Program-made: the position numbers and the translations under genes
Origin: Corynebacterium freiburgense
GTDB lineage: Bacteria; Actinomycetota; Actinomycetes; Mycobacteriales; Mycobacteriaceae
DNA: 64,000 bases
Direction of reading: 5' to 3'
Assembly (NCBI RefSeq): GCF_030408815.1
Contig: NZ_CP047355.1
Location: forward strand, 1,612,001-1,676,000
Shown: positions 1 through 64,000 of the stretch, piece after piece
Position numbering within the stretch: the stretch's first letter is position 1
Layout: every line of letters begins with the position of its first letter
The notes under the pieces: model-generated
What the model was told of the DNA's origin: nothing
Seen by the model: only the letters and a program-made list of their open reading frames with translations
Databases searched by the model: none

Positions 1-1291
1 GTAAAACGGTGTGAGTGACTTTGGTATGGAATTCCATACCTTCATATGGAGTGTTTTCGGATTTTGATGCCATATCTTCCCCATGGGCAGTCCATGTATG
101 TTCTGGGTCTATCACGGTGAGATTTGCGGGTTCCCCAACTGCAATTGGACGCCCATGCCCAGGCAAACGCACAATTTCGCATGGGCGTTCACTCATTACT
201 TTGGCGACCCAACGCCAATCTGCAAGTCCGGTACGCACAAAAGTATCGGCAATAATTGCCAGTGACGTTTCCAAACCGAGCATTCCGGGGCGAGCGTGCT
301 CAAATTCGCAGCATTTTTCTTCGGAACCGTGTGGTGCATGATCCGTAGCAACGCAATCGATAACGCCATCGAGAAGCGCTTGGCGTAGTGCGAGCGTATC
401 GTGCTCTTCTCGTAGAGGCGGGTTAACCCGATTTACGCCGTCATAGGTGTGCAACCGTTCATCGGTAAGTATCAGGTGGTGTGGTGTTACTTCTGCAGTC
501 AATGGAATGCCTTTTTCTTTTGCCCAGGTTACAAGTTCCACTGATCCAACGGTAGAAGCATGGCAAATATGTACCCGGCCACCGTAGTCGCGTGCAAGTA
601 AAGCGTCACGCGCAACAATGGATTCCTCGGCGGCGCGTGGCCAACCACGTAAGCCAAGTTTCGCCGCATTGGCCCCTTCATGGGCGACGGCACCTTCGGT
701 AAGTCGAGGTTCTTCGCAGTGCTGTGCAAGAAGCACATCTTGTCCACGCGAGTATTCGATTGCCCGGCGCATAATCAGCGGGTTGTCTACGCATTTACCG
801 TCATCGGAAAACATCCGCACTTTTGCTGCGGATTGTGCCATCATGCCAAATTCCGTGAGTTCTTTACCTTCTAGGCCTTTGGTAATGGAGCCTACTGGGT
901 GAACATCACATAGACCTAGAGCTTGCCCCTTGTACCATACGGATTCCGCGATTACCGGCTGGTCCATTACTGGTTGGGTATTTGCCATAGTAAATACTGC
1001 GGTAAATCCGCCTTTAGCAGCTGCGGCGGAACCGGTGGCAATGGTTTCGGTATCTTCCCTGCCGGGTTCACGAAGATGTACGTGGATATCCACAAGTCCT
1101 GGCAGAAGAATATTTCCGTGGCATTCTATTATGCGATCGGCGGGCTGGTCTTCGGCATCTAGGGAGACGATTACGCCGTTTTCAATGCGGATATGAACTG
1201 GCTCGCCTTCACCGTAGGGGCGAACGTTTCGGAGAAGTAGGGTGCCGGATTCTGGTGCGGAAAGTTCACCAGTTGCTGGGTATTCGGTCAT
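1..1291 (-). CDS. pyrC: Dihydroorotase PyrC (3' end cut by window edge)
   Basis: Cyclises N-carbamoyl-aspartate to dihydroorotate, the third step of UMP synthesis, in the cytoplasm. The reading frame is open from ATG at 1291 to the left edge, giving about 430 residues; only a short C-terminal piece should be missing. The zinc-binding motif HVHLREPG lies near residues 70-77, and ATDHAPH, which carries the catalytic Asp of class I dihydroorotases, lies near residue 320. It follows pyrB by 28 bases on the same strand, so the two are probably co-transcribed with pyrR. carA and carB would be expected beyond the edge by corynebacterial gene order, which cannot be seen here. Confidence 0.95.
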
Positions 1292-1319
1292 GGTTTTCCC
1301 TTTGTGTGTTTCTTAAGCT

Positions 1320-2249
1320 TTACAGTGCGGGGGAACCGGCACCGATAATTAAATTAAATAGAACTGCCATTCGCACATGCACACCATTGGAAACCTGCTG
1401 CAAAATAGCGGTTTGTGGGGCGTCGGCTACGGCATAGTTAATTTCCATACCTCGTAGCATTGGTCCCGGGTGCATAACGATTGCATGTTCAGGGATTTTG
1501 GCCAGGCGTTGTTTAGACAAACCATAAAGCGTTGCGTATTCACGGTGGGATGGGAAAAAGCCGCCATGCATGCGTTCTTGTTGCACTCGAAGCATCATAA
1601 CTACATCGGCATCGGCGAGTTCAGAGTCCATATCATAGGCGGTTCGCACTGGCCAGGTTTCGACGCCCATCGGCAATAAGGTTGGCGGGGCGACCAAGAC
1701 GACTTCAGCACCCAATGTCGATAACAAATCCACATTCGATCGGACGACTCGAGAATGCAAACAGTCGCCGACAATAACTATTTTTCGCCCAGTGATATTT
1801 CCAAGCCGCTGACGCATTGTCACGGCGTCAAGAAGCGCTTGGGTGGGGTGCTGATGCGAACCGTCACCAGCATTAATAATTGCTGGACCATCTAACCATC
1901 CGGCGACTTGTTGAGCAGCCCCTGAAGACGGGTGGCGCATTACAATTGCATCGGCACCAATTGCGTGCAATGTGGCAGCGGTATCTTGCAGTGATTCGCC
2001 TTTTTTCACACTCGATGATGAAGCAGAAATATTAATAACATCCGCACTCATCCATTTGCCCGCCGTTTCAAATGAAGCACGGGTACGAGTGGAATTCTCA
2101 TAGAACATGGTAAACACCGTGCGACCGCGAAGCGTAGGCAGTTTCTTTACTTCACGGTCCAATAGTGCTTCCTGAAACCGGTCGGCTTCATCCATAAGAT
2201 GCACAATCTCGTCTTGTGTTAAATCCGAGATGGAAAGCAAGTGTTTCAC
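1320..2249 (-). CDS. pyrB: Aspartate carbamoyltransferase catalytic chain PyrB
   Basis: Condenses carbamoyl phosphate with aspartate, the committed step of pyrimidine synthesis. It has 309 residues, the usual catalytic-chain length. The carbamoyl-phosphate loop [10 protein letters not shown] is at residues 51-60, and the C-terminal domain carries [11 protein letters not shown]. The start is GTG at 2249, which directly follows the TAA stop of pyrR with no spacer (TAAGTG), so translation is probably coupled. No regulatory PyrI chain is visible in the window, as expected outside enterobacteria and some archaea. Confidence 0.97.
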
Positions 2250-2822
2250 TTATTCCCCCTGATCATGGCGAGTAAGCGTGACCGCGTCGCGGCCATCAAT
2301 TTCGGAAAATAGTACGGAAATATCCTCGCTACGAGACGTGGGCAAGTTTTTCCCAACATAATCTGCGCGGATTGGCAATTGGCGGTGTCCACGATCAACA
2401 AATACCGCGAGTTGAATCTGTTCTGGCCGACCAATATCACGCAATGCATCGAGTGCTGCACGGATTGTTCGTCCGGAATATAAAACATCATCAACCAAAA
2501 TCACCGTGGCACCATCAATTCCGGTATCAGGAATCGTTGTTGGCCGAAGTGCACGGCGTGGATTTGAACGTAAATCATCCCGGTAGAGTGTGATATCAAG
2601 TGCCCCCACTGAAATATCAATCCCGGAAAATTCTTTGATTTTTTCCGCTAGCCGTTTTGCTAATGGAACTCCACCCGAAGGAATGCCCAATAAAAGTATT
2701 GAGTCGGCCTGGTCTGCATCTAGCGCCGTTTTTTCAATAATCTGGTGCGCGATGCGCGCGACAGTTCGGTGAACATCATCTGCGCTAAGCAGTTCTAATG
2801 TTGCCGAAGTATCTTCGCTCAT
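2250..2822 (-). CDS. pyrR: Bifunctional PyrR: pyr mRNA-binding attenuation/translation regulator and uracil phosphoribosyltransferase
   Basis: A type I phosphoribosyltransferase-fold protein of 190 residues that binds pyr mRNA in response to UMP and can also make UMP from uracil. The PRPP-binding motif [13 protein letters not shown] is at residues 107-119. An upstream in-frame GTG/ATG extension exists, but the start is placed at ATG 2822 because GGAAGGAGGTC lies just in front of it and the protein then begins like known PyrR proteins. It heads the pyrR-pyrB-pyrC run. The ribosome binding site is itself part of a possible PyrR-binding stem, annotated separately. Confidence 0.96.
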
Positions 2823-2823
2823 C

Positions 2824-2858
2824 GTGACCTCCTTCCCCGCCTCTCCGTGCGGTCCGTT
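2824..2858 (-). promoter_or_regulatory. Putative PyrR-binding hairpin overlapping the pyrR Shine-Dalgarno
   Basis: Read on the minus strand, GGACC (2855-2851) can pair with GGTC (2829-2826), which is part of the AAGGAGGTC ribosome binding site. Between them is ACGGAGAGGCGGGGAAGG, resembling the purine-rich conserved loop (GAGAGGCU type) bound by PyrR in Bacillus pyr leaders. Actinobacterial PyrR proteins are thought to act by covering the ribosome binding site, which this layout would permit. The motif is read by eye and unfolded by software. Confidence 0.5.
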
Positions 2859-2860
2859 AA

Positions 2861-3172
2861 AGGATGTCTCTAGTGAATAAGAACTGGCACTAACCATAGC
2901 ATTAGCCCGTTACCCAAAGCTATGCGCACCATTGATATATATTGCTGGCAAATAATCCACATATTCGGAATTTTCCCTGTGTTTACGCCACGACCAACTA
3001 TCAGACCGTGGCGTAAATCTCACCCCATTACGCACCCTTATCAATCCAGTCCCGTGTCCGAAAATAATTGCGAAACCTTAAACCTTTGAACTCTGTCAGC
3101 CACCGCGGGACGTCGTAAAGCGTCTATGCTTAAGTAGCGTCCAAACACCAACTCCGAAGGGGAACCAGCACC
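2861..3172. other. Divergent intergenic region between pyrR and the SDR gene
   Basis: About 310 bases between divergently transcribed genes, AT-richer than the coding flanks around 2930-3000. It must hold promoters for both directions. No convincing palindromic operator or RNA gene was recognised. GAAGGGGAACC at about 3155-3165 is the likely ribosome binding site for the GTG start at 3173. Confidence 0.5.
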
Positions 3173-4543
3173 GTGTCGCAGATTGCTGAGCACTTCGTTC
3201 CATCGAGCCCGGATTTCGTATGGGATTGGTGTTCCCGCCCTGGTGCGGTTGTGCGTTTAGCACCGAAGTTCGTACCAATGACACCAATAGAGGAACCGAA
3301 ACGTTTATCTGATGGCACCACGGTATATTCGCTGCCTGCGGGCCTTAAATGGATTTCTCGGTACAACCTTGTGGACTATATTCCGGGCCAGCGCTTTAGC
3401 AATGTATGTATTAAAGCCCCACTGAAAGCACTTTCGAAATGGCGGGACACTGTTACATTGACCGCACAGGATGGCGGCACACTTATTGAGGAGGAAATTC
3501 ATACGAATTTACCTTCATCATCGGTGCAATCACTTTTGGCATATCGCCAACACCAATTGGCTCAAGATTTAACCACACTTCAAGCGCTGGGCCCGCTAAA
3601 TGCTAATCCTAAAGTGATTGCTATGACCGGCACCAATGGTCTTGTGGGCCGTTCGCTTCGAGCCTTATTGACCACCTCAGGGCATCGTGTTATTTCTTTG
3701 GTGCGCAAAGAGCAGGAACCCGCTGTAACACAAGGAGCCGTAAACCGTACTGCCGCTGATCAACGCCTTTGGGATCCAATATCACCAGCCTGGGATCTTT
3801 TAGAAGGTGTCGATTGTTTGGTACATCTTGCCGGCGAACCCCTTATGGGCCGCTTTCATGAGGATCACCGAAAGGCAATACGTTCCTCACGCATTGGCCC
3901 AACAACGGCACTTGCTCGCCGCGCCGCCGCCTCATCAACATGTACAACGATGGTGTGCGCTTCTGCTATTGGATTCTATGGTCATGAGCCTTCCGAAACC
4001 CCACTTGACGAATCCGCACCCAAAGGCACCGGTTTCCTTGCCGATATGACCGCCGAGTGGGAGGACGCCTGCACTCCTGCCCGAGACGCTGGCGTGCGGG
4101 TGGTCAATATCCGCACCGGGGTGACATTGAGTAGTTGGGGCGGCAGTCTTCCTATTGTGCGCACTCTATTCTCGACTGGTTTAGGCGGACATATTGGGGA
4201 TGGCGAACACCGAATGTCATGGATTTCTTTAGATGATTTAACAGACATTTATCGCCTCGCAATTTTGAGCGAATCTATGAACGGCCCGATCAACGCTGTT
4301 GCTCCGTCACCAATTACCCATCGAGAATTTTCCCGTGCCCTTGGAGAACAGATGGGACGCCCTGCTATCATTCCAATTCCAAGTTTTGGGCCAAAACTCT
4401 TGCTTGGCTCTCAGGGTGCTCAAGAGCTCGTGTTAGCAGATCACAATGTTTGCTCATCCGTACTTACGCACGAATTCAGACACCCCACAATTGACCTTGC
4501 GCTGGCACATGAGTTGGGTGGCGAAAATTTCCGTAACGCCTAA
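3173..4543 (+). CDS. SRPBCC domain fused to TIGR01777-type SDR (epimerase family, SDR39U1/YfcH-like)
   Basis: Residues 1-145 look like a START/SRPBCC ligand-binding domain (polyketide-cyclase type). Residues from about 148 form an NAD(P)-binding Rossmann SDR with TGTNGLVG at 152-159, CASAIGFYG in the active-site region, and a C-terminal DUF1731-like end (HREFSRALGEQMGRP). This two-domain arrangement is common in Corynebacteriales; the substrate is unknown. The start is GTG at 3173 with a good Shine-Dalgarno. It lies 19 bases before the YbjN run and may be transcribed with it. Family assignment is confident; function is not. Confidence 0.88.
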   Translation: MSQIAEHFVPSSPDFVWDWCSRPGAVVRLAPKFVPMTPIEEPKRLSDGTTVYSLPAGLKWISRYNLVDYIPGQRFSNVCIKAPLKALSKWRDTVTLTAQDGGTLIEEEIHTNLPSSSVQSLLAYRQHQLAQDLTTLQALGPLNANPKVIAMTGTNGLVGRSLRALLTTSGHRVISLVRKEQEPAVTQGAVNRTAADQRLWDPISPAWDLLEGVDCLVHLAGEPLMGRFHEDHRKAIRSSRIGPTTALARRAAASSTCTTMVCASAIGFYGHEPSETPLDESAPKGTGFLADMTAEWEDACTPARDAGVRVVNIRTGVTLSSWGGSLPIVRTLFSTGLGGHIGDGEHRMSWISLDDLTDIYRLAILSESMNGPINAVAPSPITHREFSRALGEQMGRPAIIPIPSFGPKLLLGSQGAQELVLADHNVCSSVLTHEFRHPTIDLALAHELGGENFRNA

Positions 4544-4562
4544 GACGCGATAGGCTTTACCT

Positions 4563-5003
4563 GTGACTGAAACAAATCCCACTCCCGTAACCCTTGATCG
4601 CGTTGCGGAAATTTTTCAGGCTGAGAACCTTGAATACGTCCCCGAAGAAAACGGTTTATTACGCTCCGGATTCCCTAATGCTGCCATAGGCTTAGTCATT
4701 GAAAATGATTATCTGCTTTTCGACGCCGCGTGGCGCGGCGAACCCACAGCAGATACCGCACCCCACATGCTCGCGGCAGTCAATGAGTGGAATCTGACGC
4801 AAATCATGCCCAGCCTGAGCTTTAGTGAGATTACCGAAGGCACACTAAGCCTTCGCGCCCACCGAGGACTCTATATCGGTCACGGCGCCACCAAAAACCA
4901 AATCGGCGCATTTGTAATGTCCGCCATTGAACACACCCTATCCTGTTTTCAGTGGTTGGAAACCCAATTTCCGCACCTGGTTACCTGGAAGGACAACGAA
5001 TGA
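4563..5003 (+). CDS. YbjN-like protein, first of four tandem paralogues
   Basis: 146 residues starting at GTG 4563. The pattern is that of the YbjN / type III secretion chaperone-like fold: an N-terminal helix containing LDRVAEIFQAENLEY, a beta strand pair around GLVIENDYLLFDAAWRG, a WN-containing helix (AAVNEWNLTQIMP), then strands and a C-terminal helix ending IEHTLSCFQWLETQFP. No enzyme motif, signal peptide or membrane segment is seen. Its TGA overlaps the next ATG by four bases (ATGA). Members of this fold are usually of unknown function; a small adaptor or chaperone role is only an inference from fold. Confidence 0.78.
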   Translation: MTETNPTPVTLDRVAEIFQAENLEYVPEENGLLRSGFPNAAIGLVIENDYLLFDAAWRGEPTADTAPHMLAAVNEWNLTQIMPSLSFSEITEGTLSLRAHRGLYIGHGATKNQIGAFVMSAIEHTLSCFQWLETQFPHLVTWKDNE

Positions 5004-5410
5004 TCACTGCTGTCAACCTAGAACGCGTGTCGGACATTATGAAAGAGTTTGGCATTAGCCTCACTCCCCAAGAAGAACTCGCCACCGCGAACCTAAATGG
5101 TTACCCTGTGACCTTCGCTGTGATCAATCGCTCCGTACTCATAATTCGTGCCGATTCCTCCACAGAGGAACCAGTTGCAGATGGAAACCCCACCAAATTC
5201 CTCGCGTGCAATCATTTCAACGCCTATAATTTTCAATGCAAAGCCGCAATCATGGATCGCGTTGAAAACATTATTATTCGTACAGAATGCGAAATAATGG
5301 TTGCTGCAGGCATGACCGATGACCAATTGCGAGCAGCTGTTAAAGAAGGCGTAGACAACGTACTTCAAGCACAGCAAGCCATCGCCCAACTTGCGGATTC
5401 AATGTCTTAA
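5000..5410 (+). CDS. YbjN-like protein, second paralogue
   Basis: 136 residues from ATG 5000, which overlaps the preceding stop and has GGAAGGA just upstream; a longer in-frame start inside the previous gene is less likely. The N-terminal helix NLERVSDIMKEFGISL matches the LDRVAEIF helix of its upstream neighbour, and CNHFNAYNFQCKAAIMDR occupies the place of the WN helix. The C-terminal helix is DDQLRAAVKEGVDNVLQAQQ. It is more diverged and more acidic than the first copy. It ends TAATG, sharing one base with the next start, so translation of the cluster is probably coupled. Confidence 0.75.
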   Translation: MITAVNLERVSDIMKEFGISLTPQEELATANLNGYPVTFAVINRSVLIIRADSSTEEPVADGNPTKFLACNHFNAYNFQCKAAIMDRVENIIIRTECEIMVAAGMTDDQLRAAVKEGVDNVLQAQQAIAQLADSMS

Positions 5411-5892
5411 TGCGAAGCCCTAATCCTTTATCACGTGTCGTTTCTTGGCTCACCCAAGCTAACTTGCCGTTTGAAATCCACAATGACGAATTGCGCGTGC
5501 GCGCGCAACGCTGGCACCTAGACTATTCCTACGATGCCACATTGGACCAACTCAAAGCCGTGTGCACGTGGGAAGGAAACCCGAGCTACTGGGACATCGA
5601 CAACCTTATTACCTTTATCTCAACCTGGAATTTCGAATACCTCCAACCCATAGCCACCCTAGAAACCCCAACCCCCACGACCGTCGAACTGCGTGGACGC
5701 ACCACACTCCCCAATGCCTCCATGCTCCCCGCCCCCAATATCGAAGCATTCGCAGCAGTCGCCTGGGTAGTATGCCGACAACTCATGTTCACCGCCGAAC
5801 GAACACTCCCCGGCGGTAATATTGGCCTAGCAAACACCAACCCGTTCCTAATCCAACCCGACGCACTCCGAAAAATGGGTCCAGCCTCATGA
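5410..5892 (+). CDS. YbjN-like protein, third paralogue
   Basis: 160 residues beginning at ATG 5410 within TAATG. It keeps the fold signature: helix SRVVSWLTQANLPFEI, strands RWHLDYSYDATLDQLKAVCT, then helix NLITFISTWNFEYLQPIATL, strands and a long C-terminal helix EAFAAVAWVVCRQLMFTAER. It is the most divergent copy and has an extra C-terminal stretch of about 18 residues. No catalytic motif is seen. It overlaps the fourth copy by four bases. Confidence 0.72.
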   Translation: MRSPNPLSRVVSWLTQANLPFEIHNDELRVRAQRWHLDYSYDATLDQLKAVCTWEGNPSYWDIDNLITFISTWNFEYLQPIATLETPTPTTVELRGRTTLPNASMLPAPNIEAFAAVAWVVCRQLMFTAERTLPGGNIGLANTNPFLIQPDALRKMGPAS

Positions 5893-6335
5893 GGGCACTT
5901 AATCTCCAACGCGTAGCCGCCGCATTCCAAAATATTGGCATGGTCGTAGAAACCGAGCCCGAACAACTCAATATCCTCAACCTCGGTCTACCAACTGCAG
6001 TATCCGTAGAATCCGGCCAACTGCTCGTCCTCGCCTCAGACTGGAGCCTCGGCCTCGACAACACCCCCGAACTCCAACGCGAACTCTTCTTCCGAATCAA
6101 CGACTTTCACCGAAACCATACACGCATAAAAATCGCGATTGACCCAAACCGCGAAACCGCTGTCCTTGCACTCACTGACGTACTCCCCTGCCACCCAGGC
6201 CTTAGTGACACCCTCCTTGAAATGACCCTCAAACGAAGCCTCGGTGGACTTATACGCGCAGCATACGACCTCAGCTCTCAAATCCCGGACGCCGAAATCA
6301 GCCCAAAACCAACAGACGAATGGGGCGGGCTATAA
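5889..6335 (+). CDS. YbjN-like protein, fourth paralogue
   Basis: 148 residues starting at ATG 5889 inside the ATGA overlap with copy three. Features: helix LQRVAAAFQNIGMVVETE, strands VESGQLLVLASDWSLGL, helix INDFHRNHTRIKIAIDP, strands, and a C-terminal helix LLEMTLKRSLGGLIRAAYDL. It is the last gene before a convergent gap of about 870 bases holding repeat copy A. The four copies are clearly related in secondary structure pattern but far apart in sequence, suggesting old duplications kept as a set. Confidence 0.74.
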   Translation: MRALNLQRVAAAFQNIGMVVETEPEQLNILNLGLPTAVSVESGQLLVLASDWSLGLDNTPELQRELFFRINDFHRNHTRIKIAIDPNRETAVLALTDVLPCHPGLSDTLLEMTLKRSLGGLIRAAYDLSSQIPDAEISPKPTDEWGGL

Positions 6336-6344
6336 CACCACAAT

Positions 6345-6850
6345 GAACATGAGCTCTACGTATTGGCACAGGCTTGGTCTGGTTTGGTCTGGTTTGGTCT
6401 GGTTTTCGGGGTTGACTTGGATTGGGTCGTGGTGTGGTTGTAGTGTTTTACAGATTCCGCTGGGCCGGCCTGGGAAAGGCACTGGTTGGGGGTTGCTTGG
6501 GGGTTGCTTGGGCGCCGGTTCGGGGTTGCTTGGGCGGGTTGTCACAGATTCCATTTTTTCGGCTGTTTTTATGGAATTTGTGACACGATAGGTAGGGATC
6601 CTGTCACAGATTCCATTTTTTTCGTTGTTTTTATGGAATCTGTGACAAACCCCAGGTCAACGGTTGTATGCAACATGGGCTGTTGTCACAAATCCCACTG
6701 GAACGGGCTTGTTTTATGGAATCTGTGACACTCCAGATGAAAACATCACTAGTTCAATAGGGCAAGCCTATCAAACACCAGGTAAACCGGCTCAAACGCC
6801 CCGAAAACCAGCCGACACGCCCGAAAATCAGGCAAATCTGACAAATCCCC
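6345..6850. repeat. Multi-hairpin interspersed repeat, copy A
   Basis: Core 6539-6776. Hairpin 1: TGTCACAGATTCCAT at 6540-6554 pairs with 6571-6585. Hairpin 2: 6602-6616 pairs with 6633-6647, a perfect 15-base-pair stem. Hairpin 3: 6684-6697 pairs imperfectly with 6717-6730. A fourth small stem lies in AATAGGGCAAGCCTAT near 6755-6772. Left of the core is G/T-rich sequence including GGTTTGGTCT repeated about three times (6371-6405). Right of it are C/A-rich units of about 21 bases. CTGGTTTTCGGGG at 6399-6411 is matched by its exact inverse complement at 6799-6811. It lies between convergent genes. Copies B and C share the core almost base for base. Confidence 0.85.
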
Positions 6851-7140
6851 ACAGCCAATGAGGCAGATTTTACATTGCCCACACTACGTGAACTTATTTC
6901 TCCATTTCACAGGACCAGACCCACTGGACACAAGACAAAAGTGCCTTTTCATCAAGCGAAAGCCCTTGATTTTGTATCACCATACCGAAATACCATGTCG
7001 TTCCGTAGACTGCACTACACGAAAAGTAAGTGCAGCGGATTCATCTACGGCAGTAGTCTAGATAATTCCAGCCGCTTAGTTGATTTCGGTTCTTTTTTGT
7101 ATCCGCAAAACCATATGCAGCTTTTGGCTCAAAATATAAT
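6851..7140. other. Intergenic sequence between repeat copy A and the nusB terminator
   Basis: About 290 bases of mixed composition. Open frames exist, but none shows a recognisable domain, a good ribosome binding site or a corynebacterial codon pattern, and both flanking genes end here. No RNA gene was recognised. Confidence 0.5.
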
Positions 7141-7190
7141 CTCACCCATATACGCTGGTAGCTTGATTTTTTTTCGCGTATATGGGTGTT
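7141..7190 (-). terminator. Probable terminator downstream of nusB
   Basis: CACCCATATACGC (7143-7155) is the inverse complement of GCGTATATGGGTG (7176-7188), a perfect 13-base-pair stem. It begins about 20 bases past the nusB stop on the minus strand. The tail on that strand is AT-rich rather than a clean T run, so termination strength is uncertain. Confidence 0.6.
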
Positions 7191-7209
7191 AGGTTTCAAG
7201 ATTCAGTAA

Positions 7210-8130
7210 TTAGCTAGGAGATTTTTCTTCTGCATTAGCCACATCACTGACCACAGATGAATCTGCTTCCTTTTCCTGTGGTTGCACGTCGCTAGGTTCG
7301 ACAGCCTCTGAAGAATTCGGAATGCTAGATTCGGAAACCTCTGCTTTCGGCATACTTTGTTCGGAGTTTTCGTCCTGAGCCGAAATCTCCACAGGTTGAG
7401 AAGTCTCCACAGGTTGAGGCACCTCTAATTGTTGAGGTTGTTCTTCTGCATTTGGCCCAATGCCTGTATCTTCAAAGTTTTCGGAAGAAAAATCGGATAC
7501 TTTTTCTGCAGCAGCTCCATCATCGGCAGCAATATCATCCAGCGATTCAGCTTCCGCAAATTCAGCCTCAAGCTCACCGCCTGTTAGTTCGAACTCGCCG
7601 TCATCGGGAGTGTTTTCTTCAACGGTTTCTGGAGAGTCTGCTGCAGCGATTTCTGCTTGCGCTTCAGCTCGGAGCTCGTCGATATTTTTCGCTACTGCGT
7701 CGAGGACAGCATTGATATAGGGGGCTGCGAAGTCGGTTGAGTATTGGCTTCCGAGTTCTACACCTTCTACAACAGCGGTTTTTGTTGGTACTTCTGGGTT
7801 AAACAGGAGCTCCCAAACAGCGATGCGAAGGATTGCGCGGTCGACTGCTGGGATACGTTCCAGTTCCCAGTTTTTCGCTAGGTAGCGAGCGATTGTATCG
7901 TCGACCCGGTCGAGCTCTACCGCGACCCCCCCTACAATTTGTTGGGTATATGGGGTCACTGGCGGGATATCGAATTCTGGTTGCTGCGAAAGTTCGATAC
8001 GGTCTTCGACGATCGCTACAGGGTCAACATCTCGAAACTCAGCTTCAAAAAGGATATCGACGGCCCGCGCACGGGCGCGGTACCGGCTACCTCGGCGTTT
8101 TTCGGGGTCCTTTCGGGGCGTCGTACTCAC
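7210..8130 (-). CDS. nusB: Transcription antitermination factor NusB with a long acidic C-terminal extension
   Basis: NusB binds boxA RNA with NusE (S10) to stop premature termination, mainly in rRNA operons. Residues 1-155 are a complete NusB fold: basic N-terminus with [20 protein letters not shown], then [37 protein letters not shown] and [21 protein letters not shown] helices. Residues 156-306 are an acidic, Glu/Ser/Pro/Gln-rich, apparently disordered tail with short repeats such as QPVETS and QPVEIS. Bacterial NusB is normally about 130-190 residues, so the tail roughly doubles it. The start is GTG 8130, ten bases after efp. Its base use is repetitive in the tail. Confidence 0.93.
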
Positions 8131-8140
8131 TCGCTTCTAC

Positions 8141-8704
8141 CTAGTTGTTGACGCGGGAAATGTACGAACCGTCGCGAGTGTCTACTTTGAGAACATTGCC
8201 GGTTTCAATAAAGAGTGGGACTTGAATCTCGGCACCGGTTTCCAGAGTTGCGGGTTTGGTTCCACCCGTGGAACGGTCTCCTTGGAGGCCTGGATCCGTG
8301 TGCTCAACCTTAAGCTCTACCGAAACAGGCAACTCTGCAAACAAAGGTTCGCCATCATGGAAGGAAACCTGAACAACGGTATTTTCCAGCAAAAACTTAG
8401 CCCCTTCACCCATAAGGTGTGGTGCTAGTTCAATTTGGTCGTAGGTTTTTGCATCCATAAGCACATAGCTGGTGCCGTCATTGTAAAGGTAGGTCATATC
8501 ACGGCGGTCAACCGTTGCTGTTTCTACCTTGACGCCAGCATTGAAGGTCTTGTCTACAACCTTGCCGGAGACGACGTCCTTAAGCTTGGTACGTACGAAC
8601 GCTGGGCCTTTACCTGGCTTGACATGCTGGAACTCTATGATTTGCTGAAGCTTGCCCTCCATTTTGAGCACAAGGCCATTTTTAAAATCAGCGGTGGTTG
8701 CCAC
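8141..8704 (-). CDS. efp: Translation elongation factor P
   Basis: Binds stalled ribosomes beside the P site and restores peptide bond formation at proline runs. It has 187 residues, the standard three beta-barrel length. The tip loop is [12 protein letters not shown] with Lys32; neither an EarP-type Arg nor an EpmA-type setting is apparent in the loop. It ends in the conserved [13 protein letters not shown]. The start is GTG at 8704. It sits between pepQ and nusB in one run, an arrangement typical of Corynebacterium. Confidence 0.97.
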
Positions 8705-8751
8705 TGGGTTATTCTCCCTACATAAAGGTTGTGCAATTTAGCTTTACAATC

Positions 8752-9846
8752 CTACACCACAAGCAGGTCTTTACTCACTTTGGTGATAATCTCAGGAGCA
8801 CCAGAAGTGATAATCAGGGTATCTTCAATCCGGACGCCTCCTTTACCTGGCACATAGATCCCCGGTTCGATAGTTAGTGTCATTCCGGGTTTCAGTTCAC
8901 CTTTGCCGGTTTTCGCAGCCCACGGCGCTTCATGGACGTCTAATCCAATCCCATGCCCTGTGGAATGCACAAAGTATTCTCCATAACCAGCTGTTTCAAT
9001 AATGTCCCGGCAAGCTCTATCGATATCAACGAGCGATGTTCCTGGTGTTGCTGCAGCTACACCAGCTAGTTGGGCTTCTAAAACAATATTGTAAATTTCC
9101 GCGGTGAAATCAGTGGTGTGGTCCATAATGACTGTTCGGGTCATATCGGAGTTAAATCCACGGTCATGGGCACCAAAGTCTAACGTTACTAAATCCCCTG
9201 GAACAAGCTTTCGATCTCCCGCGCCGTGGTGAGGTTTTGCCGAGTTCGAACCGGAAGCAACAATTGTGTCAAAGCTAGGCCGTTCTGCACCAAGTTTGCG
9301 CATACGATATTCCAAGTCTGCGGCGATTTCTCGCTCGGTACGGCCGACCGCGATTTCACCGGCGGCAAGAAGATCTTGGAATGCAGTTGAAGCAAGTTCT
9401 GCTACTTCACGCAGCCGCTGCAATTCCACATTGTCTTTGGTGAGGCGAATGTTTTCTACTACATCAGTAATTGGCACAAGGGTCACATCCGGACCGCAAG
9501 CTTCTTCAAGTTCGCGAAGTTCCGATACAGAAACATATGCTGCTTCAAATCCAACTCTGCGCGGACCAATAACTTTTTGTAGAAGTGCGGCAGCGCTCGG
9601 GCGCGCGATCACTGCTTGGATATCTGGGACTTCTTCGGCGATTTGTGTGGTATACCGCCCATCGGTGGCAATTGCAGCGCTGAGGTCTTTATTGATAAGC
9701 AGCGCTCCATTGGAACCCGAGAAACCGGAGAGATATCGAACATGTGTCAGATGAGTAATAAGGATGGAATCAACGCGTTGTGCAGCAAGTGCCGCCGCAA
9801 GGGTACGGCGGCGGGTGGCAAATCTCGTATCGGCTAAAAGGGTCAT
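8752..9846 (-). CDS. pepQ: M24-family aminopeptidase P / Xaa-Pro dipeptidase
   Basis: 364 residues. An N-terminal creatinase-like domain (1-130) is followed by the pita-bread metallopeptidase fold. Metal ligands are in place: Asp in TLDFGAHDRGFNSDMTRTV, His in GHGIGLDVHE, Glu in LTIEPGIYV, and Glu in GVRIEDTL. It removes or splits residues next to proline in the cytoplasm. Start ATG 9846. It lies between aroQ and efp. Whether it is an aminopeptidase or a dipeptidase cannot be told from sequence; pepQ is the name usually given at this corynebacterial locus. Confidence 0.9.
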   Translation of the reverse strand: MTLLADTRFATRRRTLAAALAAQRVDSILITHLTHVRYLSGFSGSNGALLINKDLSAAIATDGRYTTQIAEEVPDIQAVIARPSAAALLQKVIGPRRVGFEAAYVSVSELRELEEACGPDVTLVPITDVVENIRLTKDNVELQRLREVAELASTAFQDLLAAGEIAVGRTEREIAADLEYRMRKLGAERPSFDTIVASGSNSAKPHHGAGDRKLVPGDLVTLDFGAHDRGFNSDMTRTVIMDHTTDFTAEIYNIVLEAQLAGVAAATPGTSLVDIDRACRDIIETAGYGEYFVHSTGHGIGLDVHEAPWAAKTGKGELKPGMTLTIEPGIYVPGKGGVRIEDTLIITSGAPEIITKVSKDLLVV

Positions 9847-9859
9847 AAATTTACCCTAC

Positions 9860-10285
9860 CTAGGAATTTGCGCAAATGTACTCTAACGCCAAAAGATATC
9901 CGTGGGTACCAAGACCAGCAATTACGCCTCGGGCAATCGGAGAAATATAGCTATGTTGGCGGAATGGCTCCCGAGCATGAACATTTGAGATATGCACTTC
10001 AACAACGCAATCAATTTCAGCCAATGCATCGCGCAATGCTACGGAAGTGTGGGTAAAGCCTCCGGGATTAATAACTACGGGCCAGTTATTGTCTGCGGCT
10101 TCATGAACCCATTCAATGAGCTGGCCCTCATAATTAGATTGCAAACAGGTTACTTGTACACCTAGTGCTTTGGCTTTATCCTCGATCTGTTGCTCGAGAT
10201 CAGCGAGTGTTGTGGTCCCATAGATTTCCGGTTGGCGTTTTCCCAAACGGTCGAGATTGGGGCCATTTAATACGAAAATATGCAT
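9860..10285 (-). CDS. aroQ: Type II 3-dehydroquinate dehydratase
   Basis: Dehydrates 3-dehydroquinate to 3-dehydroshikimate, third step of the shikimate pathway. 141 residues, as expected for the dodecameric type II enzyme. The start contains [20 protein letters not shown] with Tyr22 as the usual base; [10 protein letters not shown] and [18 protein letters not shown] carry the other active-site residues, including His98. Its ATG shares one base with the aroB stop (TAATG). Called aroD in older corynebacterial literature. Confidence 0.96.
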
Positions 10286-11352
10286 TATTGGCTAATCCGT
10301 TCATAGGCGGCTTGAAGTAATTCGATTCTTGGTCCTTCGAGTCGTGCGGTTTCTCCGGCGCCAGTTAAAACCACAAAACGGAGTTTTCCATCGCGGTTTT
10401 TCTTATCTCGGCCCATGCCCGTAAATAGTTCATCAAAGCAACCTGGTACGTAGGTAGTTGGCAACCCAATGGATTCCAGAATGCTTCTATGGCGCTCAAC
10501 TAAGTGGGCGTCGATAAGCCCATGAAGTTCTGCTAATTCGGCGATAAACATCATGCCAACAGCGACTGCATTACCGTGCTTCCATTTGAAGTTTTCGCGG
10601 AGTTCGACAGCGTGGCCAAATGTATGCCCGTAATTAAGTATTTCTCTTAAACCTGACTCTTTCAGGTCATTGGAAACTACCCTTGCTTTTACCGCAACTG
10701 AACGCCCAATAAGTTCTGGTAGATAGCCTTCTACTTGTAGGCAAGCAGCGGAGTCGGCTTCATATAATCGGAGAATTTCTTCGTCTGCAATAAAACCAGT
10801 TTTAATTATTTCTGCGGAGCCCGCGATTAACTCATCTACGGGCAATGTCCGCAAATAATCTAAATCAATACATACTGCAGCGGGTTCATGGAAAGCACCT
10901 ACAAGATTTTTACCAGCACTTGTATTGATTCCCGTTTTACCACCAACAGCGGCATCTACCATGGCCAATAATGTGGTTGGCACCTGGATTACATCGATAC
11001 CACGCATCCAGCATGCGGCAACAAATCCGGCGAGATCAGTAACTGCGCCCCCGCCCAGGCCAATAATTGTGTCACGGCGGCCCAGACCAAAGCTACCGCA
11101 GAGATCCCAGAGTCCTTCTGCAACCGAAAGTGTTTTCCCGGCTTCAGCGTCTGGCACTTCTGCAAGATGCACCCGAATGCCACGGCTTTGAATAACATTG
11201 GCCAAGGTTTGTGCCTGTGCTGCAAGAGGATACTGGTGAATCAGCAGAACTTTGGCACAATCTTTGCGGATTGATTCCAGAATATGCTCCTGCAATCCGT
11301 GTCCGATCGTTACTTGGTACGGGGCCGCGCCGGTAACCGGGATAACGTTCAT
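10285..11352 (-). CDS. aroB: 3-dehydroquinate synthase
   Basis: Converts DAHP to 3-dehydroquinate, using NAD and a divalent metal. 355 residues. The NAD-binding region [21 protein letters not shown], the active-site [11 protein letters not shown] and the metal ligands in [11 protein letters not shown] are all seen. It lies three bases after aroK and overlaps aroQ by one base, in the middle of the shikimate run. Confidence 0.97.
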
Positions 11353-11355
11353 TAA

Positions 11356-11886
11356 TTAGACGTCCTTTTCGTGGGTGTCGCTATGTGTTTCTAGATAGTT
11401 CAATACATCTGCCACTACTTGTTGCGGGGTCCGGCCGTCCGTTCGGGCCCGATACCCTGCGACTTCGCGATACAGCGGCGTCCGTTCGGTAAGCAATTGT
11501 TGGTACCGTTCTTTTGGATCGGCGGCCGCAAGGACAGGACGAGAGGTATCACTTATAGTGCGGCGAACTCCTTCTTCTAGGGATACATCAACCCAAACCA
11601 CCGGGTGGTTCGCAAGCAGATTCCTATTTGATTCTGTGACCACCGCACCCCCGCCCAGGCTGACAACACCGGAAGTTTCCAATGCCTCAGCAACTTTTAT
11701 TGCTTCCAGCTCACGGAACGCTTCTTCGCCCAAATCGGCATATACCTCTCCGCATGGACGGCCTTGTTCAGCTTCAATAAGCACATCTGAATCCACCAAA
11801 CTCGTGTTCAAAGCATGGGCAAGGCGCCGGCCGATTGTGGATTTACCTGCCCCTGGGGGGCCTACTAGCACTACGCGAGGCGACAT
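11356..11886 (-). CDS. aroK: Shikimate kinase
   Basis: Phosphorylates shikimate at O3 with ATP. 176 residues with Walker A GPPGAGKSTIG at 9-19, the shikimate-binding DSDVLIEAEQGR and the central GGGAVVTESNR. A longer in-frame start at 11925 lies inside aroC. ATG 11886 is preferred: it forms TAATG with the aroC stop, has GGAG seven bases upstream, and gives the usual start for the family. Confidence 0.96.
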   Translation of the reverse strand: MSPRVVLVGPPGAGKSTIGRRLAHALNTSLVDSDVLIEAEQGRPCGEVYADLGEEAFRELEAIKVAEALETSGVVSLGGGAVVTESNRNLLANHPVVWVDVSLEEGVRRTISDTSRPVLAAADPKERYQQLLTERTPLYREVAGYRARTDGRTPQQVVADVLNYLETHSDTHEKDV

Positions 11887-13091
11887 TAAAACTCCAAACG
11901 TTGTTGAACCCGATTCAGATAGCATTCAATATTGCATTGGGTTTCCGTCAAACTATCCCCCCCAAATTTAGCTAAAACTGCCCGAGCCAGCACCAAAGCG
12001 ACCATTGCTTCTGCAACTACGCCCGCCGCAGGGACCGCACAAACATCCGAACGTTGATGGATTGCTGAAGCCGGTTCACCAGAAGCCATATCAATAGTTT
12101 TTAATGCACGAGGCACAGTTGAAATAGGCTTCATTGCAGCGCGTAGCACCAGACTTTCCCCATTGGTCATACCGCCTTCCAGGCCGCCAGCGCGGTTTGT
12201 TAACCTTCGTACACCGCCATCTTCTGCCCGTACCATTTCGTCATGAGCTTGGGATCCACGGCGTCGAGCTTCTTCGAAACCATCGCCGATTTCCACGCCT
12301 TTAATTGCTTGGATTCCCATTAATGCTGCTGCTAATTGCGCATCAAGACGATCTTCACCTGAAACAAATGATCCAAGACCAATCGGGAGACCATGCACAA
12401 CAACTTCAATAATGCCACCAAGGGTGTCTCCGGCTTTTTTCGCAGCTTCAATTTCCGCAATCATGGAAGCTTCCGCAGCTGAACCGAATGCCCGCACTGG
12501 GGAGGCGTCGATAGCTTCCAAATCATTAAAGGTTGGCAGCTCTCCGGTATACATCTCCGAGGCACCAATTGAAATTACATGCGAAATAACCTCTACCCCC
12601 AGCGCTTCCCGTAAGAAATTGCGCGCTAATGTTGCCGCCGCCGTACGAGCGGCAGTTTCGCGAGCGGAAGCACGTTCTAATACTGGACGAGCTTCCGCAA
12701 AATCATATTTCAGCATGCCAGCAAAATCAGCATGCCCAGGACGTGGGCGAGTGAGTTTTGCGCCTCGCCCTGAGGCAAATGCAGCGGCAATATCAGGGTC
12801 TTCCAGATCCACTGGATCTGGATTCATTAATGTAGTCCATTTTGGCCATTCCGTATTGCCAATCATAATTGCGACTGGTCCACCCATGGTTTGGCCGTGG
12901 CGAACCCCACCAAGCACAGTGACTTCATCGGCTTCAAATTTCATACGTGCACCGCGCCCGTACCCAAGCCTCCTGCGGGCAAGTTGGGCGGAAATATCTG
13001 CACGCGTGAGCGGCACCCCTGCAGGCATGTGCTCAACCATTGCGATAAGTGCCTGACCGTGAGATTCACCTGCTGTTGTCCATCGAAGCAT
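11886..13091 (-). CDS. aroC: Chorismate synthase
   Basis: Converts 5-enolpyruvylshikimate-3-phosphate to chorismate with reduced FMN, closing the pathway to aromatic amino acids. 401 residues. The family signatures are visible: [18 protein letters not shown] at the N-terminus, [19 protein letters not shown] in the middle, and [19 protein letters not shown] near the end. It is the first gene of the aroC-aroK-aroB-aroQ-pepQ-efp-nusB series. A small prepilin-peptidase-like gene lies upstream. Confidence 0.97.
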
Positions 13092-13148
13092 GGTGAGTAT
13101 TGTGTCACGAACAAGCCTTGCAATAAAACACGACCCCCTAAACCACCA

Positions 13149-13523
13149 CTACCAAAGACACACAAACACTGTGGCCGCCAGCATGCCTGGCCCATGTGCA
13201 ACCACTCGTTGATGGGCACAGACCCCAATTATCACTGTAAGTATCGACGCCCCGACCACTGCGCCACACCACCCAAGTGCGCCTTGCGCCAACGCCACTG
13301 TGCCCAAGCTAGCAGCTAATTTACAATCCCCACCACCAAAACCTGGCAATATTAAATACAGCCCAGCCCAAAACAATCCACCGAAAATCCAAGTTGGATC
13401 TATACTCCACGCCCAATACCAACACACACCAATCGCTGGAACCGTAAGCGCATCCGGAAGCCTATAGAAGCAGGTATCAAACCCCGAAACAATAACCGCC
13501 CAAAGAAAGAAAACCCCCGACAC
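13149..13523 (-). CDS. Short A24-family prepilin peptidase-like membrane protein
   Basis: 124 residues, mostly hydrophobic with about four membrane segments. Both aspartates of the A24 (TadV/PilD C-terminal) family are in place: FDTCFYRLPDALT (Asp16 and Asp24 region) and GFGGGDCKLA (Asp66). It lacks the N-terminal methyltransferase half of PilD, as is normal for the short TadV-like class that cleaves Flp-type prepilins. GTG 13523 with AGGA upstream is the only start after an in-frame stop. A gene of this kind, called comC in C. glutamicum, sits between aroE and aroC. No pilin gene lies in the window. Confidence 0.82.
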   Translation of the reverse strand: MSGVFFLWAVIVSGFDTCFYRLPDALTVPAIGVCWYWAWSIDPTWIFGGLFWAGLYLILPGFGGGDCKLAASLGTVALAQGALGWCGAVVGASILTVIIGVCAHQRVVAHGPGMLAATVFVCLW

Positions 13524-13634
13524 TATTCCTCGCTTTCCGCACCAAACTACTCCCCTTTTGGTTGTAGCCTAGCCGCAGGATACGCGTATATGCCAGAGGT
13601 TTTCTTTTATCGAATTAGCTTTGCCAGGTATTGG

Positions 13635-14444
13635 TTATATCTGTATCGCTTTCCGTAGTGCTTGCGACATTGCTACCTGTGGCGCCTTATGCCCGGTGAA
13701 TTGTTCGAATTGACCGAATGCTTGATGCGCCAACATACAATGACCGCCGACTGCGGAAATATTATTTTGTTGGGCCTGGCAAATTAACGGGGTCGGCCAT
13801 GGATCGTAAATCACATCAAGTATTGGGGCAATAGCAATCGTAGGTTCCAGTCCTGCAATTGCCCTCGATGGAACGGTGGAAATAATCACGTCCGCTAACC
13901 CAGCCGACACTATTGCGGATTCCGTAAGTGGGTGAACAGCGAAATCAATATCGCCCACCAAGGGCGCTAATTCCGCGGTTTTATCACTACGATTAAATAC
14001 GATGATTTTCTGGTATCCCGCCTGCACAAGGGCCCAGAGAGCAGGCCGCGCAGTGCCACCACCGCCAAGTACAAACGCCGTGGTACCGGTAAGCGCCCCT
14101 AATTCGGCGAGTGCTCCACGAATGCCATCACAATCAGTATTATCGGCTTTCCAAACGTCCTCACCCACTCGAACTAGGGTATTTGCGCTTCCTATAGCTC
14201 GCGCTCGTTCAGTCGCTTCATCAGCGAATTGAAGTGCCGCAAACTTTCCTGGCATTGTGACAGAAAACCCACGGTAACTAGAATCCGCGTTACTCACTAT
14301 TCCAGCAAGTTGTTCAGCGGTGCATTCTCTGCGCCCATATTCCCAATGGGATAACCCCAGTGCCGCATATCCAGCATTATGCAGCACCGGGGAAAGTGAA
14401 TGCGCAATAGGCGAACCTAGGACAGCTGCGCGGTGAGTAATCAT
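13635..14444 (-). CDS. aroE: Shikimate dehydrogenase
   Basis: NADPH-dependent reduction of 3-dehydroshikimate to shikimate. 269 residues. HSLSPVLHNAGY near the start binds substrate, VTMPGKFAAL carries the catalytic Lys, NTDCDG the paired Asp, and VLGGGGTARPAL is the nucleotide-binding glycine loop. ATG overlaps the mltG stop by four bases. It is separated from aroC by the A24 peptidase gene. Confidence 0.95.
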   Translation of the reverse strand: MITHRAAVLGSPIAHSLSPVLHNAGYAALGLSHWEYGRRECTAEQLAGIVSNADSSYRGFSVTMPGKFAALQFADEATERARAIGSANTLVRVGEDVWKADNTDCDGIRGALAELGALTGTTAFVLGGGGTARPALWALVQAGYQKIIVFNRSDKTAELAPLVGDIDFAVHPLTESAIVSAGLADVIISTVPSRAIAGLEPTIAIAPILDVIYDPWPTPLICQAQQNNISAVGGHCMLAHQAFGQFEQFTGHKAPQVAMSQALRKAIQI

Positions 14445-15601
14445 CGGTTACTATCCAATACGCCATTATCAATGGCTTGATTTGTATCGCGTAAGTGCTC
14501 TTCGAACGTATTATTGAACAGTGTTGTGCCATCTTTATCAACGGTCACAAAGAACAACCATTCACCCTCAGCAGGATGCTCCATAGCTTCAATTGCTTCG
14601 ATTGAAGGCGACGCAATCGGGGTTTCTGGCAAACCGTCTTTAGCGTAAGTATTCCATGGGGTTACTTTGAGCCGGTCTTCATCCGTTGTGGCGATCTCTT
14701 GCTCGGTCACATCGTAGTTCACAGTGGAATCGAATTCTAGACGCATCGGTTTCCGCAACCTGTTCAGGATTACGCGCGCTACCTTATCAAAGTCATTCTT
14801 TGGTGCTTCACGTTCAATGAGCGAGGCTGCACTTAACAATTCATATGGGTTTAGCCCAATCGATTGAGCGCGTTCCACAATGCCAGTTTCATTGTATTTC
14901 TTCGCTGAATCTGAAACTAGACGGGTAAGTAATGAACGAGCATCATCTTCAGGGTTAATCACATATTCACCAGGCGCAATAAGACCTTCAAGGCGCTTAG
15001 GGTCGGGGCCACGTGCCAATACCTGCGGAACTGCCCATTCTGGAACTCCAAGCTCTTGCGGGGGTGTTTCCCCAGCAATCCTATGGAGCTCTGTGACTTG
15101 AATACAGTTTTTACTTCCTTCTTGGCAAGTGGCGTCTGAAATTTGTCGGAAAATTCCAAGGCGAGTTTGCCCGCCGACTACCTTGACATCCATCAATGTC
15201 GCCCCACCTGGTATGTCCAAACTTGGAACACGGTTAGCTGGGTCCAAGAGCGCGGCTACAGCAGACTCTGCACTCATCTCCTTTTGCACACGATAAACAC
15301 CAGGTTTTACGTTTGCAGCGTCTGGGTTGTTATTAGCGGCAATTTGGAAGGCGCCATTGGTTTGCACCACCCCTGCCTTTACAAGTTCAGGCCCTAATGC
15401 AGAAATGCTGGAGCCTTCTGGAATTTCTACCGTTACCTCTACACCATTTCCAGTACCAATAAAATCGCGGGTGCTCGGCGGGTTGGTTCGCATATAGCCG
15501 ATATACACCACAGCACTGATGATTAGAATCAACGTAGCAATGAGTACCGCGATGCCGCGTTGGCGGCGCTTCACGTACGTTGGCTCCTTACGTAGCCTCA
15601 T
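14441..15601 (-). CDS. mltG: Endolytic murein transglycosylase MltG (YceG family)
   Basis: Cleaves nascent glycan strands in the membrane to end peptidoglycan elongation. 386 residues: short basic cytoplasmic start, one membrane segment (about 18-38, [19 protein letters not shown]), a LysM-like region, then the YceG domain with the catalytic Glu in SLIEREAP. The start is set at ATG 15601, which has AGGAAGG upstream and overlaps ruvX by 14 bases; an ATG at 15640 would overlap more. The mltG-aroE and ruvX-mltG orders are common in actinobacteria. Confidence 0.93.
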
Positions 15602-16097
15602 TTTCGCCTTCCTGCTGTCGGAGGTATGCAGCCCTTCCATCCAGCCAAGATTGTAAAATTTCCACCGCCGCAGCTTGATCGATCACACTACGACCCTTCC
15701 GCGAGTTTACGCCGGAAGCCTGCAATGCTCGGGTAGCAACAGCCGTGGTGAGTCGTTCATCACACATTCGAACTGGTAACTTTGTCCGGCTGCGTACCCG
15801 GTTCGCAATCTCCTTTGCGTGGTTGACGCTTTTCGAACCATTACCTTGAAGATCCCGCGGTAAGCCCACCACGATTTCAACCGCCTCGTACTCCTCAATA
15901 AGGGCTACAATCCGGTCAATATCTGCCTGATCTGGATCCTTAAAACGAGTTATGCGACGGACGGTTTCCACTGGAGTGGCAAGAGTTGCATTACGGTCAG
16001 AGACCGCAACACCAATCCTTACCGTCCCAACATCTAAACCTATGCGACGGCCTAGACCAGGATCATTTTTACCTGGTGTGTCAGCTAAAACCTTCAT
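15588..16097 (-). CDS. ruvX: RuvX/YqgF-type RNase H-fold nuclease
   Basis: 169 residues of the YqgF family, putative Holliday junction resolvase also linked to 16S rRNA 5' processing. The first active-site strand [15 protein letters not shown], the central [12 protein letters not shown] and the late [13 protein letters not shown] match the family. Start ATG 16097, nine bases after alaS. Found between alaS and mltG as in most actinobacteria. Confidence 0.94.
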
Positions 16098-16106
16098 AGG
16101 CGCAGG

Positions 16107-18776
16107 CTACAGGTTCTCAAGTGCATTGACCACTGCGGCAAAGCCAGCGTCAAAGCCGCTTGCATCATTTCCGGAGCCCTGAGCCATATCAGGTTTGCCA
16201 CCTCCACGGCCGCCAACAAAACCGCCTAAAATACCCACGAGCTGGCCAGACTTTACACCGCGTTGGATCGCAGATTGGGTTGCACCCACAACAAATGGTG
16301 CCTTATTTTTGTCGTCTTGCGCACCTAAAATAATTACACCTGGTTGCTCCCCTAACCGGCCTTTCAGATCGATTGCGGTGGTCCGCAAGTCGCCTGCAGA
16401 AGTGCCTTGCGGAAGGGTTGCCGTGATCACTTGGAAACCATTGATCGTGCGTGCCGAGGCTAGATATTCACCTGTCTTGGCAGCTAATTGCTTACGATGT
16501 AATGCCGCAATTTCCTTTTCGGCTTCCTTGAGCTTTTCCGTCAATGCCGCGATCCGCTCAGGAAGTTCTTCGGAAGGTGACTTCAGCGCCGTTGCCAATC
16601 CTGCTGCGAGTGCTCGCTCACGGGATAGGTATGTAAAAGAATCTAAACCAGAATACGCTTCGATTCGTCGTGCACCTGATCCAATAGAAGATTCGCCAAG
16701 CACTGCAACAGGTCCGATTTGAGAAGCATGATCTACGTGAATGCCACCACAAAGCTCCATGGAGAAGGGTCCACCGATTTCTACAACGCGAACTTGATCG
16801 CCGTAGTTTTCGCCGAACAGCGCCATCGCACCCATCGCTTTCGCTTCTTCCAGCGAAGTTTCCAGGGTATTTACAGCCCAGTCATGGTCTACGGCCTCAT
16901 TGGTAATCGCCTCGATGCGTTGCAATTGCTCGCGGGTTAGTGGTTGGGTCCAGTTAAAGTCAAAACGTAGATATCCGGGCTTATTCATAGAGCCAGCCTG
17001 TACGGCTGTTGGGCCCAGGACCTCGCGCAATGCTGCATGGATAAGGTGCGTGGCGCTGTGGGCTTGACGTGCAGCGTGACGCCACTGGGCGTCGACACTA
17101 GCCTCAACATTTGCTCCGACTTCGAGTTCGCCTTGTTCAACGGTCGCTTTATGAACCCAAAGTTTTTTACCAATTTTTTGCACGTCGTTTACGCGCAAAA
17201 TCGTGTCACCTGTACGAATAATGCCTCGATCGCCAAGCTGGCCACCAGACTCCGCGTACATTGGGGTGGTATCGAGGATTACTTCAACATTATCGCCAAC
17301 ACTTGCGGTGGGCAGAAGTTTGCCTTCGGTAATAAGGCCAAGCACCTGGGCATTAGAAGTAGATTCGGTGTACCCAGTAAATTCCGTTGGATGCTCGTCA
17401 ACAAATTCGCGGTAAATGGAAAGGTCAGCATGACCGTGTTTTTTCGCTTGGCTATCGGCTTTTGCGCGTGCTCGCTGCTCCGCCATAAGCGAATGGAAGC
17501 CCTCTTGGTCTACTTCCAGTCCAGCTTCCGCAGCCATTTCGAGCGTGAGGTCGATTGGGAACCCGTATGTATCGTGCAGGGCGAATGCTTGTGCCCCCGC
17601 AAGAACATGAGAACCAGAGGCTTTTACGGATGCGGCAGCTTCTTCAAAAAGATGCGTGCCGGATTCTAAGGTCCGCAAAAAAGCCTTTTCTTCGTTTATA
17701 GCCACTTGCAGAATCCGCTCCCGGTGTTCCGCAATCTCCGGATAGGACGGTGTCATGGTGTCCATAATGGTGTTCATAAAAACGCCCATTGTTTCGCCGG
17801 TTGCACCAAGCAATCGGGCAGACCGAATAATCCTACGAAGCAGGCGGCGAAGAATATAGCCACGGCCTTCATTACCTGGGGTAACACCGTCCAAAATCAG
17901 CATCATGCCGGTGCGTGAATGGTCGGCAATCACCCGGAAACGAATATCGTTTTGGCCCCCTTGGCCATATGCAGCGCCGGTGAGCTTTTCGGCGACATCA
18001 ATAACCGGGCGCAACAGGTCTGTCTCATATACATTGTCCACCCCTTGAAGCAGACATGCTACACGTTCTACGCCAAGACCAGTATCAATATTTTTCTTAG
18101 GCAAATCTCCAAGGATTTCAAAGTTATCTTTGCCAATGCCTTCCCCGCGTTCTTTTTCCATAAACACAAGGTTCCAGATTTCTAAGTATCGGGAATCATC
18201 CGCAATAGGACCGCCTTCTTTGCCATATTCAGGACCGCGATCGTAGTAAATTTCAGAACACGGTCCGCAAGGCCCTGGCACGCCCATAGACCAGTAATTA
18301 TCCGCCATGCCAAGGCGTTGAATACGTTCTTTTGGCAGGCCTATTTCATGTTCCCAAATTTCGGCGGCTTCATCATCGTCGAGGTAGACGGTGACCCAGA
18401 GCTTTTCTGGGTCCATGCCATAACCACCTTGGGCTACCGGGTTGGTAAGCAATTCCCAAGCATGTTTAATGGCTCCGGCTTTAAAGTATTGGCCAAAGGA
18501 GAAGTTTCCGGCCATTTGGAAAAACGTATTATGGCGTGTGGTTATGCCGACTTCTTCAATATCCAAGGTACGGACGCATTTTTGGATGGAGGTTGCGGTA
18601 CCTTGTGGGAAGGGTGGGGTTTGTTGGCCCAAGAAATAGGGTTTAAATGGAACCATGCCTGCATTGACAAATAACAGGTTGGGATCGTCGAGAATCAGCG
18701 ACGCACTGGGGACTTCTTGGTGTCCTGCGTTGACGAAGTGCTGAATAAAGCGCTCCCTGATCTCATGTGTCTGCAC
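16107..18776 (-). CDS. alaS: Alanyl-tRNA synthetase
   Basis: 889 residues, the full class II alanyl enzyme. The aminoacylation core begins [20 protein letters not shown]; the editing domain carries [11 protein letters not shown] and the [13 protein letters not shown] zinc/editing motif; a C-Ala domain ends with [20 protein letters not shown] start at 18776 has GAGGA upstream. It is followed at nine bases by ruvX. No T-box or other leader RNA was recognised in the 72 bases before it. Confidence 0.98.
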
Positions 18777-18848
18777 GGCAGTAATTCCTCGCTTTATGTG
18801 AAAAAACAGTGTCCGCGCAACACTTTACCTTGGGAGTCGTATGACCTG

Positions 18849-20186
18849 TTAGTGGGAGCCTCTCACAATCCTACGAAGCCGACCCAAGAACTCATATAAA
18901 CGTTTCTCAGCACCGTGCGTTGTGGGCTGATAATACACCGCTGAATCCAACACCTCAGGAATATATCGTTGTGGTATCACACCCCGGGGATCATCGTGTG
19001 GATATTGGTAGCCAACCGCATGGCCTAATTGTTTTGCCCCAGCATAATGGCCATCCCGCAAATGCACTGGTACAGGACCAATTTTTCCCGAGCGAATATC
19101 TTCAAGTGCGCCATCAATCGCTTTATAGACCGAATTAGATTTCGGCGCTGTGGCAAGGTGGATTGTCGCCTGCGCCAAGTTCAACCTGGCTTCCGGCATG
19201 CCAATTAACTGCACAGCTTGTGCCGCAGCCACCGCTACTTGCAGTGCGGTGGGGTCGGCCATACCAATGTCTTCACTAGCATGAACAACCAAGCGCCGGG
19301 CAATAAACCTCGGATCCTCACCCGCTTCGATCATTCGTGCGAGGTAATGCAGGGCGGCATCTACGTCCGAACCCCGAATCGATTTAATAAATGCGCTCGT
19401 AATGTCATAGTGTTGGTCCCCATCCCGGTCATAGCGCACGATTGCCCGATGCACATTAGCCTGCACAATATCGATTGTTAATTCGCCACCATCTTCGACC
19501 GCCTCGGAGGCAGCTTCGATATATGTCAAGGCACGCCGCGCATCACCGCTGGAAAGCAGTACTAATTGCTCAATTGCTTCCTCACTGGCCGTAATGCGAC
19601 CACCAAGCCCCCGCCCATCACTTAATGCCCGCAGCAATAGTTTTCGAATCGCCGCATCATCAAGTGGTTGAAGCTGCAATAATAGCGAGCGTGAAAGCAG
19701 CGGGGCAACCACAGAAAACGAAGGGTTTTCCGTTGTTGCAGCCACCAAAAGCACCGTCCGATTTTCCACTGCTGCAAGTAATGCGTCTTGTTGTGTTTTA
19801 GAAAATCGGTGGACTTCATCAATAAACAGAACGGTTCGCCGACCATCAATTAGCTCTCTACGAGCACGTTCAATTACGGCACGGACTTCTTTTACCCCGG
19901 AATTTAATGCAGACAGCGATACAAACAGATCACCGGTCGCCGCACTCATAAGCGAAGCAATAGTAGTCTTCCCGGTCCCGGGCGGTCCATATAAAATTAC
20001 GGATGCCTCACCACGCCCCTCAAGAAGCCTTCGCAATGGCGTCCCAGGGCCTAGAAGGTGTTCTTGCCCGACCAGTTCACTCAGTGTTTTCGGACGCATG
20101 CGGGCCGCTAGTGGAGCGTGGCTTCCCGGGTGGAAATAATTTTCCACCTGCGGTTTTTCTTCCGGAAACAGTGAATCTTGGGTCAA
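18849..20186 (-). CDS. rarA: Replication-associated recombination protein RarA (MgsA) AAA ATPase
   Basis: 445 residues, clamp-loader-like AAA ATPase acting at stalled forks. N-terminal [20 protein letters not shown], Walker [10 protein letters not shown] at 67-75, Walker [11 protein letters not shown], and a C-terminal MgsA tetramerisation domain ([21 protein letters not shown]). The only start that gives the usual N-terminus is TTG at 20186, overlapping the upstream stop by four bases (TTGA), so its expression probably depends on coupled translation. Confidence 0.93.
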
Positions 20187-21388
20187 CGTTGCTCAAGCCT
20201 ATCGACGACCGTGCGTGCAAACTGTTCCACCTCAGGAAACCGTGGATCAGCACCTCGGCTAGCAAATCGAGCCAGCGCCTCAAATGTTTCTATAAGATCC
20301 CTGCGCGCATCTTCCGCATCTCGCAGTACCGCATACAAAACATCGAATTCTTCATCGAGTGAAGCGGTGACCAAAGCAGTCTCCTCGGCGCTTGGCCCAT
20401 CAGCTGCACCTGCAACTGCTTGACTCATCGACCCGTAATAAAGGTATGCAACACTCGCGAAGGCCCACCCGAGTAACGCCGTCACAATCCTCGCTTGCAG
20501 CCGCTGGTGATTATTCACATTCGGCCATGCCGTATTCACTTCATCCACCCACGCGAAAATAAAAGCGTCGGCTTCTTCATCAGAGATTGGATGTGCGGAA
20601 ATAAACTGGGGGAAACCAGCGATAACACAAGCGATATCAAAGGTCACATCCCGGAAGCCCGCCCACTCATAGTCTAAAAACTGTGTTCGATCAGAAAAGA
20701 GGATGTTATCTGGTGATAAATCGAAGGGGGTAAAGGCACGGTGGAAACCAGACTTAAGTCGGCGCTGCGCCTCATTTGCAAAGTTGCGAACAACCTCAGG
20801 GATTTGAACTCCGGCGGAAACCAGTAGTGTCATTCCACGATCAATCGAACTAGTTAGCGTGGTGTCCCGTAACTGGTGAATATCAGCAGAAGCCGGGTAC
20901 CTATTAAGCATTCGATTCAGCAAAATATCAAAGTGAGCTTCTCTATGGAATGTCCCAGCATGCATTTTGCCAATTGCTTGTCCGAGTGTTCGCAATAATT
21001 GCAAACGCTGCTGCGGATCTCTACTTTCAAGCAGGTCAGCAAAGGTTTCACCATCACCTGAATCGGATATAACAAGCATCCGACGGTCGATATCGTAGGC
21101 AAGTAATACCGGGCCGGGTCGGACATCTTCTGGTAATGATGTGGTGAATTGATATGACACCACCTCACGGATCAATGCCGCGTCATCGATCCGGTCACCG
21201 GTGGAAGGCACAAACTTCACCACCACCGAGCGTTGCTGCAAAAACGGCGATGGTGCAAGTCTTGCGCGAATTACCGTCGCCGTTCCAGAGCCGCCTAATT
21301 GTTCCCATTCTTGAAACGCATGAGTTCCACCGAATTTTTGTGCCAATAATTCTTCGGCGATTTCAACTATTTCGGTCAGGGTTGGCAT
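20183..21388 (-). CDS. Protein-kinase-like-fold phosphotransferase family protein
   Basis: 401 residues resembling the aminoglycoside phosphotransferase/choline kinase fold. The N-lobe includes [25 protein letters not shown] with an invariant-like Lys. The catalytic loop reads [12 protein letters not shown], where Asp and Asn are kept but the usual His-Gly-Asp start is altered. The metal-binding loop reads [10 protein letters not shown]. It may still be a kinase, or a pseudo-kinase. It is a conserved neighbour of rarA and aspS in corynebacteria; the substrate is unknown. Confidence 0.78.
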
Positions 21389-21412
21389 AGGACGGCGGCT
21401 CCTTAGGCGGAT

Positions 21413-23203
21413 TTAGGCTTCAACCTTCTTTTTGGGCTTCGCATCAATACCGGTTTCTTTCCGCTGCTCCGGGGTGATTGGCGCAGGCGCATCGGTAAGT
21501 GGATCTACACCGCCACCGGACTTCGGGAAGGCGATAACATCACGAATAGATTCAAAGCCACCAAGCAATGAAACAATGCGATCCCAGCCAAACGCAATAC
21601 CCCCATGTGGAGGTGCTCCAAATGCGAAAGCATCAAGAAGGAAGCCAAATTTTTCTTGTGCTTCCGCTTCGGAAATGCCCATCACCTTAAACACGCGTTC
21701 TTGAACATCACGACGGTGGATACGAATCGAACCACCACCAATTTCATTGCCGTTACACACAATGTCATAGGCATATGCCAATGCTGATCCCGGATCAGTA
21801 TCAAATGTGTCCAAGCATTCAGGCTTTGGTGAAGTAAAGGCATGGTGGACTGCAGTCCAAGCGGAGTGGCCGAGCGCCACATCGCCTGAGGCCTTGGCAT
21901 CAGCGGAAGGTTCAAACATTGGTGCATCTACAATCCAGGTAAATGCCCAGTCCCCTTCTTGAATCAAGCCAAGTTTATTTGCAATTTCACCGCGTGCAGC
22001 ACCCAAAAGTGCGCGTGCGCTCTTGGTTTCGCCAGCGGCAAAGAAAATACAGTCGCCTGGCTTTGCCCCTACATGTGCAGCGATTCCTTGGCGCTCTTCC
22101 TCGGTAATGTTTTTTGCCACCGGGCCGGAAAGCTCACCGTCTTCACCTACCAAGATATAAGCGAGACCTTTAGCGCCGCGTTGCTTTGCCCATTCTTGCC
22201 AAGCATCGAGTTGACGTCGTGGCTGTGAGGCACCGCCTTCCATAACCACTGCACCAACATATTCATTTTGGAACACACGGAATGAGGTGTTTTTAAAGAA
22301 GTCAGTACATTCGGTGATTTGAATATCAAAACGCAAATCCGGCTTATCAGAACCGTAGAGTCGCATTGCCTCGGCGTACGTCATACGAGGAATCGGAGTG
22401 CTGATCTCGTATCCAATAAGCTTCCACAACGAAACCAAGATTTCTTCAGCCAAGGCAATAACATCGTCTTGGTCAACAAAACTCATTTCCAGGTCTAGCT
22501 GGGTGAATTCTGGCTGGCGATCGGCACGAAAATCCTCATCGCGGTAGCATCGTGCAATCTGGTAGTAGCGTTCCATCCCGGCAACCATCAGAAGTTGCTT
22601 AAACAGCTGTGGTGATTGTGGCAACGCATAGAAGGAGCCCGGCTTTAAACGTGCAGGCACCAAGAAGTCACGAGCACCTTCAGGTGTAGAACGAGTTAGC
22701 GTTGGGGTTTCAATCTCGGTGAATTCATGCGCATCTAACACCGAGCGGGCCGCGCGATTTACGGCAGAACGCAACCGAAGTGCGTTTCCCTGATTTGTAC
22801 GACGCAAATCTAAGTAGCGGTACTTTAAGCGAGCTTCCTCGCCAACCTCGCCGCCGGACGCGGCGTCGTCAATCTGAAACGGCAAAGGTGCAGATTCATT
22901 GAGTACTACTAGTTCAGTGACGTTTAGTTCAACGTCACCGGAAGCAAGATTTGGGTTTTCAGATCCTTCCGGGCGAGCTTCCACAATACCGGTTACCTGA
23001 ATGCAGAATTCGCTGCGCAAAGCGTGCGCGCGTTCAGCAACCTCGTTATCGCGGAAGACTACTTGTGCAATGCCGGAACGGTCGCGGAGATCAATAAAAA
23101 TCACGCCACCATGGTCACGACGGCGGGAAACCCACCCGGTCAACGTGACGGTTTCGCCTGCAGTTTCTTTACGCAGATCGCCCGCCAAATGAGTGCGCAG
23201 CAC
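21413..23203 (-). CDS. aspS: Aspartyl-tRNA synthetase
   Basis: 596 residues of bacterial-type AspRS: N-terminal OB-fold anticodon domain ([23 protein letters not shown]), catalytic motifs including [21 protein letters not shown], a GAD insertion domain, and motif 3 [17 protein letters not shown] start at 23203. A Lys/Glu/Ala-rich C-terminal extension ends [18 protein letters not shown]. Many actinobacterial AspRS also charge tRNA-Asn; that cannot be judged here. Confidence 0.97.
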
Positions 23204-23403
23204 GTTCGTAGGATCCTTCCATGTAAGGGAAATGAAAAACTCTCCGCCCGATCCTACCCCGTTGCACTATAAACAGCGGCGCCGCCCCACCCCAATACAA
23301 CGATTAGTGCCTACCCGAACATATCTCCATCTGATGGGGATTAATCAACATTCTTAGTATTTCTACCCGGATTTTCCTAACAAACGTATGCGATAATATT
23401 GTC

Positions 23404-24291
23404 ATGACCTTTCGCGATGATGTCACCAAATCAGCTCCCGGCGCTAGTAAACGCGGCCCCGGTGGCACCGTTGCCATCGGCGGCGGCCTTGGCACACTCG
23501 TGCTTGTAGCCCTATTTATTTTTATGGGTGGAGATCCTAAACAGCTGGAATCTATGCTTGGGCAACAAACCCAACAAGAACAATCCAGTAATGGCCAAGA
23601 GCAAGCTTCCGGGCTTGACCACTGCAAAGTCGGCGCCGATGCGAATAAATATGATGATTGTCGCGTTGATTTCACGGCATCTTCACTCAATGTGATTTGG
23701 GGAAAGGTGCTGCCTGAACAAGCACAAATTGAATATACACGGCCTGATGCTGTGATTTTCCAAGGCAGTACAAACTCTGGTTGCGGCCAAGCTTCAGCTT
23801 CAACCGGACCGTTTTATTGTCCCCGAGACCAATCAGCCTATTTCGATGTTTCGTTCTTTGAGCAATTGCGCGGACTGGGTGCGAAAAATGCGCCTTTCGC
23901 CCAAGAATATATCATCGCACATGAGTTTGGACATCATATTCAACAATTAGAGGGCACCCTTAAACTCAGCAACTATAATCAGCCTGGCGCGGATTCTAAT
24001 GCAGTCAAGATTGAGCTTCAGGCAGACTGCTATGCCGGTGTTTGGGCCCACCATGCAGACGATGGTGAAAATGCGCTCCTAAAGGAAATCTCCCAACAGG
24101 AAGTCCAGGATGCTATTGCCGCAGCCCAGGCAGTTGGTGATGACAATATCCAAAAACGCTCAGGCGGCGAGGTTCGCCCCGAGGCATGGACACACGGTTC
24201 TTCGGCCCAACGCGCGGAAGCATTTATGGCTGGATTTAATACCGGAAAAATGTCTTCATGTGACACTCTGGAACGAGGCGTTTACCGTTAA
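23404..24291 (+). CDS. YpfJ-type neutral zinc metallopeptidase, membrane anchored
   Basis: 295 residues: short cytoplasmic N-terminus, one membrane segment at about 23-41, a Gln-rich linker, then the Zn_peptidase (YpfJ) domain facing outside. The zinc motif HEFGHHIQ is at 173-180. Four Cys in pairs (DHCKVGADANKYDDC; GCGQA and FYCPRD) could form disulfides. Start ATG 23404. Divergent from aspS and convergent with the VWA gene, from which it is separated by a shared terminator. The substrate is not known for the family. Confidence 0.92.
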   Translation: MTFRDDVTKSAPGASKRGPGGTVAIGGGLGTLVLVALFIFMGGDPKQLESMLGQQTQQEQSSNGQEQASGLDHCKVGADANKYDDCRVDFTASSLNVIWGKVLPEQAQIEYTRPDAVIFQGSTNSGCGQASASTGPFYCPRDQSAYFDVSFFEQLRGLGAKNAPFAQEYIIAHEFGHHIQQLEGTLKLSNYNQPGADSNAVKIELQADCYAGVWAHHADDGENALLKEISQQEVQDAIAAAQAVGDDNIQKRSGGEVRPEAWTHGSSAQRAEAFMAGFNTGKMSSCDTLERGVYR

Positions 24292-24328
24292 TCCGAAATA
24301 AGACATTATTTTCGGGTTTTTATTAGCA
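24290..24328. terminator. Bidirectional terminator between the peptidase and the VWA gene
   Basis: CCGAAATAA GACA TTATTTTCGG forms a stem with one bulged base and is followed on the plus strand by GTTTTTATT. It lies directly after the peptidase stop and overlaps the last codons of the convergent VWA gene. Confidence 0.65.
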
Positions 24329-26261
24329 CGGCGGTGGCTGTTATAAGTACGGCCGCCGCCGCAACACTTCCGCCCACAATTTTTAGTGTGGTGTTTACAC
24401 TTGTGGTTTGTATTGGTGCTGCAGTTTCAGATGCAGCCTCCGTTACCTTTCTTTGCGTAGCGGTTTCGGTTTCTTCAGTATGTGCCGCTGTTTGAAAATT
24501 TGGCCCGTGTTTCGGTGCCCCTTGCGGTTTTAGTGTAAGCCGGTACTTTAATCGAGCAGGCTGTGGTTCGCCTTCATTCAGCGATCCAGCGGTATTAGTA
24601 AAACTCAATGCCACATAGTGGTTGCCGCCTAGCCAAAATGAACGGGCATTAGCCCCTTCGGCGTGTACATTCCCATAGGAAATCGGATAACGGGTACCAA
24701 AGTTCACAGGTTGTTGAGTATCAGCAAGCGCAATATTGCTGCCACCGATAATCTCCTGGGATTGTCCTAGCGCATTGATCACTTGGAGTTCCAAGGTGCG
24801 GGAATGCTCTCCGTCACCTTCTGGTTGGACTTGACCTAGATCTTCGAGCACTTCTAATGTCCCATCCAGTGTTTGTCCCCATTCCACGGGCACCGAATAG
24901 AAATGCGTTTCTCCTTGAGAGATTTCTCCATAGGTGGTGCCCAGTAGTTCTTCAGCACCTTCCGGCTGGGTATTGGGTTGCACCGCTACTACGTTTTCGG
25001 TTGAGGAAAGCGCTTGGATATCACCCGTATTACGTTCTTCGGTTGGCTTAGAGTGGAATTCATCGCCGAGGTCTTCCGGTTCTGGCACCGCAGCGAATGT
25101 CATATCGATATCAATGGAATCTTTGTATTCATTGGATCGCATTAGGTGCAGGTCAAGGTATACATCATTGGTATTGCAGCCGTCGCCGGGTTCATATAGG
25201 TCACTAACCAGGTATCCGGCTTTTGGGGCGTCGGTATCTAAAAAGTTACTTCGACTGGTGCCATTACTGGAATTGCAAGTCACCATGGTGCCATTGTGGT
25301 CATATTGGAGCGACGGCGAAAAAACAAACCCACCTGGACTGCGGAAAAAATGAACGGTTCCCGTAATGGGTACGGCAATATATCCAATGTGTAGTCGGTG
25401 CCCCTCCGGAATTCGGAGTTTGAGCATATTTTGACCGTTTTCTTCTTCCGCTTCAGTGAGTGTTTGTGCAGAGATTCGGGTCGGGTTGTCCAACGTGCCT
25501 ACCGGCACTTCGGGGGCGTCGTTAATGTCTTTTCCTAGCTGTATTGTTCGCTGCGGAAATTTGTATTTACTTTGCACACTTTCTTTGGCCACACTGGCTA
25601 GCGCAGTTTGTAGTGAATCGGTGTCGGAGGCTTCCGCAAAGATCCCACCAGTTGTATCTGCAATGCATTGGAGTTCTTTGCGCGCCATTTCAGTTGCTGC
25701 AATCCCAATGGTGTGTATGGAAAGCTGCTGGTCCTGTCCTTTTAATTGTGCTGCAGTGTCACAGGCTGGCGGAGGCGTACAAGTATTTTCCCCACGGGCG
25801 ATAATCACCATGTGTTTTTTGCCAGGTTCGGTAAGGAATTCATTTGCTTTGAGTAGTGCCGAACTTATAGCCGCTCGCCCACCAGCTTCGAGTGGTTCAG
25901 TGCGTTGCTGAAGATCACTCACAACATGCTCACGTGGATCCGAAACCACAGTTATGTTTTGGCAATCTGCTTCTGGTTCGGATTCACCATAATCGGTGTC
26001 CGCGGAATTTATTGACGCCCCGTAAGTGACCAACCCCATTGGAGCCTGGGCTGGGAAGTGACCTAAAAATGTATTGAGCGTGTTTTTTGTAGTGCTAAAA
26101 AGTGTTTCGCCTGCGGCGTCGAGTTCCTGCATTGAGTCCGATGCATCGAGGATTATGACGGTAGGATTCAGAGTTATTTCCGCATCTGCGGTGGGTGGGG
26201 AAAGCAAAACCCCGAAGCCGATCACTGCTGCCATTGCCTTGATCGCACGGGCTACATTCAT
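24306..26261 (-). CDS. Secreted, membrane-tethered VWA-domain protein
   Basis: 651 residues from ATG 26261, preferred over an upstream in-frame start because GAGGA precedes it and a clean signal peptide then follows (cleavage after about residue 27, PPTADA). The VWA domain starts at once with the metal site DASDSM (39-44) and continues to about residue 230. The middle is beta-rich and contains paired Cys (AEADCQN; NTCTPPPACDTAAQ). The C-terminus has a membrane segment IVGGSVAAAAVLITATAVLI and a short KTRK tail. It is probably a cell-envelope binding protein; ligand unknown. Confidence 0.88.
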   Translation of the reverse strand: MNVARAIKAMAAVIGFGVLLSPPTADAEITLNPTVIILDASDSMQELDAAGETLFSTTKNTLNTFLGHFPAQAPMGLVTYGASINSADTDYGESEPEADCQNITVVSDPREHVVSDLQQRTEPLEAGGRAAISSALLKANEFLTEPGKKHMVIIARGENTCTPPPACDTAAQLKGQDQQLSIHTIGIAATEMARKELQCIADTTGGIFAEASDTDSLQTALASVAKESVQSKYKFPQRTIQLGKDINDAPEVPVGTLDNPTRISAQTLTEAEEENGQNMLKLRIPEGHRLHIGYIAVPITGTVHFFRSPGGFVFSPSLQYDHNGTMVTCNSSNGTSRSNFLDTDAPKAGYLVSDLYEPGDGCNTNDVYLDLHLMRSNEYKDSIDIDMTFAAVPEPEDLGDEFHSKPTEERNTGDIQALSSTENVVAVQPNTQPEGAEELLGTTYGEISQGETHFYSVPVEWGQTLDGTLEVLEDLGQVQPEGDGEHSRTLELQVINALGQSQEIIGGSNIALADTQQPVNFGTRYPISYGNVHAEGANARSFWLGGNHYVALSFTNTAGSLNEGEPQPARLKYRLTLKPQGAPKHGPNFQTAAHTEETETATQRKVTEAASETAAPIQTTSVNTTLKIVGGSVAAAAVLITATAVLIKTRK

Positions 26262-26384
26262 AGTGATTCCTCGTTTTAGGTGAAAAATGCCAAACACTAG
26301 ATTAAGAGCGAAACGAAAATGTTACTGGAAAAAGCGTCAACTCAATACCGAATAGTTATCAATTTGCGATATTGCTACTACAAG

Positions 26385-27122
26385 TCATTTCGAGTCCCGT
26401 AGGTCCGCAAGGAAGTTTCGACGTCGCCGCTCACCTCGATGCGTGCACCAATCACAGTGCTCCGCTCCCGTGGTATACCAATGACAACACGAATTGCGGT
26501 AGAACACCGTTGCGCGTTTGTCACCATATTGCAATTCTTCAAACCAACCAAGTTTTTCTAAGGTTGGGTCTGCCCGAAGCAAGGTATTCCCCAATGCAGT
26601 ACTATCCAACGACGGGTGTTTCCGACCCACATTTCGAACTGCAGCACCAATGGTTGCGGCAATATTTCCCTTCAGGTTGGCCACACCGACCCCAGTCGCT
26701 ATATGAAATGAATACACAAGCGGCTGTATAAGACCGAAAGCATATTCCGTGGTTTGAGCAGCACTTATACTCCGCGTTGTGATATCAGCTACAGAAATCG
26801 CTGTTGTGGCTCCATGTTCCATATGCAACCATGTAGCCCGATCCGAAAACTCAAACACACAGCCAGTAAGCATCCAGTTCGCAATATTAATTCCAACAAT
26901 ACGGTGCGCGGCGCGCTGAAACGCTAACGAACCAGCATGGCGCAGTTTTTCAACTCGATAATGAGTTTGAAATTGCGTTGCGACGTCGCGGGCCACCTCA
27001 GTATCTGCCAGCTCACCAAGACACACCACCCCAGCTTTTGGAACACCTTCAAACAGCTTGTATTGGAATGACACCTTGCGAAGTTCGCTCGTTAACTCAT
27101 TATTCACTGGTTGGTTCCGCAT
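26385..27122 (-). CDS. FhuF-like (2Fe-2S) protein
   Basis: 245 residues. The only strong motif is C-terminal: NSCCHWYTTGAEHCDWCTHR, the C-C-x10-C-x2-C iron-sulfur site of the FhuF family of ferric-siderophore reductases. The upstream part resembles the FhuF/IucA-like N-terminal domain only weakly. It overlaps the helicase gene by 23 bases; a GTG at 27107 is an alternative start with less overlap. An iron-reductase role is inferred from the motif alone; no siderophore transporter is nearby. Confidence 0.72.
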   Translation of the reverse strand: MRNQPVNNELTSELRKVSFQYKLFEGVPKAGVVCLGELADTEVARDVATQFQTHYRVEKLRHAGSLAFQRAAHRIVGINIANWMLTGCVFEFSDRATWLHMEHGATTAISVADITTRSISAAQTTEYAFGLIQPLVYSFHIATGVGVANLKGNIAATIGAAVRNVGRKHPSLDSTALGNTLLRADPTLEKLGWFEELQYGDKRATVFYRNSCCHWYTTGAEHCDWCTHRGERRRRNFLADLRDSK

Positions 27123-29709
27123 CCATATTCAAGCGTGCGCGTTCTTCCGCAATAATCTGAGCTGCCAATTGAGCCTCTGAAATATCTACTGCATCCTCAA
27201 CCTGTGCAGATTCACTGGGGCGCGCATAGGAATCAAAAATTGCACGTTTTTCTGCAAGGATGTTCAATAGTCGCTCGTCCGCAGTATCGTCCGCGATAAG
27301 ACGATGTACTTGCACCACCCGTGTTTGCCCCATGCGATGCGCCCGGGCAATCGCTTGGTCTTCAATCGTTGGTTTCACTTGTGGCTCTACCAAAATCACA
27401 ACTGTGGCCGCCTGGATATTTAGACCCACACCAGCCGCCGTAATTTGTGCAAGCAAACAACTCCCGGCATCAGAACGTCCTAAGTTATCGACGTATTCTT
27501 GGCGCACTGTAGGCGATACCTTTCCGGTAATCACCCCAACAACACGCTCCCCCAATGCCGCTTCAATGCGTTCCAGCACCGGCAAGAAATACGAGAAAAT
27601 AATAATTCGATCGCCGTTTTCTCCAGCGGTTTCCACAATGGCACGAATCCGCTCAAGCTTCGCTGGCTCCATATCCGGTGTAAACATCGGCGCACGCCTA
27701 ATTTCCATCCAGTTTCCACTGGCAACAGCATTCTTATAATGCTGTTGATCATGCGTATTCAACTCAACCCAGTCAATTTGGTCAAGACGCTCTGGAAGTT
27801 CACTTAATACATCACTTTGATTTCGGCGCAGATAGGCGGGTGCAATAGAACGCCGAACCGAAAGTGCACTTTTTTGGGTTTGTGGCACTAGTTCTGGTTG
27901 AAGGTAGCCGACCAGTGTTAAAAACTCCGCGACCCTATTTTCTAATGGGGTCCCAGTAAGCAACAGTGCATACTCGGCTTGGGAAATAAGTTTAGATACC
28001 GCTTGGCTTCTGCGCGTTGCCGGATTTTTTAGAAAATGTGCTTCATCAGCAACGATTGCTTGTGGAGTCACCGCGAACTCGAGCGTGCGGGCACCATCAT
28101 AAGTGCATAGCAAAATACCACCATCAGATACCCAGCTCCCCATCGCTTCTTGCTTTAATGCACCATGCGCAGCATAAACAGCAATAGTGCTAAACTTTCG
28201 AATTTCTCTCACCCAATTCACTACAAGTGCTGCCGGGCAGACAATAACGCTGTGTTGTACCCCCTGTGCATGCAAATGTGCCAGCATCGCTAGTGCCTGG
28301 ACAGTTTTACCAAGGCCCATTTCATCGCCGAGAATGGTCTTTTTCTGTACCAGCGCAAACCGGGCGCCGTAGGACTGATACCCACGTAGAAAAAGATCTT
28401 GAAGGAGTGAGGTATCTAAACGCAACCTTCGAATTTGGTCGATAATACTGGCATCGAGTAGCTCGTTATCCACGTCGATTTCCAGGCCCAATAATGCCTG
28501 CAACAGCCCTTGATAATGTGCTGGGCGCTGTTGGTAGTCTTCCCAGGCGGCGTCACCAAGATCGGTAATACTGTGTGGCTGGAATAGCGCTGGCGATGCC
28601 AATGCCCATGCAAGATCATCTACAAAAGTCTCAAAGGATTGGTCATGGGAGGGCATGCAGACAAGCCAAGGATCTTGTCCTGGCATAGCGGACGGCAAGC
28701 TTTGTGCGTATTCGATAATTCGTTTCTTTCGCGCACGTTCAGCAGCATCGAGCTCTACCATTTGACTGAAACGTGCAAGCACCCGCACAAGCCGGATAAC
28801 CGGAGCGGTCGGGACGTCGCCAATCCGCGTGGAATGTTCCAATTTCGCTTCATAGCGCAGTGTCTGGGCAGCACCTTTCATTCGCCGCGCAGTCTGCTCA
28901 CCAATGCCATTGACCGAAGTCAGGGTGGAAAGCGGAACTCGCAGCACATCAGCAACAGTAGTTACTTGGATGGTCTCCAGTCCGGAAAAACGTAGCTGGC
29001 CTTGAGTTGCTTGTTTTAAAGTCTCAACCGGCAATTGGGCCATAAGTTCTTCTACCCGCATGTCAGTTACATCCTGGAGAGCCCGCTCTGCCTCAGCGCG
29101 AAGCCGCGGCTCGGAATCTGGGTGCTCCAAAAGATCTTTCACCAATGCATGAAGCCGGGCAACCTGGGCAGGGTCTAAATATTCCTGGCGTATTGAATCA
29201 AGACCGAGTGCTAAGGCCAAGCTTTTGGCTGCAAACGTTGTGTATTCCTCGGGGTGACCGATTGTATGTATCTCAGTGAATTTTCGGGCTTGACGTGCCG
29301 CGAGCAAAAGTGGCTGTATGGCGGAAACTTGTGGGGCGTTAAGAAGTACTTCAAGTTGTCGTGCAGCTGCGAGACCAACCTCAATATTTGCCAACCCCAA
29401 GACTCGCCGAAAGAAACCCGCATTCGCTTGCTCGGCCTGACTACGCAATACCGAAATTTGCTCGGCAGCTTCCCCAAACCGTAGCAACGTATCTTCTGCA
29501 TATGTGTGGCGTGCCATTTCCGCTTGCAAGTAAGGCTCATGCCAATGCACCACACCCGGTATAAGCACATGCGCCTCACCAATACGAGGATGGTCCGCAA
29601 CCGTTACTGGGGTTTGCTGCAGCGCCTGCCAAATCGCCCGCGCCTCAACTGCCTGGGCTAATACGATATCGGCGCGCTGCAATAACGCCGAAACTTGGTC
29701 ACGATTCAT
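27100..29709 (-). CDS. SNF2-family DEAD/DEAH helicase-like ATPase
   Basis: 869 residues from ATG 29709 (GTG 29715 is an alternative). The N-terminal 430 residues are family-specific and include a helix-hairpin-helix (LTSVNGIGEQTARRMKG). The SNF2 motor follows: motif I GDEMGLGKTVQ, motif Ia/Ib region, DEAH box VADEAHFLKNP, motif III LLLTGTPLENR, and motif VI QAIARAHRMGQTRVVQVHRL. It probably remodels protein-DNA complexes or acts in repair. No nuclease or methylase sits beside it, so it is not an obvious defence system. Confidence 0.88.
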   Translation of the reverse strand: MNRDQVSALLQRADIVLAQAVEARAIWQALQQTPVTVADHPRIGEAHVLIPGVVHWHEPYLQAEMARHTYAEDTLLRFGEAAEQISVLRSQAEQANAGFFRRVLGLANIEVGLAAARQLEVLLNAPQVSAIQPLLLAARQARKFTEIHTIGHPEEYTTFAAKSLALALGLDSIRQEYLDPAQVARLHALVKDLLEHPDSEPRLRAEAERALQDVTDMRVEELMAQLPVETLKQATQGQLRFSGLETIQVTTVADVLRVPLSTLTSVNGIGEQTARRMKGAAQTLRYEAKLEHSTRIGDVPTAPVIRLVRVLARFSQMVELDAAERARKKRIIEYAQSLPSAMPGQDPWLVCMPSHDQSFETFVDDLAWALASPALFQPHSITDLGDAAWEDYQQRPAHYQGLLQALLGLEIDVDNELLDASIIDQIRRLRLDTSLLQDLFLRGYQSYGARFALVQKKTILGDEMGLGKTVQALAMLAHLHAQGVQHSVIVCPAALVVNWVREIRKFSTIAVYAAHGALKQEAMGSWVSDGGILLCTYDGARTLEFAVTPQAIVADEAHFLKNPATRRSQAVSKLISQAEYALLLTGTPLENRVAEFLTLVGYLQPELVPQTQKSALSVRRSIAPAYLRRNQSDVLSELPERLDQIDWVELNTHDQQHYKNAVASGNWMEIRRAPMFTPDMEPAKLERIRAIVETAGENGDRIIIFSYFLPVLERIEAALGERVVGVITGKVSPTVRQEYVDNLGRSDAGSCLLAQITAAGVGLNIQAATVVILVEPQVKPTIEDQAIARAHRMGQTRVVQVHRLIADDTADERLLNILAEKRAIFDSYARPSESAQVEDAVDISEAQLAAQIIAEERARLNMDAEPTSE

Positions 29710-29765
29710 GGTCACTTATTCTCGCATAACCCAAATACCAAAGGCATCGCGGTTACCCTAGGACT

Positions 29766-30476
29766 ATGAATCGCGCTACCCCTTTTCTGGCAGCTTTTAA
29801 TGATATTGAACAATATCTTCGGCGAACCTACGGATCCCGCAACACCGAAGGCTTTAGGACATTAGTTCGAATGGCTATGCAGAATCAGGCAATACCTCAA
29901 GTGCAGGCCGATGCCTTATTTGCCTTTGCCGACCTCCGCAATGCTATTAGCCACGGCGCCTACAATGACGGCAAGCCCATTGCCGAGCCTTTTGAAAAAA
30001 CCGTAACCGAAATCGAATCACTCCGTGACCTGATTACAAAACCCCCCGCAGCATTGGCAATCTTAGGCGAACGGACACCTCAAGTACTGACCCCCGCCAC
30101 TACCATTACGGAAGCTCTTCGCCTACTGCACACCGATGAACTATCAGCACTGCCAGTGTATAGAAAGTCATTTACGTTTCTACTTACCACCGATATGATC
30201 GTCCGCTGGGTAGCCGAAGACCTTGATGACGATGGCCGCCTTAACGCTCACACCGTCAGCGACCTGGAACCTTACGCAACGGATATGGACACCGCGCATT
30301 TCGGACGTTTAGATATTAGCGCGGCCACAGCAATCCACCACTTTACTGATCCCGGTCATTCCGGCCTACTTCCCCGCGCAATTATTTTAAATGCGCGAGG
30401 AACTCACAAAGAACCGCCCATACGAATTATTGATCGAGCTGAACTACCTAAGCTGGTCCAGGCGCTGGAGTTTTAA
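29766..30476 (+). CDS. HEPN-like N-terminal region fused to CBS domains
   Basis: 236 residues. Residues 1-85 are helical and contain DLRNAISHG, giving R58-x4-H63, the pattern of HEPN ribonucleases. Residues from about 100 form a CBS pair: [26 protein letters not shown] with [15 protein letters not shown], then [13 protein letters not shown] to [16 protein letters not shown] modules usually bind adenine nucleotides. It is divergent from the helicase and its last 29 bases overlap the end of convergent hisS. The HEPN reading is by motif only and could be coincidental. Confidence 0.7.
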
Positions 30477-31746
30477 GCTGCTCGGCAAGGAAAACCTCCA
30501 ACCCGTGCAACGTGACCTCTTGTTGAGTATGGGCATCAAGATCTTTGACCGCAATGCTCTGCGAAGCAAGCTCTTGATCGCCCAATACCAATGCAAACCG
30601 TGCACCAGCTCGGCTGGCGCCCTTCATAGCACCTTTCAAACCGCGATCACCATATGCCATATCAGCACGTAACCCGGCAACACGAAGCTGATGAATAATC
30701 TTTACCATTGCACGCTTTGCCTCAGCACCAAGCGCAATACCATAGAAATCAACACGGTTACCTGCACCAACCGTAAGCTTTTCCGTCTGCAATGCAAGCA
30801 AAGCGCGATCTACGCCAAGGCCGAAACCAATCCCGGAAAGTTCCTGTCCACCAAGCTCAGCCATAAGGCCGTCATAGCGGCCGCCACCGCCAATACCGGA
30901 TTGCGCACCCAAACCATCATGAACAAATTCGAAACAAGTTTTGGTGTAATAGTCGAGACCGCGAACCATGCGAGGATTAATCTCATAGGCAACACCAAGG
31001 TCATCAAGCAAACCAGTCACGGTTTCAAAATGTTCTCGAGTTTCGGCGGACAAATAATCCAACATTAGTGGAGCTTCCGCCGTCATTTCGCGCACGCTTT
31101 CACGCTTATCATCGAGTATCCGCAATGGATTAATTTCTGCGCGGCGGCGAGTTTCCTCATCGAGTGGTAGCGCGAATAGAAACTCTTGCAGCTTTTTCCG
31201 ATACTCAGGACGGCAGGTGTGATCCCCCAGGCTGGTGAGCTCTAACCGGTACCCCTGCAAACCAATCGATCGAAAACACCGATCAGCCAATGCGATAACC
31301 TCAGCGTCGAGTGCGGGATCATCTACACCGATTGCCTCCACACCGACTTGTTGCAATTGCCGATACCGCCCCGCTTGCGGACGTTCATAACGAAAACACG
31401 GGCCAGCATATACCAATTTCACAGGCAACTGGCCACGGTCAAGCCCATGTTCGATAACGGCACGCATGACACCGGCCGTACCTTCCGGGCGCAGCGTCAC
31501 AGAACGGCCACCGCGATCCTCAAAGGTATACATTTCTTTACTAACGACGTCCGTCGACTCACCGACTCCACGTGCGAATAACGTGGTCTCCTCAAAGATC
31601 GGCAATTCAATATGCTCATAACCTGCTAAATGCGCCTGATGGGTAAAACCATCTCGCACCGCAAGAAATTCGGGAGACACCGGAGGAATATAATCCGGTA
31701 CCCCCTTTGGAGCATGAATGACTGGATTCTTCTTGGATTTGGTCAC
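30448..31746 (-). CDS. hisS: Histidyl-tRNA synthetase
   Basis: 432 residues. Class II signatures: [10 protein letters not shown] at the start, motif 2 [21 protein letters not shown], the histidine-A loop [13 protein letters not shown], motif 3 [10 protein letters not shown], and a C-terminal anticodon-binding domain. GTG start at 31746. Ten bases after the metallo-hydrolase gene on the same strand. Its 3' end overlaps the convergent CBS gene. Confidence 0.97.
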
Positions 31747-31755
31747 GAATGAAGA

Positions 31756-32400
31756 TTATACGGCCAAGTTCTGTAAAAACGGATTACCTATACGCTCAGC
31801 ACGCATCGTTGTAGCCGGACCGTGCCCAGGAAGAAGGTGCAATGCATCATCCAATGACAAAACAACATTGCGTAAAGACTCCTGCATCGCTTCAGGATCA
31901 GAATGAATCAGATCCGTACGACCGATAGATCCTTGAAATACAACATCGCCAGTAAAACAAACCTCTGTGCCTACGAAAATCACGCACCCTGGGGAATGCC
32001 CCGGAGCATGACGCACAATAAACTCTTCACCAGCAATATCAAGTACTTCTTTATCAACGAAAAACCGCAAATCATGTACTTTCCCCATATTGGTGGCGTC
32101 GAAAAGAAGTGCGGTGGTGGGGGCTACACCGGTGGGTGGATCAGTAATCATAAACGCATCTTCGGCATGAATGCATACTGGAACGTTCCAGCGCTTCGCC
32201 ACCGCCGCCGCGTCTCGCGTGTGATCGATATGCCCGTGGGTCAGTAATACCTTATCAACCTGTAAATTGCGCTCCTCCACAATCGCGACAATGCGATCAA
32301 GCGAATGCATTCCTGGATCCACCACAACCACATGGCCGTCATTGGCAATCAAATAGCAATTAGTTTTGAACGGCCCAGCGGCAAAGCCCATAATTTCCAT
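31756..32400 (-). CDS. Metallo-beta-lactamase-fold hydrolase (glyoxalase II-like)
   Basis: 214 residues from ATG 32400; the longer in-frame extension upstream is not conserved in type. The metal motif THGHIDH covers residues 54-60, with further ligands in HAPGHSPG, FTGDVVFQGSIGRTD and LLPGHGP, the layout of glyoxalase II-type thioesterases. It precedes hisS in corynebacteria and mycobacteria. Exact substrate unknown. Confidence 0.9.
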   Translation of the reverse strand: MEIMGFAAGPFKTNCYLIANDGHVVVVDPGMHSLDRIVAIVEERNLQVDKVLLTHGHIDHTRDAAAVAKRWNVPVCIHAEDAFMITDPPTGVAPTTALLFDATNMGKVHDLRFFVDKEVLDIAGEEFIVRHAPGHSPGCVIFVGTEVCFTGDVVFQGSIGRTDLIHSDPEAMQESLRNVVLSLDDALHLLPGHGPATTMRAERIGNPFLQNLAV

Positions 32401-32507
32401 GTAGACCACACTAAAGGTTGAGTGTTGCCCACCGCTACAATAGCCTCGGCAATACAATGAGCTGACAGTAAAGGCTCGACCCAAAAAATATAAGGAATGT
32501 TACAAAG

Positions 32508-33341
32508 GTGAGCAATAAGGAACGGCGTCAAAAAGCACTACATGAGCTTGAACGCGAACTCAAAGCCCGGGACCGCGCCGAAAAAATGCGACCGCTTGGA
32601 GTTGTAGCGGCATCAGTCATTGTAATTCTTGCCATCGTAGGTGGTATTTGGTACGCCACCACCCGCAGCGATAGCGAAGAAACAACCACGGCAAGCTCAA
32701 GCAGCCCCAGTTCTTCGCAAGCCATGGAACCGGTAGCAACCAAACGCCCAACTGCCCTGCCTGAAAGCGTGACCTGTACCTATAAAGACGCAGGCGAACC
32801 GGCACGCCAAGTAAGCAAGCCAAAAACCGAAGGCGTATCCACCAAAGGCAAAGTGGACATCGAGTTTGATACCAGTGCTGGAAAAATCGGAATGACTCTC
32901 GATCGAGAAGTCTCCCCATGCACCGTCAATGCCATCGAACACCTAGCCAAAGAAAAATACTACGACGACACAATCTGCCACCGACTTACCAATAGCGGCC
33001 TTCACGTTCTCCAATGCGGTGACCCAAGCGGTACCGGAGCGGGCGGCCCAGGTTTCCAATTTAATAACGAACACCCCACTGATACCGCAACTCAGCCAGC
33101 AACCGTAAACTATGGCCGCGGCACCATCGCCATGGCAAACGCAGGCAAAGACACCAACGGGTCACAGTTCTTCCTTAACTATGGAGACTCCCCACTACCA
33201 ACGGACTACACCTACTTTGGCCAGATCAATGATGAAGGTCTTAAAACACTCGATGCAATTGCCGAAAAAGGCATTGCCGATGGCGCACCCGATGGAGCAC
33301 CAGCCGAAGAAGTAAAGATCAAGACGGCTACCGTCAAATAG
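32508..33341 (+). CDS. Membrane-anchored cyclophilin-type peptidyl-prolyl isomerase
   Basis: 277 residues from GTG 32508, with AAGG just upstream. A charged cytoplasmic start (SNKERRQKALHELERELKARDRAEK) precedes one membrane segment at about 32-50, a Ser/Thr-rich linker and an extracellular cyclophilin domain. Core motifs include DTICHRLTNSGLHVLQCGDP, TIAMANAGKDTNGSQFFLNY and FGQI. Two Cys (VTCTYK; VSPCTV) plus ICHR and LQCG may pair outside the cell. It would assist folding of exported proteins. Divergent from the hydrolase gene; followed by a strong hairpin terminator. Confidence 0.92.
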   Translation: MSNKERRQKALHELERELKARDRAEKMRPLGVVAASVIVILAIVGGIWYATTRSDSEETTTASSSSPSSSQAMEPVATKRPTALPESVTCTYKDAGEPARQVSKPKTEGVSTKGKVDIEFDTSAGKIGMTLDREVSPCTVNAIEHLAKEKYYDDTICHRLTNSGLHVLQCGDPSGTGAGGPGFQFNNEHPTDTATQPATVNYGRGTIAMANAGKDTNGSQFFLNYGDSPLPTDYTYFGQINDEGLKTLDAIAEKGIADGAPDGAPAEEVKIKTATVK

Positions 33342-33362
33342 CATTACTGATCGATAACATAG

Positions 33363-33456
33363 ACTCCCCTGAATCCTGAATCGTTATCTTAACGTCCTCT
33401 CATCATAGAAGCTCGATAGCTTCACAGAAAGAGTTCAGGTCAGGGGACTTTTTATT
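33363..33456 (+). terminator. Terminator after the cyclophilin gene
   Basis: CCCCTGA plus CCTGAA at 33366-33380 pair with TTCAGG plus TCAGGGG at 33434-33446, and ACTTTTTATTT follows. The loop is about 50 bases long, so the stem may be interrupted, but the arms and T run are clear. Confidence 0.6.
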
Positions 33457-33523
33457 TATAAACAAACAATTGCCCAATACATATCTAAGCTTATTGATAC
33501 TAGATGTACACAATTTAAAGAAC

Positions 33524-33571
33524 GATTTCCGTAAAACTCCCGAGAGAAGCACAACAATTTCCGTAAAATTT
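33524..33571 (+). repeat. Direct repeat pair upstream of the small secreted protein
   Basis: ATTTCCGTAAAACT at 33525-33538 recurs as ATTTCCGTAAAATT at 33557-33570, 32 bases apart (about three helical turns). Both lie 70-115 bases before the ATG at 33640, a position suited to regulator binding. The binding protein is unknown. Confidence 0.5.
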
Positions 33572-33639
33572 CTTGATTTTTCTTTGAAACGCGGCTACCT
33601 TGAAGCACAGCTCGATAAACTCAAAAGAAAGGCTTGTTC

Positions 33640-33903
33640 ATGAAGCTGTTTACCCGTAAGGGCCTCACTGCTGTAGTGGCTGCCGCCGCAATTTCCCTCA
33701 CCTCTGTAACTGCTCCTCCGGCTGCTTTCGCAGAAGAGACGGCCTCTTCCTCCACCACCGATAAAGACGGTGGCAACTCCCTAAAGGGAATCGTTGAGGC
33801 TATTGAGCTTGTGGCCCGCCTTTTCGGCAGCATCACCAAGCTGCAAGGCAACTTCGATAAGCTCTTTAAGAATGCAGGTTCCAGCGCCCCAGCAGGCTCC
33901 TAA
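33640..33903 (+). CDS. Small secreted helical protein
   Basis: 87 residues from ATG 33640, with AAAGAAAGG seven bases upstream; a TTG two codons earlier is less likely. A textbook Sec signal peptide (KLFTRKGLTAVVAAAAISLT, cleavage near AAFA) leaves a mature chain of about 58 residues with a Ser/Thr/Asp-rich start and an amphipathic helix GIVEAIELVARLFGSITKL. No Cys and no anchor. It resembles small exported corynebacterial peptides in general plan, but no family is recognised. It is monocistronic, with its own direct repeats upstream and a strong terminator, which suggests high or regulated expression. Confidence 0.8.
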   Translation: MKLFTRKGLTAVVAAAAISLTSVTAPPAAFAEETASSSTTDKDGGNSLKGIVEAIELVARLFGSITKLQGNFDKLFKNAGSSAPAGS

Positions 33904-33917
33904 GATTCACTAGCGCC

Positions 33918-33955
33918 AACCACCCGCACCCCTATAGCAAGCGGGTGGTTTTTTG
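33918..33955 (+). terminator. Rho-independent terminator after the small secreted protein gene
   Basis: AACCACCCGC (33918-33927) and GCGGGTGGTT (33941-33950) form a perfect 10-base-pair stem followed by TTTT, starting 15 bases after the stop. Confidence 0.88.
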
Positions 33956-34335
33956 CTAGCTCCCCCAAGTTAGGGGAAGCAGATTTAAAGCTTGCACAAA
34001 ATACAATTCTGGCATTTAGCAAATGAGCTACATAATGATTACCTGCGTGCGAGATTATCGCTATAGCTACATTTCTTTTACAATGCACTACTGAATAGTA
34101 TTTCCAGTGCGGGAAAACAATACATATACCTCAATGAAATTTTGTTGAGAAGTCCCGCACATTAGAAAATAGCGGCGAACTAGCCCCCAAATTTAGTGGC
34201 GCATAATGGGTGGGTGGCAGGAAACATGCCTAACAAACTGCGTTAAACCGATCCCTGACGCGAAAATACCTTTGCATATTGGGGTGGATTCTGAAGCGCT
34301 CCCCCATCTGCCAGCTCTTTAATTGACTGACAGAA
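33956..34335. other. Gene-free stretch before repeat copy B
   Basis: About 380 AT-rich bases between convergent genes. No coding frame with a plausible start or domain, and no RNA gene, was recognised. Confidence 0.5.
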
Positions 34336-34339
34336 ATGG

Positions 34340-34800
34340 GTTTTAGCATTCAATGTGACTGGCGTGGTTTGTGGGTTTGTAGGACTTGTGGCTTGGTTTA
34401 TGGCCGGCGGTTTGGTTGTGTACGTCTGGTTACCTGGGATTTGATTGGGTTTGGCCGATCTTTTCGGGTGCTGGTTGGGCGCTGGCTAGACGCGTTGTCA
34501 CAGATTCCATTTTTTCGGCGGATTTTATGGAATCTGCGACACGATAGGTAGGGAACCTGTCACGAATTCCATTTTTTTCACTGTTTTAATGGAATCTGCG
34601 ACACACCCCAGGTCAACGATTGTGCGCAACATGGGTTGCTGTCACAAATTCCATTTTTTCAGGCGATTTTATGGAATCTGCGACACTCGACATAAAAACA
34701 TCACCAGTTTGATAGGGTGGGCCTATCAAACCGCAGGAAAAGCGGTGCACTGCCTCAAAAATCAGCCTATCTGCACTAAAATCAGGCAGATTTGATGGCA
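34340..34800. repeat. Multi-hairpin interspersed repeat, copy B
   Basis: Core 34495-34731. Hairpin 1 pairs 34496-34510 with 34527-34541, hairpin 2 pairs 34558-34572 with 34589-34603, hairpin 3 pairs 34640-34654 with 34671-34685. A fourth stem is TTTGATAGG with CCTATCAAA around 34708-34730. The left flank is G/T-rich and shares GTTTGGTTGTGTACGTCTGG (34409-34428) with copy C allowing a few changes. The right flank ends AAAATCAGGCAGAT, as in the other copies. It lies between the convergent ends of the small secreted protein gene and rel. Confidence 0.85.
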
Positions 34801-34861
34801 ACCATAAATCCCAAGCACTATCAAACGAAGAACAATCCAACCTGCGGGGGCAAGAGTTCAA

Positions 34862-37147
34862 TTATCCCCCAGATGTGACTCGATACACATCAAACACGCC
34901 TTCAATATTGCGAAGTTGTGTCATTAGCGAACCGAGTTGCTTAGTATCAGATACCTCGAAGGTAAACCGCGCAACAGCAACATGATCTTCTGCAGAATGC
35001 GAATTCATTGCTACTACCGCAACCTTTTGTTCATTGATTACCCGAGTAAGTTCAAAAAGCAATCCATTTCGATCAAGTGCTTCTAGCTGTAGTGTTGCAG
35101 CGAAAGCACTATGTCCCTGGTTTGCCCATTGCACATCAATAAGCCGTTCAGGTTCTTCACGTAGCTTTTCTGCATTTGTGCAGTCTGTTCGGTGCACTGA
35201 AACGCCGCCGCCGCGGGTAACAAAGCCAAAGATGGTATCGCCTGGAACTGGCATACAACACTTGGCGAGTTTTGCCATTACATCCGGGCTACCTTCTACA
35301 AGAACGCCTGTGTTGTCTGAAGGCGAAGATTGACGCCGCTGCGCCTTAAGCTCACTAAAGGGAGTCCGAGCTGCCAGAGCATCCGTTGCATCATCTTGAT
35401 CGCCGAAAATAGCCATGAGGCGATTTGCCACATGTTGAGCAGAGACCGAGCCAGCACCAATTGCTGTGTATAGCGCGTCCACATCCGTATAGTGGAGTTC
35501 TTCAGCCACGGCTTTCATTGATTGGGAAGTAAACAACCTATGAAGTGGAAGCCCACCGCGCTGCACCTCAGCTGCCAAGGCATCTCGGCCAGATTCAATT
35601 GATTCTTCGCGGCGTTCTTTAGCAAACCACTGCCGGATTTTCGCTTTTGCCCGTGGTGAAACAACAAATTTTTGCCAGTCTTTGCTGGGACCAGCAGACG
35701 GGTCTTTCGAGGTAAATACTTCGACGCGGTCACCGGACTTCAAGGCGGATTCAAGCGCAACGAGTTTCCCATTGACTTTCGCGCCAATACAACGGTGACC
35801 AACTTCGGTATGTACCGCGTAGGCGAAGTCCACTGGGGTGGCGTCGACAGGCAAATTGATTACGTCGCCTTTGGGTGTAAACACAAAGATCTGTCGAGAG
35901 GTCAAGTCATACCGCAGACTATCCAAAAACTCGTTTGGATCAGCAGCCTCCTTCTGCCAATCAAGTAGCTGGCGCATCCATGCCATTTGGTCAACTTCAG
36001 ATTGCTCCCCGCTGTGGCTACCCTTAGTTTCTTTATAACGCCAGTGCGCGGCAATCCCATATTCAGCGTTATAGTGCATTTCATGGGTTCGAACTTGCAC
36101 TTCAAGAGGCTTACCACCAGGCCCCATAACGGTAGTATGTAGCGACTGATACACGCCGAATCTAGGTGCGGAAATATAATCTTTAAATCGACCCGGCATC
36201 GCTGAATACAGCGAATGTACCGTTCCGATTGCCGCATAGCAATTCGGCACACTATCAACCAAAATTCGAATACCCACCAGATCGAAAATCTCATCGAAGT
36301 CTCGACCGCGGACAATCATCTTCTGATAGATCGACCAATAATGTTTTGGCCGCCCCATAACTTCCGCCGGAATATGATTTTCTTTCATTGAGGCGGTTAC
36401 ATTAGCGATAATCTCCTGTAGGTATCGGTCACGTGACGGCGCTCGATCTGCTACCAACCGAACGATTTCCTCATATTTTTTGGGGTACAGAATCGCAAAA
36501 GAAAGATCTTCCAATTCCCATTTAATGGAAGCCATGCCCAAACGGTGAGCCAATGGGGCAATAACTTCAAGGGTTTGCCTAGCTTTTTTAGCTTGCTTTT
36601 CGGGAGGAAGAAAACGCATGGTGCGCATATTATGAAGCCGATCGGCAACTTTTACCACCAATACGCGCGGATCCTGGCTCATGGCCACAATCATCTTTCG
36701 GATTGTTTCTGCTTCCGCCGCAGCACCTAACGCGACCTTATCGAGCTTAGTTACGCCATCAACTAGCCTAGCTACTTCCGCACCAAAATCAGCTTCCAAG
36801 TCCGCTAGAGAATACTGGGTGTCTTCGACGGTATCGTGCAATAAAGCGGCAACCAATGTAGTCGTGTCCATACCAATTTCAGCTGCAATGGTTGCTACAG
36901 CCAACGGATGGGTAATATACGGGTCTCCTGATTTCCGGAAGACACCTTCATGGAGACGCTCCGCAGTGTCATAAGCACGCTGCAGAATACTAATATCTGC
37001 TTTCGGGTGAATTTGCTTGTGAATACTTACCAGTGGGTCCAAAACCGGGTCTATTTTTACCCGAGAACCCGTTAGACTCCGGGCTAGGCGCGCAGACATG
37101 CTTCGCATATTTACCTGTTGCTTAGGTGGCTTTCTATCAAAGCTCAT
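34862..37147 (-). CDS. rel: Bifunctional (p)ppGpp synthetase/hydrolase Rel
   Basis: 761 residues, the long RelA/SpoT homologue. HD hydrolase domain with LLHDTVEDT (His-Asp at 104-105), synthetase domain with [16 protein letters not shown] domain ([27 protein letters not shown]), and a C-terminal zinc-finger/ACT region ([27 protein letters not shown]). Makes and degrades the stringent-response alarmone. ATG start at 37147, 20 bases after apt. The dciAE-apt-rel order matches C. glutamicum. Confidence 0.97.
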
Positions 37148-37167
37148 CGCGCACTAGCTCCCTTAAA

Positions 37168-37713
37168 TCAACACGCTTTATCGGCGTTAATTACGGTCAA
37201 CGGTAAACCAGCAAGCCGTTCTCGGCCACCTAAACCAGCAACTTCCAATACCACCGCGTGGCCAATCACAGTGGCTCCACAGCGTTCCAGAAGTTTTCGG
37301 GCCGCAACCAACGTGCCGCCGGTGGCAAGCACGTCGTCGACAAGCACAATTTTACGACCTTCTAAGGGGATACCTGAGGCTGGGACCTCAAGGGCAGCCA
37401 TGCCGTACTCAAGTTCGTATTCTTGGGAATGTACCGGTGGCGGAAGCTTCCCTTTTTTTCGTACCGCTAAAATACCAAGACCAAGTTTGTACGCAACTGC
37501 AGAACCAAGCAGGAAACCGCGTGCATCGAGTCCACCAATCATATCGGCCCCAAGCCGTTCACACGCCTGAGCTAGCTCATTAACCACGAGTTGGAAGGCC
37601 TCCGCATCGGCAAGCACCGGAGTGAGATCCTCAAAAATCACGCCTTCCACTGGGAAATGTTCAACAAAGCGGATTCGATGTGCGAGGGCTTCTCTCGCAT
37701 TGGCATAGGCCAT
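37168..37713 (-). CDS. apt: Adenine phosphoribosyltransferase
   Basis: Salvages adenine to AMP with PRPP. 181 residues, with [15 protein letters not shown] near the start, [14 protein letters not shown] and the PRPP motif [12 protein letters not shown]. Two bases after dciAE and 20 before rel, so probably one transcript linking purine salvage with stringent control. Confidence 0.96.
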
Positions 37714-37715
37714 TG

Positions 37716-39317
37716 TTATTCACTCTCCTGCCAGCGTTCCATATTCCAACCAATGCCAGAACCGGAAGAATTCAGTACGACATTGCCCACGGCCCGATCC
37801 ACAACAAACGTTCGCGGCTGCGGCGAAAGCGGAATCGTTGGAACCTCATCCCACAAATACTCCTCAGCTGCGCGAAGCGCCTCAGCATTCGAACCAGTGG
37901 TGTCGCTCATTCCATAGTTCAACATGGGATCGATTGCGAGCAAAACAGCATCGATCGTACCCTCGACCTCTTCGCTCTCACCGCGGCGTACAACATGCAT
38001 AACATCCTGCAGATACTGCCCTTCAGCTGACGCATCATGGATGGTTACCCCCGCGGGTTCACAAGAGCGTTTTATCGCTTCAACCATCGCACGTTTACGC
38101 TCGTCTGGTGCTCGATACCCAATCCTTATCGTCTGCCCACGCAACATTTCCGAACGAGGAATATCTACCCCAATATGCGCATCTGAAATCGCCATCGTTT
38201 GGGCATTTACTGGGTCATCGGAAGTGGTCAATCGGGTACCCATTGGTGGTACATGTACACCACTTTTATGGGAGGATGCCACAGCGACGGCTTTTTGATC
38301 AATACAGGCTGCAAATGCCTGGCGAGCTTCTTTAGTCTCCAACACTCCCCGATTACCTAGGACCAACACTTCATTTAAATCCCCGATAACCGGTGTAACT
38401 TCAAACGGATTTTTGGGATTATCTCGATCTACCCATTCAATATTGCTCACACCAACGAGGTCAGCAATTTGGATATGTCCTGCATCTGCTTTTTCCTTGG
38501 TGTTAACTCCATCTGGCCAAACAGTTATCCGTGAGAGTTTAGTTTCATCACCAACAAATTGTTCATTGCGCACAAGGTGCACTGCCCCTTCCTTATCCAC
38601 GCGCTCAATGCGATAAGGTCCCGAAGCTACTTGTAATTCCGAATCAAAAGCATCAAGTTTAAATCCGTCGCGCCAAATTCTTGCTACCTCTTGTAACCCT
38701 TGCTCATCATTTTCAATAAGCCGAGTCTTTAAATCTTCCAAGCTTATATTTGCCTTTTTTGCAATAGCATGTGCTGGCAATACGGTGCCTGGAGAAAAGA
38801 GGTGACGCCAACGTGCACCTAAGCGATCTTTAAAAAACACGGTAAATTGTTTGCCATTTGGACGACACTCCAATTTTTCCACTTGCTCCATAAGTGGAAT
38901 ATGGGATTGGAAAAGGTCACGCATTGCCCCGGCCTTATAAGCTAAAAGAAAATCCACACAGGTAACTTCGGTGCCGTCAGAATATTTTGCTGTTTTAGAA
39001 ATTGTATAGGCTACCTGCCTCGTTTGCCCTGGTAGGGACTGAGCTACAGCGAAATCCACATTTGGAATAAGCTGTCCACGCTGACCAATGACAAATACTG
39101 AGGGATATAACCTGCCCGCCAATGCTTCCGCACGAGATGATACGCCCAAATCACTGCCAGCATTTGAAGTTAACAACGGACTTGCCGCAACATAACCAAA
39201 TTCGACTTCTGGTTCTTTCTTGGTGGTTGAGCAGCCAGCAAATAATCCCACCGTTGAAAGTAACGCAATAATACCTACGACGCGCTTGCGTGACGCACGC
39301 CTGCCAGATATAAACAC
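37716..39317 (-). CDS. dciAE: Peptide-type ABC transporter substrate-binding lipoprotein, DciAE-like
   Basis: 533 residues from GTG 39317, chosen because GGAGG lies seven bases upstream and a lipoprotein signal follows ([20 protein letters not shown]). The mature chain is a family 5 (OppA/DppA-like) solute-binding protein. The gene sits just before apt and rel, as dciAE does in C. glutamicum; symbol given by synteny. No permease or ATPase genes adjoin, so it either works with distant partners or has taken another role. A downstream in-frame ORF extension upstream to 39410 is rejected. Confidence 0.86.
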
Positions 39318-39406
39318 CGTCAACCTCCACAGATTAGAAGTGATCTGGAAATTATATCCTCTCACTCCATTGTTCTTTTCGACGCCCCTGCTTCCCAAGC
39401 GCACCA

Positions 39407-40804
39407 TCATTGCGGCAACTTCGCTCGCTTGAAAAATTCTTTCTTTCGATCACTCCATTGCTGAATTGATGGGCTCGATAGCGCAAGCATCGACAAAATA
39501 TTAAGAGGCAGCGTTTCACGGACTAAAATTGCCCCAATTCCAAATTCACCTGAATTATATAACGCTTCCGCCGCTAATACATCAAATGAAATAAGGACCA
39601 ACAGCCAGAGCCTCGCAATCGTTTTCCCATTCCACGTAAACCACGCGACGATACCCAATACAATTGTTGGCAAAATAACCGTGGATACCGTTACAACTTC
39701 CCGCAGCGGAACATCGGAAGGTAGTTCGAATGGCGAGTAGACCATATTTGTATACGCGCCAATAATCGCAAATATTATCGTGAATATCGTACCCGCAATA
39801 AGCGCGAGCGGACGCTGCATTTGTGGAATATAACCTTCCACAACAGCATCATTATCGGGTGCAGCATATCCCCCGGGGTCTGCTTGGGCATAGCCTTGCG
39901 CTGCGCGCTCCACCGCAAATGGGATTTCCAAATCCTTAGAAACCGGCACATAATCCAAACACACAATTGGAAGATTGCCATCCGTAGTTACCAAATCACC
40001 GCCACCATTTCGGGAGTGATAACCAGTGGAGAAATTTTCGATAACCTCCACCCTTGCCTCTGAATTTGAAACCAAAAGCGAATGAACAATATAGTCACGT
40101 TCAATATCAATATTTGCGTCGATTTTGTGGGTGATTTGAAAAGTAAATAACGATAATCCCACCGAGCGGTCGTACGTCCCCGCGGCCACCCATTGAACAC
40201 GCCGACCACCCGGCAATAGCCAATGGTCAGGGCATCGCCATAATCGCACGTGGTGTCGTTGAGCAGCGTTTCCCTCCACTTCCTGCTGATACGCCAGGCA
40301 TTGTCTACGCCCGAACACGAACAGTGGACTCACTGGCGCTTCAGGATAGCTTCGTTTTAATACTGAACTTAGGATAATTCCCCACGAACTTTTAAATGTC
40401 ACATCATCTGCGAGTGTCCACCCCGCTAGAACCATCGCTTGATGTATTTCTTTGGCACTACCGTGAAACGCCAGGTTGATCGGGTCCCCTAAAAGTCCGT
40501 CTGAAGTGCGGGCCCTGCCAATAAAATAGCCTGGAACATATATTCGCGTAAAAATTCGGTGGATTCTTGGGAGCACAAGATACGCCGCAATTGCCCAGAA
40601 CGGAATAAAAAATAATTGATACGGCCAGTCAATCACCAATGATCGACTCAGCAATAGTAATGCTAGCCACCCAGCGAGTAGTGTCGCCAACACGAAAAAT
40701 AGATTATCCACAATCTCGGCCGGACTTAATCGACGAATCTGCGCATCACGGACCTTCGATGGGACATGCTCATACTTTGGGGTTCCATGAAAAAACTTCG
40801 CCAT
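39407..40804 (-). CDS. Membrane protein with LssY C-terminal domain
   Basis: 465 residues. Two membrane segments near residues 33-52 and 60-80, an extracellular-or-cytoplasmic LssY_C-like domain (GDPINLAFHGSAKEIHQAMVLAGW, then RHHVRLWRCPD and VQWVAAGTYDRSVG), and three or four further membrane segments at the C-terminus. LssY_C domains are found beside phosphatase-type membrane proteins; function unknown. It lies between the surface-protein genes and dciAE. Confidence 0.8.
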   Translation of the reverse strand: MAKFFHGTPKYEHVPSKVRDAQIRRLSPAEIVDNLFFVLATLLAGWLALLLLSRSLVIDWPYQLFFIPFWAIAAYLVLPRIHRIFTRIYVPGYFIGRARTSDGLLGDPINLAFHGSAKEIHQAMVLAGWTLADDVTFKSSWGIILSSVLKRSYPEAPVSPLFVFGRRQCLAYQQEVEGNAAQRHHVRLWRCPDHWLLPGGRRVQWVAAGTYDRSVGLSLFTFQITHKIDANIDIERDYIVHSLLVSNSEARVEVIENFSTGYHSRNGGGDLVTTDGNLPIVCLDYVPVSKDLEIPFAVERAAQGYAQADPGGYAAPDNDAVVEGYIPQMQRPLALIAGTIFTIIFAIIGAYTNMVYSPFELPSDVPLREVVTVSTVILPTIVLGIVAWFTWNGKTIARLWLLVLISFDVLAAEALYNSGEFGIGAILVRETLPLNILSMLALSSPSIQQWSDRKKEFFKRAKLPQ

Positions 40805-40877
40805 AGCAAAATTGTAGCGAGTGCTTTACCGCCGAGAACCGGCCAAAAATACAGCAAACAAGCTAGCCAAACACAGC

Positions 40878-41513
40878 TTACTCAGTTGTTGCTTCTGAGG
40901 ATTGAGTGTTTTCTTGGCCTGTACCCAAAATCTTCTGTACGAGTTCTTTAATGATCTCAACACCACGCTCAGGTCGCGTCAAGAGTTCTTGAATCACTGA
41001 AGGGTTTTTAGCATCTGCACGAGTCAGCGTCATAACAAATGAACCTTTACCCACCTGCCCCTGTAGATTGTACGTAGTCATTGCGATTTCGTACTCACCT
41101 TCAGGACTATCGCTCGGTGTGCCGGTTATCTCACTGGTTAGGGGGTGGAATGCAAGCCCCGCCGGAAGCCCACTCACCACGGCAACGTAGGTATCAGCTG
41201 GAGAGTCAATCTGATACCTAAATGGCTTTCCAATCGTCACATGCATATCCGGCACATGCGGCACCGCAGCCTGATTCCCCTGCTGCTTCGGCGTTTCACT
41301 TGGGGTCGCTTGTGTTTTCTGGGCCGGACTCGGTTCAGCCGCAGGCGGTAATGGCTCAGCAGGCGATGGGGTCGAACTTATTGCTGGTTCCGATACCGGT
41401 TCCTGGATTCCAATAATTGACACATCCGCCAATGGATGAGCACCAGTTGGAGGCGCCAAAATAACCGTTAGGCTAGCGGCAGTAGCTCCCGCTAAAACTC
41501 GGAAAGATCTCAT
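40878..41513 (-). CDS. Secreted protein with putative Ig-like (He_PIG) module
   Basis: 211 residues. Signal peptide 1-25 (VLAGATAASLTVILAPPTGA), a Pro/Ser/Glu-rich linker (36-85), then one module with the He_PIG signature GLPAGLAFHPLTSEITGTPS and a helical C-terminus (IIKELVQKILG). No anchor motif. The module matches the one in the neighbouring LANTG protein (GLPAGLSYDSSTGLISGTA), so the two genes are related in part. Probably a secreted envelope-associated protein; ligand unknown. Confidence 0.82.
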   Translation of the reverse strand: MRSFRVLAGATAASLTVILAPPTGAHPLADVSIIGIQEPVSEPAISSTPSPAEPLPPAAEPSPAQKTQATPSETPKQQGNQAAVPHVPDMHVTIGKPFRYQIDSPADTYVAVVSGLPAGLAFHPLTSEITGTPSDSPEGEYEIAMTTYNLQGQVGKGSFVMTLTRADAKNPSVIQELLTRPERGVEIIKELVQKILGTGQENTQSSEATTE

Positions 41514-41884
41514 GGCGGAGGTCCTCCTAGGTGGACTTCTTTTAGGTGGTGGACGTGTAAATTCTTATTCTCAAAATTTTCCTAGCTGCGCCACCATTAT
41601 ATTCCCTTAAAGAAAATAATGAGTACTGCAACACTTTCGATACTTCCGCATAAAAACCTGTTACGCAAGTGATAAAAGTGGTAACTGATATCACTTGGCA
41701 CTATAACATCACAAAGGCCCCCTATTGGGGGGACAATGTAACATCATGGTATTAAATTACGGTCGAAACCGCTAAGTGAAAACTTTGCGAACCTCATCTA
41801 GTTTCTACCATATAAAAAGCGCCACTGCCTGCAGGAATATTGCCCACAAACAATGACGCGTTTTATATTGTTGATCGCTGTGCC
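41514..41884. other. Intergenic region with a CCCCC/GGGGG palindrome
   Basis: 370 bases between two same-strand surface-protein genes, so it should hold the promoter of the smaller one. CCCCCTATTGGGGGG at 41718-41732 is a palindrome about 205 bases before that start. The rest is AT-rich with no gene seen. Confidence 0.45.
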
Positions 41885-43189
41885 TTATCCGCGGCGTCGT
41901 TGAGCGAGTAGCAGCGACCCTCCAGCAGCGAAAGCTAACGCAGACAACAAGAATGCGTTGATCGCTTCCGCAGGTCCGGTATTTGCAAGTTGCTGTTGTG
42001 GCGCGGCCTGAGCAGCTGGTTGTGTTTTATGCTCAGGTGCACCCCCACCCATTCCGTCGTTCTTCGGCACACCTTTAGTCTGCGCAGGCTGGTCACCGCC
42101 ACCTACACCTTGAGGACCATTATCATTTTCCGCGCCTGCAGGTGCCCCCGGAGCTGGTGCGGCATCTTCGGGCCGATAATCAGAGCTGCCCATTGACAGC
42201 GCACCAAGCACACCAGCACTCAACGCAACTGCTGCAACACTGGACAACAATCCCCCAAAGGCAGCTGAGCTAGCTGTGGAACTTCCACCCGCCGACATGG
42301 AACCAGAAGCACTGCCACTACCTGAAGAAAGTGCACCAGCACTTTCACTGGACATTGCCCCACCCGAGCCCAAAGCTTCTCCGGAGCCCATTGCCCCGCC
42401 GGAGCCCAAGGCACCATCTGAACCCATCGCGCCACTTGAACCTGCAACATCACTGGAAAGTACGCTGCTTGTCAGCCCAGGATCGACCATTGAGCCTGGC
42501 GCCAGTGACATGGTGAAGCTACCTTGGCTTGAGCCACCATCGCTACCAATAACACCAACTTCACTTATTCGGGCTGGCCCTGGTAGTGCAGTACCTGAAA
42601 TCAAGCCGGTTGAGGAATCGTAGGAAAGACCCGCTGGCAAACCGCTCAGTAGCGGTGCTGAAGAGCCAGATGATAGTGGAATCTGGTAGCTAAATGGAAC
42701 CCCTACTGGTACCTCCATATTTGGAATGAACGGTAATACGGACGAGCCGGGAGCAACGCTTCCAACTCCAGCCTCAGCTGACTCGCCGGCCGACCCCAGG
42801 GGGCCAGAGCCTACTGGGCCAGACCCCAAAGCGGCATCGGAGCCGTACCCTGACCCTGGCGCTGAACCCAAAGCGGCATCGGAACCATATTCACTTCCCG
42901 AGCTCGAGCCAGCACCTGGAACTACTGCCGGAGCAGATGGGGCTGGTGCGCTAGGCCCACCGGATCCGGTTGAAGAACCCAGTGCTGGAACCTTTGGAAT
43001 GGCGTCATCGAGGCGGATCAATTCACTTGAGAGTTGAACACCACTGGTAAGGCCTCGAAGCTGACGTTCTACTTCACTACCAGCATTTCCGTTTTGGCAT
43101 TCCGCTTCACACGCAAACGCTGGTGCCGGCATCATGGTGGCCGAAAGCCCCGTAACGACTGCACCAACGAGTAAACGAGAACGTTTCAT
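41885..43189 (-). CDS. LANTG-anchored surface protein with He_PIG module and Gly/Ser-rich repeats
   Basis: 434 residues. Signal peptide ends near PAFA; the early mature part has a Cys pair (CEAECQN). A Gly/Ser stretch repeats YGSDAALGS twice, then a He_PIG module (GLPAGLSYDSSTGLISGTA), a second repeat block of Gly-Ala-Met/Leu-Gly-Ser units (about 255-310), a hydrophobic patch, a Pro/Gln linker and the sorting signal LANTG (401-405) with a hydrophobic stretch and RRRG tail. LAXTG signals are typical of class E sortases, which high-GC Gram-positives use. No sortase gene is in the window. Confidence 0.88.
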   Translation of the reverse strand: MKRSRLLVGAVVTGLSATMMPAPAFACEAECQNGNAGSEVERQLRGLTSGVQLSSELIRLDDAIPKVPALGSSTGSGGPSAPAPSAPAVVPGAGSSSGSEYGSDAALGSAPGSGYGSDAALGSGPVGSGPLGSAGESAEAGVGSVAPGSSVLPFIPNMEVPVGVPFSYQIPLSSGSSAPLLSGLPAGLSYDSSTGLISGTALPGPARISEVGVIGSDGGSSQGSFTMSLAPGSMVDPGLTSSVLSSDVAGSSGAMGSDGALGSGGAMGSGEALGSGGAMSSESAGALSSGSGSASGSMSAGGSSTASSAAFGGLLSSVAAVALSAGVLGALSMGSSDYRPEDAAPAPGAPAGAENDNGPQGVGGGDQPAQTKGVPKNDGMGGGAPEHKTQPAAQAAPQQQLANTGPAEAINAFLLSALAFAAGGSLLLAQRRRG

Positions 43190-43524
43190 ATTTTCCTGAA
43201 CTCCTTGGGTGATTCAAAAATGGTCAAACATGAAGGAAACTTGAGATAAGTCTGCGAAGCACGGAAAAGGTTTTAGCAACTGAAATTACACCTAGTCCTA
43301 AACCGCACTAATTCCGATGCTTCACTAAAGTTCATTCGCACACAAGGTATATCTACAAATAATGTGACTAATAGGACATAATTACATTAATAGTACCCCT
43401 AGTATGGGGGTGGTAATTGCCACCACTATTAGGGGCATCGCTCAGAATTATCTAAGAATCCGCTGGTACCACCCATCAAGGTTTGGCAGCAAAGAATCTA
43501 ATTGTCCCCTACCTATCAAATAAG
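43190..43524. other. Upstream region of the LANTG protein gene with nested palindromes
   Basis: 335 bases, promoter region of the minus-strand surface gene. ACCCCTAGTATGGGGGT (43395-43411) is a near palindrome; CCCCTAGTA can alternatively pair with TATTAGGGG (43427-43435) around an inner GGTGG/CCACC stem. This lies about 205 bases before the start, the same distance as the similar palindrome of the neighbouring gene. No coding frame recognised. Confidence 0.45.
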
Positions 43525-43526
43525 AA

Positions 43527-43567
43527 AATCGTCACGTTTGTGTAATACAAACGTGACGATTTATTTA
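43527..43567 (-). terminator. Terminator of the secD-secF run
   Basis: ATCGTCACGTTTGT (43529-43542) pairs perfectly with ACAAACGTGACGAT (43547-43560) around a four-base loop. The tail toward the surface gene on the minus strand is TTTTCTTATTT. It starts 14 bases after the secF stop. Confidence 0.9.
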
Positions 43568-43580
43568 TCGAATTGAATTC

Positions 43581-44735
43581 CTATTCGGCTCCAGGCCTCC
43601 AACTCTTACCAGAAGAAGTGTTTGAATTATTTGTAGTTTCCGGCCCTGCAGGAGTAGTAACAATTCGTTTTCCATCTGCATTCCGCGTAAATTCTGAGGT
43701 GGAAACCAATTCAGCTTGTCGCTCTTCTTCCTCTGGTGCTGCGCCATTCCGTACGGCGTCAACACGTGCATTGTGGCGCTTGATCTTCTTTTGTCGGTTC
43801 TTAAGGCTCACTAAGAACGGTGTAGCCAAGAATACCGAAGAGAACGTACCCTCAATAACACCTATTAGCTGTACAAGCGCAAGGTCTTTTAGCGTTCCAA
43901 CGCCCATAAGCCATACGGCCACAACCATCAAAGCCAGAATCGGCAGCGCTGAAATTACGGTGGTTGAAATCGAACGCATAACAGTCTGGTTAATAGCTAA
44001 GTTTGATAGCTCACCATAGGTGCGGCGAGTGGTTGATTCGAAGCCCGCAGTGTTTTCCTTGACCTTGTCAAACACCACAACAGTGTCATACAAGGAGAAT
44101 GCCAGCACTGTGAGCAAACCGATAATGGTTGCTGGAGTAACTTCAAATCCGATTAGCGCATAGACACCAGCAATGACAATGGCGTCTACTCCAAGTGCGG
44201 AAAGCGCCGATATAGCCATGTCTCGTTCAAAACGAAGCGCGATGTATACAAAGATCAATGCAAGGAACAAACCAAGGGAAATCAGCATCCAGTAGGTAAT
44301 TGTGGAACCCCATGACTCGGACACCGTAGAGTCACCAATAGCCTCGGCCGATGGGCTTCCTGAGGTGCCTTTTGGTTGGAATTCGGTAAATAACGCGTCT
44401 CGGGCTGAGGTGATTTGTTCATCACTAAGGCGCTCTGAGTTGATTTCCAAAATGCGAGAATCGCCCGCACCAACAATTTGAACCGTTACTGGGTCTACCC
44501 CCGTAGCGTCGGTAAATACTTTTTCTACTTGGGTCGTTTCCAGATTGTCTGCCGGCATATTCATTTTCGTGCCGCCTTGAAAATCAATGCCGAGTGTAAA
44601 ACCTCGGATAGCAATAGCAAGGAAACAGACCACCAGGACAATTCCCGTGATTGTGTACCAGAGACGTCTGCGACCAACGAAGTCGACGCCACCTTCCCCG
44701 GTGTAGAGGCGTTTGATGGTTCCAGTGGAGCTCAT
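43581..44735 (-). CDS. secF: Protein translocase subunit SecF
   Basis: 384 residues, six membrane segments plus the periplasmic-side P1-like region. The signature FTLGIDFQGGTKMNM follows the first segment; the C-terminal half has the RND-type AFSLYDTVVVFDKVKEN motif. It assists SecYEG late in export using the proton gradient. ATG directly follows the secD stop (TAA then ATG). A charged, Ser-rich C-terminal tail of about 60 residues is a local feature. Confidence 0.97.
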   Translation of the reverse strand: MSSTGTIKRLYTGEGGVDFVGRRRLWYTITGIVLVVCFLAIAIRGFTLGIDFQGGTKMNMPADNLETTQVEKVFTDATGVDPVTVQIVGAGDSRILEINSERLSDEQITSARDALFTEFQPKGTSGSPSAEAIGDSTVSESWGSTITYWMLISLGLFLALIFVYIALRFERDMAISALSALGVDAIVIAGVYALIGFEVTPATIIGLLTVLAFSLYDTVVVFDKVKENTAGFESTTRRTYGELSNLAINQTVMRSISTTVISALPILALMVVAVWLMGVGTLKDLALVQLIGVIEGTFSSVFLATPFLVSLKNRQKKIKRHNARVDAVRNGAAPEEEERQAELVSTSEFTRNADGKRIVTTPAGPETTNNSNTSSGKSWRPGAE

Positions 44736-46595
44736 TTACTTCTCCTCTTCATTGTTGGGGGCTGGGGTGCTGTACGCGAGTTGTTCTGCGGTATGCGGGG
44801 CGTCGATACGCTCATTGCGTTCTGCTTGACGTCGTTCTGCCACTTTCATCACGCTTGCCAAACCGTTGACACCCGGGCGGGCAAACCACGGAATGCGCGA
44901 GGCCAAAATAACCAAAGGCGCGGTGACTAGGAAGGTCACCAGGAGGTCGAATATTGTGGTGAGCCCAAGCGTAAACGCAAACCCCTTGACATCACCAACC
45001 GCAAGGATATAGAGCACTACAGCTGCAATAAGGGAAACGAAGTTACCAGAGATAATGGTTTGCTTCGCGCGAACCCAAGCACGTGGTACAGCCGAGCGGA
45101 ATGTGCGGCCTTCACGTATTTCATCTTTAATACGTTCGTAGAACACCACAAAGGAGTCTGCGGTAGTACCAATACCAATAATCAAACCGGCAACGCCAGC
45201 CAGATCAAGCGAATATCCAATCCAGCGCCCTAGTAGGACAAGTGAGCCATACACTAATGCCCCCGAAGCAAAGAGCGAGAATATGGCAAGGAATCCGAAA
45301 ACCCGGTAGTAGGCAAGCGCGAAGAGTGCTACCAAAATAAGGCCGACCAAACCCGCAATTAAACCTGCTTTCAACGAAGCAATACCAAGCGATGCAGGAA
45401 CAGTGGTAGCGGTACCACCACGTTCGCCATTTTCACCGGCAAAACTAAGCGGCAGCGCACCATAGCGCAAATTATTTGCAAGTTCAGTAGCTTCTTGTTG
45501 CGTAAATGCACCAGTGATTGAAGTTCCAGATCCTGGAGGCGTCGGGGATTCGATTCGAGGCGCGGAAAGCACTTGGGAGTCAAGAGTAATAGCAACCTGG
45601 CGTTGCAAATATTCTTCGGTGAGTTGGTACCAGGTGGATCCGCCTTGCTCTGAGCCTTCAGCTTTAAAAGCGAAGTTGATTTCCATTACACCGGTTTCGG
45701 GGTTAATGCCACCGGTAATTGGTCGGTTGGTGTCAATCTCATTGCCAGTAAGGCGCTTACCATTGGCTTCATCAGTTTCCCCAACAAGCAATGGGGACGC
45801 ACCTAGAATGTATTTTTGATCTGTTCCAACTTCACAAGCAATCAGCGGTTTGCTTGGTTCATCGGTTCCGGCAATTGGGTCAAGTTCATTTCCACATTGC
45901 AGCAACGTGAGTGCGGCAAATTGTTTTGTGGGATCCTCGGATTGCCGGTCATTACGTAATACTTCAGTTGTTTTTTGACGGTGTTCCGTGGCAGCTTTCG
46001 GGTTTTTCGGTTCCTCAGCTGGTTTTTTGGTTACTTTTGGTGCTTCGGCATTTGCATCTGCATTTTCTCCAGCTGCTGCCCCCGCTGCTTTAAGGCCTTC
46101 GTCAAGTTGTTTGAGTGCTTCATTAGCTTTTTCTGGGGTAATCACACCACGCTCAACCCAACGATCCGCCATTTCCACGGTAGTTTGAAGCAAGACTGCA
46201 GGATCAGGTTGCTGAGGTTCCAGCACTGGCCTAAATAACAATTGCGAGGTTTGACCCAGGGCTCGTGCTTGGGAAGTATCTTCCCCCGGAACGGTGATCA
46301 CCAGTGTGGTGCCATCAGTAATCACACTGGCACCACTAACCCCCATGCCATTGACACGGTTTTCCAGGATTTGACGTGCTTGGGATAGCTGCTCCGCGGT
46401 GGGGTCTTCACCTTGCGGAACGAGGGTCACACGGGTTCCACCTTGCAAATCAATGCCCAGTTTTGGGTTTGCGCTGCGGTCGCCGGTGAAAAAGATAATT
46501 ACGTAGATGGTCACTAGGATGGCCACAAACGCCGCTATGGCAAGTTTGGGCCACCTGGCGAGTCCGACGCGGGTGCGCCCGGATGACGATGCCAC
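44736..46595 (-). CDS. secD: Protein translocase subunit SecD
   Basis: 619 residues: first membrane segment (LAIAAFVAILVTIYVIIFF), KLGIDLQGGTRVTL, the extracytoplasmic P1 region, then five segments with GIGTTADSFVVFYERIKDE. Inside P1, about residues 170-265 form a low-complexity Ala/Lys/Glu insertion followed by a Cys pair (LLQCGNEL and LIACEVG) likely bridged outside the cell. GTG start at 46595. Forms a unit with SecF and YajC. Confidence 0.97.
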   Translation of the reverse strand: MASSSGRTRVGLARWPKLAIAAFVAILVTIYVIIFFTGDRSANPKLGIDLQGGTRVTLVPQGEDPTAEQLSQARQILENRVNGMGVSGASVITDGTTLVITVPGEDTSQARALGQTSQLLFRPVLEPQQPDPAVLLQTTVEMADRWVERGVITPEKANEALKQLDEGLKAAGAAAGENADANAEAPKVTKKPAEEPKNPKAATEHRQKTTEVLRNDRQSEDPTKQFAALTLLQCGNELDPIAGTDEPSKPLIACEVGTDQKYILGASPLLVGETDEANGKRLTGNEIDTNRPITGGINPETGVMEINFAFKAEGSEQGGSTWYQLTEEYLQRQVAITLDSQVLSAPRIESPTPPGSGTSITGAFTQQEATELANNLRYGALPLSFAGENGERGGTATTVPASLGIASLKAGLIAGLVGLILVALFALAYYRVFGFLAIFSLFASGALVYGSLVLLGRWIGYSLDLAGVAGLIIGIGTTADSFVVFYERIKDEIREGRTFRSAVPRAWVRAKQTIISGNFVSLIAAVVLYILAVGDVKGFAFTLGLTTIFDLLVTFLVTAPLVILASRIPWFARPGVNGLASVMKVAERRQAERNERIDAPHTAEQLAYSTPAPNNEEEK

Positions 46596-46731
46596 TGGGT
46601 TGTTCTCCTCGAGGATCGATGTACAGATTGATCAGTCCACACTCCCGTGCGGGATGTGCCCAACCTAAAAAAGACTTATTCAAATCTAGTCCACTGGACA
46701 TCGTACGTCATCGTTCTGGCCCTGTTTATTC

Positions 46732-47007
46732 TTAAGGCTTATCGACGTCCCCCTCACGGCGACGCACAATAGCCGCCAGGTCCCACGTGGTCACCACATC
46801 TGGTGCAAGCTCTAAATCGACCTCTTGTTCACGCACCGTAACGACGACTCCATGAACCCCCGCAGCCGTAACTACCCGATCACCTGTTTGAACACTTGCT
46901 TGTAGCGCTCGGCGCTCAGCAAGCAGACGCTGCTGACGACGCAATTGCAAAAGCGAAGGCACTAAAAAGACAACAAGCAATAACGCAAGCAGTAAATATT
47001 GTGACAT
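46732..47007 (-). CDS. yajC: YajC, accessory subunit of the Sec complex
   Basis: 91 residues: one N-terminal membrane segment (LLLALLLVVFLVPSLL), basic stretch QLRRQQRLLAERRALQASVQ, then the family core VQTGDRVVTAAGVHGVV and a charged end. Sits upstream of secD on the same strand, separated by 136 bases. Expected order is ruvB-yajC-secD-secF; repeat copy C now fills the gap to ruvB. Confidence 0.93.
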   Translation of the reverse strand: MSQYLLLALLLVVFLVPSLLQLRRQQRLLAERRALQASVQTGDRVVTAAGVHGVVVTVREQEVDLELAPDVVTTWDLAAIVRRREGDVDKP

Positions 47008-47074
47008 TGCCTTAGTGTGCCATATTTAGGGATGCTCCCCCGTTTGTTGGACTACATCGTTCTGAGTTTTATCG

Positions 47075-47600
47075 CCGGTAGTTTGGTTACGCACGTCTGG
47101 TGAACTGGAATTTGGTTGGGCTGCATATGGGTCTGGTTGGGGCCTGCTTGGAAGCTGCATGTTCTTTTCGGGCGCTGGGTGGTCTTTTTGGGCGCTGGTT
47201 GGTCCTTCCTGGAGGTCTGGTTGGGTGCGTTGTCACAGATTCCATTTTTTCGGCGGATTTTATGGAATTTGTGACACGATAGGTAGGGAACCTGTCACAG
47301 ATTCCATTTTTTTCGCTGTTTTTATGGAATCTGCGACAAACCCCAGGTCAACGATTGTGCGCAATGTTGGTTGCTGTCACAAATTCCATTTTTTCAGGCG
47401 ATTTTATGGAATCTGCGACAGTCAGCATGAAAACATCACTAGTTTGATAGGGCGCGCCTATTAAACACCCGGGAAAGCGGCTCGAAGGCTCGGGAAACCA
47501 GCCAACTCACCCCGGAAACCAGCTCAAATACTCGGAAAGCCCTGGATTTTCAGCCCACCTGCCCCGAAAATCAGGCAGATTTCACATCACCCACAACCCA
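47075..47600. repeat. Multi-hairpin interspersed repeat, copy C
   Basis: Core 47230-47466. Hairpin 1 pairs 47231-47245 with 47262-47276, hairpin 2 pairs 47293-47307 with 47324-47338, hairpin 3 pairs 47375-47389 with 47406-47420. A fourth small stem surrounds GATAGGGCGCGCCTATT near 47446-47462. The G/T-rich left flank has repeats of GGGCGCTGG(T/G)TGG. The right flank holds at least three units of about 21 bases with a shared GGAAACCAGC-type centre, ending AAAATCAGGCAGAT. It separates ruvB (3' end) from yajC (start). The remaining bases 47601-47807 are C/A-rich and show no gene. Confidence 0.85.
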
Positions 47601-47807
47601 CCACAACATTTCCCCAGCCCACACCCCCAAACCAGGAGCCCACAACACAAATCTGCCTGTCTAGACCTGCTCCAAGTTTTTCGAAGTATGACCGATCCTG
47701 CCTAGCCCTCACCGCAACAAACAGTTACCGCAGATGTCCCCCTTACAACCCCGAAGCAGCCGAGAACGAAAACCAGTCTGACTTTTCGGGGCAAGTTCAT
47801 TTACCAC

Positions 47808-48899
47808 CTATAATAAGGTGGGTTGGAAATTTCCAGGTGAACCAGCAGGGGGTTCCAAGCCTAAATGTCGCCATGCTGCAGCGGTAGCCACACGTCCACG
47901 TCCGGTCCGTGCCATCATGCCTGCCCGGACCAAATAAGGCTCGCAAACTTCTTCGACGGTGCCGGGTTCTTCGCCAACAGCGACCGCTAGTGTACTTACC
48001 CCCACGGGACCACCACCATGGTTTTTTACCAATGCGCTTAGCACAGCACGGTCCAGGCGATCTAAGCCCATTTCATCAACATCGAAAACAATGAGGGCTG
48101 CTTTAGCTGCCCCTATATCGATATGCCCATCGGAGTATACTTCTGCGAAATCCCGAACACGGCGCAAAAGCCGGTTCGCAATACGCGGTGTACCTCGGGA
48201 ACGGGAGGCAATTTCAGTTGCAGCATCTTCATCAATGCTAACGCCGAGGATGCGAGACGCACGCGTAACTACACGCGTAAGGTCTGGGACGTCGTAAAAC
48301 TCCATTTGGGCAGTAAAACCAAAGCGGTCACGCAGTGGCCCAGTCAACATACCAGAACGAGTGGTTGCACCAACCAAAGTAAACGGGGCGATTTCCAATG
48401 GTATTGAAGTTGCGCCCGGGCCTTTACCGACAATGACATCGATACGGAAATCCTCCATCGCCATGTACAGCATTTCTTCGGCAGGGCGTGCGATGCGGTG
48501 GATTTCGTCGATAAACAGCACATCGCCTTCCATGAGATTCGAAAGCATCGCCGCTAGGTCGCCAGCCCGTTCGAGCGCTGGGCCGGAGGTCATTCGGAGG
48601 CTCGAACCAAGTTCCTGCGCAATAATCATTGCCATTGTTGTTTTACCCAACCCCGGGGGGCCAGACAATAACACGTGGTCTGGAGTAGACCCTCGGTTTT
48701 TCGCCCCAGTAAGCACCAAACTTAATTGACTGCGCACCTTAGGCTGGCCAATAAACTCATCGAGACTTTTAGGGCGTAACCCAGCCTCCATATCACGGTC
48801 GGTTTCCTGGCGGTGCGGCTCAACCGCGGAATCAGGGCCGCGGCGACGCTCTGGAAGCCCGCCAGGTAATTCAAACTCCGTTTTCTCTACGTCGCCCAT
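47808..48899 (-). CDS. ruvB: Holliday junction branch-migration helicase RuvB
   Basis: 363 residues. Walker [11 protein letters not shown] at 79-88, Walker [11 protein letters not shown], the [18 protein letters not shown] sensor region and the winged-helix end. Motor subunit of RuvABC in recombination and repair. An extended N-terminus of about 35 residues precedes the usual [12 protein letters not shown]. 12 bases after ruvA. Confidence 0.97.
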
Positions 48900-48911
48900 G
48901 CCTGCCTCTCG

Positions 48912-49526
48912 CTACTTCTTACCTAAGTATGCAAGGGCTGCCCGTAATGTTCCGGAGGTATCCAAATCCGGCGTGTTCCCCAAGACCGCGACCACCGCAG
49001 CAGTGGCCGTACGTTCGGGGAATCCAAGTCCGACCAGAGCCTCTGTAACCTGATCCACAGCAACCCCAGACCCAGGTGCAATAGCGCTGGCTGGGACGTC
49101 GGAAAGCGCCTGAGGGGCGGTAGTAAACGCAAGCACTTTATCTTTTAAATCAACAATCATGCGTTCAGCCATACGTTTGCCCACACCCGGGATGCGCTGC
49201 AATGCTTTTGCATCACCACCGGCGATCGCATTGCCAAGCTCAGAAGGATTCATTACAGACTGTGCCGCCAAAGCCAACCGCGGACCCAACCCAGAAACCG
49301 TTTGTAAAAGGCTAAACATCTCCCGGCTGGAATCGTCCATAAAGCCATAGAGGCTCATGGCATCTTCCCGCACCACCATTGTGGTAAGCACCAGGCTTTC
49401 CTCGCCACGCCGTAATTGCCCTAATGTTTGCGGAGTAGCCGTAAACGCATACCCAACTCCCCCACATTCAATGACCGCACTATTTAAGCCAATGGTGAGC
49501 ACAGTGCCACGCAAAGAAGCGATCAT
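48912..49526 (-). CDS. ruvA: Holliday junction-binding protein RuvA
   Basis: 204 residues: OB-fold N-terminus (MIASLRGTVLTIGLNSAVIECGGVGY), two helix-hairpin-helix motifs (TVSGLGPRLALAA; IPGVGKRMAERMIVDLK), and the C-terminal RuvB-contact domain (TEALVGLGFPERTATAAV). Three bases after ruvC. Confidence 0.97.
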   Translation of the reverse strand: MIASLRGTVLTIGLNSAVIECGGVGYAFTATPQTLGQLRRGEESLVLTTMVVREDAMSLYGFMDDSSREMFSLLQTVSGLGPRLALAAQSVMNPSELGNAIAGGDAKALQRIPGVGKRMAERMIVDLKDKVLAFTTAPQALSDVPASAIAPGSGVAVDQVTEALVGLGFPERTATAAVVAVLGNTPDLDTSGTLRAALAYLGKK

Positions 49527-49529
49527 AAA

Positions 49530-50189
49530 TTACAAACTCCTTTTCCCAGGAAAAATCTCCGGCACCGAAGCACCTCGACCAGAATTACGATGAGACGAAC
49601 GAGAACGCGAATTAAAATCCGCCTTTGCCTTCCCCAACCGGCCTTGTTGCTGTCGACGCACCGCCTCCACCTGCGCAAACGTAGCCTGCTGACGCAATAA
49701 TAGCGGGGCGCGCCAACAATGACACACAGCTAATGCCAAAGCGTCCGCAGCATCAGCAGGTTTTGGAGGCTCACTCAAACCAAGAATACGGGTGATCATT
49801 GCTGTCATCTGCTTTTTATCCGCACGCCCATTCCCCGACACCGCTTTTTTCACCTCACTGGGGGTATACATGTGCACCGGAATTTCACGCTCGGCTGCGG
49901 CCAGGGCCAAAACGCCAACAGCATGTGCAGTATTCATCACCGTAGAAACATTACCGCGTTCAAACACACGCTCGATTGCAACTACATCGGGCTGATAATC
50001 GCGCATCCACTCCTTAACGGCCCGACTCAAACGCAATAATCGCTCCGTTAATTCCGCGCCACTAGGCGTACGCACTACCCCTACTGCAACTGGCAATATT
50101 GCACGTCCACGCCCCGCTTGCACCACTGATAACCCGCACCGCGTGAGACCGGGATCAATGCCCATGACCCGCAGGCCTTCCAAATTCAT
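49530..50189 (-). CDS. ruvC: Holliday junction endonuclease RuvC with extended basic tail
   Basis: 219 residues from ATG 50189, favoured by GGAG upstream over an earlier in-frame start. First catalytic Asp in [11 protein letters not shown]; other acidic residues in [11 protein letters not shown] and [16 protein letters not shown]. coli RuvC is about 173 residues; here the last 45 or so are basic and Ser/Arg-rich ([14 protein letters not shown]). Symmetric cleavage of four-way junctions with RuvAB. Confidence 0.95.
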
Positions 50190-50316
50190 AAACGTGCTCC
50201 GTTTCCGGTGGGTATTTGTAGCAAAAACATCGCGTAGCTGATAAACCACAATCCTAATTGGTCACACAAACACCAAGTGAACCAACTCCCAAACATGGTT
50301 AAGAAAAAGTTCGAAA

Positions 50317-50356
50317 TAAAACCCGTAAGGCATTGGGTCACCTTACGGGTTTATAT
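50317..50356 (-). terminator. Terminator after yebC
   Basis: AAACCCGTAAGG (50319-50330) pairs with CCTTACGGGTTT (50341-50352), 12 perfect pairs, followed on the minus strand by TATTTC. It separates yebC from ruvC, so ruvCAB probably has its own promoter. Confidence 0.8.
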
Positions 50357-50382
50357 CTGCATTACGGGCCGCCAAAGAGAGC

Positions 50383-51129
50383 TTAAAGCTCTGCAAGCAC
50401 CTCGTCACTCAATGACATATTCGAAAACACATTTTGCACATCATCGGAGTCTTCGAGGGCGTCGATAAGACGGAAAATCTTTTTAGCACCTTCCGCATCC
50501 AAAGGCACTTCAACAGATGCTCGGAAATCTGAATCAGCCTCATCAATTTCAATATCCGCAGCAATCAACGCTTCCTTTACGGCGGTCATATCACCTGCTG
50601 CGGAAACCACCTCAAAGCGGTCTCCCAGGTCATTGACTTCTTCTGCACCTGCGTCAAGAACAGCAAGTAACACATCGTCTTCAGATAATTCGCCTTTAGA
50701 AACTAATACAACGCCTTTTCGGGTAAACAGATAGGAAACGGCGCCAGATTCAGCCATATTTCCCCCGTTTTTGGTCATAGCTGTACGCACCTCAGTAGCC
50801 GCACGATTACGATTATCGGTCAAACATTCGATAAGGATGGCGACACCATTCGGACCATAACCCTCATACATAATGGTTTCCCAATCAGCGCCACCAGCTT
50901 CCTCACCGGAACCGCGCTTTCTGGCACGCTCAATATTATCGTTAGGTACCGAGGCTTTCTTCGCCTTCTTAATCATGTCATCCAAGGTTGGGTTCGCCGC
51001 AGGATCCCCACCACCCATACGCGCAGCAACCTCAATATTTTTAATCAGCCGCGCAAATTCTTTCCCGCGCTTAGCATCATTAGCAGCTTTCTTATGCTTC
51101 GTTGTCGCCCACTTTGAGTGCCCGGCCAT
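50383..51129 (-). CDS. yebC: YebC/PmpR-family DNA-binding protein
   Basis: 248 residues. Conserved start [22 protein letters not shown], central [20 protein letters not shown] and acidic C-terminal domain. The family was annotated as transcription regulators; recent work links some members to translation of proline-rich sequences. Between pdxT and ruvC, as in mycobacteria. Confidence 0.95.
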
Positions 51130-51196
51130 GAAAAACCTTTCGTCTAAATAAACATAACGCGTATTACAGGTGCTTGATTATACGCAACATTCGAAG

Positions 51197-51802
51197 CTAC
51201 AGCCGATGCACATAACCAGCTTCCGCAACACAGCCTAAGAACAGCTCATGAACCGCAGTGTTATCTGTCACCTCAGGATGGAAGGAAGTTGCTAATCGAC
51301 GCCCTTGCCGCACCGCAACAATAGCACCCTGGGCAGGACCTCCCGGAACCCTAGCCAACACATCCACGCCCTGGCCCACACGTTCGACCCAGGGTGCCCT
51401 AATAAATACCGCAGGTACTGGATTTGCAATACCGTTTACCTTCAATTCAGACTCAAAAGAATCCACCTGGCGACCAAAGGCATTCCGCCGCACCGTCATA
51501 TCAATAGCATTCAAACTCTGAGCATCCGAACGAGTATCCAAAATTTCCGTAGCCAAAAGAATCATGCCGGCACAGGTGCCATACACCGGAAGACCATCCG
51601 CAATAGCTTGCCGTAACGGGTCCAGCATTCCCCCAAGCTCCAACAACTTCGACATTGTTGTAGACTCCCCACCAGGCAAAATAATACCCTGTAGGCCATC
51701 AAGATGCGCTATCCTACGCACCTGACGATGCGCAACCCCAAGGCGATCAAGCATAAGTTCATGCTCCCGCACACCACCCTGGACAGACAAAATACCGATC
51801 AC
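51197..51802 (-). CDS. pdxT: Pyridoxal 5'-phosphate synthase glutaminase subunit PdxT
   Basis: 201 residues, triad-type glutaminase: LPGGESTTMSKLL, nucleophile Cys in VYGTCAGMILLA, and His/Glu in SFHPEVTDN. Feeds ammonia to PdxS. GTG start at 51802. It lies apart from pdxS because of tesB and the inserted patch at 52.7-55.2 kb. Confidence 0.95.
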   Translation of the reverse strand: MIGILSVQGGVREHELMLDRLGVAHRQVRRIAHLDGLQGIILPGGESTTMSKLLELGGMLDPLRQAIADGLPVYGTCAGMILLATEILDTRSDAQSLNAIDMTVRRNAFGRQVDSFESELKVNGIANPVPAVFIRAPWVERVGQGVDVLARVPGGPAQGAIVAVRQGRRLATSFHPEVTDNTAVHELFLGCVAEAGYVHRL

Positions 51803-51851
51803 AGTGATACGACTCGCTGTTCTATTACTCAGATTATTTAGTGACAGTTTC

Positions 51852-52703
51852 TTAAATACCCGCCATAGGTATGGCTTTAGTGCCGGGCTTTAGCGTACGC
51901 GCCAAACCTTCCTGAGTAACAACCGCCACCAAATTCCCCTGTCGATCAAAAATTCGACCATGGGTGAGTGCTCGCCCATTCGCCGCCGATGGCGACACCT
52001 GGTCATACAACAACCACTCATCCGCCCTAAAAGGCCGCAAAAACCACATCGCATGATCCAACGACGCCTCCTGCACCTGCGCATCCGGATGCGGCACCCA
52101 CGCCGACTGCAACAATGTCATATCGGACATATATGCCAATGTGCAGACGTGGAATGTGTCATCATCCGGTAACACTTCCTTCGAACGAAACCACACCACC
52201 TGCTGACTTGGCGTAAACGGATTATGCTGAAACTGGTCGCTAGGAACCATGCGGATATCCCACTCACACCATTCATCAAGCAACGCTTTCATCGTGTGCC
52301 GCATATTGTCGACGTCCATTACAATATCCTCCGGATCAGGCACATCACGCATTTTGTCTGAATGCTCCACACCTTGATCCCCACGACGATGAAAACTCGC
52401 CTGCATCACAAAAATCGTTTCACCATCCTGCATCGCCTTCACCTGGCGAGAGCAGAAACTCCTGCCATCCCGAAGACGATCCACCAAATAAATAGTCTGG
52501 TTTTTTGACTTCCCTGGCGCCACAAAATACGCGTGAAGCGAATGCACATCGTACGCATCATCCACCGTAGCTGTTGCCGCAACCAGCGCCTGCGCAGCCA
52601 CCTGCCCACCAAAAGTTCGCTGTAACGACGTCTCAACAGTAGGCCCGCGAAAAATATCACGGTCGATGCGCTCAACATTCAACATTGTTTTAATCCGCGA
52701 CAT
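51852..52703 (-). CDS. tesB: Acyl-CoA thioesterase II
   Basis: 283 residues from ATG 52703 (an earlier TTG is possible). Double hot-dog fold: RTFGGQVAAQALVAA, VHSLHAYFVAPG, DGRSFCSRQVKAMQDG, and the second half with ASLDHAMWFL and NGRALTHGRIFDRQG, which carry the Asp, Thr and Gln of the active site. Hydrolyses acyl-CoAs. Normally sits between pdxS and pdxT. Confidence 0.93.
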   Translation of the reverse strand: MSRIKTMLNVERIDRDIFRGPTVETSLQRTFGGQVAAQALVAATATVDDAYDVHSLHAYFVAPGKSKNQTIYLVDRLRDGRSFCSRQVKAMQDGETIFVMQASFHRRGDQGVEHSDKMRDVPDPEDIVMDVDNMRHTMKALLDEWCEWDIRMVPSDQFQHNPFTPSQQVVWFRSKEVLPDDDTFHVCTLAYMSDMTLLQSAWVPHPDAQVQEASLDHAMWFLRPFRADEWLLYDQVSPSAANGRALTHGRIFDRQGNLVAVVTQEGLARTLKPGTKAIPMAGI

Positions 52704-53051
52704 GGCTAACTGCCTGCACTCCTCACATCGATACCTGGCCAAACGAATCTAAGGGTACTCGCCTCCATCTTGCTAGTTTACTCTGGGTTCCATTCTGGCT
52801 GCTGCAGGTAGCTAAACATGAAGGAACTAGGTGAGTAACAGCATGTGGGCGTTTTGAGGGTGACCATCGCCATTTACTTTTCACCTGCGTGCTCCACCGC
52901 CTTCTCCTTATAGGTGTATTCCCGTGCTGCCATAACCAAGCCTCGCTATATGACTGGTTGCACAGAGGCTGCAGTTACTGCGAACAAAAAGGGGTCTTAT
53001 TCAGCCAAGGTCGCCCACCTATTCGAAACAAAACTATCCCCGTTGAGGTTA
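52704..53051. other. Gap between tesB and the IS remnant, with an unassigned plus-strand frame
   Basis: About 350 bases. A plus-strand frame from GTG 52914 reads through the left IS boundary and starts RAAITKPRYMTGCTEAAVTA; it follows an in-frame stop and has no recognised domain, so it may be the remains of a gene cut by the IS. tesB promoter sequences must lie here too. Confidence 0.4.
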
Positions 53052-53112
53052 CCCCTGAGTTGTGGACACCGAATTTGTACGGATGTTGTGTCTGTAGGAG
53101 AGGATGTTCATT

Positions 53113-53424
53113 ATGAGTCAGCAATAACATCGGAGATATACTCCGGAGTATCGGGTAGAGGCTGCTCGATTGGTAATTGAGTCTGATCGGCCGATTGCTA
53201 GGGTCGCTGCAGAGCTTGGTGTTAGTGCTGGGCTGCTGAGCAAATGGGTCAAACAGGAACGGCAACGACAAGGCAGTCAGGACGGTATGAGCGAAGCTGA
53301 TCTTGGTTCTGAGAATGCTCGCTTGCGTCGTGAACTTGCCGAAGCCCGTTGAGATAACGAGTTCTTGTCAAAAGCCACAGCCTTCTTCGCTGAGAGGCAA
53401 CGAGAGAGGAAAAGTTCCAACTAA
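53113..53424 (+). pseudogene. IS3-family OrfA remnant
   Basis: Frame beginning MSQQ is stopped at once by TAA (53125-53127), then continues with a helix-turn-helix transposase: RRYTPEYRVEAARLVIESD, AELGVSAGLLSKWVKQERQ and a leucine-zipper stretch SENARLRRELAEAR. A second stop (TGA) follows that, and the frame then resumes as DNEFLSKATAFFAERQ. So there are two nonsense changes in an otherwise intact reading frame of 104 codons. Confidence 0.85.
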
Positions 53425-54000
53425 TGCAGCAGGAGAAGGCAAATTTTCAGCATTAAACATATGAGGGCTATGGGCATTGAGGGGATCTCGCCGCGTGCGT
53501 TCGTACCGGTGAATGTTGGCTATACCTGTGTGCGGTGCGTGATGGTCATTCCCGCCGTGTGATTGGTTGGGCAATGGATGATACCCAGTCCACCAACCTG
53601 GTAGAACGAGCACTACGGATGGCGTACACGTTACGCGGTGAGGTTCCTAAGGGGCTGGTATTCCACGCTGATCGTGGAACGCAGTACACCAGTGACCAGA
53701 TATGGCGAGTCTGTCAGGATCTGGGGATTGCCCAATCCGTGGGGCGTACTAGCGTCTGCTTCGATAACGCCATGTCAGAGCCATTCTGGTCAACGTTGAA
53801 GACCGAATTCTATGATCGAAAGAAGTGGCCCACACGCAATCAAGCACACAAGGCTGTCGCACAATGGATCGAAGTAGTCTACAACCAGCGCCGCATACAC
53901 TCCTCACTCGGAATGCAAACACCCGTGACCTTCGAAAATTCCATCATCAGAGATCCCACCAAGTCAGACCCAATTACCCCAAAACCGCTTAACCAACCGT
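53425..54000 (+). pseudogene. IS3-family OrfB (DDE transposase) remnant
   Basis: Pieces in order: QQEKANF at the usual OrfB start, then MRAMGIEGISPRAFVPV in another frame, then WLYLCAVRDGHSRRVIGWAM onward in a third. The stretch that would hold the first catalytic Asp (SDITY-type) is deleted. The later part from 53535 is intact: VFHADRGTQYTSDQIW (second Asp) and FDNAMSEPFWSTLKTEFY (Glu). The frame runs on past the IS end without a stop. Confidence 0.85.
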
Positions 54001-54031
54001 CCACAATTTGCGGACAACCCCACCCGTTCCT

Positions 54032-54280
54032 TCAAATGGTGTGGATCACTTGTCGGCCTTGCCCCATAAAACTTACTGCTCCAGTAGTTGGCATCCACAA
54101 TCCACAAAGTGTTTCAATAAGCGTTGATTTACCTGCACCGTTAGGCCCCAGCAACGCAATTTTTTCACCCGGCTTCACCGAGAATGAAACTCCATCAAGT
54201 GCAACCTTCTCCCCAAAAGACATCCCGACATCATCACAATTCAACAAAGGTTTATCATCAACAATATTATTCTGAACCAT
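54032..54280 (-). pseudogene. ABC transporter ATPase, N-terminal fragment
   Basis: From ATG 54280 (TTGGAGGAATA upstream) the frame gives an ABC ATPase start: [29 protein letters not shown], Walker [12 protein letters not shown] and [17 protein letters not shown]. It then breaks off at the right end of the IS after about 75 residues; Q-loop, signature and Walker B are absent, and they are not found beyond the left IS end either. So the IS insertion came with a deletion. Confidence 0.82.
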
Positions 54281-54328
54281 TATTCCTCCAATTAATAAAA
54301 TTAAGTGGGAAGTTATCAAGCATTCCCA

Positions 54329-54950
54329 TCAAAGATAACACAGAAAAAGATCACCAAATGTAACGAAGTAATCAAAACAATGTAGAATCGCTCTTAATAC
54401 CGCGAAACACTCTATCCGATCAATATCTAGTTGAAAATGTGAATTATCGGCGTACACATCGATAAAAGCAAAAACAAATGCGATAAATTTCTCTTGATCA
54501 ATAATCTCTAAAATACGAAGTTCAAGCAGTTCACCCAACAACCATCCAATATCCATTTCTGGATAACTAATGCCAATTTCTGGATCTGCCGGAATTACCG
54601 CGAGCTTTTTCCATTTAAATAAATGTTACCCATACTAAAATTACCATGGACAGCGATTGCACTATTGAGATCTAAATTGTAAAGTTTTTGCAAATCCCAA
54701 CAATATCGAGCTTCAATAGATTTAATAAATTTTTGAGCATAGCTCGAAAAAGGAAGCATGCTTACAATTATTAGTTCCATCACTAAAATAATTTAAAAGC
54801 CTTCGTAGCGGTAGCGGCGAACAATTATTAGGTGGATAATTCACACAATCTTCGTGATAAAAAGCTAAGCTGCTCGATAATTCTTTCAGGTAGATCATCG
54901 TAATTTTGATACTGTCATAAAGCCCCAAACTAGGTGGACAGTGATGCTTG
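54329..54950 (-). pseudogene. Frameshifted aminoglycoside-phosphotransferase-like gene
   Basis: Three minus-strand frames join into one kinase C-lobe: IKITMIYLKELSSSLAFYHED, then (after a shift near 54760-54780) FIKSIEARYCWDLQ and the catalytic loop AVHGNFSMGNIYL, then (after a one-base shift in an A run near 54605) VIPADPEIGISYPEMDIGW and LLGELLELRILEII. HGNFSMGN resembles HGDxxxGN with Asp replaced by Asn, and DPEIG the metal-binding Asp loop. The N-lobe is missing. AT-richer than its neighbours. It lies 48 bases beyond the ABC fragment start. Confidence 0.68.
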
Positions 54951-55192
54951 TAACCTTAAGGATTCAACTAAAAGCGTCAGTACTTGAATATTTTCACTGG
55001 TTACTATGCTAGCGTCAGCAGTGCGAGCCCTGTACTTGTGTTTGCTTGTTTTCATACCTCAACGAAATACATGGCAGACCTCGCTTCTACTAGCTTCCAG
55101 GGGAACACAAAGAATGCAGCCTACACACATTCCCCAGCAGCTGAATAAGCTTCCAAATAGTTGGTCTTGGTTTCATTAAGTGTTGATGGCAT

Positions 55193-55231
55193 CAAAAAGG
55201 AGCGCCGACATTGCACGGTAGCGCTCCTGAA
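55193..55231 (-). terminator. Terminator after pdxS
   Basis: On the minus strand AGGAGCGC (55229-55222) and GCGCTCCT (55206-55199) form an 8-base-pair stem, followed by TTTT. It begins 14 bases past the pdxS stop, so pdxS is no longer joined to tesB-pdxT in one transcript, or only by read-through. The 240 bases to its left hold no recognised gene. Confidence 0.85.
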
Positions 55232-55243
55232 TGCAAAAGTGGT

Positions 55244-56140
55244 TTACCAGCCGCGTTCGGCGAGGCGGTGTGGTACTGGGATTTCATCAACGTTGATGCC
55301 TACCATGGCTTCCCCAAGGCCACGAGAAACTTGAGCGATTGTCGCAGGGTCGTCAAAATTTTGTGTTGCCTGAACAATAGCCTTTGCGCGCTGCGCAGGA
55401 TTACCAGACTTGAAAATGCCGGAGCCTACGAATACACCTTCGGCGCCTAGTTGCATCATCATGGCGGCGTCTGCGGGGGTTGCGATGCCGCCAGCGGTGA
55501 AAAGCACTACGGGCAGTTTGCCGGATTGTGCTACTTCGCGCACGAGTTCGTATGGGGCTTGCATTTCTTTGGCGGCGACATAGAGTTCATCTTCTGCCAT
55601 GGATTTGAGTTTGTTGATTTCGCTGCGGATGGCGCGCATGTGGGTGATGGCGTTGGATACATCACCGGTTCCGGCTTCGCCTTTGGAGCGAATCATGGCG
55701 GCACCTTCGTTGATGCGGCGTAGGGCTTCGCCTAGGTTAGTGGCACCGCAGACGAATGGGACGTCGAAAGCAAATTTGTCGATGTGGTTGCGGTAGTCGG
55801 CTGGGGTGAGTACCTCTGATTCGTCAATAAAGTCTACGCCGAGGGATTGCAACACCTGTGCCTCGACAAAGTGACCAATGCGAGCTTTTGCCATGACGGG
55901 GATAGATACGGCGTTAATGATCCCTTCGATCATGTCAGGGTCGGACATGCGGGAGACACCACCCTGTGCGCGGATGTCAGCGGGGACGCGTTCCAGGGCC
56001 ATGACTGCGGTGGCACCAGCATCCTCAGCAATTTTTGCCTGCTCAGGGGTGACGACGTCCATAATGACGCCACCTTTGAGCATTTCAGCCAAGCCGCGCT
56101 TAACGCGTGCAGAACCAACAATAGGGGTGTCGTTACTCAC
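55244..56140 (-). CDS. pdxS: Pyridoxal 5'-phosphate synthase lyase subunit PdxS
   Basis: 298 residues. Start [19 protein letters not shown], the active-site Lys in [18 protein letters not shown], the second Lys region, and [27 protein letters not shown] binding phosphate. Builds PLP from ribose 5-phosphate, glyceraldehyde 3-phosphate and ammonia from PdxT. GTG start at 56140 with GAGGAACACT upstream. Confidence 0.97.
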
Positions 56141-56249
56141 AGTGTTCCTCAGTTTCTTTATAGACGCCTATGTAACTCTCAACCATGATAAACCGGGTAC
56201 GTCAATCACGAGAAGCAGCCCCCAAGTATTTGATCGAAAAATTATTCAA

Positions 56250-56702
56250 TTATGGCGTGGGAAATTCGAAGAACTCCGGCAGACGCGCAGTACCACCCAA
56301 ACAAAATAGTCGAACAAGAGGGCGAACTCTTAGGGCACGCGTATCGGCCACGGCGTCATTATAAAACCTATGTGCAAGCTGTACCCGAGCCGCAGCATCA
56401 ACGACAGCCGCAGGCGGCTCCCCACCCCAGTCTGAAATTACTTTTGAAACTTCAAGTTCATAAGCGGCACGCTGTTCGAATTGTTCAGGCAGCAGCGGCA
56501 CCGCTTCCGCAGCAGCACTTATCGACGCCGCCTCTGGTTTAAGCGCGCCTACCAATGCTGCCCGTCGATCCAGCGCAGCCTGCAAAGATTGTCGCGCATT
56601 ATCGGTACGTATATGCAATCGATTTAATCGCTGTGCGGTATGAAACGCCCAAGCAATAACGAGTGTTACTACAGCTACTAAGACGAGCCAAAGCCAGAAC
56701 AA
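56250..56702 (-). CDS. LemA-like membrane protein
   Basis: 150 residues: N-terminal membrane segment (FWLWLVLVAVVTLVIAWAF), a helical region RLNRLHIRTDNARQSLQAAL, and the LemA-type ending QLAHRFYNDAVADTRALRVR followed by PEFFEF. Start TTG 56702 overlaps the pimA end by 25 bases. A conserved neighbour of pimA in the order; role unknown. Confidence 0.7.
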   Translation of the reverse strand: MFWLWLVLVAVVTLVIAWAFHTAQRLNRLHIRTDNARQSLQAALDRRAALVGALKPEAASISAAAEAVPLLPEQFEQRAAYELEVSKVISDWGGEPPAAVVDAAARVQLAHRFYNDAVADTRALRVRPLVRLFCLGGTARLPEFFEFPTP

Positions 56703-57763
56703 AGGCGCACCTTCCCTCCGCTGACCGTTTCATAGACCCGCATTACATCATGTGCCACACTATCCCAATCAAACTTTTGCGCCAATTGCTTTCCGGCTTG
56801 AGATAGCTCTTTGCGGCGATCTGGATGTGCAATCAAATCCCGCAATTGTATGGCCAACGCTTCACTATCTCCCGTCGGGAAAAATACGGCCGCCCCTTCA
56901 GCGACAGCGAGGAACGCTTCTAAATCGCTGGCCACAACCGCGCATCCAGCAGCCATGGCTTCTACAAGAACAATCCCGAAACTTTCACCACCAAGATTTG
57001 GCGCTACATAGATATCCGCACGCTGTAAAATTTCTGCTTTTTCCTTATCAGAAACCTTTCCCACAAAATCCACGTTCGGATGTGATTTCGGCACACCCCC
57101 ACCGATGACCGTGCACCTATATTCCGTATCAAGGGAATCCAAAGCACGTAAAAGCACTGAAAGACCTTTTCGAGGTTCATCTATGCGGCCTAAAAATACA
57201 ATTTCTGGAACGCGGTTTTCTACGTTATGTCGAGTGCGAAAACGTGCAGTATCAACGCCATTTGGAATGAGCACTGGATCTCCGCCAAGCTGTTCCACCT
57301 GCCAGCGGCGCGCCATTTCCGAAACCGCGATTCCTCCCCGGATTTTCTCCAGCCATGGCCGAAGCACAATAGTGCTCATTTTTAGCGCCCAGGAACGATT
57401 ACTCGAGGCATGATAAGTGGCGACAATAGGCCCCTCAGCTAGTCGCAAAGCCGACATAGAAAAACTTGGTGAATTCGGTTCATGGATATGCAATACATCG
57501 AAATCACCAGCAACAATAAAGTCTTTGATTTTTCGCCGTACCCTAGGGCCAAACGCAATCCGGGCAATAGATCCGTTATATGGGATTGGAATTGACCTGC
57601 CACCACGAACCACGAAATCGGGCACATCAGTATTCGGTCCGCATGGACCTAAAACCTGTACGCTATGCCCTTGGGCAATAAAATGCTCAGCCAGGTCAAG
57701 TATATGTGCTTGAACTCCGCCAGGTTCATCAAAGGAGTAGGGGCAAATCATGCCAATTTTCAT
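56678..57763 (-). CDS. pimA: Phosphatidyl-myo-inositol alpha-mannosyltransferase PimA
   Basis: 361 residues from ATG 57763 (GGAGGAGT upstream; four-base overlap with the acyltransferase stop). GT4 glycosyltransferase: KIGMICPYSFDEPGGVQAHI at the start, IPNGVDTARF, FLGRIDEPRKGL, and the donor-binding NLGGESFGIVLVEAMAAG. Adds the first mannose of PIM at the inner membrane face from GDP-mannose. Synteny with the mycobacterial PIM cluster supports the name. Confidence 0.94.
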   Translation of the reverse strand: MKIGMICPYSFDEPGGVQAHILDLAEHFIAQGHSVQVLGPCGPNTDVPDFVVRGGRSIPIPYNGSIARIAFGPRVRRKIKDFIVAGDFDVLHIHEPNSPSFSMSALRLAEGPIVATYHASSNRSWALKMSTIVLRPWLEKIRGGIAVSEMARRWQVEQLGGDPVLIPNGVDTARFRTRHNVENRVPEIVFLGRIDEPRKGLSVLLRALDSLDTEYRCTVIGGGVPKSHPNVDFVGKVSDKEKAEILQRADIYVAPNLGGESFGIVLVEAMAAGCAVVASDLEAFLAVAEGAAVFFPTGDSEALAIQLRDLIAHPDRRKELSQAGKQLAQKFDWDSVAHDVMRVYETVSGGKVRLCSGFGSS

Positions 57764-58611
57764 GTACTCCTCCAAATTGGTTGAAGCACATGCCAATCCT
57801 CAGGGTGCGCCGAAATTCCCTCTTCGAAACGCCACGCTATGCGCTGCACTAAATCTTCGACTCGGTCACCGCAAACTTCCGGTGAAATAGTAAATCCCCA
57901 GCCTTGAGGTGTAAAAAAACAATGAGCAACGTGTAACGACGCCCCCGTCTCCAATGCTAGTGCAGCAGGCCCGGCAGGCATGGTTGTGGATTCGGAAAAA
58001 AACTCAACTGGGATGCCCGTTCCACGAATATCGCGTTCCCCCAGAAGGGCAACGATTCCTCCATCGCGTAATACCAAAGCCAATTGCTCATATGGGCGTA
58101 TTTCATCACCGCGATCTGGTAAAACCCGAAAACCTAACGATTCCCGAAACTGAACAAAAGCTTGAAATAATGATTCGGGGCGAAGCCGCTCCGCCACGGT
58201 AGTAAACGTGCCAAAATCACTGGCCAACCAAAGCCCAGCCATATCCCAGTTCCCGGAATGCGGAAGCACTAGGATAACTCCTCGACCAGATTCTAAAGCT
58301 TTTTCAATGTGTTCTCGCCCCGTCACTGAAGCCCGAAGCTCCGCAAGTAATTCCGGAGATACCATCGATGAAAGCCGAAATGCTTCCCGCCAATATCGGG
58401 CATAGGATCTCATTGCTTTACGAACAAGTGCTCGCGTCACATTCTCTGCACCCACAACCCGAATAAGATTATTGCGTAAGTTATCTAGCCCACGACCTTG
58501 ATCTGATACGTAATCCGCCCCAAAATCGAAGAGCCTGATCGCCCAAGATTCAGGCAAGATCCGCACAAACCGCCAACCGGCAAAATATCCGAAAGCACTC
58601 AGGTTACCCAT
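57760..58611 (-). CDS. Phosphatidylinositol mannoside acyltransferase (LpxL/HtrB family, PatA-like)
   Basis: 283 residues. Acyltransferase box LPHSGNWDMAGLW (His and Asp) and GERDIRGTGIPVEFF. In mycobacteria this gene acylates the mannose added by PimA. ATG shares one base with the pgsA stop (TAATG); its own stop overlaps pimA. The three genes are thus translationally chained. Confidence 0.93.
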   Translation of the reverse strand: MGNLSAFGYFAGWRFVRILPESWAIRLFDFGADYVSDQGRGLDNLRNNLIRVVGAENVTRALVRKAMRSYARYWREAFRLSSMVSPELLAELRASVTGREHIEKALESGRGVILVLPHSGNWDMAGLWLASDFGTFTTVAERLRPESLFQAFVQFRESLGFRVLPDRGDEIRPYEQLALVLRDGGIVALLGERDIRGTGIPVEFFSESTTMPAGPAALALETGASLHVAHCFFTPQGWGFTISPEVCGDRVEDLVQRIAWRFEEGISAHPEDWHVLQPIWRST

Positions 58612-59261
58612 TACGATAACGTCTCCTTGCAGCCTACTGGCGGATCCGCCAATGCTTGTGCATAAGGCGAACGGCTAGCTTGAATAAGCCGCTGAGCAAT
58701 AGTAAATACCGAACCAAAAGCGAGGATCCATAGTGCAATATCAATTGCATATGGCACACCAAGACCGGTAAGACCGATACCACCAAGGCCTAGAATTAAT
58801 CGCTCGGGGCGTTCAATAAGACCGCCAATCATAGTGAAACCACTGGCCTCACCACGTGCCTTGACATAGGAAATTACTTGCGAAGCGACCAGTACAACAA
58901 ATGACGCAATAATCGTCGGGGTTGGCGCGTGATAGCTGAAAATTAACCACCATGTAATAGCTGCAAACAGTGCGCCATCAGTAATGCGATCGCAAGTGGC
59001 GTCGAGAGTCGCCCCGAATTTTGTGCCACCGCCGCGCATTCGCGCCATAGTGCCATCGATAAGATCCATTGCAGCAAATACTCCTGAAAGTACCGCCGCA
59101 AGAAATAGATGGCCGGAAGGAATCAGGCACACGGCAAGCCCGATAGTAATAACGGCAGAAACCACCGTGACTACATTCGGCCCTACACCTAGCGAGAGCA
59201 GCATTTTTGCTATAGGTTCGACAACAACAGCCGCTGGTCGACGGCCGTGCACACTGAGCAT
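58611..59261 (-). CDS. pgsA: CDP-alcohol phosphatidyltransferase, phosphatidylinositol-phosphate synthase
   Basis: 216 residues with about six membrane segments. The CDP-alcohol motif DLIDGTMARMRGGGTKFGATLDATCDRITD region (given in part: DGTMARMRGG ... GATLDATCD) is complete. In mycobacteria this locus makes PI-phosphate from CDP-diacylglycerol and inositol phosphate, the base of PIM. Start ATG 59261 with AGGAAGG upstream. Confidence 0.93.
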   Translation of the reverse strand: MLSVHGRRPAAVVVEPIAKMLLSLGVGPNVVTVVSAVITIGLAVCLIPSGHLFLAAVLSGVFAAMDLIDGTMARMRGGGTKFGATLDATCDRITDGALFAAITWWLIFSYHAPTPTIIASFVVLVASQVISYVKARGEASGFTMIGGLIERPERLILGLGGIGLTGLGVPYAIDIALWILAFGSVFTIAQRLIQASRSPYAQALADPPVGCKETLS

Positions 59262-59314
59262 TGCTACCTTCCTACTCCCCAGCTACCTACCTGCCATCAA
59301 CAACAGTAAATAGC

Positions 59315-59911
59315 CTACAAAGTAACTGTTCCTGGAGCATCTTCCAATTCACTCCAAGCTTGGGCAAGAAGTGACCGAGTATCTTTAAGCACCTGGGGCA
59401 ACACCTTCACACCATCGATAATGGTCATGAAATTAGAATCACCGTTCCAGCGGGGAACCACATGCATATGCAGGTGATCCCCCACTGAACCGCCAGAAGA
59501 ACGACCAAGATTAAAACCAAGATTAATGGCGTGCGGTTGCGAAACGTGTTTTAATGCCCGAATCGCACTTTGACCAAAAGCCATAAGCTCAGCCATTTCA
59601 TCACAGCTCAGATCTTCAAAATCGGCTACCTTACGAAACGGCACCACAAGCATATGGCCCGCATTGTATGGAAAAAGATTCAGCACACAGTAAACTAATT
59701 CGCCCCGCGCCACGATCAACCCATCGTGGTCACTCATTTTGGGAACCTCTAGAAAAGGATCACGCTCAATGCCCTCTTCTTTCTCCACGCCTTTAGCAAT
59801 GTAATGCATACGGTATGGAGCCCATAGCCGCTCAAGCCTATCGGGAGTTCCCAAACCTTGATCTACAAAATCACTGTTTTGTTGCAAAAGTTTCCTCGCT
59901 TGGCTGATCAT
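59315..59911 (-). CDS. HIT-domain nucleotide hydrolase/phosphorylase
   Basis: 198 residues if started at ATG 59911; the start is uncertain because it overlaps the end of thrS by 41 bases. HIT triad [12 protein letters not shown] and [18 protein letters not shown] are clear. The N-terminal [18 protein letters not shown] is shared with mycobacterial Rv2613c-type Ap4A phosphorylases. Located between thrS and pgsA as in that genus. Confidence 0.9.
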
Positions 59912-61925
59912 TACGCCGCTGCCGTACCCAAGATTCGATAAGGTCAATAGCTTCCGCGACCGGAACACCATTGATCTGGGAACCATCAAGGAATCTGAAA
60001 CTCACAGCCCCAGCTTCAACATCACGGGCACCCGCAAGAAGCATAAATGGAACTTTGCTTGTGGTGTGGTTGCGAATCTTCTTCTGCATGCGATCATCGG
60101 AAGTATCAACCTCAGCCCGCAAACCGCGGGCACGAAGTTCACCACACACATTTTCAAGGTGAGGAACAAAGCTATCCGCCACCGGAATACCAACCACTTG
60201 ATGTGGCGCCAGCCAGGCTGGAAATGCGCCAGCATAGTGCTCTAAAAGCACACCAAAGAATCGCTCAATCGAACCGAAAAGTGCGCGGTGAATCATAATC
60301 GGACGTTTCTTGGAACCATCAGAAGCGGTGTATTCCAGATTGAAACGTTCCGGCAAATTAAAGTCGAGCTGCACTGTTGACATTTGCCAAGTACGCCCAA
60401 TAGCGTCGCGGGCTTGCACAGAAATCTTCGGACCATAAAAAGCCGCGCCACCTGGATCAGGCACAAGCTCCAAACCGGAAGCATCCGCGACTCGCTGCAG
60501 AATATTGGTGGAGCGTTCCCAGATCTCATCACTACCCACAAACTTCTTTGGATCCTTTGTGGAAAGCTCAAGGTAGAAATCATCAAGACCATAGTCCCGG
60601 AGCAGGGAAATAATAAAATCTAGAACACTGGTCAGTTCTTCTTCTAGCTGGTCTTCCGTGCAATAGATATGCGCATCATCCTGGGTAAAACCACGAGCGC
60701 GGGTAAGACCGTGAATCACTCCGGATTTTTCATAGCGGTACACTGTGCCAAACTCGAACATACGCAGCGGCAATTCTCGGTAGGAACGCCCCCGGGACGC
60801 AAAGATCAAATTGTGCATCGGACAGTTCATAGGCTTTGCATAATAATCCTGCGCCTGCTTGGTCACATTGCCGTCTGCATCGGTTTCCCCATCCAGTTGC
60901 ATTGGTGGAAACATGCCATCCGCATAGAAATCCAGGTGACCCGATTTTTGGAAAAGATCACCCTTAGTAATGTGTGGGGTATTTACAAATGAATAGCCCG
61001 CAGCAATATGGCGGCGTCGAGAATGTTCTTCCATTTCCAAACGCACAATACCGCCGTCTGGGTGGAACACCGGAAAACCGGAACCGATTTCATCAGGGAA
61101 ACTAAACAGGTCCAATTCAGCGCCCAGACGCCTATGGTCACGACGCTCAGCCTCCGCAAGCATGGTCTGGTAGGTTTCCAGAGCTTCTTTTGATTCCCAT
61201 GCCGTGCCGTAGATGCGCTGCAAACCAGCATTTGCCTGGTCACCACGCCAATATGCGGCCGAGGAACGAGTTAAAGCAAACGCTGGGATATAGCGGGTAG
61301 TTGGTACGTGCGGCCCTCGACACAAGTCATACCACTCAATGTCTCCCGTGCGCGGATTTACATTGTAGTAGCCGGTGAGTTCACCTGCGCCAACCTCGGT
61401 TGCTTCCTCAGAATCTGGGCTTACATTGCCTTTATCCTCGATAAGCTCAAGCTTATAAGGTTCCTCACTAAGCGCGGCGCGCGCGGCGTCGACAGACTCG
61501 TATACGCGGCGCTCGAACTTCTGCCCGGACTTAATAATCTTTTTCATGCGCTTTTCAATGCGCTTTAAATCTTCCGGAGTAAAAGGCTCCGCAACATCAA
61601 AATCATAGTAGAAACCATTTTCAATGGCTGGGCCAATCCCAAGCTTGGTGCCAGGAAATTCAGCCTGTACCGCTTGAGCCAAAACGTGTGTAGTTGAGTG
61701 ACGAATCACCCCGCGACCGTCTTCTGTATTAGCAGCAACTGGAGTGAACTCCATATCTACCGTAGGCACAAAGCTTAAGTCTTTAAGCTCACCTTGCGGA
61801 TCCCGGACACAAACAATAGCCTCCGGCCCCTTATTTGGCAGCTCCAAGTCCCGCATTGCTGTGCCAACGGGAGTTCCCGCTGGTACTAGAAAAGCGCCAC
61901 CGCTTTGATTGTCACAATTACACAC
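59871..61925 (-). CDS. thrS: Threonyl-tRNA synthetase
   Basis: 684 residues: N-terminal TGS domain, editing domain with [17 protein letters not shown], and catalytic core with the zinc Cys in [11 protein letters not shown] and motif 2 [15 protein letters not shown], then an anticodon domain. GTG start 61925 has AAGGAG nine bases upstream. The last residues overlap the HIT gene. No regulatory leader was recognised in the 150 bases upstream apart from the terminator of efeB. Confidence 0.97.
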
Positions 61926-62024
61926 TATTCGCGCTCCTTCTGCGCTCAGGCGGGAGGCGGCATACCTGGCCGCCCCCGCATTTGATCATGCAACTCGATC
62001 AAAAAATTATTGAACTAACCCCCA

Positions 62025-62075
62025 CAAAAAGAAAAAGGGTAGTCAACCGAATTGCCTGACGGTCATACTACCCCG
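62025..62075 (-). terminator. Terminator after the DyP peroxidase gene
   Basis: On the minus strand GGGTAGT (62073-62067) pairs with ACTACCC (62043-62037) with an inner ACCG/CGGT stem, followed by TTTTTCTTTTTG. It starts a few bases after the peroxidase stop and precedes thrS. Confidence 0.8.
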
Positions 62076-62080
62076 GATGG

Positions 62081-63331
62081 TTACGCTTCGAATATTCCGG
62101 CACCCCAATATTCGTCGTGACCTTTGCCTACCCCAGGGGGACAGAAAAACACCGCCGAACCAATATGAGAAATCCACTGGTTTAGCCGATCTGCTTCATC
62201 AAGCCGCTCTTGAATAGGCACAAATTGTTCTAAAGGATCCTTCTGGAAACAAATAAATACCAAACCAGCATTCGATGTGGTCTCTGATCCCATTTCTGGG
62301 GCAAGATCATAGTTATATGCACGCCGACGAAGTTTTTGATTTGGCTTATCCTCCGGTGGGGCCGAACGCGCCATATGACTTAGAGGATCGATCATTGGCA
62401 AGCCAAGGTGATCAGATTTTTCAAAGTCTGCCTGGGTAAATTCATCACCGCCAGAAAGCGGAGCACCGGTATCGAGGGTGCGCCCAAAAGCAATCTCACG
62501 GGATTGCCGGTCCAAAATCTCCCACGTATCAAGATTCATGGTGATGCGACGTACCACCATGCAACTGCCACCCTTGGCCCACTTCGGTCCACTATCAATC
62601 CACACAATATCGTCATATTCAGACTCGGAGGCTGGATTTATTGTGCCGTCTTTTAAACCAAAAAGGTTTCGTGGTGTTTCGCCTTGCTCCAAACCACCAT
62701 TAGCGTGCAAAAAGCCCTGCTGGAACCAGCGCGTGCTTACGTAATCAATGCCAGCACGGATCATATGCCGGGTCGCATGGGATAGGGTTAGCGGATCATC
62801 GCTACATATTTGCAACACCATATCTGCCTCCCCCCATTCCTTTTGCAACGCGTCTCGCTTAAATTTTGGTAGTGGCCCCAACCAACTTGGGCGCCGGTCA
62901 GACTTGCCAATAAGATCAAAAAACCTTGCACCAAAACCACACGTAATCGTGAGGTTTGCCGGTGTGACCACCATTTCGGGTTCTAAGTCTCCCAGTGGAG
63001 TTTTTCCTTGCGTAAGCCGGGCAGCATCTTCAGTCCAAAGCCGTAGCAGCCGTTGCACGCCTTTGGCATCCACCCCATTCCGTATTGTAAACGCAATAAG
63101 GTTTAAGTGAGCTTGCCCAGGTGTGGAAATACCGGCCTGGTGCGCGCCATAAAACACATGCTTTTGTTCCCGTAAAAACGGGCTGGAATCCGCATTCGGC
63201 TCGGTTGAATTTGCGTGTGCTTGAGCAGCAGACGATGCCGCAGCAATAACGCCGCCTGCAGCTGCGGTAGATAGTCCTGTAAGAAATCCTCGGCGGCTAA
63301 ACGTTGCTTTGGACAGATCATGCTGATCCAT
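62081..63331 (-). CDS. efeB: Tat-exported DyP-type heme peroxidase (EfeB-like)
   Basis: 416 residues. Twin-arginine signal SRRGFLTGLS (12-21) and hydrophobic stretch to about residue 40. DyP signature GLKDGTINP with the distal Asp, and the proximal heme His and conserved Arg further on. EfeB oxidises or deferrochelates heme-type substrates at the cell surface, usually with EfeU and EfeO. The PCuAC lipoprotein gene lies 32 bases upstream on the same strand, and an efeO/efeU pair would be expected beyond the edge. Confidence 0.93.
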   Translation of the reverse strand: MDQHDLSKATFSRRGFLTGLSTAAAGGVIAAASSAAQAHANSTEPNADSSPFLREQKHVFYGAHQAGISTPGQAHLNLIAFTIRNGVDAKGVQRLLRLWTEDAARLTQGKTPLGDLEPEMVVTPANLTITCGFGARFFDLIGKSDRRPSWLGPLPKFKRDALQKEWGEADMVLQICSDDPLTLSHATRHMIRAGIDYVSTRWFQQGFLHANGGLEQGETPRNLFGLKDGTINPASESEYDDIVWIDSGPKWAKGGSCMVVRRITMNLDTWEILDRQSREIAFGRTLDTGAPLSGGDEFTQADFEKSDHLGLPMIDPLSHMARSAPPEDKPNQKLRRRAYNYDLAPEMGSETTSNAGLVFICFQKDPLEQFVPIQERLDEADRLNQWISHIGSAVFFCPPGVGKGHDEYWGAGIFEA

Positions 63332-63363
63332 GGGAAGACAAAGTCCTTAATTCATATAGGTGA

Positions 63364-64000
63364 TTAATGGTTTTGCCCGTGACCATCACCATGCTCGTGG
63401 TTATGGTCATGGCCATCTGTTGGGGTTTCCTGCGGGGACATACCGGTATTACCTTCAACACCGCCATCCTGGGAATAATCTTCTTCACCAGAACCGATCG
63501 TACGCACCGGAAGGTCGGTAATTTCAATGCTCTGACCATCGGCTGTTTTTAGCGTGAGATCGATGGTATCGCCAGCTTCAATCGGGGTTGCAATATCCAT
63601 AATCATTAAGTGGTCACCACCTGGCTTCAGTTCAAAGGTGCCGCCTGCGGGAATAGCAATACCCTTTTCTTTCATCCGCATTTTGCCATCGACGGTTTCG
63701 TGGATTTCATACTTACCCACATTTTCCAGTGAGGTTGTAAATGACTCAATGGTGATTTCTTTATCGCTATTATTGGTGATCGTACCGAAGACAGCCGTCA
63801 TTGCTTTGTCCGCTGGCTTGGCTTTTACAAACCCATCCATAAGCTGTACTTTTGCATCGCTCATTGCTGCAGATGCATCAGACGACGCGGATTCCATTGC
63901 GGAGCTTGCAGCTGATGAAACCTTTGCTGCTTGATCGTCCGCGGCATTACTGCAGCCTGCCAGTGTCAGCGCGGCTGCTGCAATAATGGTGAAACCTACG
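63364..64000 (-). CDS. PCuAC-type copper chaperone lipoprotein with His-rich tail (5' end cut by window edge)
   Basis: The frame runs from the right edge without a stop. It begins within a lipoprotein signal (AAAALTLAGCSNAADD), so only a few codons are missing. The PCuAC domain follows: KVQLMDGFVKA, GTITNNSDKEITIESF, the copper ligands His in EIHETVDGKMRM with paired Met, and GGDHLMIMD. A C-terminal tail of about 45 residues carries many His (GHDHNHEHGDGHGQNH) and may bind extra metal. PCuAC proteins deliver copper to cytochrome oxidase outside the membrane. Next to a DyP peroxidase, which suggests a joint metal role. Confidence 0.9.
   Translation of the reverse strand, partial: VGFTIIAAAALTLAGCSNAADDQAAKVSSAASSAMESASSDASAAMSDAKVQLMDGFVKAKPADKAMTAVFGTITNNSDKEITIESFTTSLENVGKYEIHETVDGKMRMKEKGIAIPAGGTFELKPGGDHLMIMDIATPIEAGDTIDLTLKTADGQSIEITDLPVRTIGSGEEDYSQDGGVEGNTGMSPQETPTDGHDHNHEHGDGHGQNH

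Follow-up and report, generated by a model that had tools for sequence, protein, structure and literature searches.

A dispersed MITE-like repeat of Corynebacterium freiburgense with a candidate protein-binding palindrome array

Three copies of an interspersed repeat in the window (the whole stretch of 64,000 nucleotides of Corynebacterium freiburgense DNA that was analysed) belong to a family with at least 75 members in this genome, comprising 69 places marked by a short spacer and six deletion forms. With a probability of about one half, the family is read here as a MITE-like repeat that carries a conserved double-stranded protein-binding array and whose copies are kept alike by gene conversion. 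For small repeats in bacteria there are two customary explanations, selfish MITEs with conserved ends and RAYT-tied REP/BIME palindromes. In the reading preferred here, an element of about 620-960 bp would have transposed into gaps between genes, with duplication of 4 bp of target sequence; its conserved cargo would be a double-stranded DNA array of inverted 15-bp half-sites, to which a protein multimer would bind on roughly one helix face, and frequent short-tract gene conversion would keep the copies alike within the genome. The conserved centre, the decayed ends, a long spacing fixed in two species and steps of whole helical turns make a protein-binding role testable, and whether small repeats benefit their host through protein binding is a long-open question that a single DNA-affinity experiment could address.

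The three cores reported in the preliminary description were recovered at their places in the window and with the same internal order, which on the plus strand is palindrome H1, a 16-nt spacer, palindrome H2, a 36-nt spacer, palindrome H3 and a fourth stem. In copy 1 these lie at 6540-6585 (H1), 6586-6601 (short spacer, 16 bp), 6602-6647 (H2), 6648-6683 (long spacer, 36 bp), 6684-6730 (H3) and 6753-6775 (fourth stem, TTCAATAGG/CCTATCAAA, with two non-Watson-Crick pairs on the plus strand); H3 of this copy is 47 nt long, which corrects the earlier account. The corresponding plus-strand features of copy 2 are found at 34496-34541, 34542-34557 (16 bp), 34558-34603, 34604-34639 (36 bp), 34640-34685 and 34708-34730 (fourth stem, TTTGATAGG/CCTATCAAA), and those of copy 3 at 47231-47276 (46 bp), 47277-47292 (16 bp, CGATAGGTAGGGAACC), 47293-47338 (46 bp), 47339-47374 (36 bp), 47375-47420 (46 bp) and 47443-47465 (fourth stem, TTTGATAGG/CCTATTAAA, imperfectly paired). 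Thus, the fourth stem is present in all three copies as had been proposed, with perfect pairing only in copy 2. The richness of the left flank in G/T and of the right flank in C/A was likewise borne out, with a G+T fraction of 0.72 on the left and a C+A fraction of 0.68 on the right (200 bp, 68 copies).

The whole elements, all on the plus strand, differ in how clearly they are delimited. Copy 3 spans 771 bp (47029-47799), is bounded by the inverted-repeat-like ends GGGATGCTCCCCCGTTTGTTGGACT (47029-47053) and AGTCTGACTTTTCGGGGCAAGTTCA (47775-47799), and is flanked by TTTA at 47025-47028 and again at 47800-47803; it lies on the upstream side of ruvB, and a small predicted gene separates it from a secD-like gene. 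It also contains a right module, AGGCAGATTT...AAATCTGCCT (47573-47658), the start motif of which has 39 matches in the genome at up to three mismatches, 34 of them beside known cores. Copy 2 occupies 34292-34860 with degenerate ends TGAAGCGCTCCCCC ... GGGGGCAAGAGTTCA judged by eye, is outside the 19 copies that pass both end thresholds described below, and adjoins the stop of a RelA/SpoT gene (34862). Copy 1 extends approximately over 6344-6900; its left end, TGAACATGAGCTCTACG at 6344, was recognised by eye only, its right end is not clear, and it falls below both thresholds.

A 22-nt spacer pattern allowing up to three mismatches matched 69 places in the genome, 66 of them letter-perfect in the spacer, and none with the reversed control, a number well above what chance would give. 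Similarity searches at the DNA level gave at least 40 full cores at 91-100% identity from the 40 of 93 first-look candidates that were scored, together with four short reverse-strand self matches, and all 40 cores fall among the 69 pattern places. The forecast of dozens of copies per genome is therefore borne out, and the core is that of a dispersed family rather than of three isolated copies. Larger segmental duplications are not the source of the copies, as the sharing of 11-mers between fetched copies is about at background beyond some 275 bp to the left and 425 bp to the right of the spacer. According to a home-made gene caller, 68 of the 69 cores are free of overlapping predicted genes, in line with the earlier statement that no transposase is carried, and their orientation relative to genes is mixed. 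The copies make up about 2% of the chromosome, as estimated from 75 copies and the measured lengths. With the origin and terminus assumed at position 0 and mid-chromosome, respectively, replication-strand bias is not clear (16 plus and 16 minus on one half, 23 and 14 on the other) and the largest gap between copies is not unusual (p 0.18); a chromosome-organising distribution is thus unsupported, and since both positions are assumed, a gap at the terminus is not claimed.

Evidence for mobility comes from the ends and from a related genome. End motifs scoring above 95% of shuffled scores were found on the left of 34 and on the right of 45 of the 69 copies, with profiles trained on the very copies that they scored; in the remaining copies, window copy 1 among them, the ends are degenerate or absent. 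The 19 copies with both ends measure 621-961 bp. Exact 4-bp duplications flank three of these 19 (permuted mean 0.52, p 0.004) and are lacking in the other 16, and duplications of two and three bases are not above permutation (p 0.53 and 0.25, respectively). An earlier end search had found no 4-bp duplication among 44 copies; its left profile had drifted and settled on an interior G/T repeat, and the left ends were redone with fixed seeds while the right ends were kept. For one copy (L007) the matching site is empty in the metagenome-derived relative S17M_Sa_7 (hereafter the MAG), and cutting 748 bp together with one copy of GTTT restores the empty site, this cut being one of six tied for the top score among 2601 pairs of cuts. 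At the RNase P locus, the two genomes each carry an element on the side that is empty in the other. Given these ends and an empty site with a 4-bp duplication, the element behaves as a non-autonomous, MITE-like repeat, and that earlier suggestion is upheld.

A mobilising enzyme was not found in the genome by rve and Y1 searches or by a left-end scan, in which the left-end motif (up to three mismatches) gave eight matches, six beside known cores and two at hairpin-deleted copies. The genome has two rve genes, one in the window and one broken at 1.78 Mb, and neither has such ends nearby. Y1 transposase and reverse transcriptase were not found in either genome, and RAYT-driven and retro-type spread are therefore unsupported; plasmid, phage and viral collections gave no match to the element. 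These results bear on the suggestion that the repeats are REP/BIME elements which spread by means of a Y1 transposase of the RAYT type. The architecture is indeed BIME-like, with ordered palindromes set apart by two spacers of unequal length, placement between genes, mosaic copies and a GTAG within the short spacer. However, Y1_Tnp (PF01797) was found in neither of the two genomes while the same query detected it in five of 14 control genomes, the element is bounded by ends of its own and shows a 4-bp duplication, and its palindromes of 46 bp exceed the 20-40 bp given for REPs (PMC3733652), so that this origin is considered very improbable.

The distribution of the family outside its own genome is narrow. 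Among 242 Corynebacterium genomes, the own genome included, only the MAG carries a diverged family, with up to three candidates scored per genome, or up to 14 under stricter filters; 60 relatives for which all candidates were scored gave no match. The two genomes visibly share only the hairpin array and not the ends or flanks, and the array may therefore predate the MITE. A third genome (G023) gave two weak model hits (E 0.007 and 0.008, with about two expected by chance over 242 genomes) and is not counted as a member of the family. One of these hits consists of a 46-nt hairpin, a 15-nt gap and a 47-nt hairpin with different arm letters. An arm pattern was run over 20 stretches of 20 kb, of which two had been selected because of the hits, and matched 14 times against two for the control; five matches are at the two known places, and the nine elsewhere are without such a hairpin.

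The copies are mosaics. Linkage between variant sites is strongest at close range (r2 of 0.26 for distances up to 5 bp) and drops to 0.04-0.08 at more than 30 bp, and all four combinations occur in 67-97% of variant site pairs, so that the copies appear to exchange short tracts; they would thus provide a natural system for the study of ectopic gene conversion. When 33 MAG stretches were compared with the flanks of the 69 copies, four gene gaps were found to hold an element in both species, with pair scores of 111, 58, 139 and 56, which overall are not above those of non-matching pairs. Deletion forms that have one or two hairpins survive as well.

The geometry of the core is the most constant feature of the family. 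The distances between the 46-bp palindromes are fixed: in the own genome they are 16 and 36 bp, in the MAG 15 and 36 bp. The long spacer is 36 bp in all 64 full own copies, whose flanks differ from one another by hundreds of bases; the short spacer is 16 bp in all 64, a count biased by selection since the search pattern contains that spacer. In the MAG, the short spacer is 15 bp in 29 of 29 cases and the long spacer 36 bp in 46, as against one of 49 bp, with a further one of 41 bp beside a decayed hairpin. The half-sites are inverted, 15 bp long and of the type TGTCRC-NNN-TTCCAT. Within a palindrome their centres are separated by about 31 bp, or three helical turns, and the same distance applies over the short spacer; over the long spacer it is 51 bp. 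In the two species, the inner segments of the palindromes measure 14-18 bp except in ten hairpins, nine with 25-28 and one with 38; none falls at 19-24 or 29-37, and on average they deviate from whole turns by 0.75 bp, compared with 2.8 for random lengths. With inner segments near 16 bp, or about 11 or 22 bp longer, the half-sites remain at distances of three, four or five helical turns. The steps of 11 nt are tandem duplications and could be caused by a slippage bias rather than by selection. Conservation beyond the needs of pairing, as noted earlier, holds; the constancy of the spacers across species and the helical-turn steps are observations that the preliminary description did not contain.

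A purely selfish MITE without a bound protein, in which the core would be conserved only because the element spread recently and its copies convert one another, and a slippage bias would produce the 11-bp steps, would account for the mosaic copies, for elements at the four shared gaps whose similarity is no greater than that of mismatched pairs, for the surviving deletion forms and for cores that avoid predicted genes in mixed orientation. It is nevertheless judged unlikely, because the long spacing of 36, the short spacing of 15 or 16 and the hairpin length survive in another species despite diverged flanks and sequence, and because the long spacer stays constant in every full copy next to such variable flanks. 

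On the protein-binding reading, the core is probably a docking array for a predicted DNA-binding protein, with selection rather than mutation as the putative cause of the helical steps and with any benefit to the host likewise putative. An extension of it, in which the arrays would be genome-wide docking sites for a putative nucleoid-organising protein, seeded by transposition and unified by gene conversion, is rather doubtful; if true, a transposon would have been turned into a chromosome-architecture grid.

The palindromes could instead form a structured RNA family, or single-strand hairpins, from the minus strand, the stems being kept for recognition or processing. Departures from Watson-Crick pairing in 68 of the 69 copies are almost all transitions, with 318 A.C on the plus strand (equivalent to G.U on the minus), 48 G.U on the plus strand and three others, these cells being counts over related copies and not independent events; the strand bias is a hint that keeps the RNA reading alive. 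In addition, 57 of 68 copies have their more stable fold on the minus strand, and the perhaps related hairpin pair in the third species keeps its pairing with other letters. Against these stand a covariation value of 0.072 versus 0.083 for shuffled alignments (59 sequences, two species), so that compensatory change is not above shuffles, unpaired changes in the MAG arms (positions 8-9), the lack of any match to Rfam within the element, and fixed spacers with helical-turn steps that are unexpected of RNA loops. The earlier structured-RNA suggestion thus draws some support from the wobble asymmetry and the stable minus strand and none from Rfam or covariation. The missing covariation and the fixed geometry favour a double-stranded protein-binding array, and a structured RNA seems an improbable explanation. 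A foldback between left and right flanks was also rejected; the duplex energy within a copy equals that with the flanks of other copies (p 0.48), with no more than a slight advantage over shuffled sequence (p 0.014), which gives no evidence of copy-specific structure.

No description of this repeat family was found in the open papers searched, and none of four of its motifs occurred in them. Prokaryotic MITEs such as Correia, QMITE and Chunjie are described (PMC10969869) as lacking coding capacity, having inverted-repeat ends and a short target duplication, being dispersed between genes and giving rise to deletion derivatives. The present element resembles them in showing no coding capacity and in its inverted-repeat-like ends, short duplication, dispersal between genes and deletion derivatives, but it measures 621-961 bp against the usual length below 500 bp, its centre is most conserved while its ends are poorly so, and no related IS was found in the genome. 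BIMEs and REPs (PMC2817692) consist of imperfect palindromes that follow a set order, are joined by recurring linkers, lie between genes and have been proposed as protein-binding sites. The element shares with them ordered extragenic palindromes in arrays and differs in that no RAYT was found, in palindromes of 46 bp whose inner segment of 16 bp changes in steps of about 11, and in its own ends, which bound the whole element. REP palindromes carry a GTAG or CGTC tag at one end; here, as judged by eye, GTAG occurs inside the short spacer and not at each palindrome, and CGTC only at some MAG arms. The ends may resemble those of the IS3 family (IS150 group), of TGRACTG..CCCC type with duplications of 3-5 bp, but the element is without orfAB and both rve genes of the genome are without such ends nearby. 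In three-site recombination or phased regulatory arrays such as res sites and plasmid centromeres, several inverted binding sites stand at fixed, helix-phased distances, as the half-sites do here; unlike those systems, the present array is scattered over the chromosome in 75 copies.

The three cores reported in the window (copy 1, 6539-6776; copy 2, 34495-34731; copy 3, 47230-47466) were borne out, with the stated hairpins, order, spacers and fourth small stem all present; in each, palindromes H1 and H2, both of 46 bp, stand 16 bp apart, and a 36-bp spacer leads on to H3 (46-47 bp) and the small fourth stem. A pattern containing the short spacer, with up to three mismatches allowed, was matched at 69 places in the 2.948-Mb chromosome of C. 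freiburgense (66 with none, two with one and one with two), and its reversed control had no match in this genome. At least 40 cores of 91-100% identity were recovered by a DNA search of the same genome (40 of 93 candidates scored), all of them within the 69 places. All three palindromes are present in 64 of the 69 copies and two in four copies, which look like products of recombination between like hairpins; the last copy, L055, is decayed. Searches with the outer modules added six copies with one or two palindromes, raising the known copies to at least 75, a lower bound that agrees with the dozens per genome forecast in the preliminary description. The largest gaps between known copies, 1.25-1.48 Mb (229 kb) and 2.94-0.19 Mb (199 kb), are not unusual in simulation. 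With a home-made gene caller, 68 of the 69 cores overlap no predicted gene and L055 overlaps one by 7 bp; the neighbours of the 62 cores for which both were called are convergent (20), tandem (30) or divergent (12). A cyclophilin gene and a RelA/SpoT gene flank copy 2; copy 3 has ruvB on one side and, on the other, a small predicted gene adjoining a secD-like gene.

A DNA search of 242 Corynebacterium genomes including that of C. freiburgense (up to three candidates scored per genome) found matches only in this species and in the MAG Corynebacterium sp. S17M_Sa_7, where the exact hairpin pattern occurs 187 times forward and 182 reverse, and 71 and 71 times, respectively, with none in the remaining 240. 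A scan of one genome per species over 84,980 species, a set perhaps excluding C. freiburgense, returned only the MAG (33 stretches), and the viral contigs, plasmids and phages searched held no match. A covariance model run on the same 242 genomes with stricter filters (14 candidates scored per listed genome) added only two weak matches, in a third Corynebacterium species. Adjacent hairpins of 46 and 47 nt with arms TGTCCCAGGATCCACCA and a 15-nt gap are seen in this species (stretch L172, 1440-1547), with the geometry of the repeat and compensating arm changes; the pair is perhaps a distant relative.

The MAG unit consists of four palindromes separated by 36, 15 and 36 bp and is itself near-palindromic, the anchor around the 15-bp spacer being present on both strands (66 anchors). 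Units are at times tandem, joined by a 190-bp linker (stretches L102, L103, L109 and L110), in which a GGCGTCG...CGACGCC-like hairpin was seen by eye in L103 and L109. C. freiburgense retains three of the four palindromes, and in some copies (L066, for example) a decayed fourth, with its 36-bp spacer, is recognisable by eye in the left flank.

That a defined unit was inserted is best supported by two loci. At the site of one C. freiburgense copy (L007), the MAG has the same pair of gene neighbours without the element, and removal of 748 bp and one GTTT from L007 gives a joint top alignment to this empty site (six shifted cuts tied; 2601 cut pairs). The gene for RNase P (matching Rfam RF00010 in the two species) has an element on one side in C. 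freiburgense and on the other in the MAG, each without a counterpart in the partner. Outside the interval from about -275 to +425 bp around the spacer, 11-mers are shared among copies at a near-background level. The left end, TGAACTGCTCCCCGTTTGTTGGACT, exceeds the 95% shuffled score in 34 of 69 copies (99% in 28) and the right end, AGTCTAACTTTCGGGGGCAAGTTCA, exceeds 95% in 45 of 69, with profiles trained on the same copies that they score. The 19 copies having both ends are 621-961 bp long; three carry 4-bp duplications (permuted mean 0.52, p 0.004), and duplications of 2 and 3 bases are not above permutation. Copy 3, at 47029-47799 with TTTA on each side, is among these three; copies 1 and 2 are outside the set of 19. 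The right flank of copy 3 has, at 47573-47658, a module AGGCAGATTT...AAATCTGCCT whose loop is C/A-rich and whose start motif is matched 39 times genome-wide. Another shared module, approximately CACTGGA(C/G)ACAAGA(C/T)AAAAGTGCCTTTTCATCAA, lies near the right side of two copies (window 6905-6955 and the right flank of L029) and may be a separate repeat family. Neither a Y1 transposase nor a reverse transcriptase was found in either species, and the two rve genes of C. freiburgense have no element-like ends close by. A degenerate IS3-type insertion sequence at 53050-54020 of the window has an rve domain, a first reading frame disrupted as judged by eye, and ends differing from those of the repeat.

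The spacing within the array is strict. In C. freiburgense, all 64 full copies have a long spacer of 36 bp and a short one of 16 bp. The count for the short spacer is biased because the copies were picked by a gap-free pattern containing it; the 40 cores recovered through similarity show the same length. The MAG stretches were retrieved through their hairpins, independently of the spacers; there all 29 short spacers measure 15 bp, and the long spacer is 36 bp in 46 cases and 49 bp in one. A further long spacer, of 41 bp, adjoins a decayed hairpin. Between the hairpin arms, 337 of 377 C. freiburgense readings and 197 of 227 MAG readings give a segment of 16 bp (lengths of 3-75 allowed; both strands read, so one hairpin may count twice). 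The others are 14-18 bp except in ten hairpins (five of 25-28 bp in C. freiburgense; four of 27 bp and one of 38 bp in the MAG), and lengths of 19-24 and 29-37 are absent from both sets. Judged by eye, the extra length of these ten comes from tandem duplication of an inner block of roughly 11 bp, and such steps place the half-site centres about 31, 42 or 53 bp apart, near 3, 4 and 5 turns. The ten insertions deviate from whole turns by 0.75 bp on average, and random lengths of 3-30 by 2.8 bp; none of 100,000 simulations gave so low a value. A fixed step could also arise by slippage bias, and it is therefore as an interpretation that we take the helical-turn steps to reflect selection.

The chance that the array is a double-stranded protein-binding array is put at about one half; its main rivals are a purely selfish element and a role of the array as RNA or single strand. 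The latter is favoured by the departures from Watson-Crick pairing in 68 of the 69 copies, where minus-strand wobble accounts for 318 cells, plus-strand wobble for 48 and other departures for three (17 against 6 by stem position, the cells not being independent events), and by the greater stability of the minus strand in 57 of 68 copies. Against it, the covariation test proposed in the preliminary description gave no measure above shuffles on an alignment of 59 sequences from the two species (25 of 63 usable C. freiburgense rows and 34 of 42 MAG rows), in which 94.9% of the cells are paired.

Across 58 variable sites in 64 copies, r2 is 0.26 for sites no more than 5 bp apart, drops to 0.04 at 31-60 bp and is 0.04-0.08 farther out, and all four allele combinations occur in 67% to 97% of site pairs, which points to frequent short-tract exchange among copies; repeated mutation may contribute to the pattern. 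The element is present in both species at four gene gaps. Taken together, the elements that share a gap resemble each other no more than mismatched pairs do, a result consistent with either homogenisation within genomes or independent insertion.

Among known kinds of repeats, the repeat is not classed as a REP; it resembles BIMEs in appearance but is without RAYT. Compared with MITEs, it is longer, its centre is conserved instead of its ends and no autonomous partner was found in the Y1 and rve searches; it nevertheless behaves as a MITE, with the ends and duplications that mark one.
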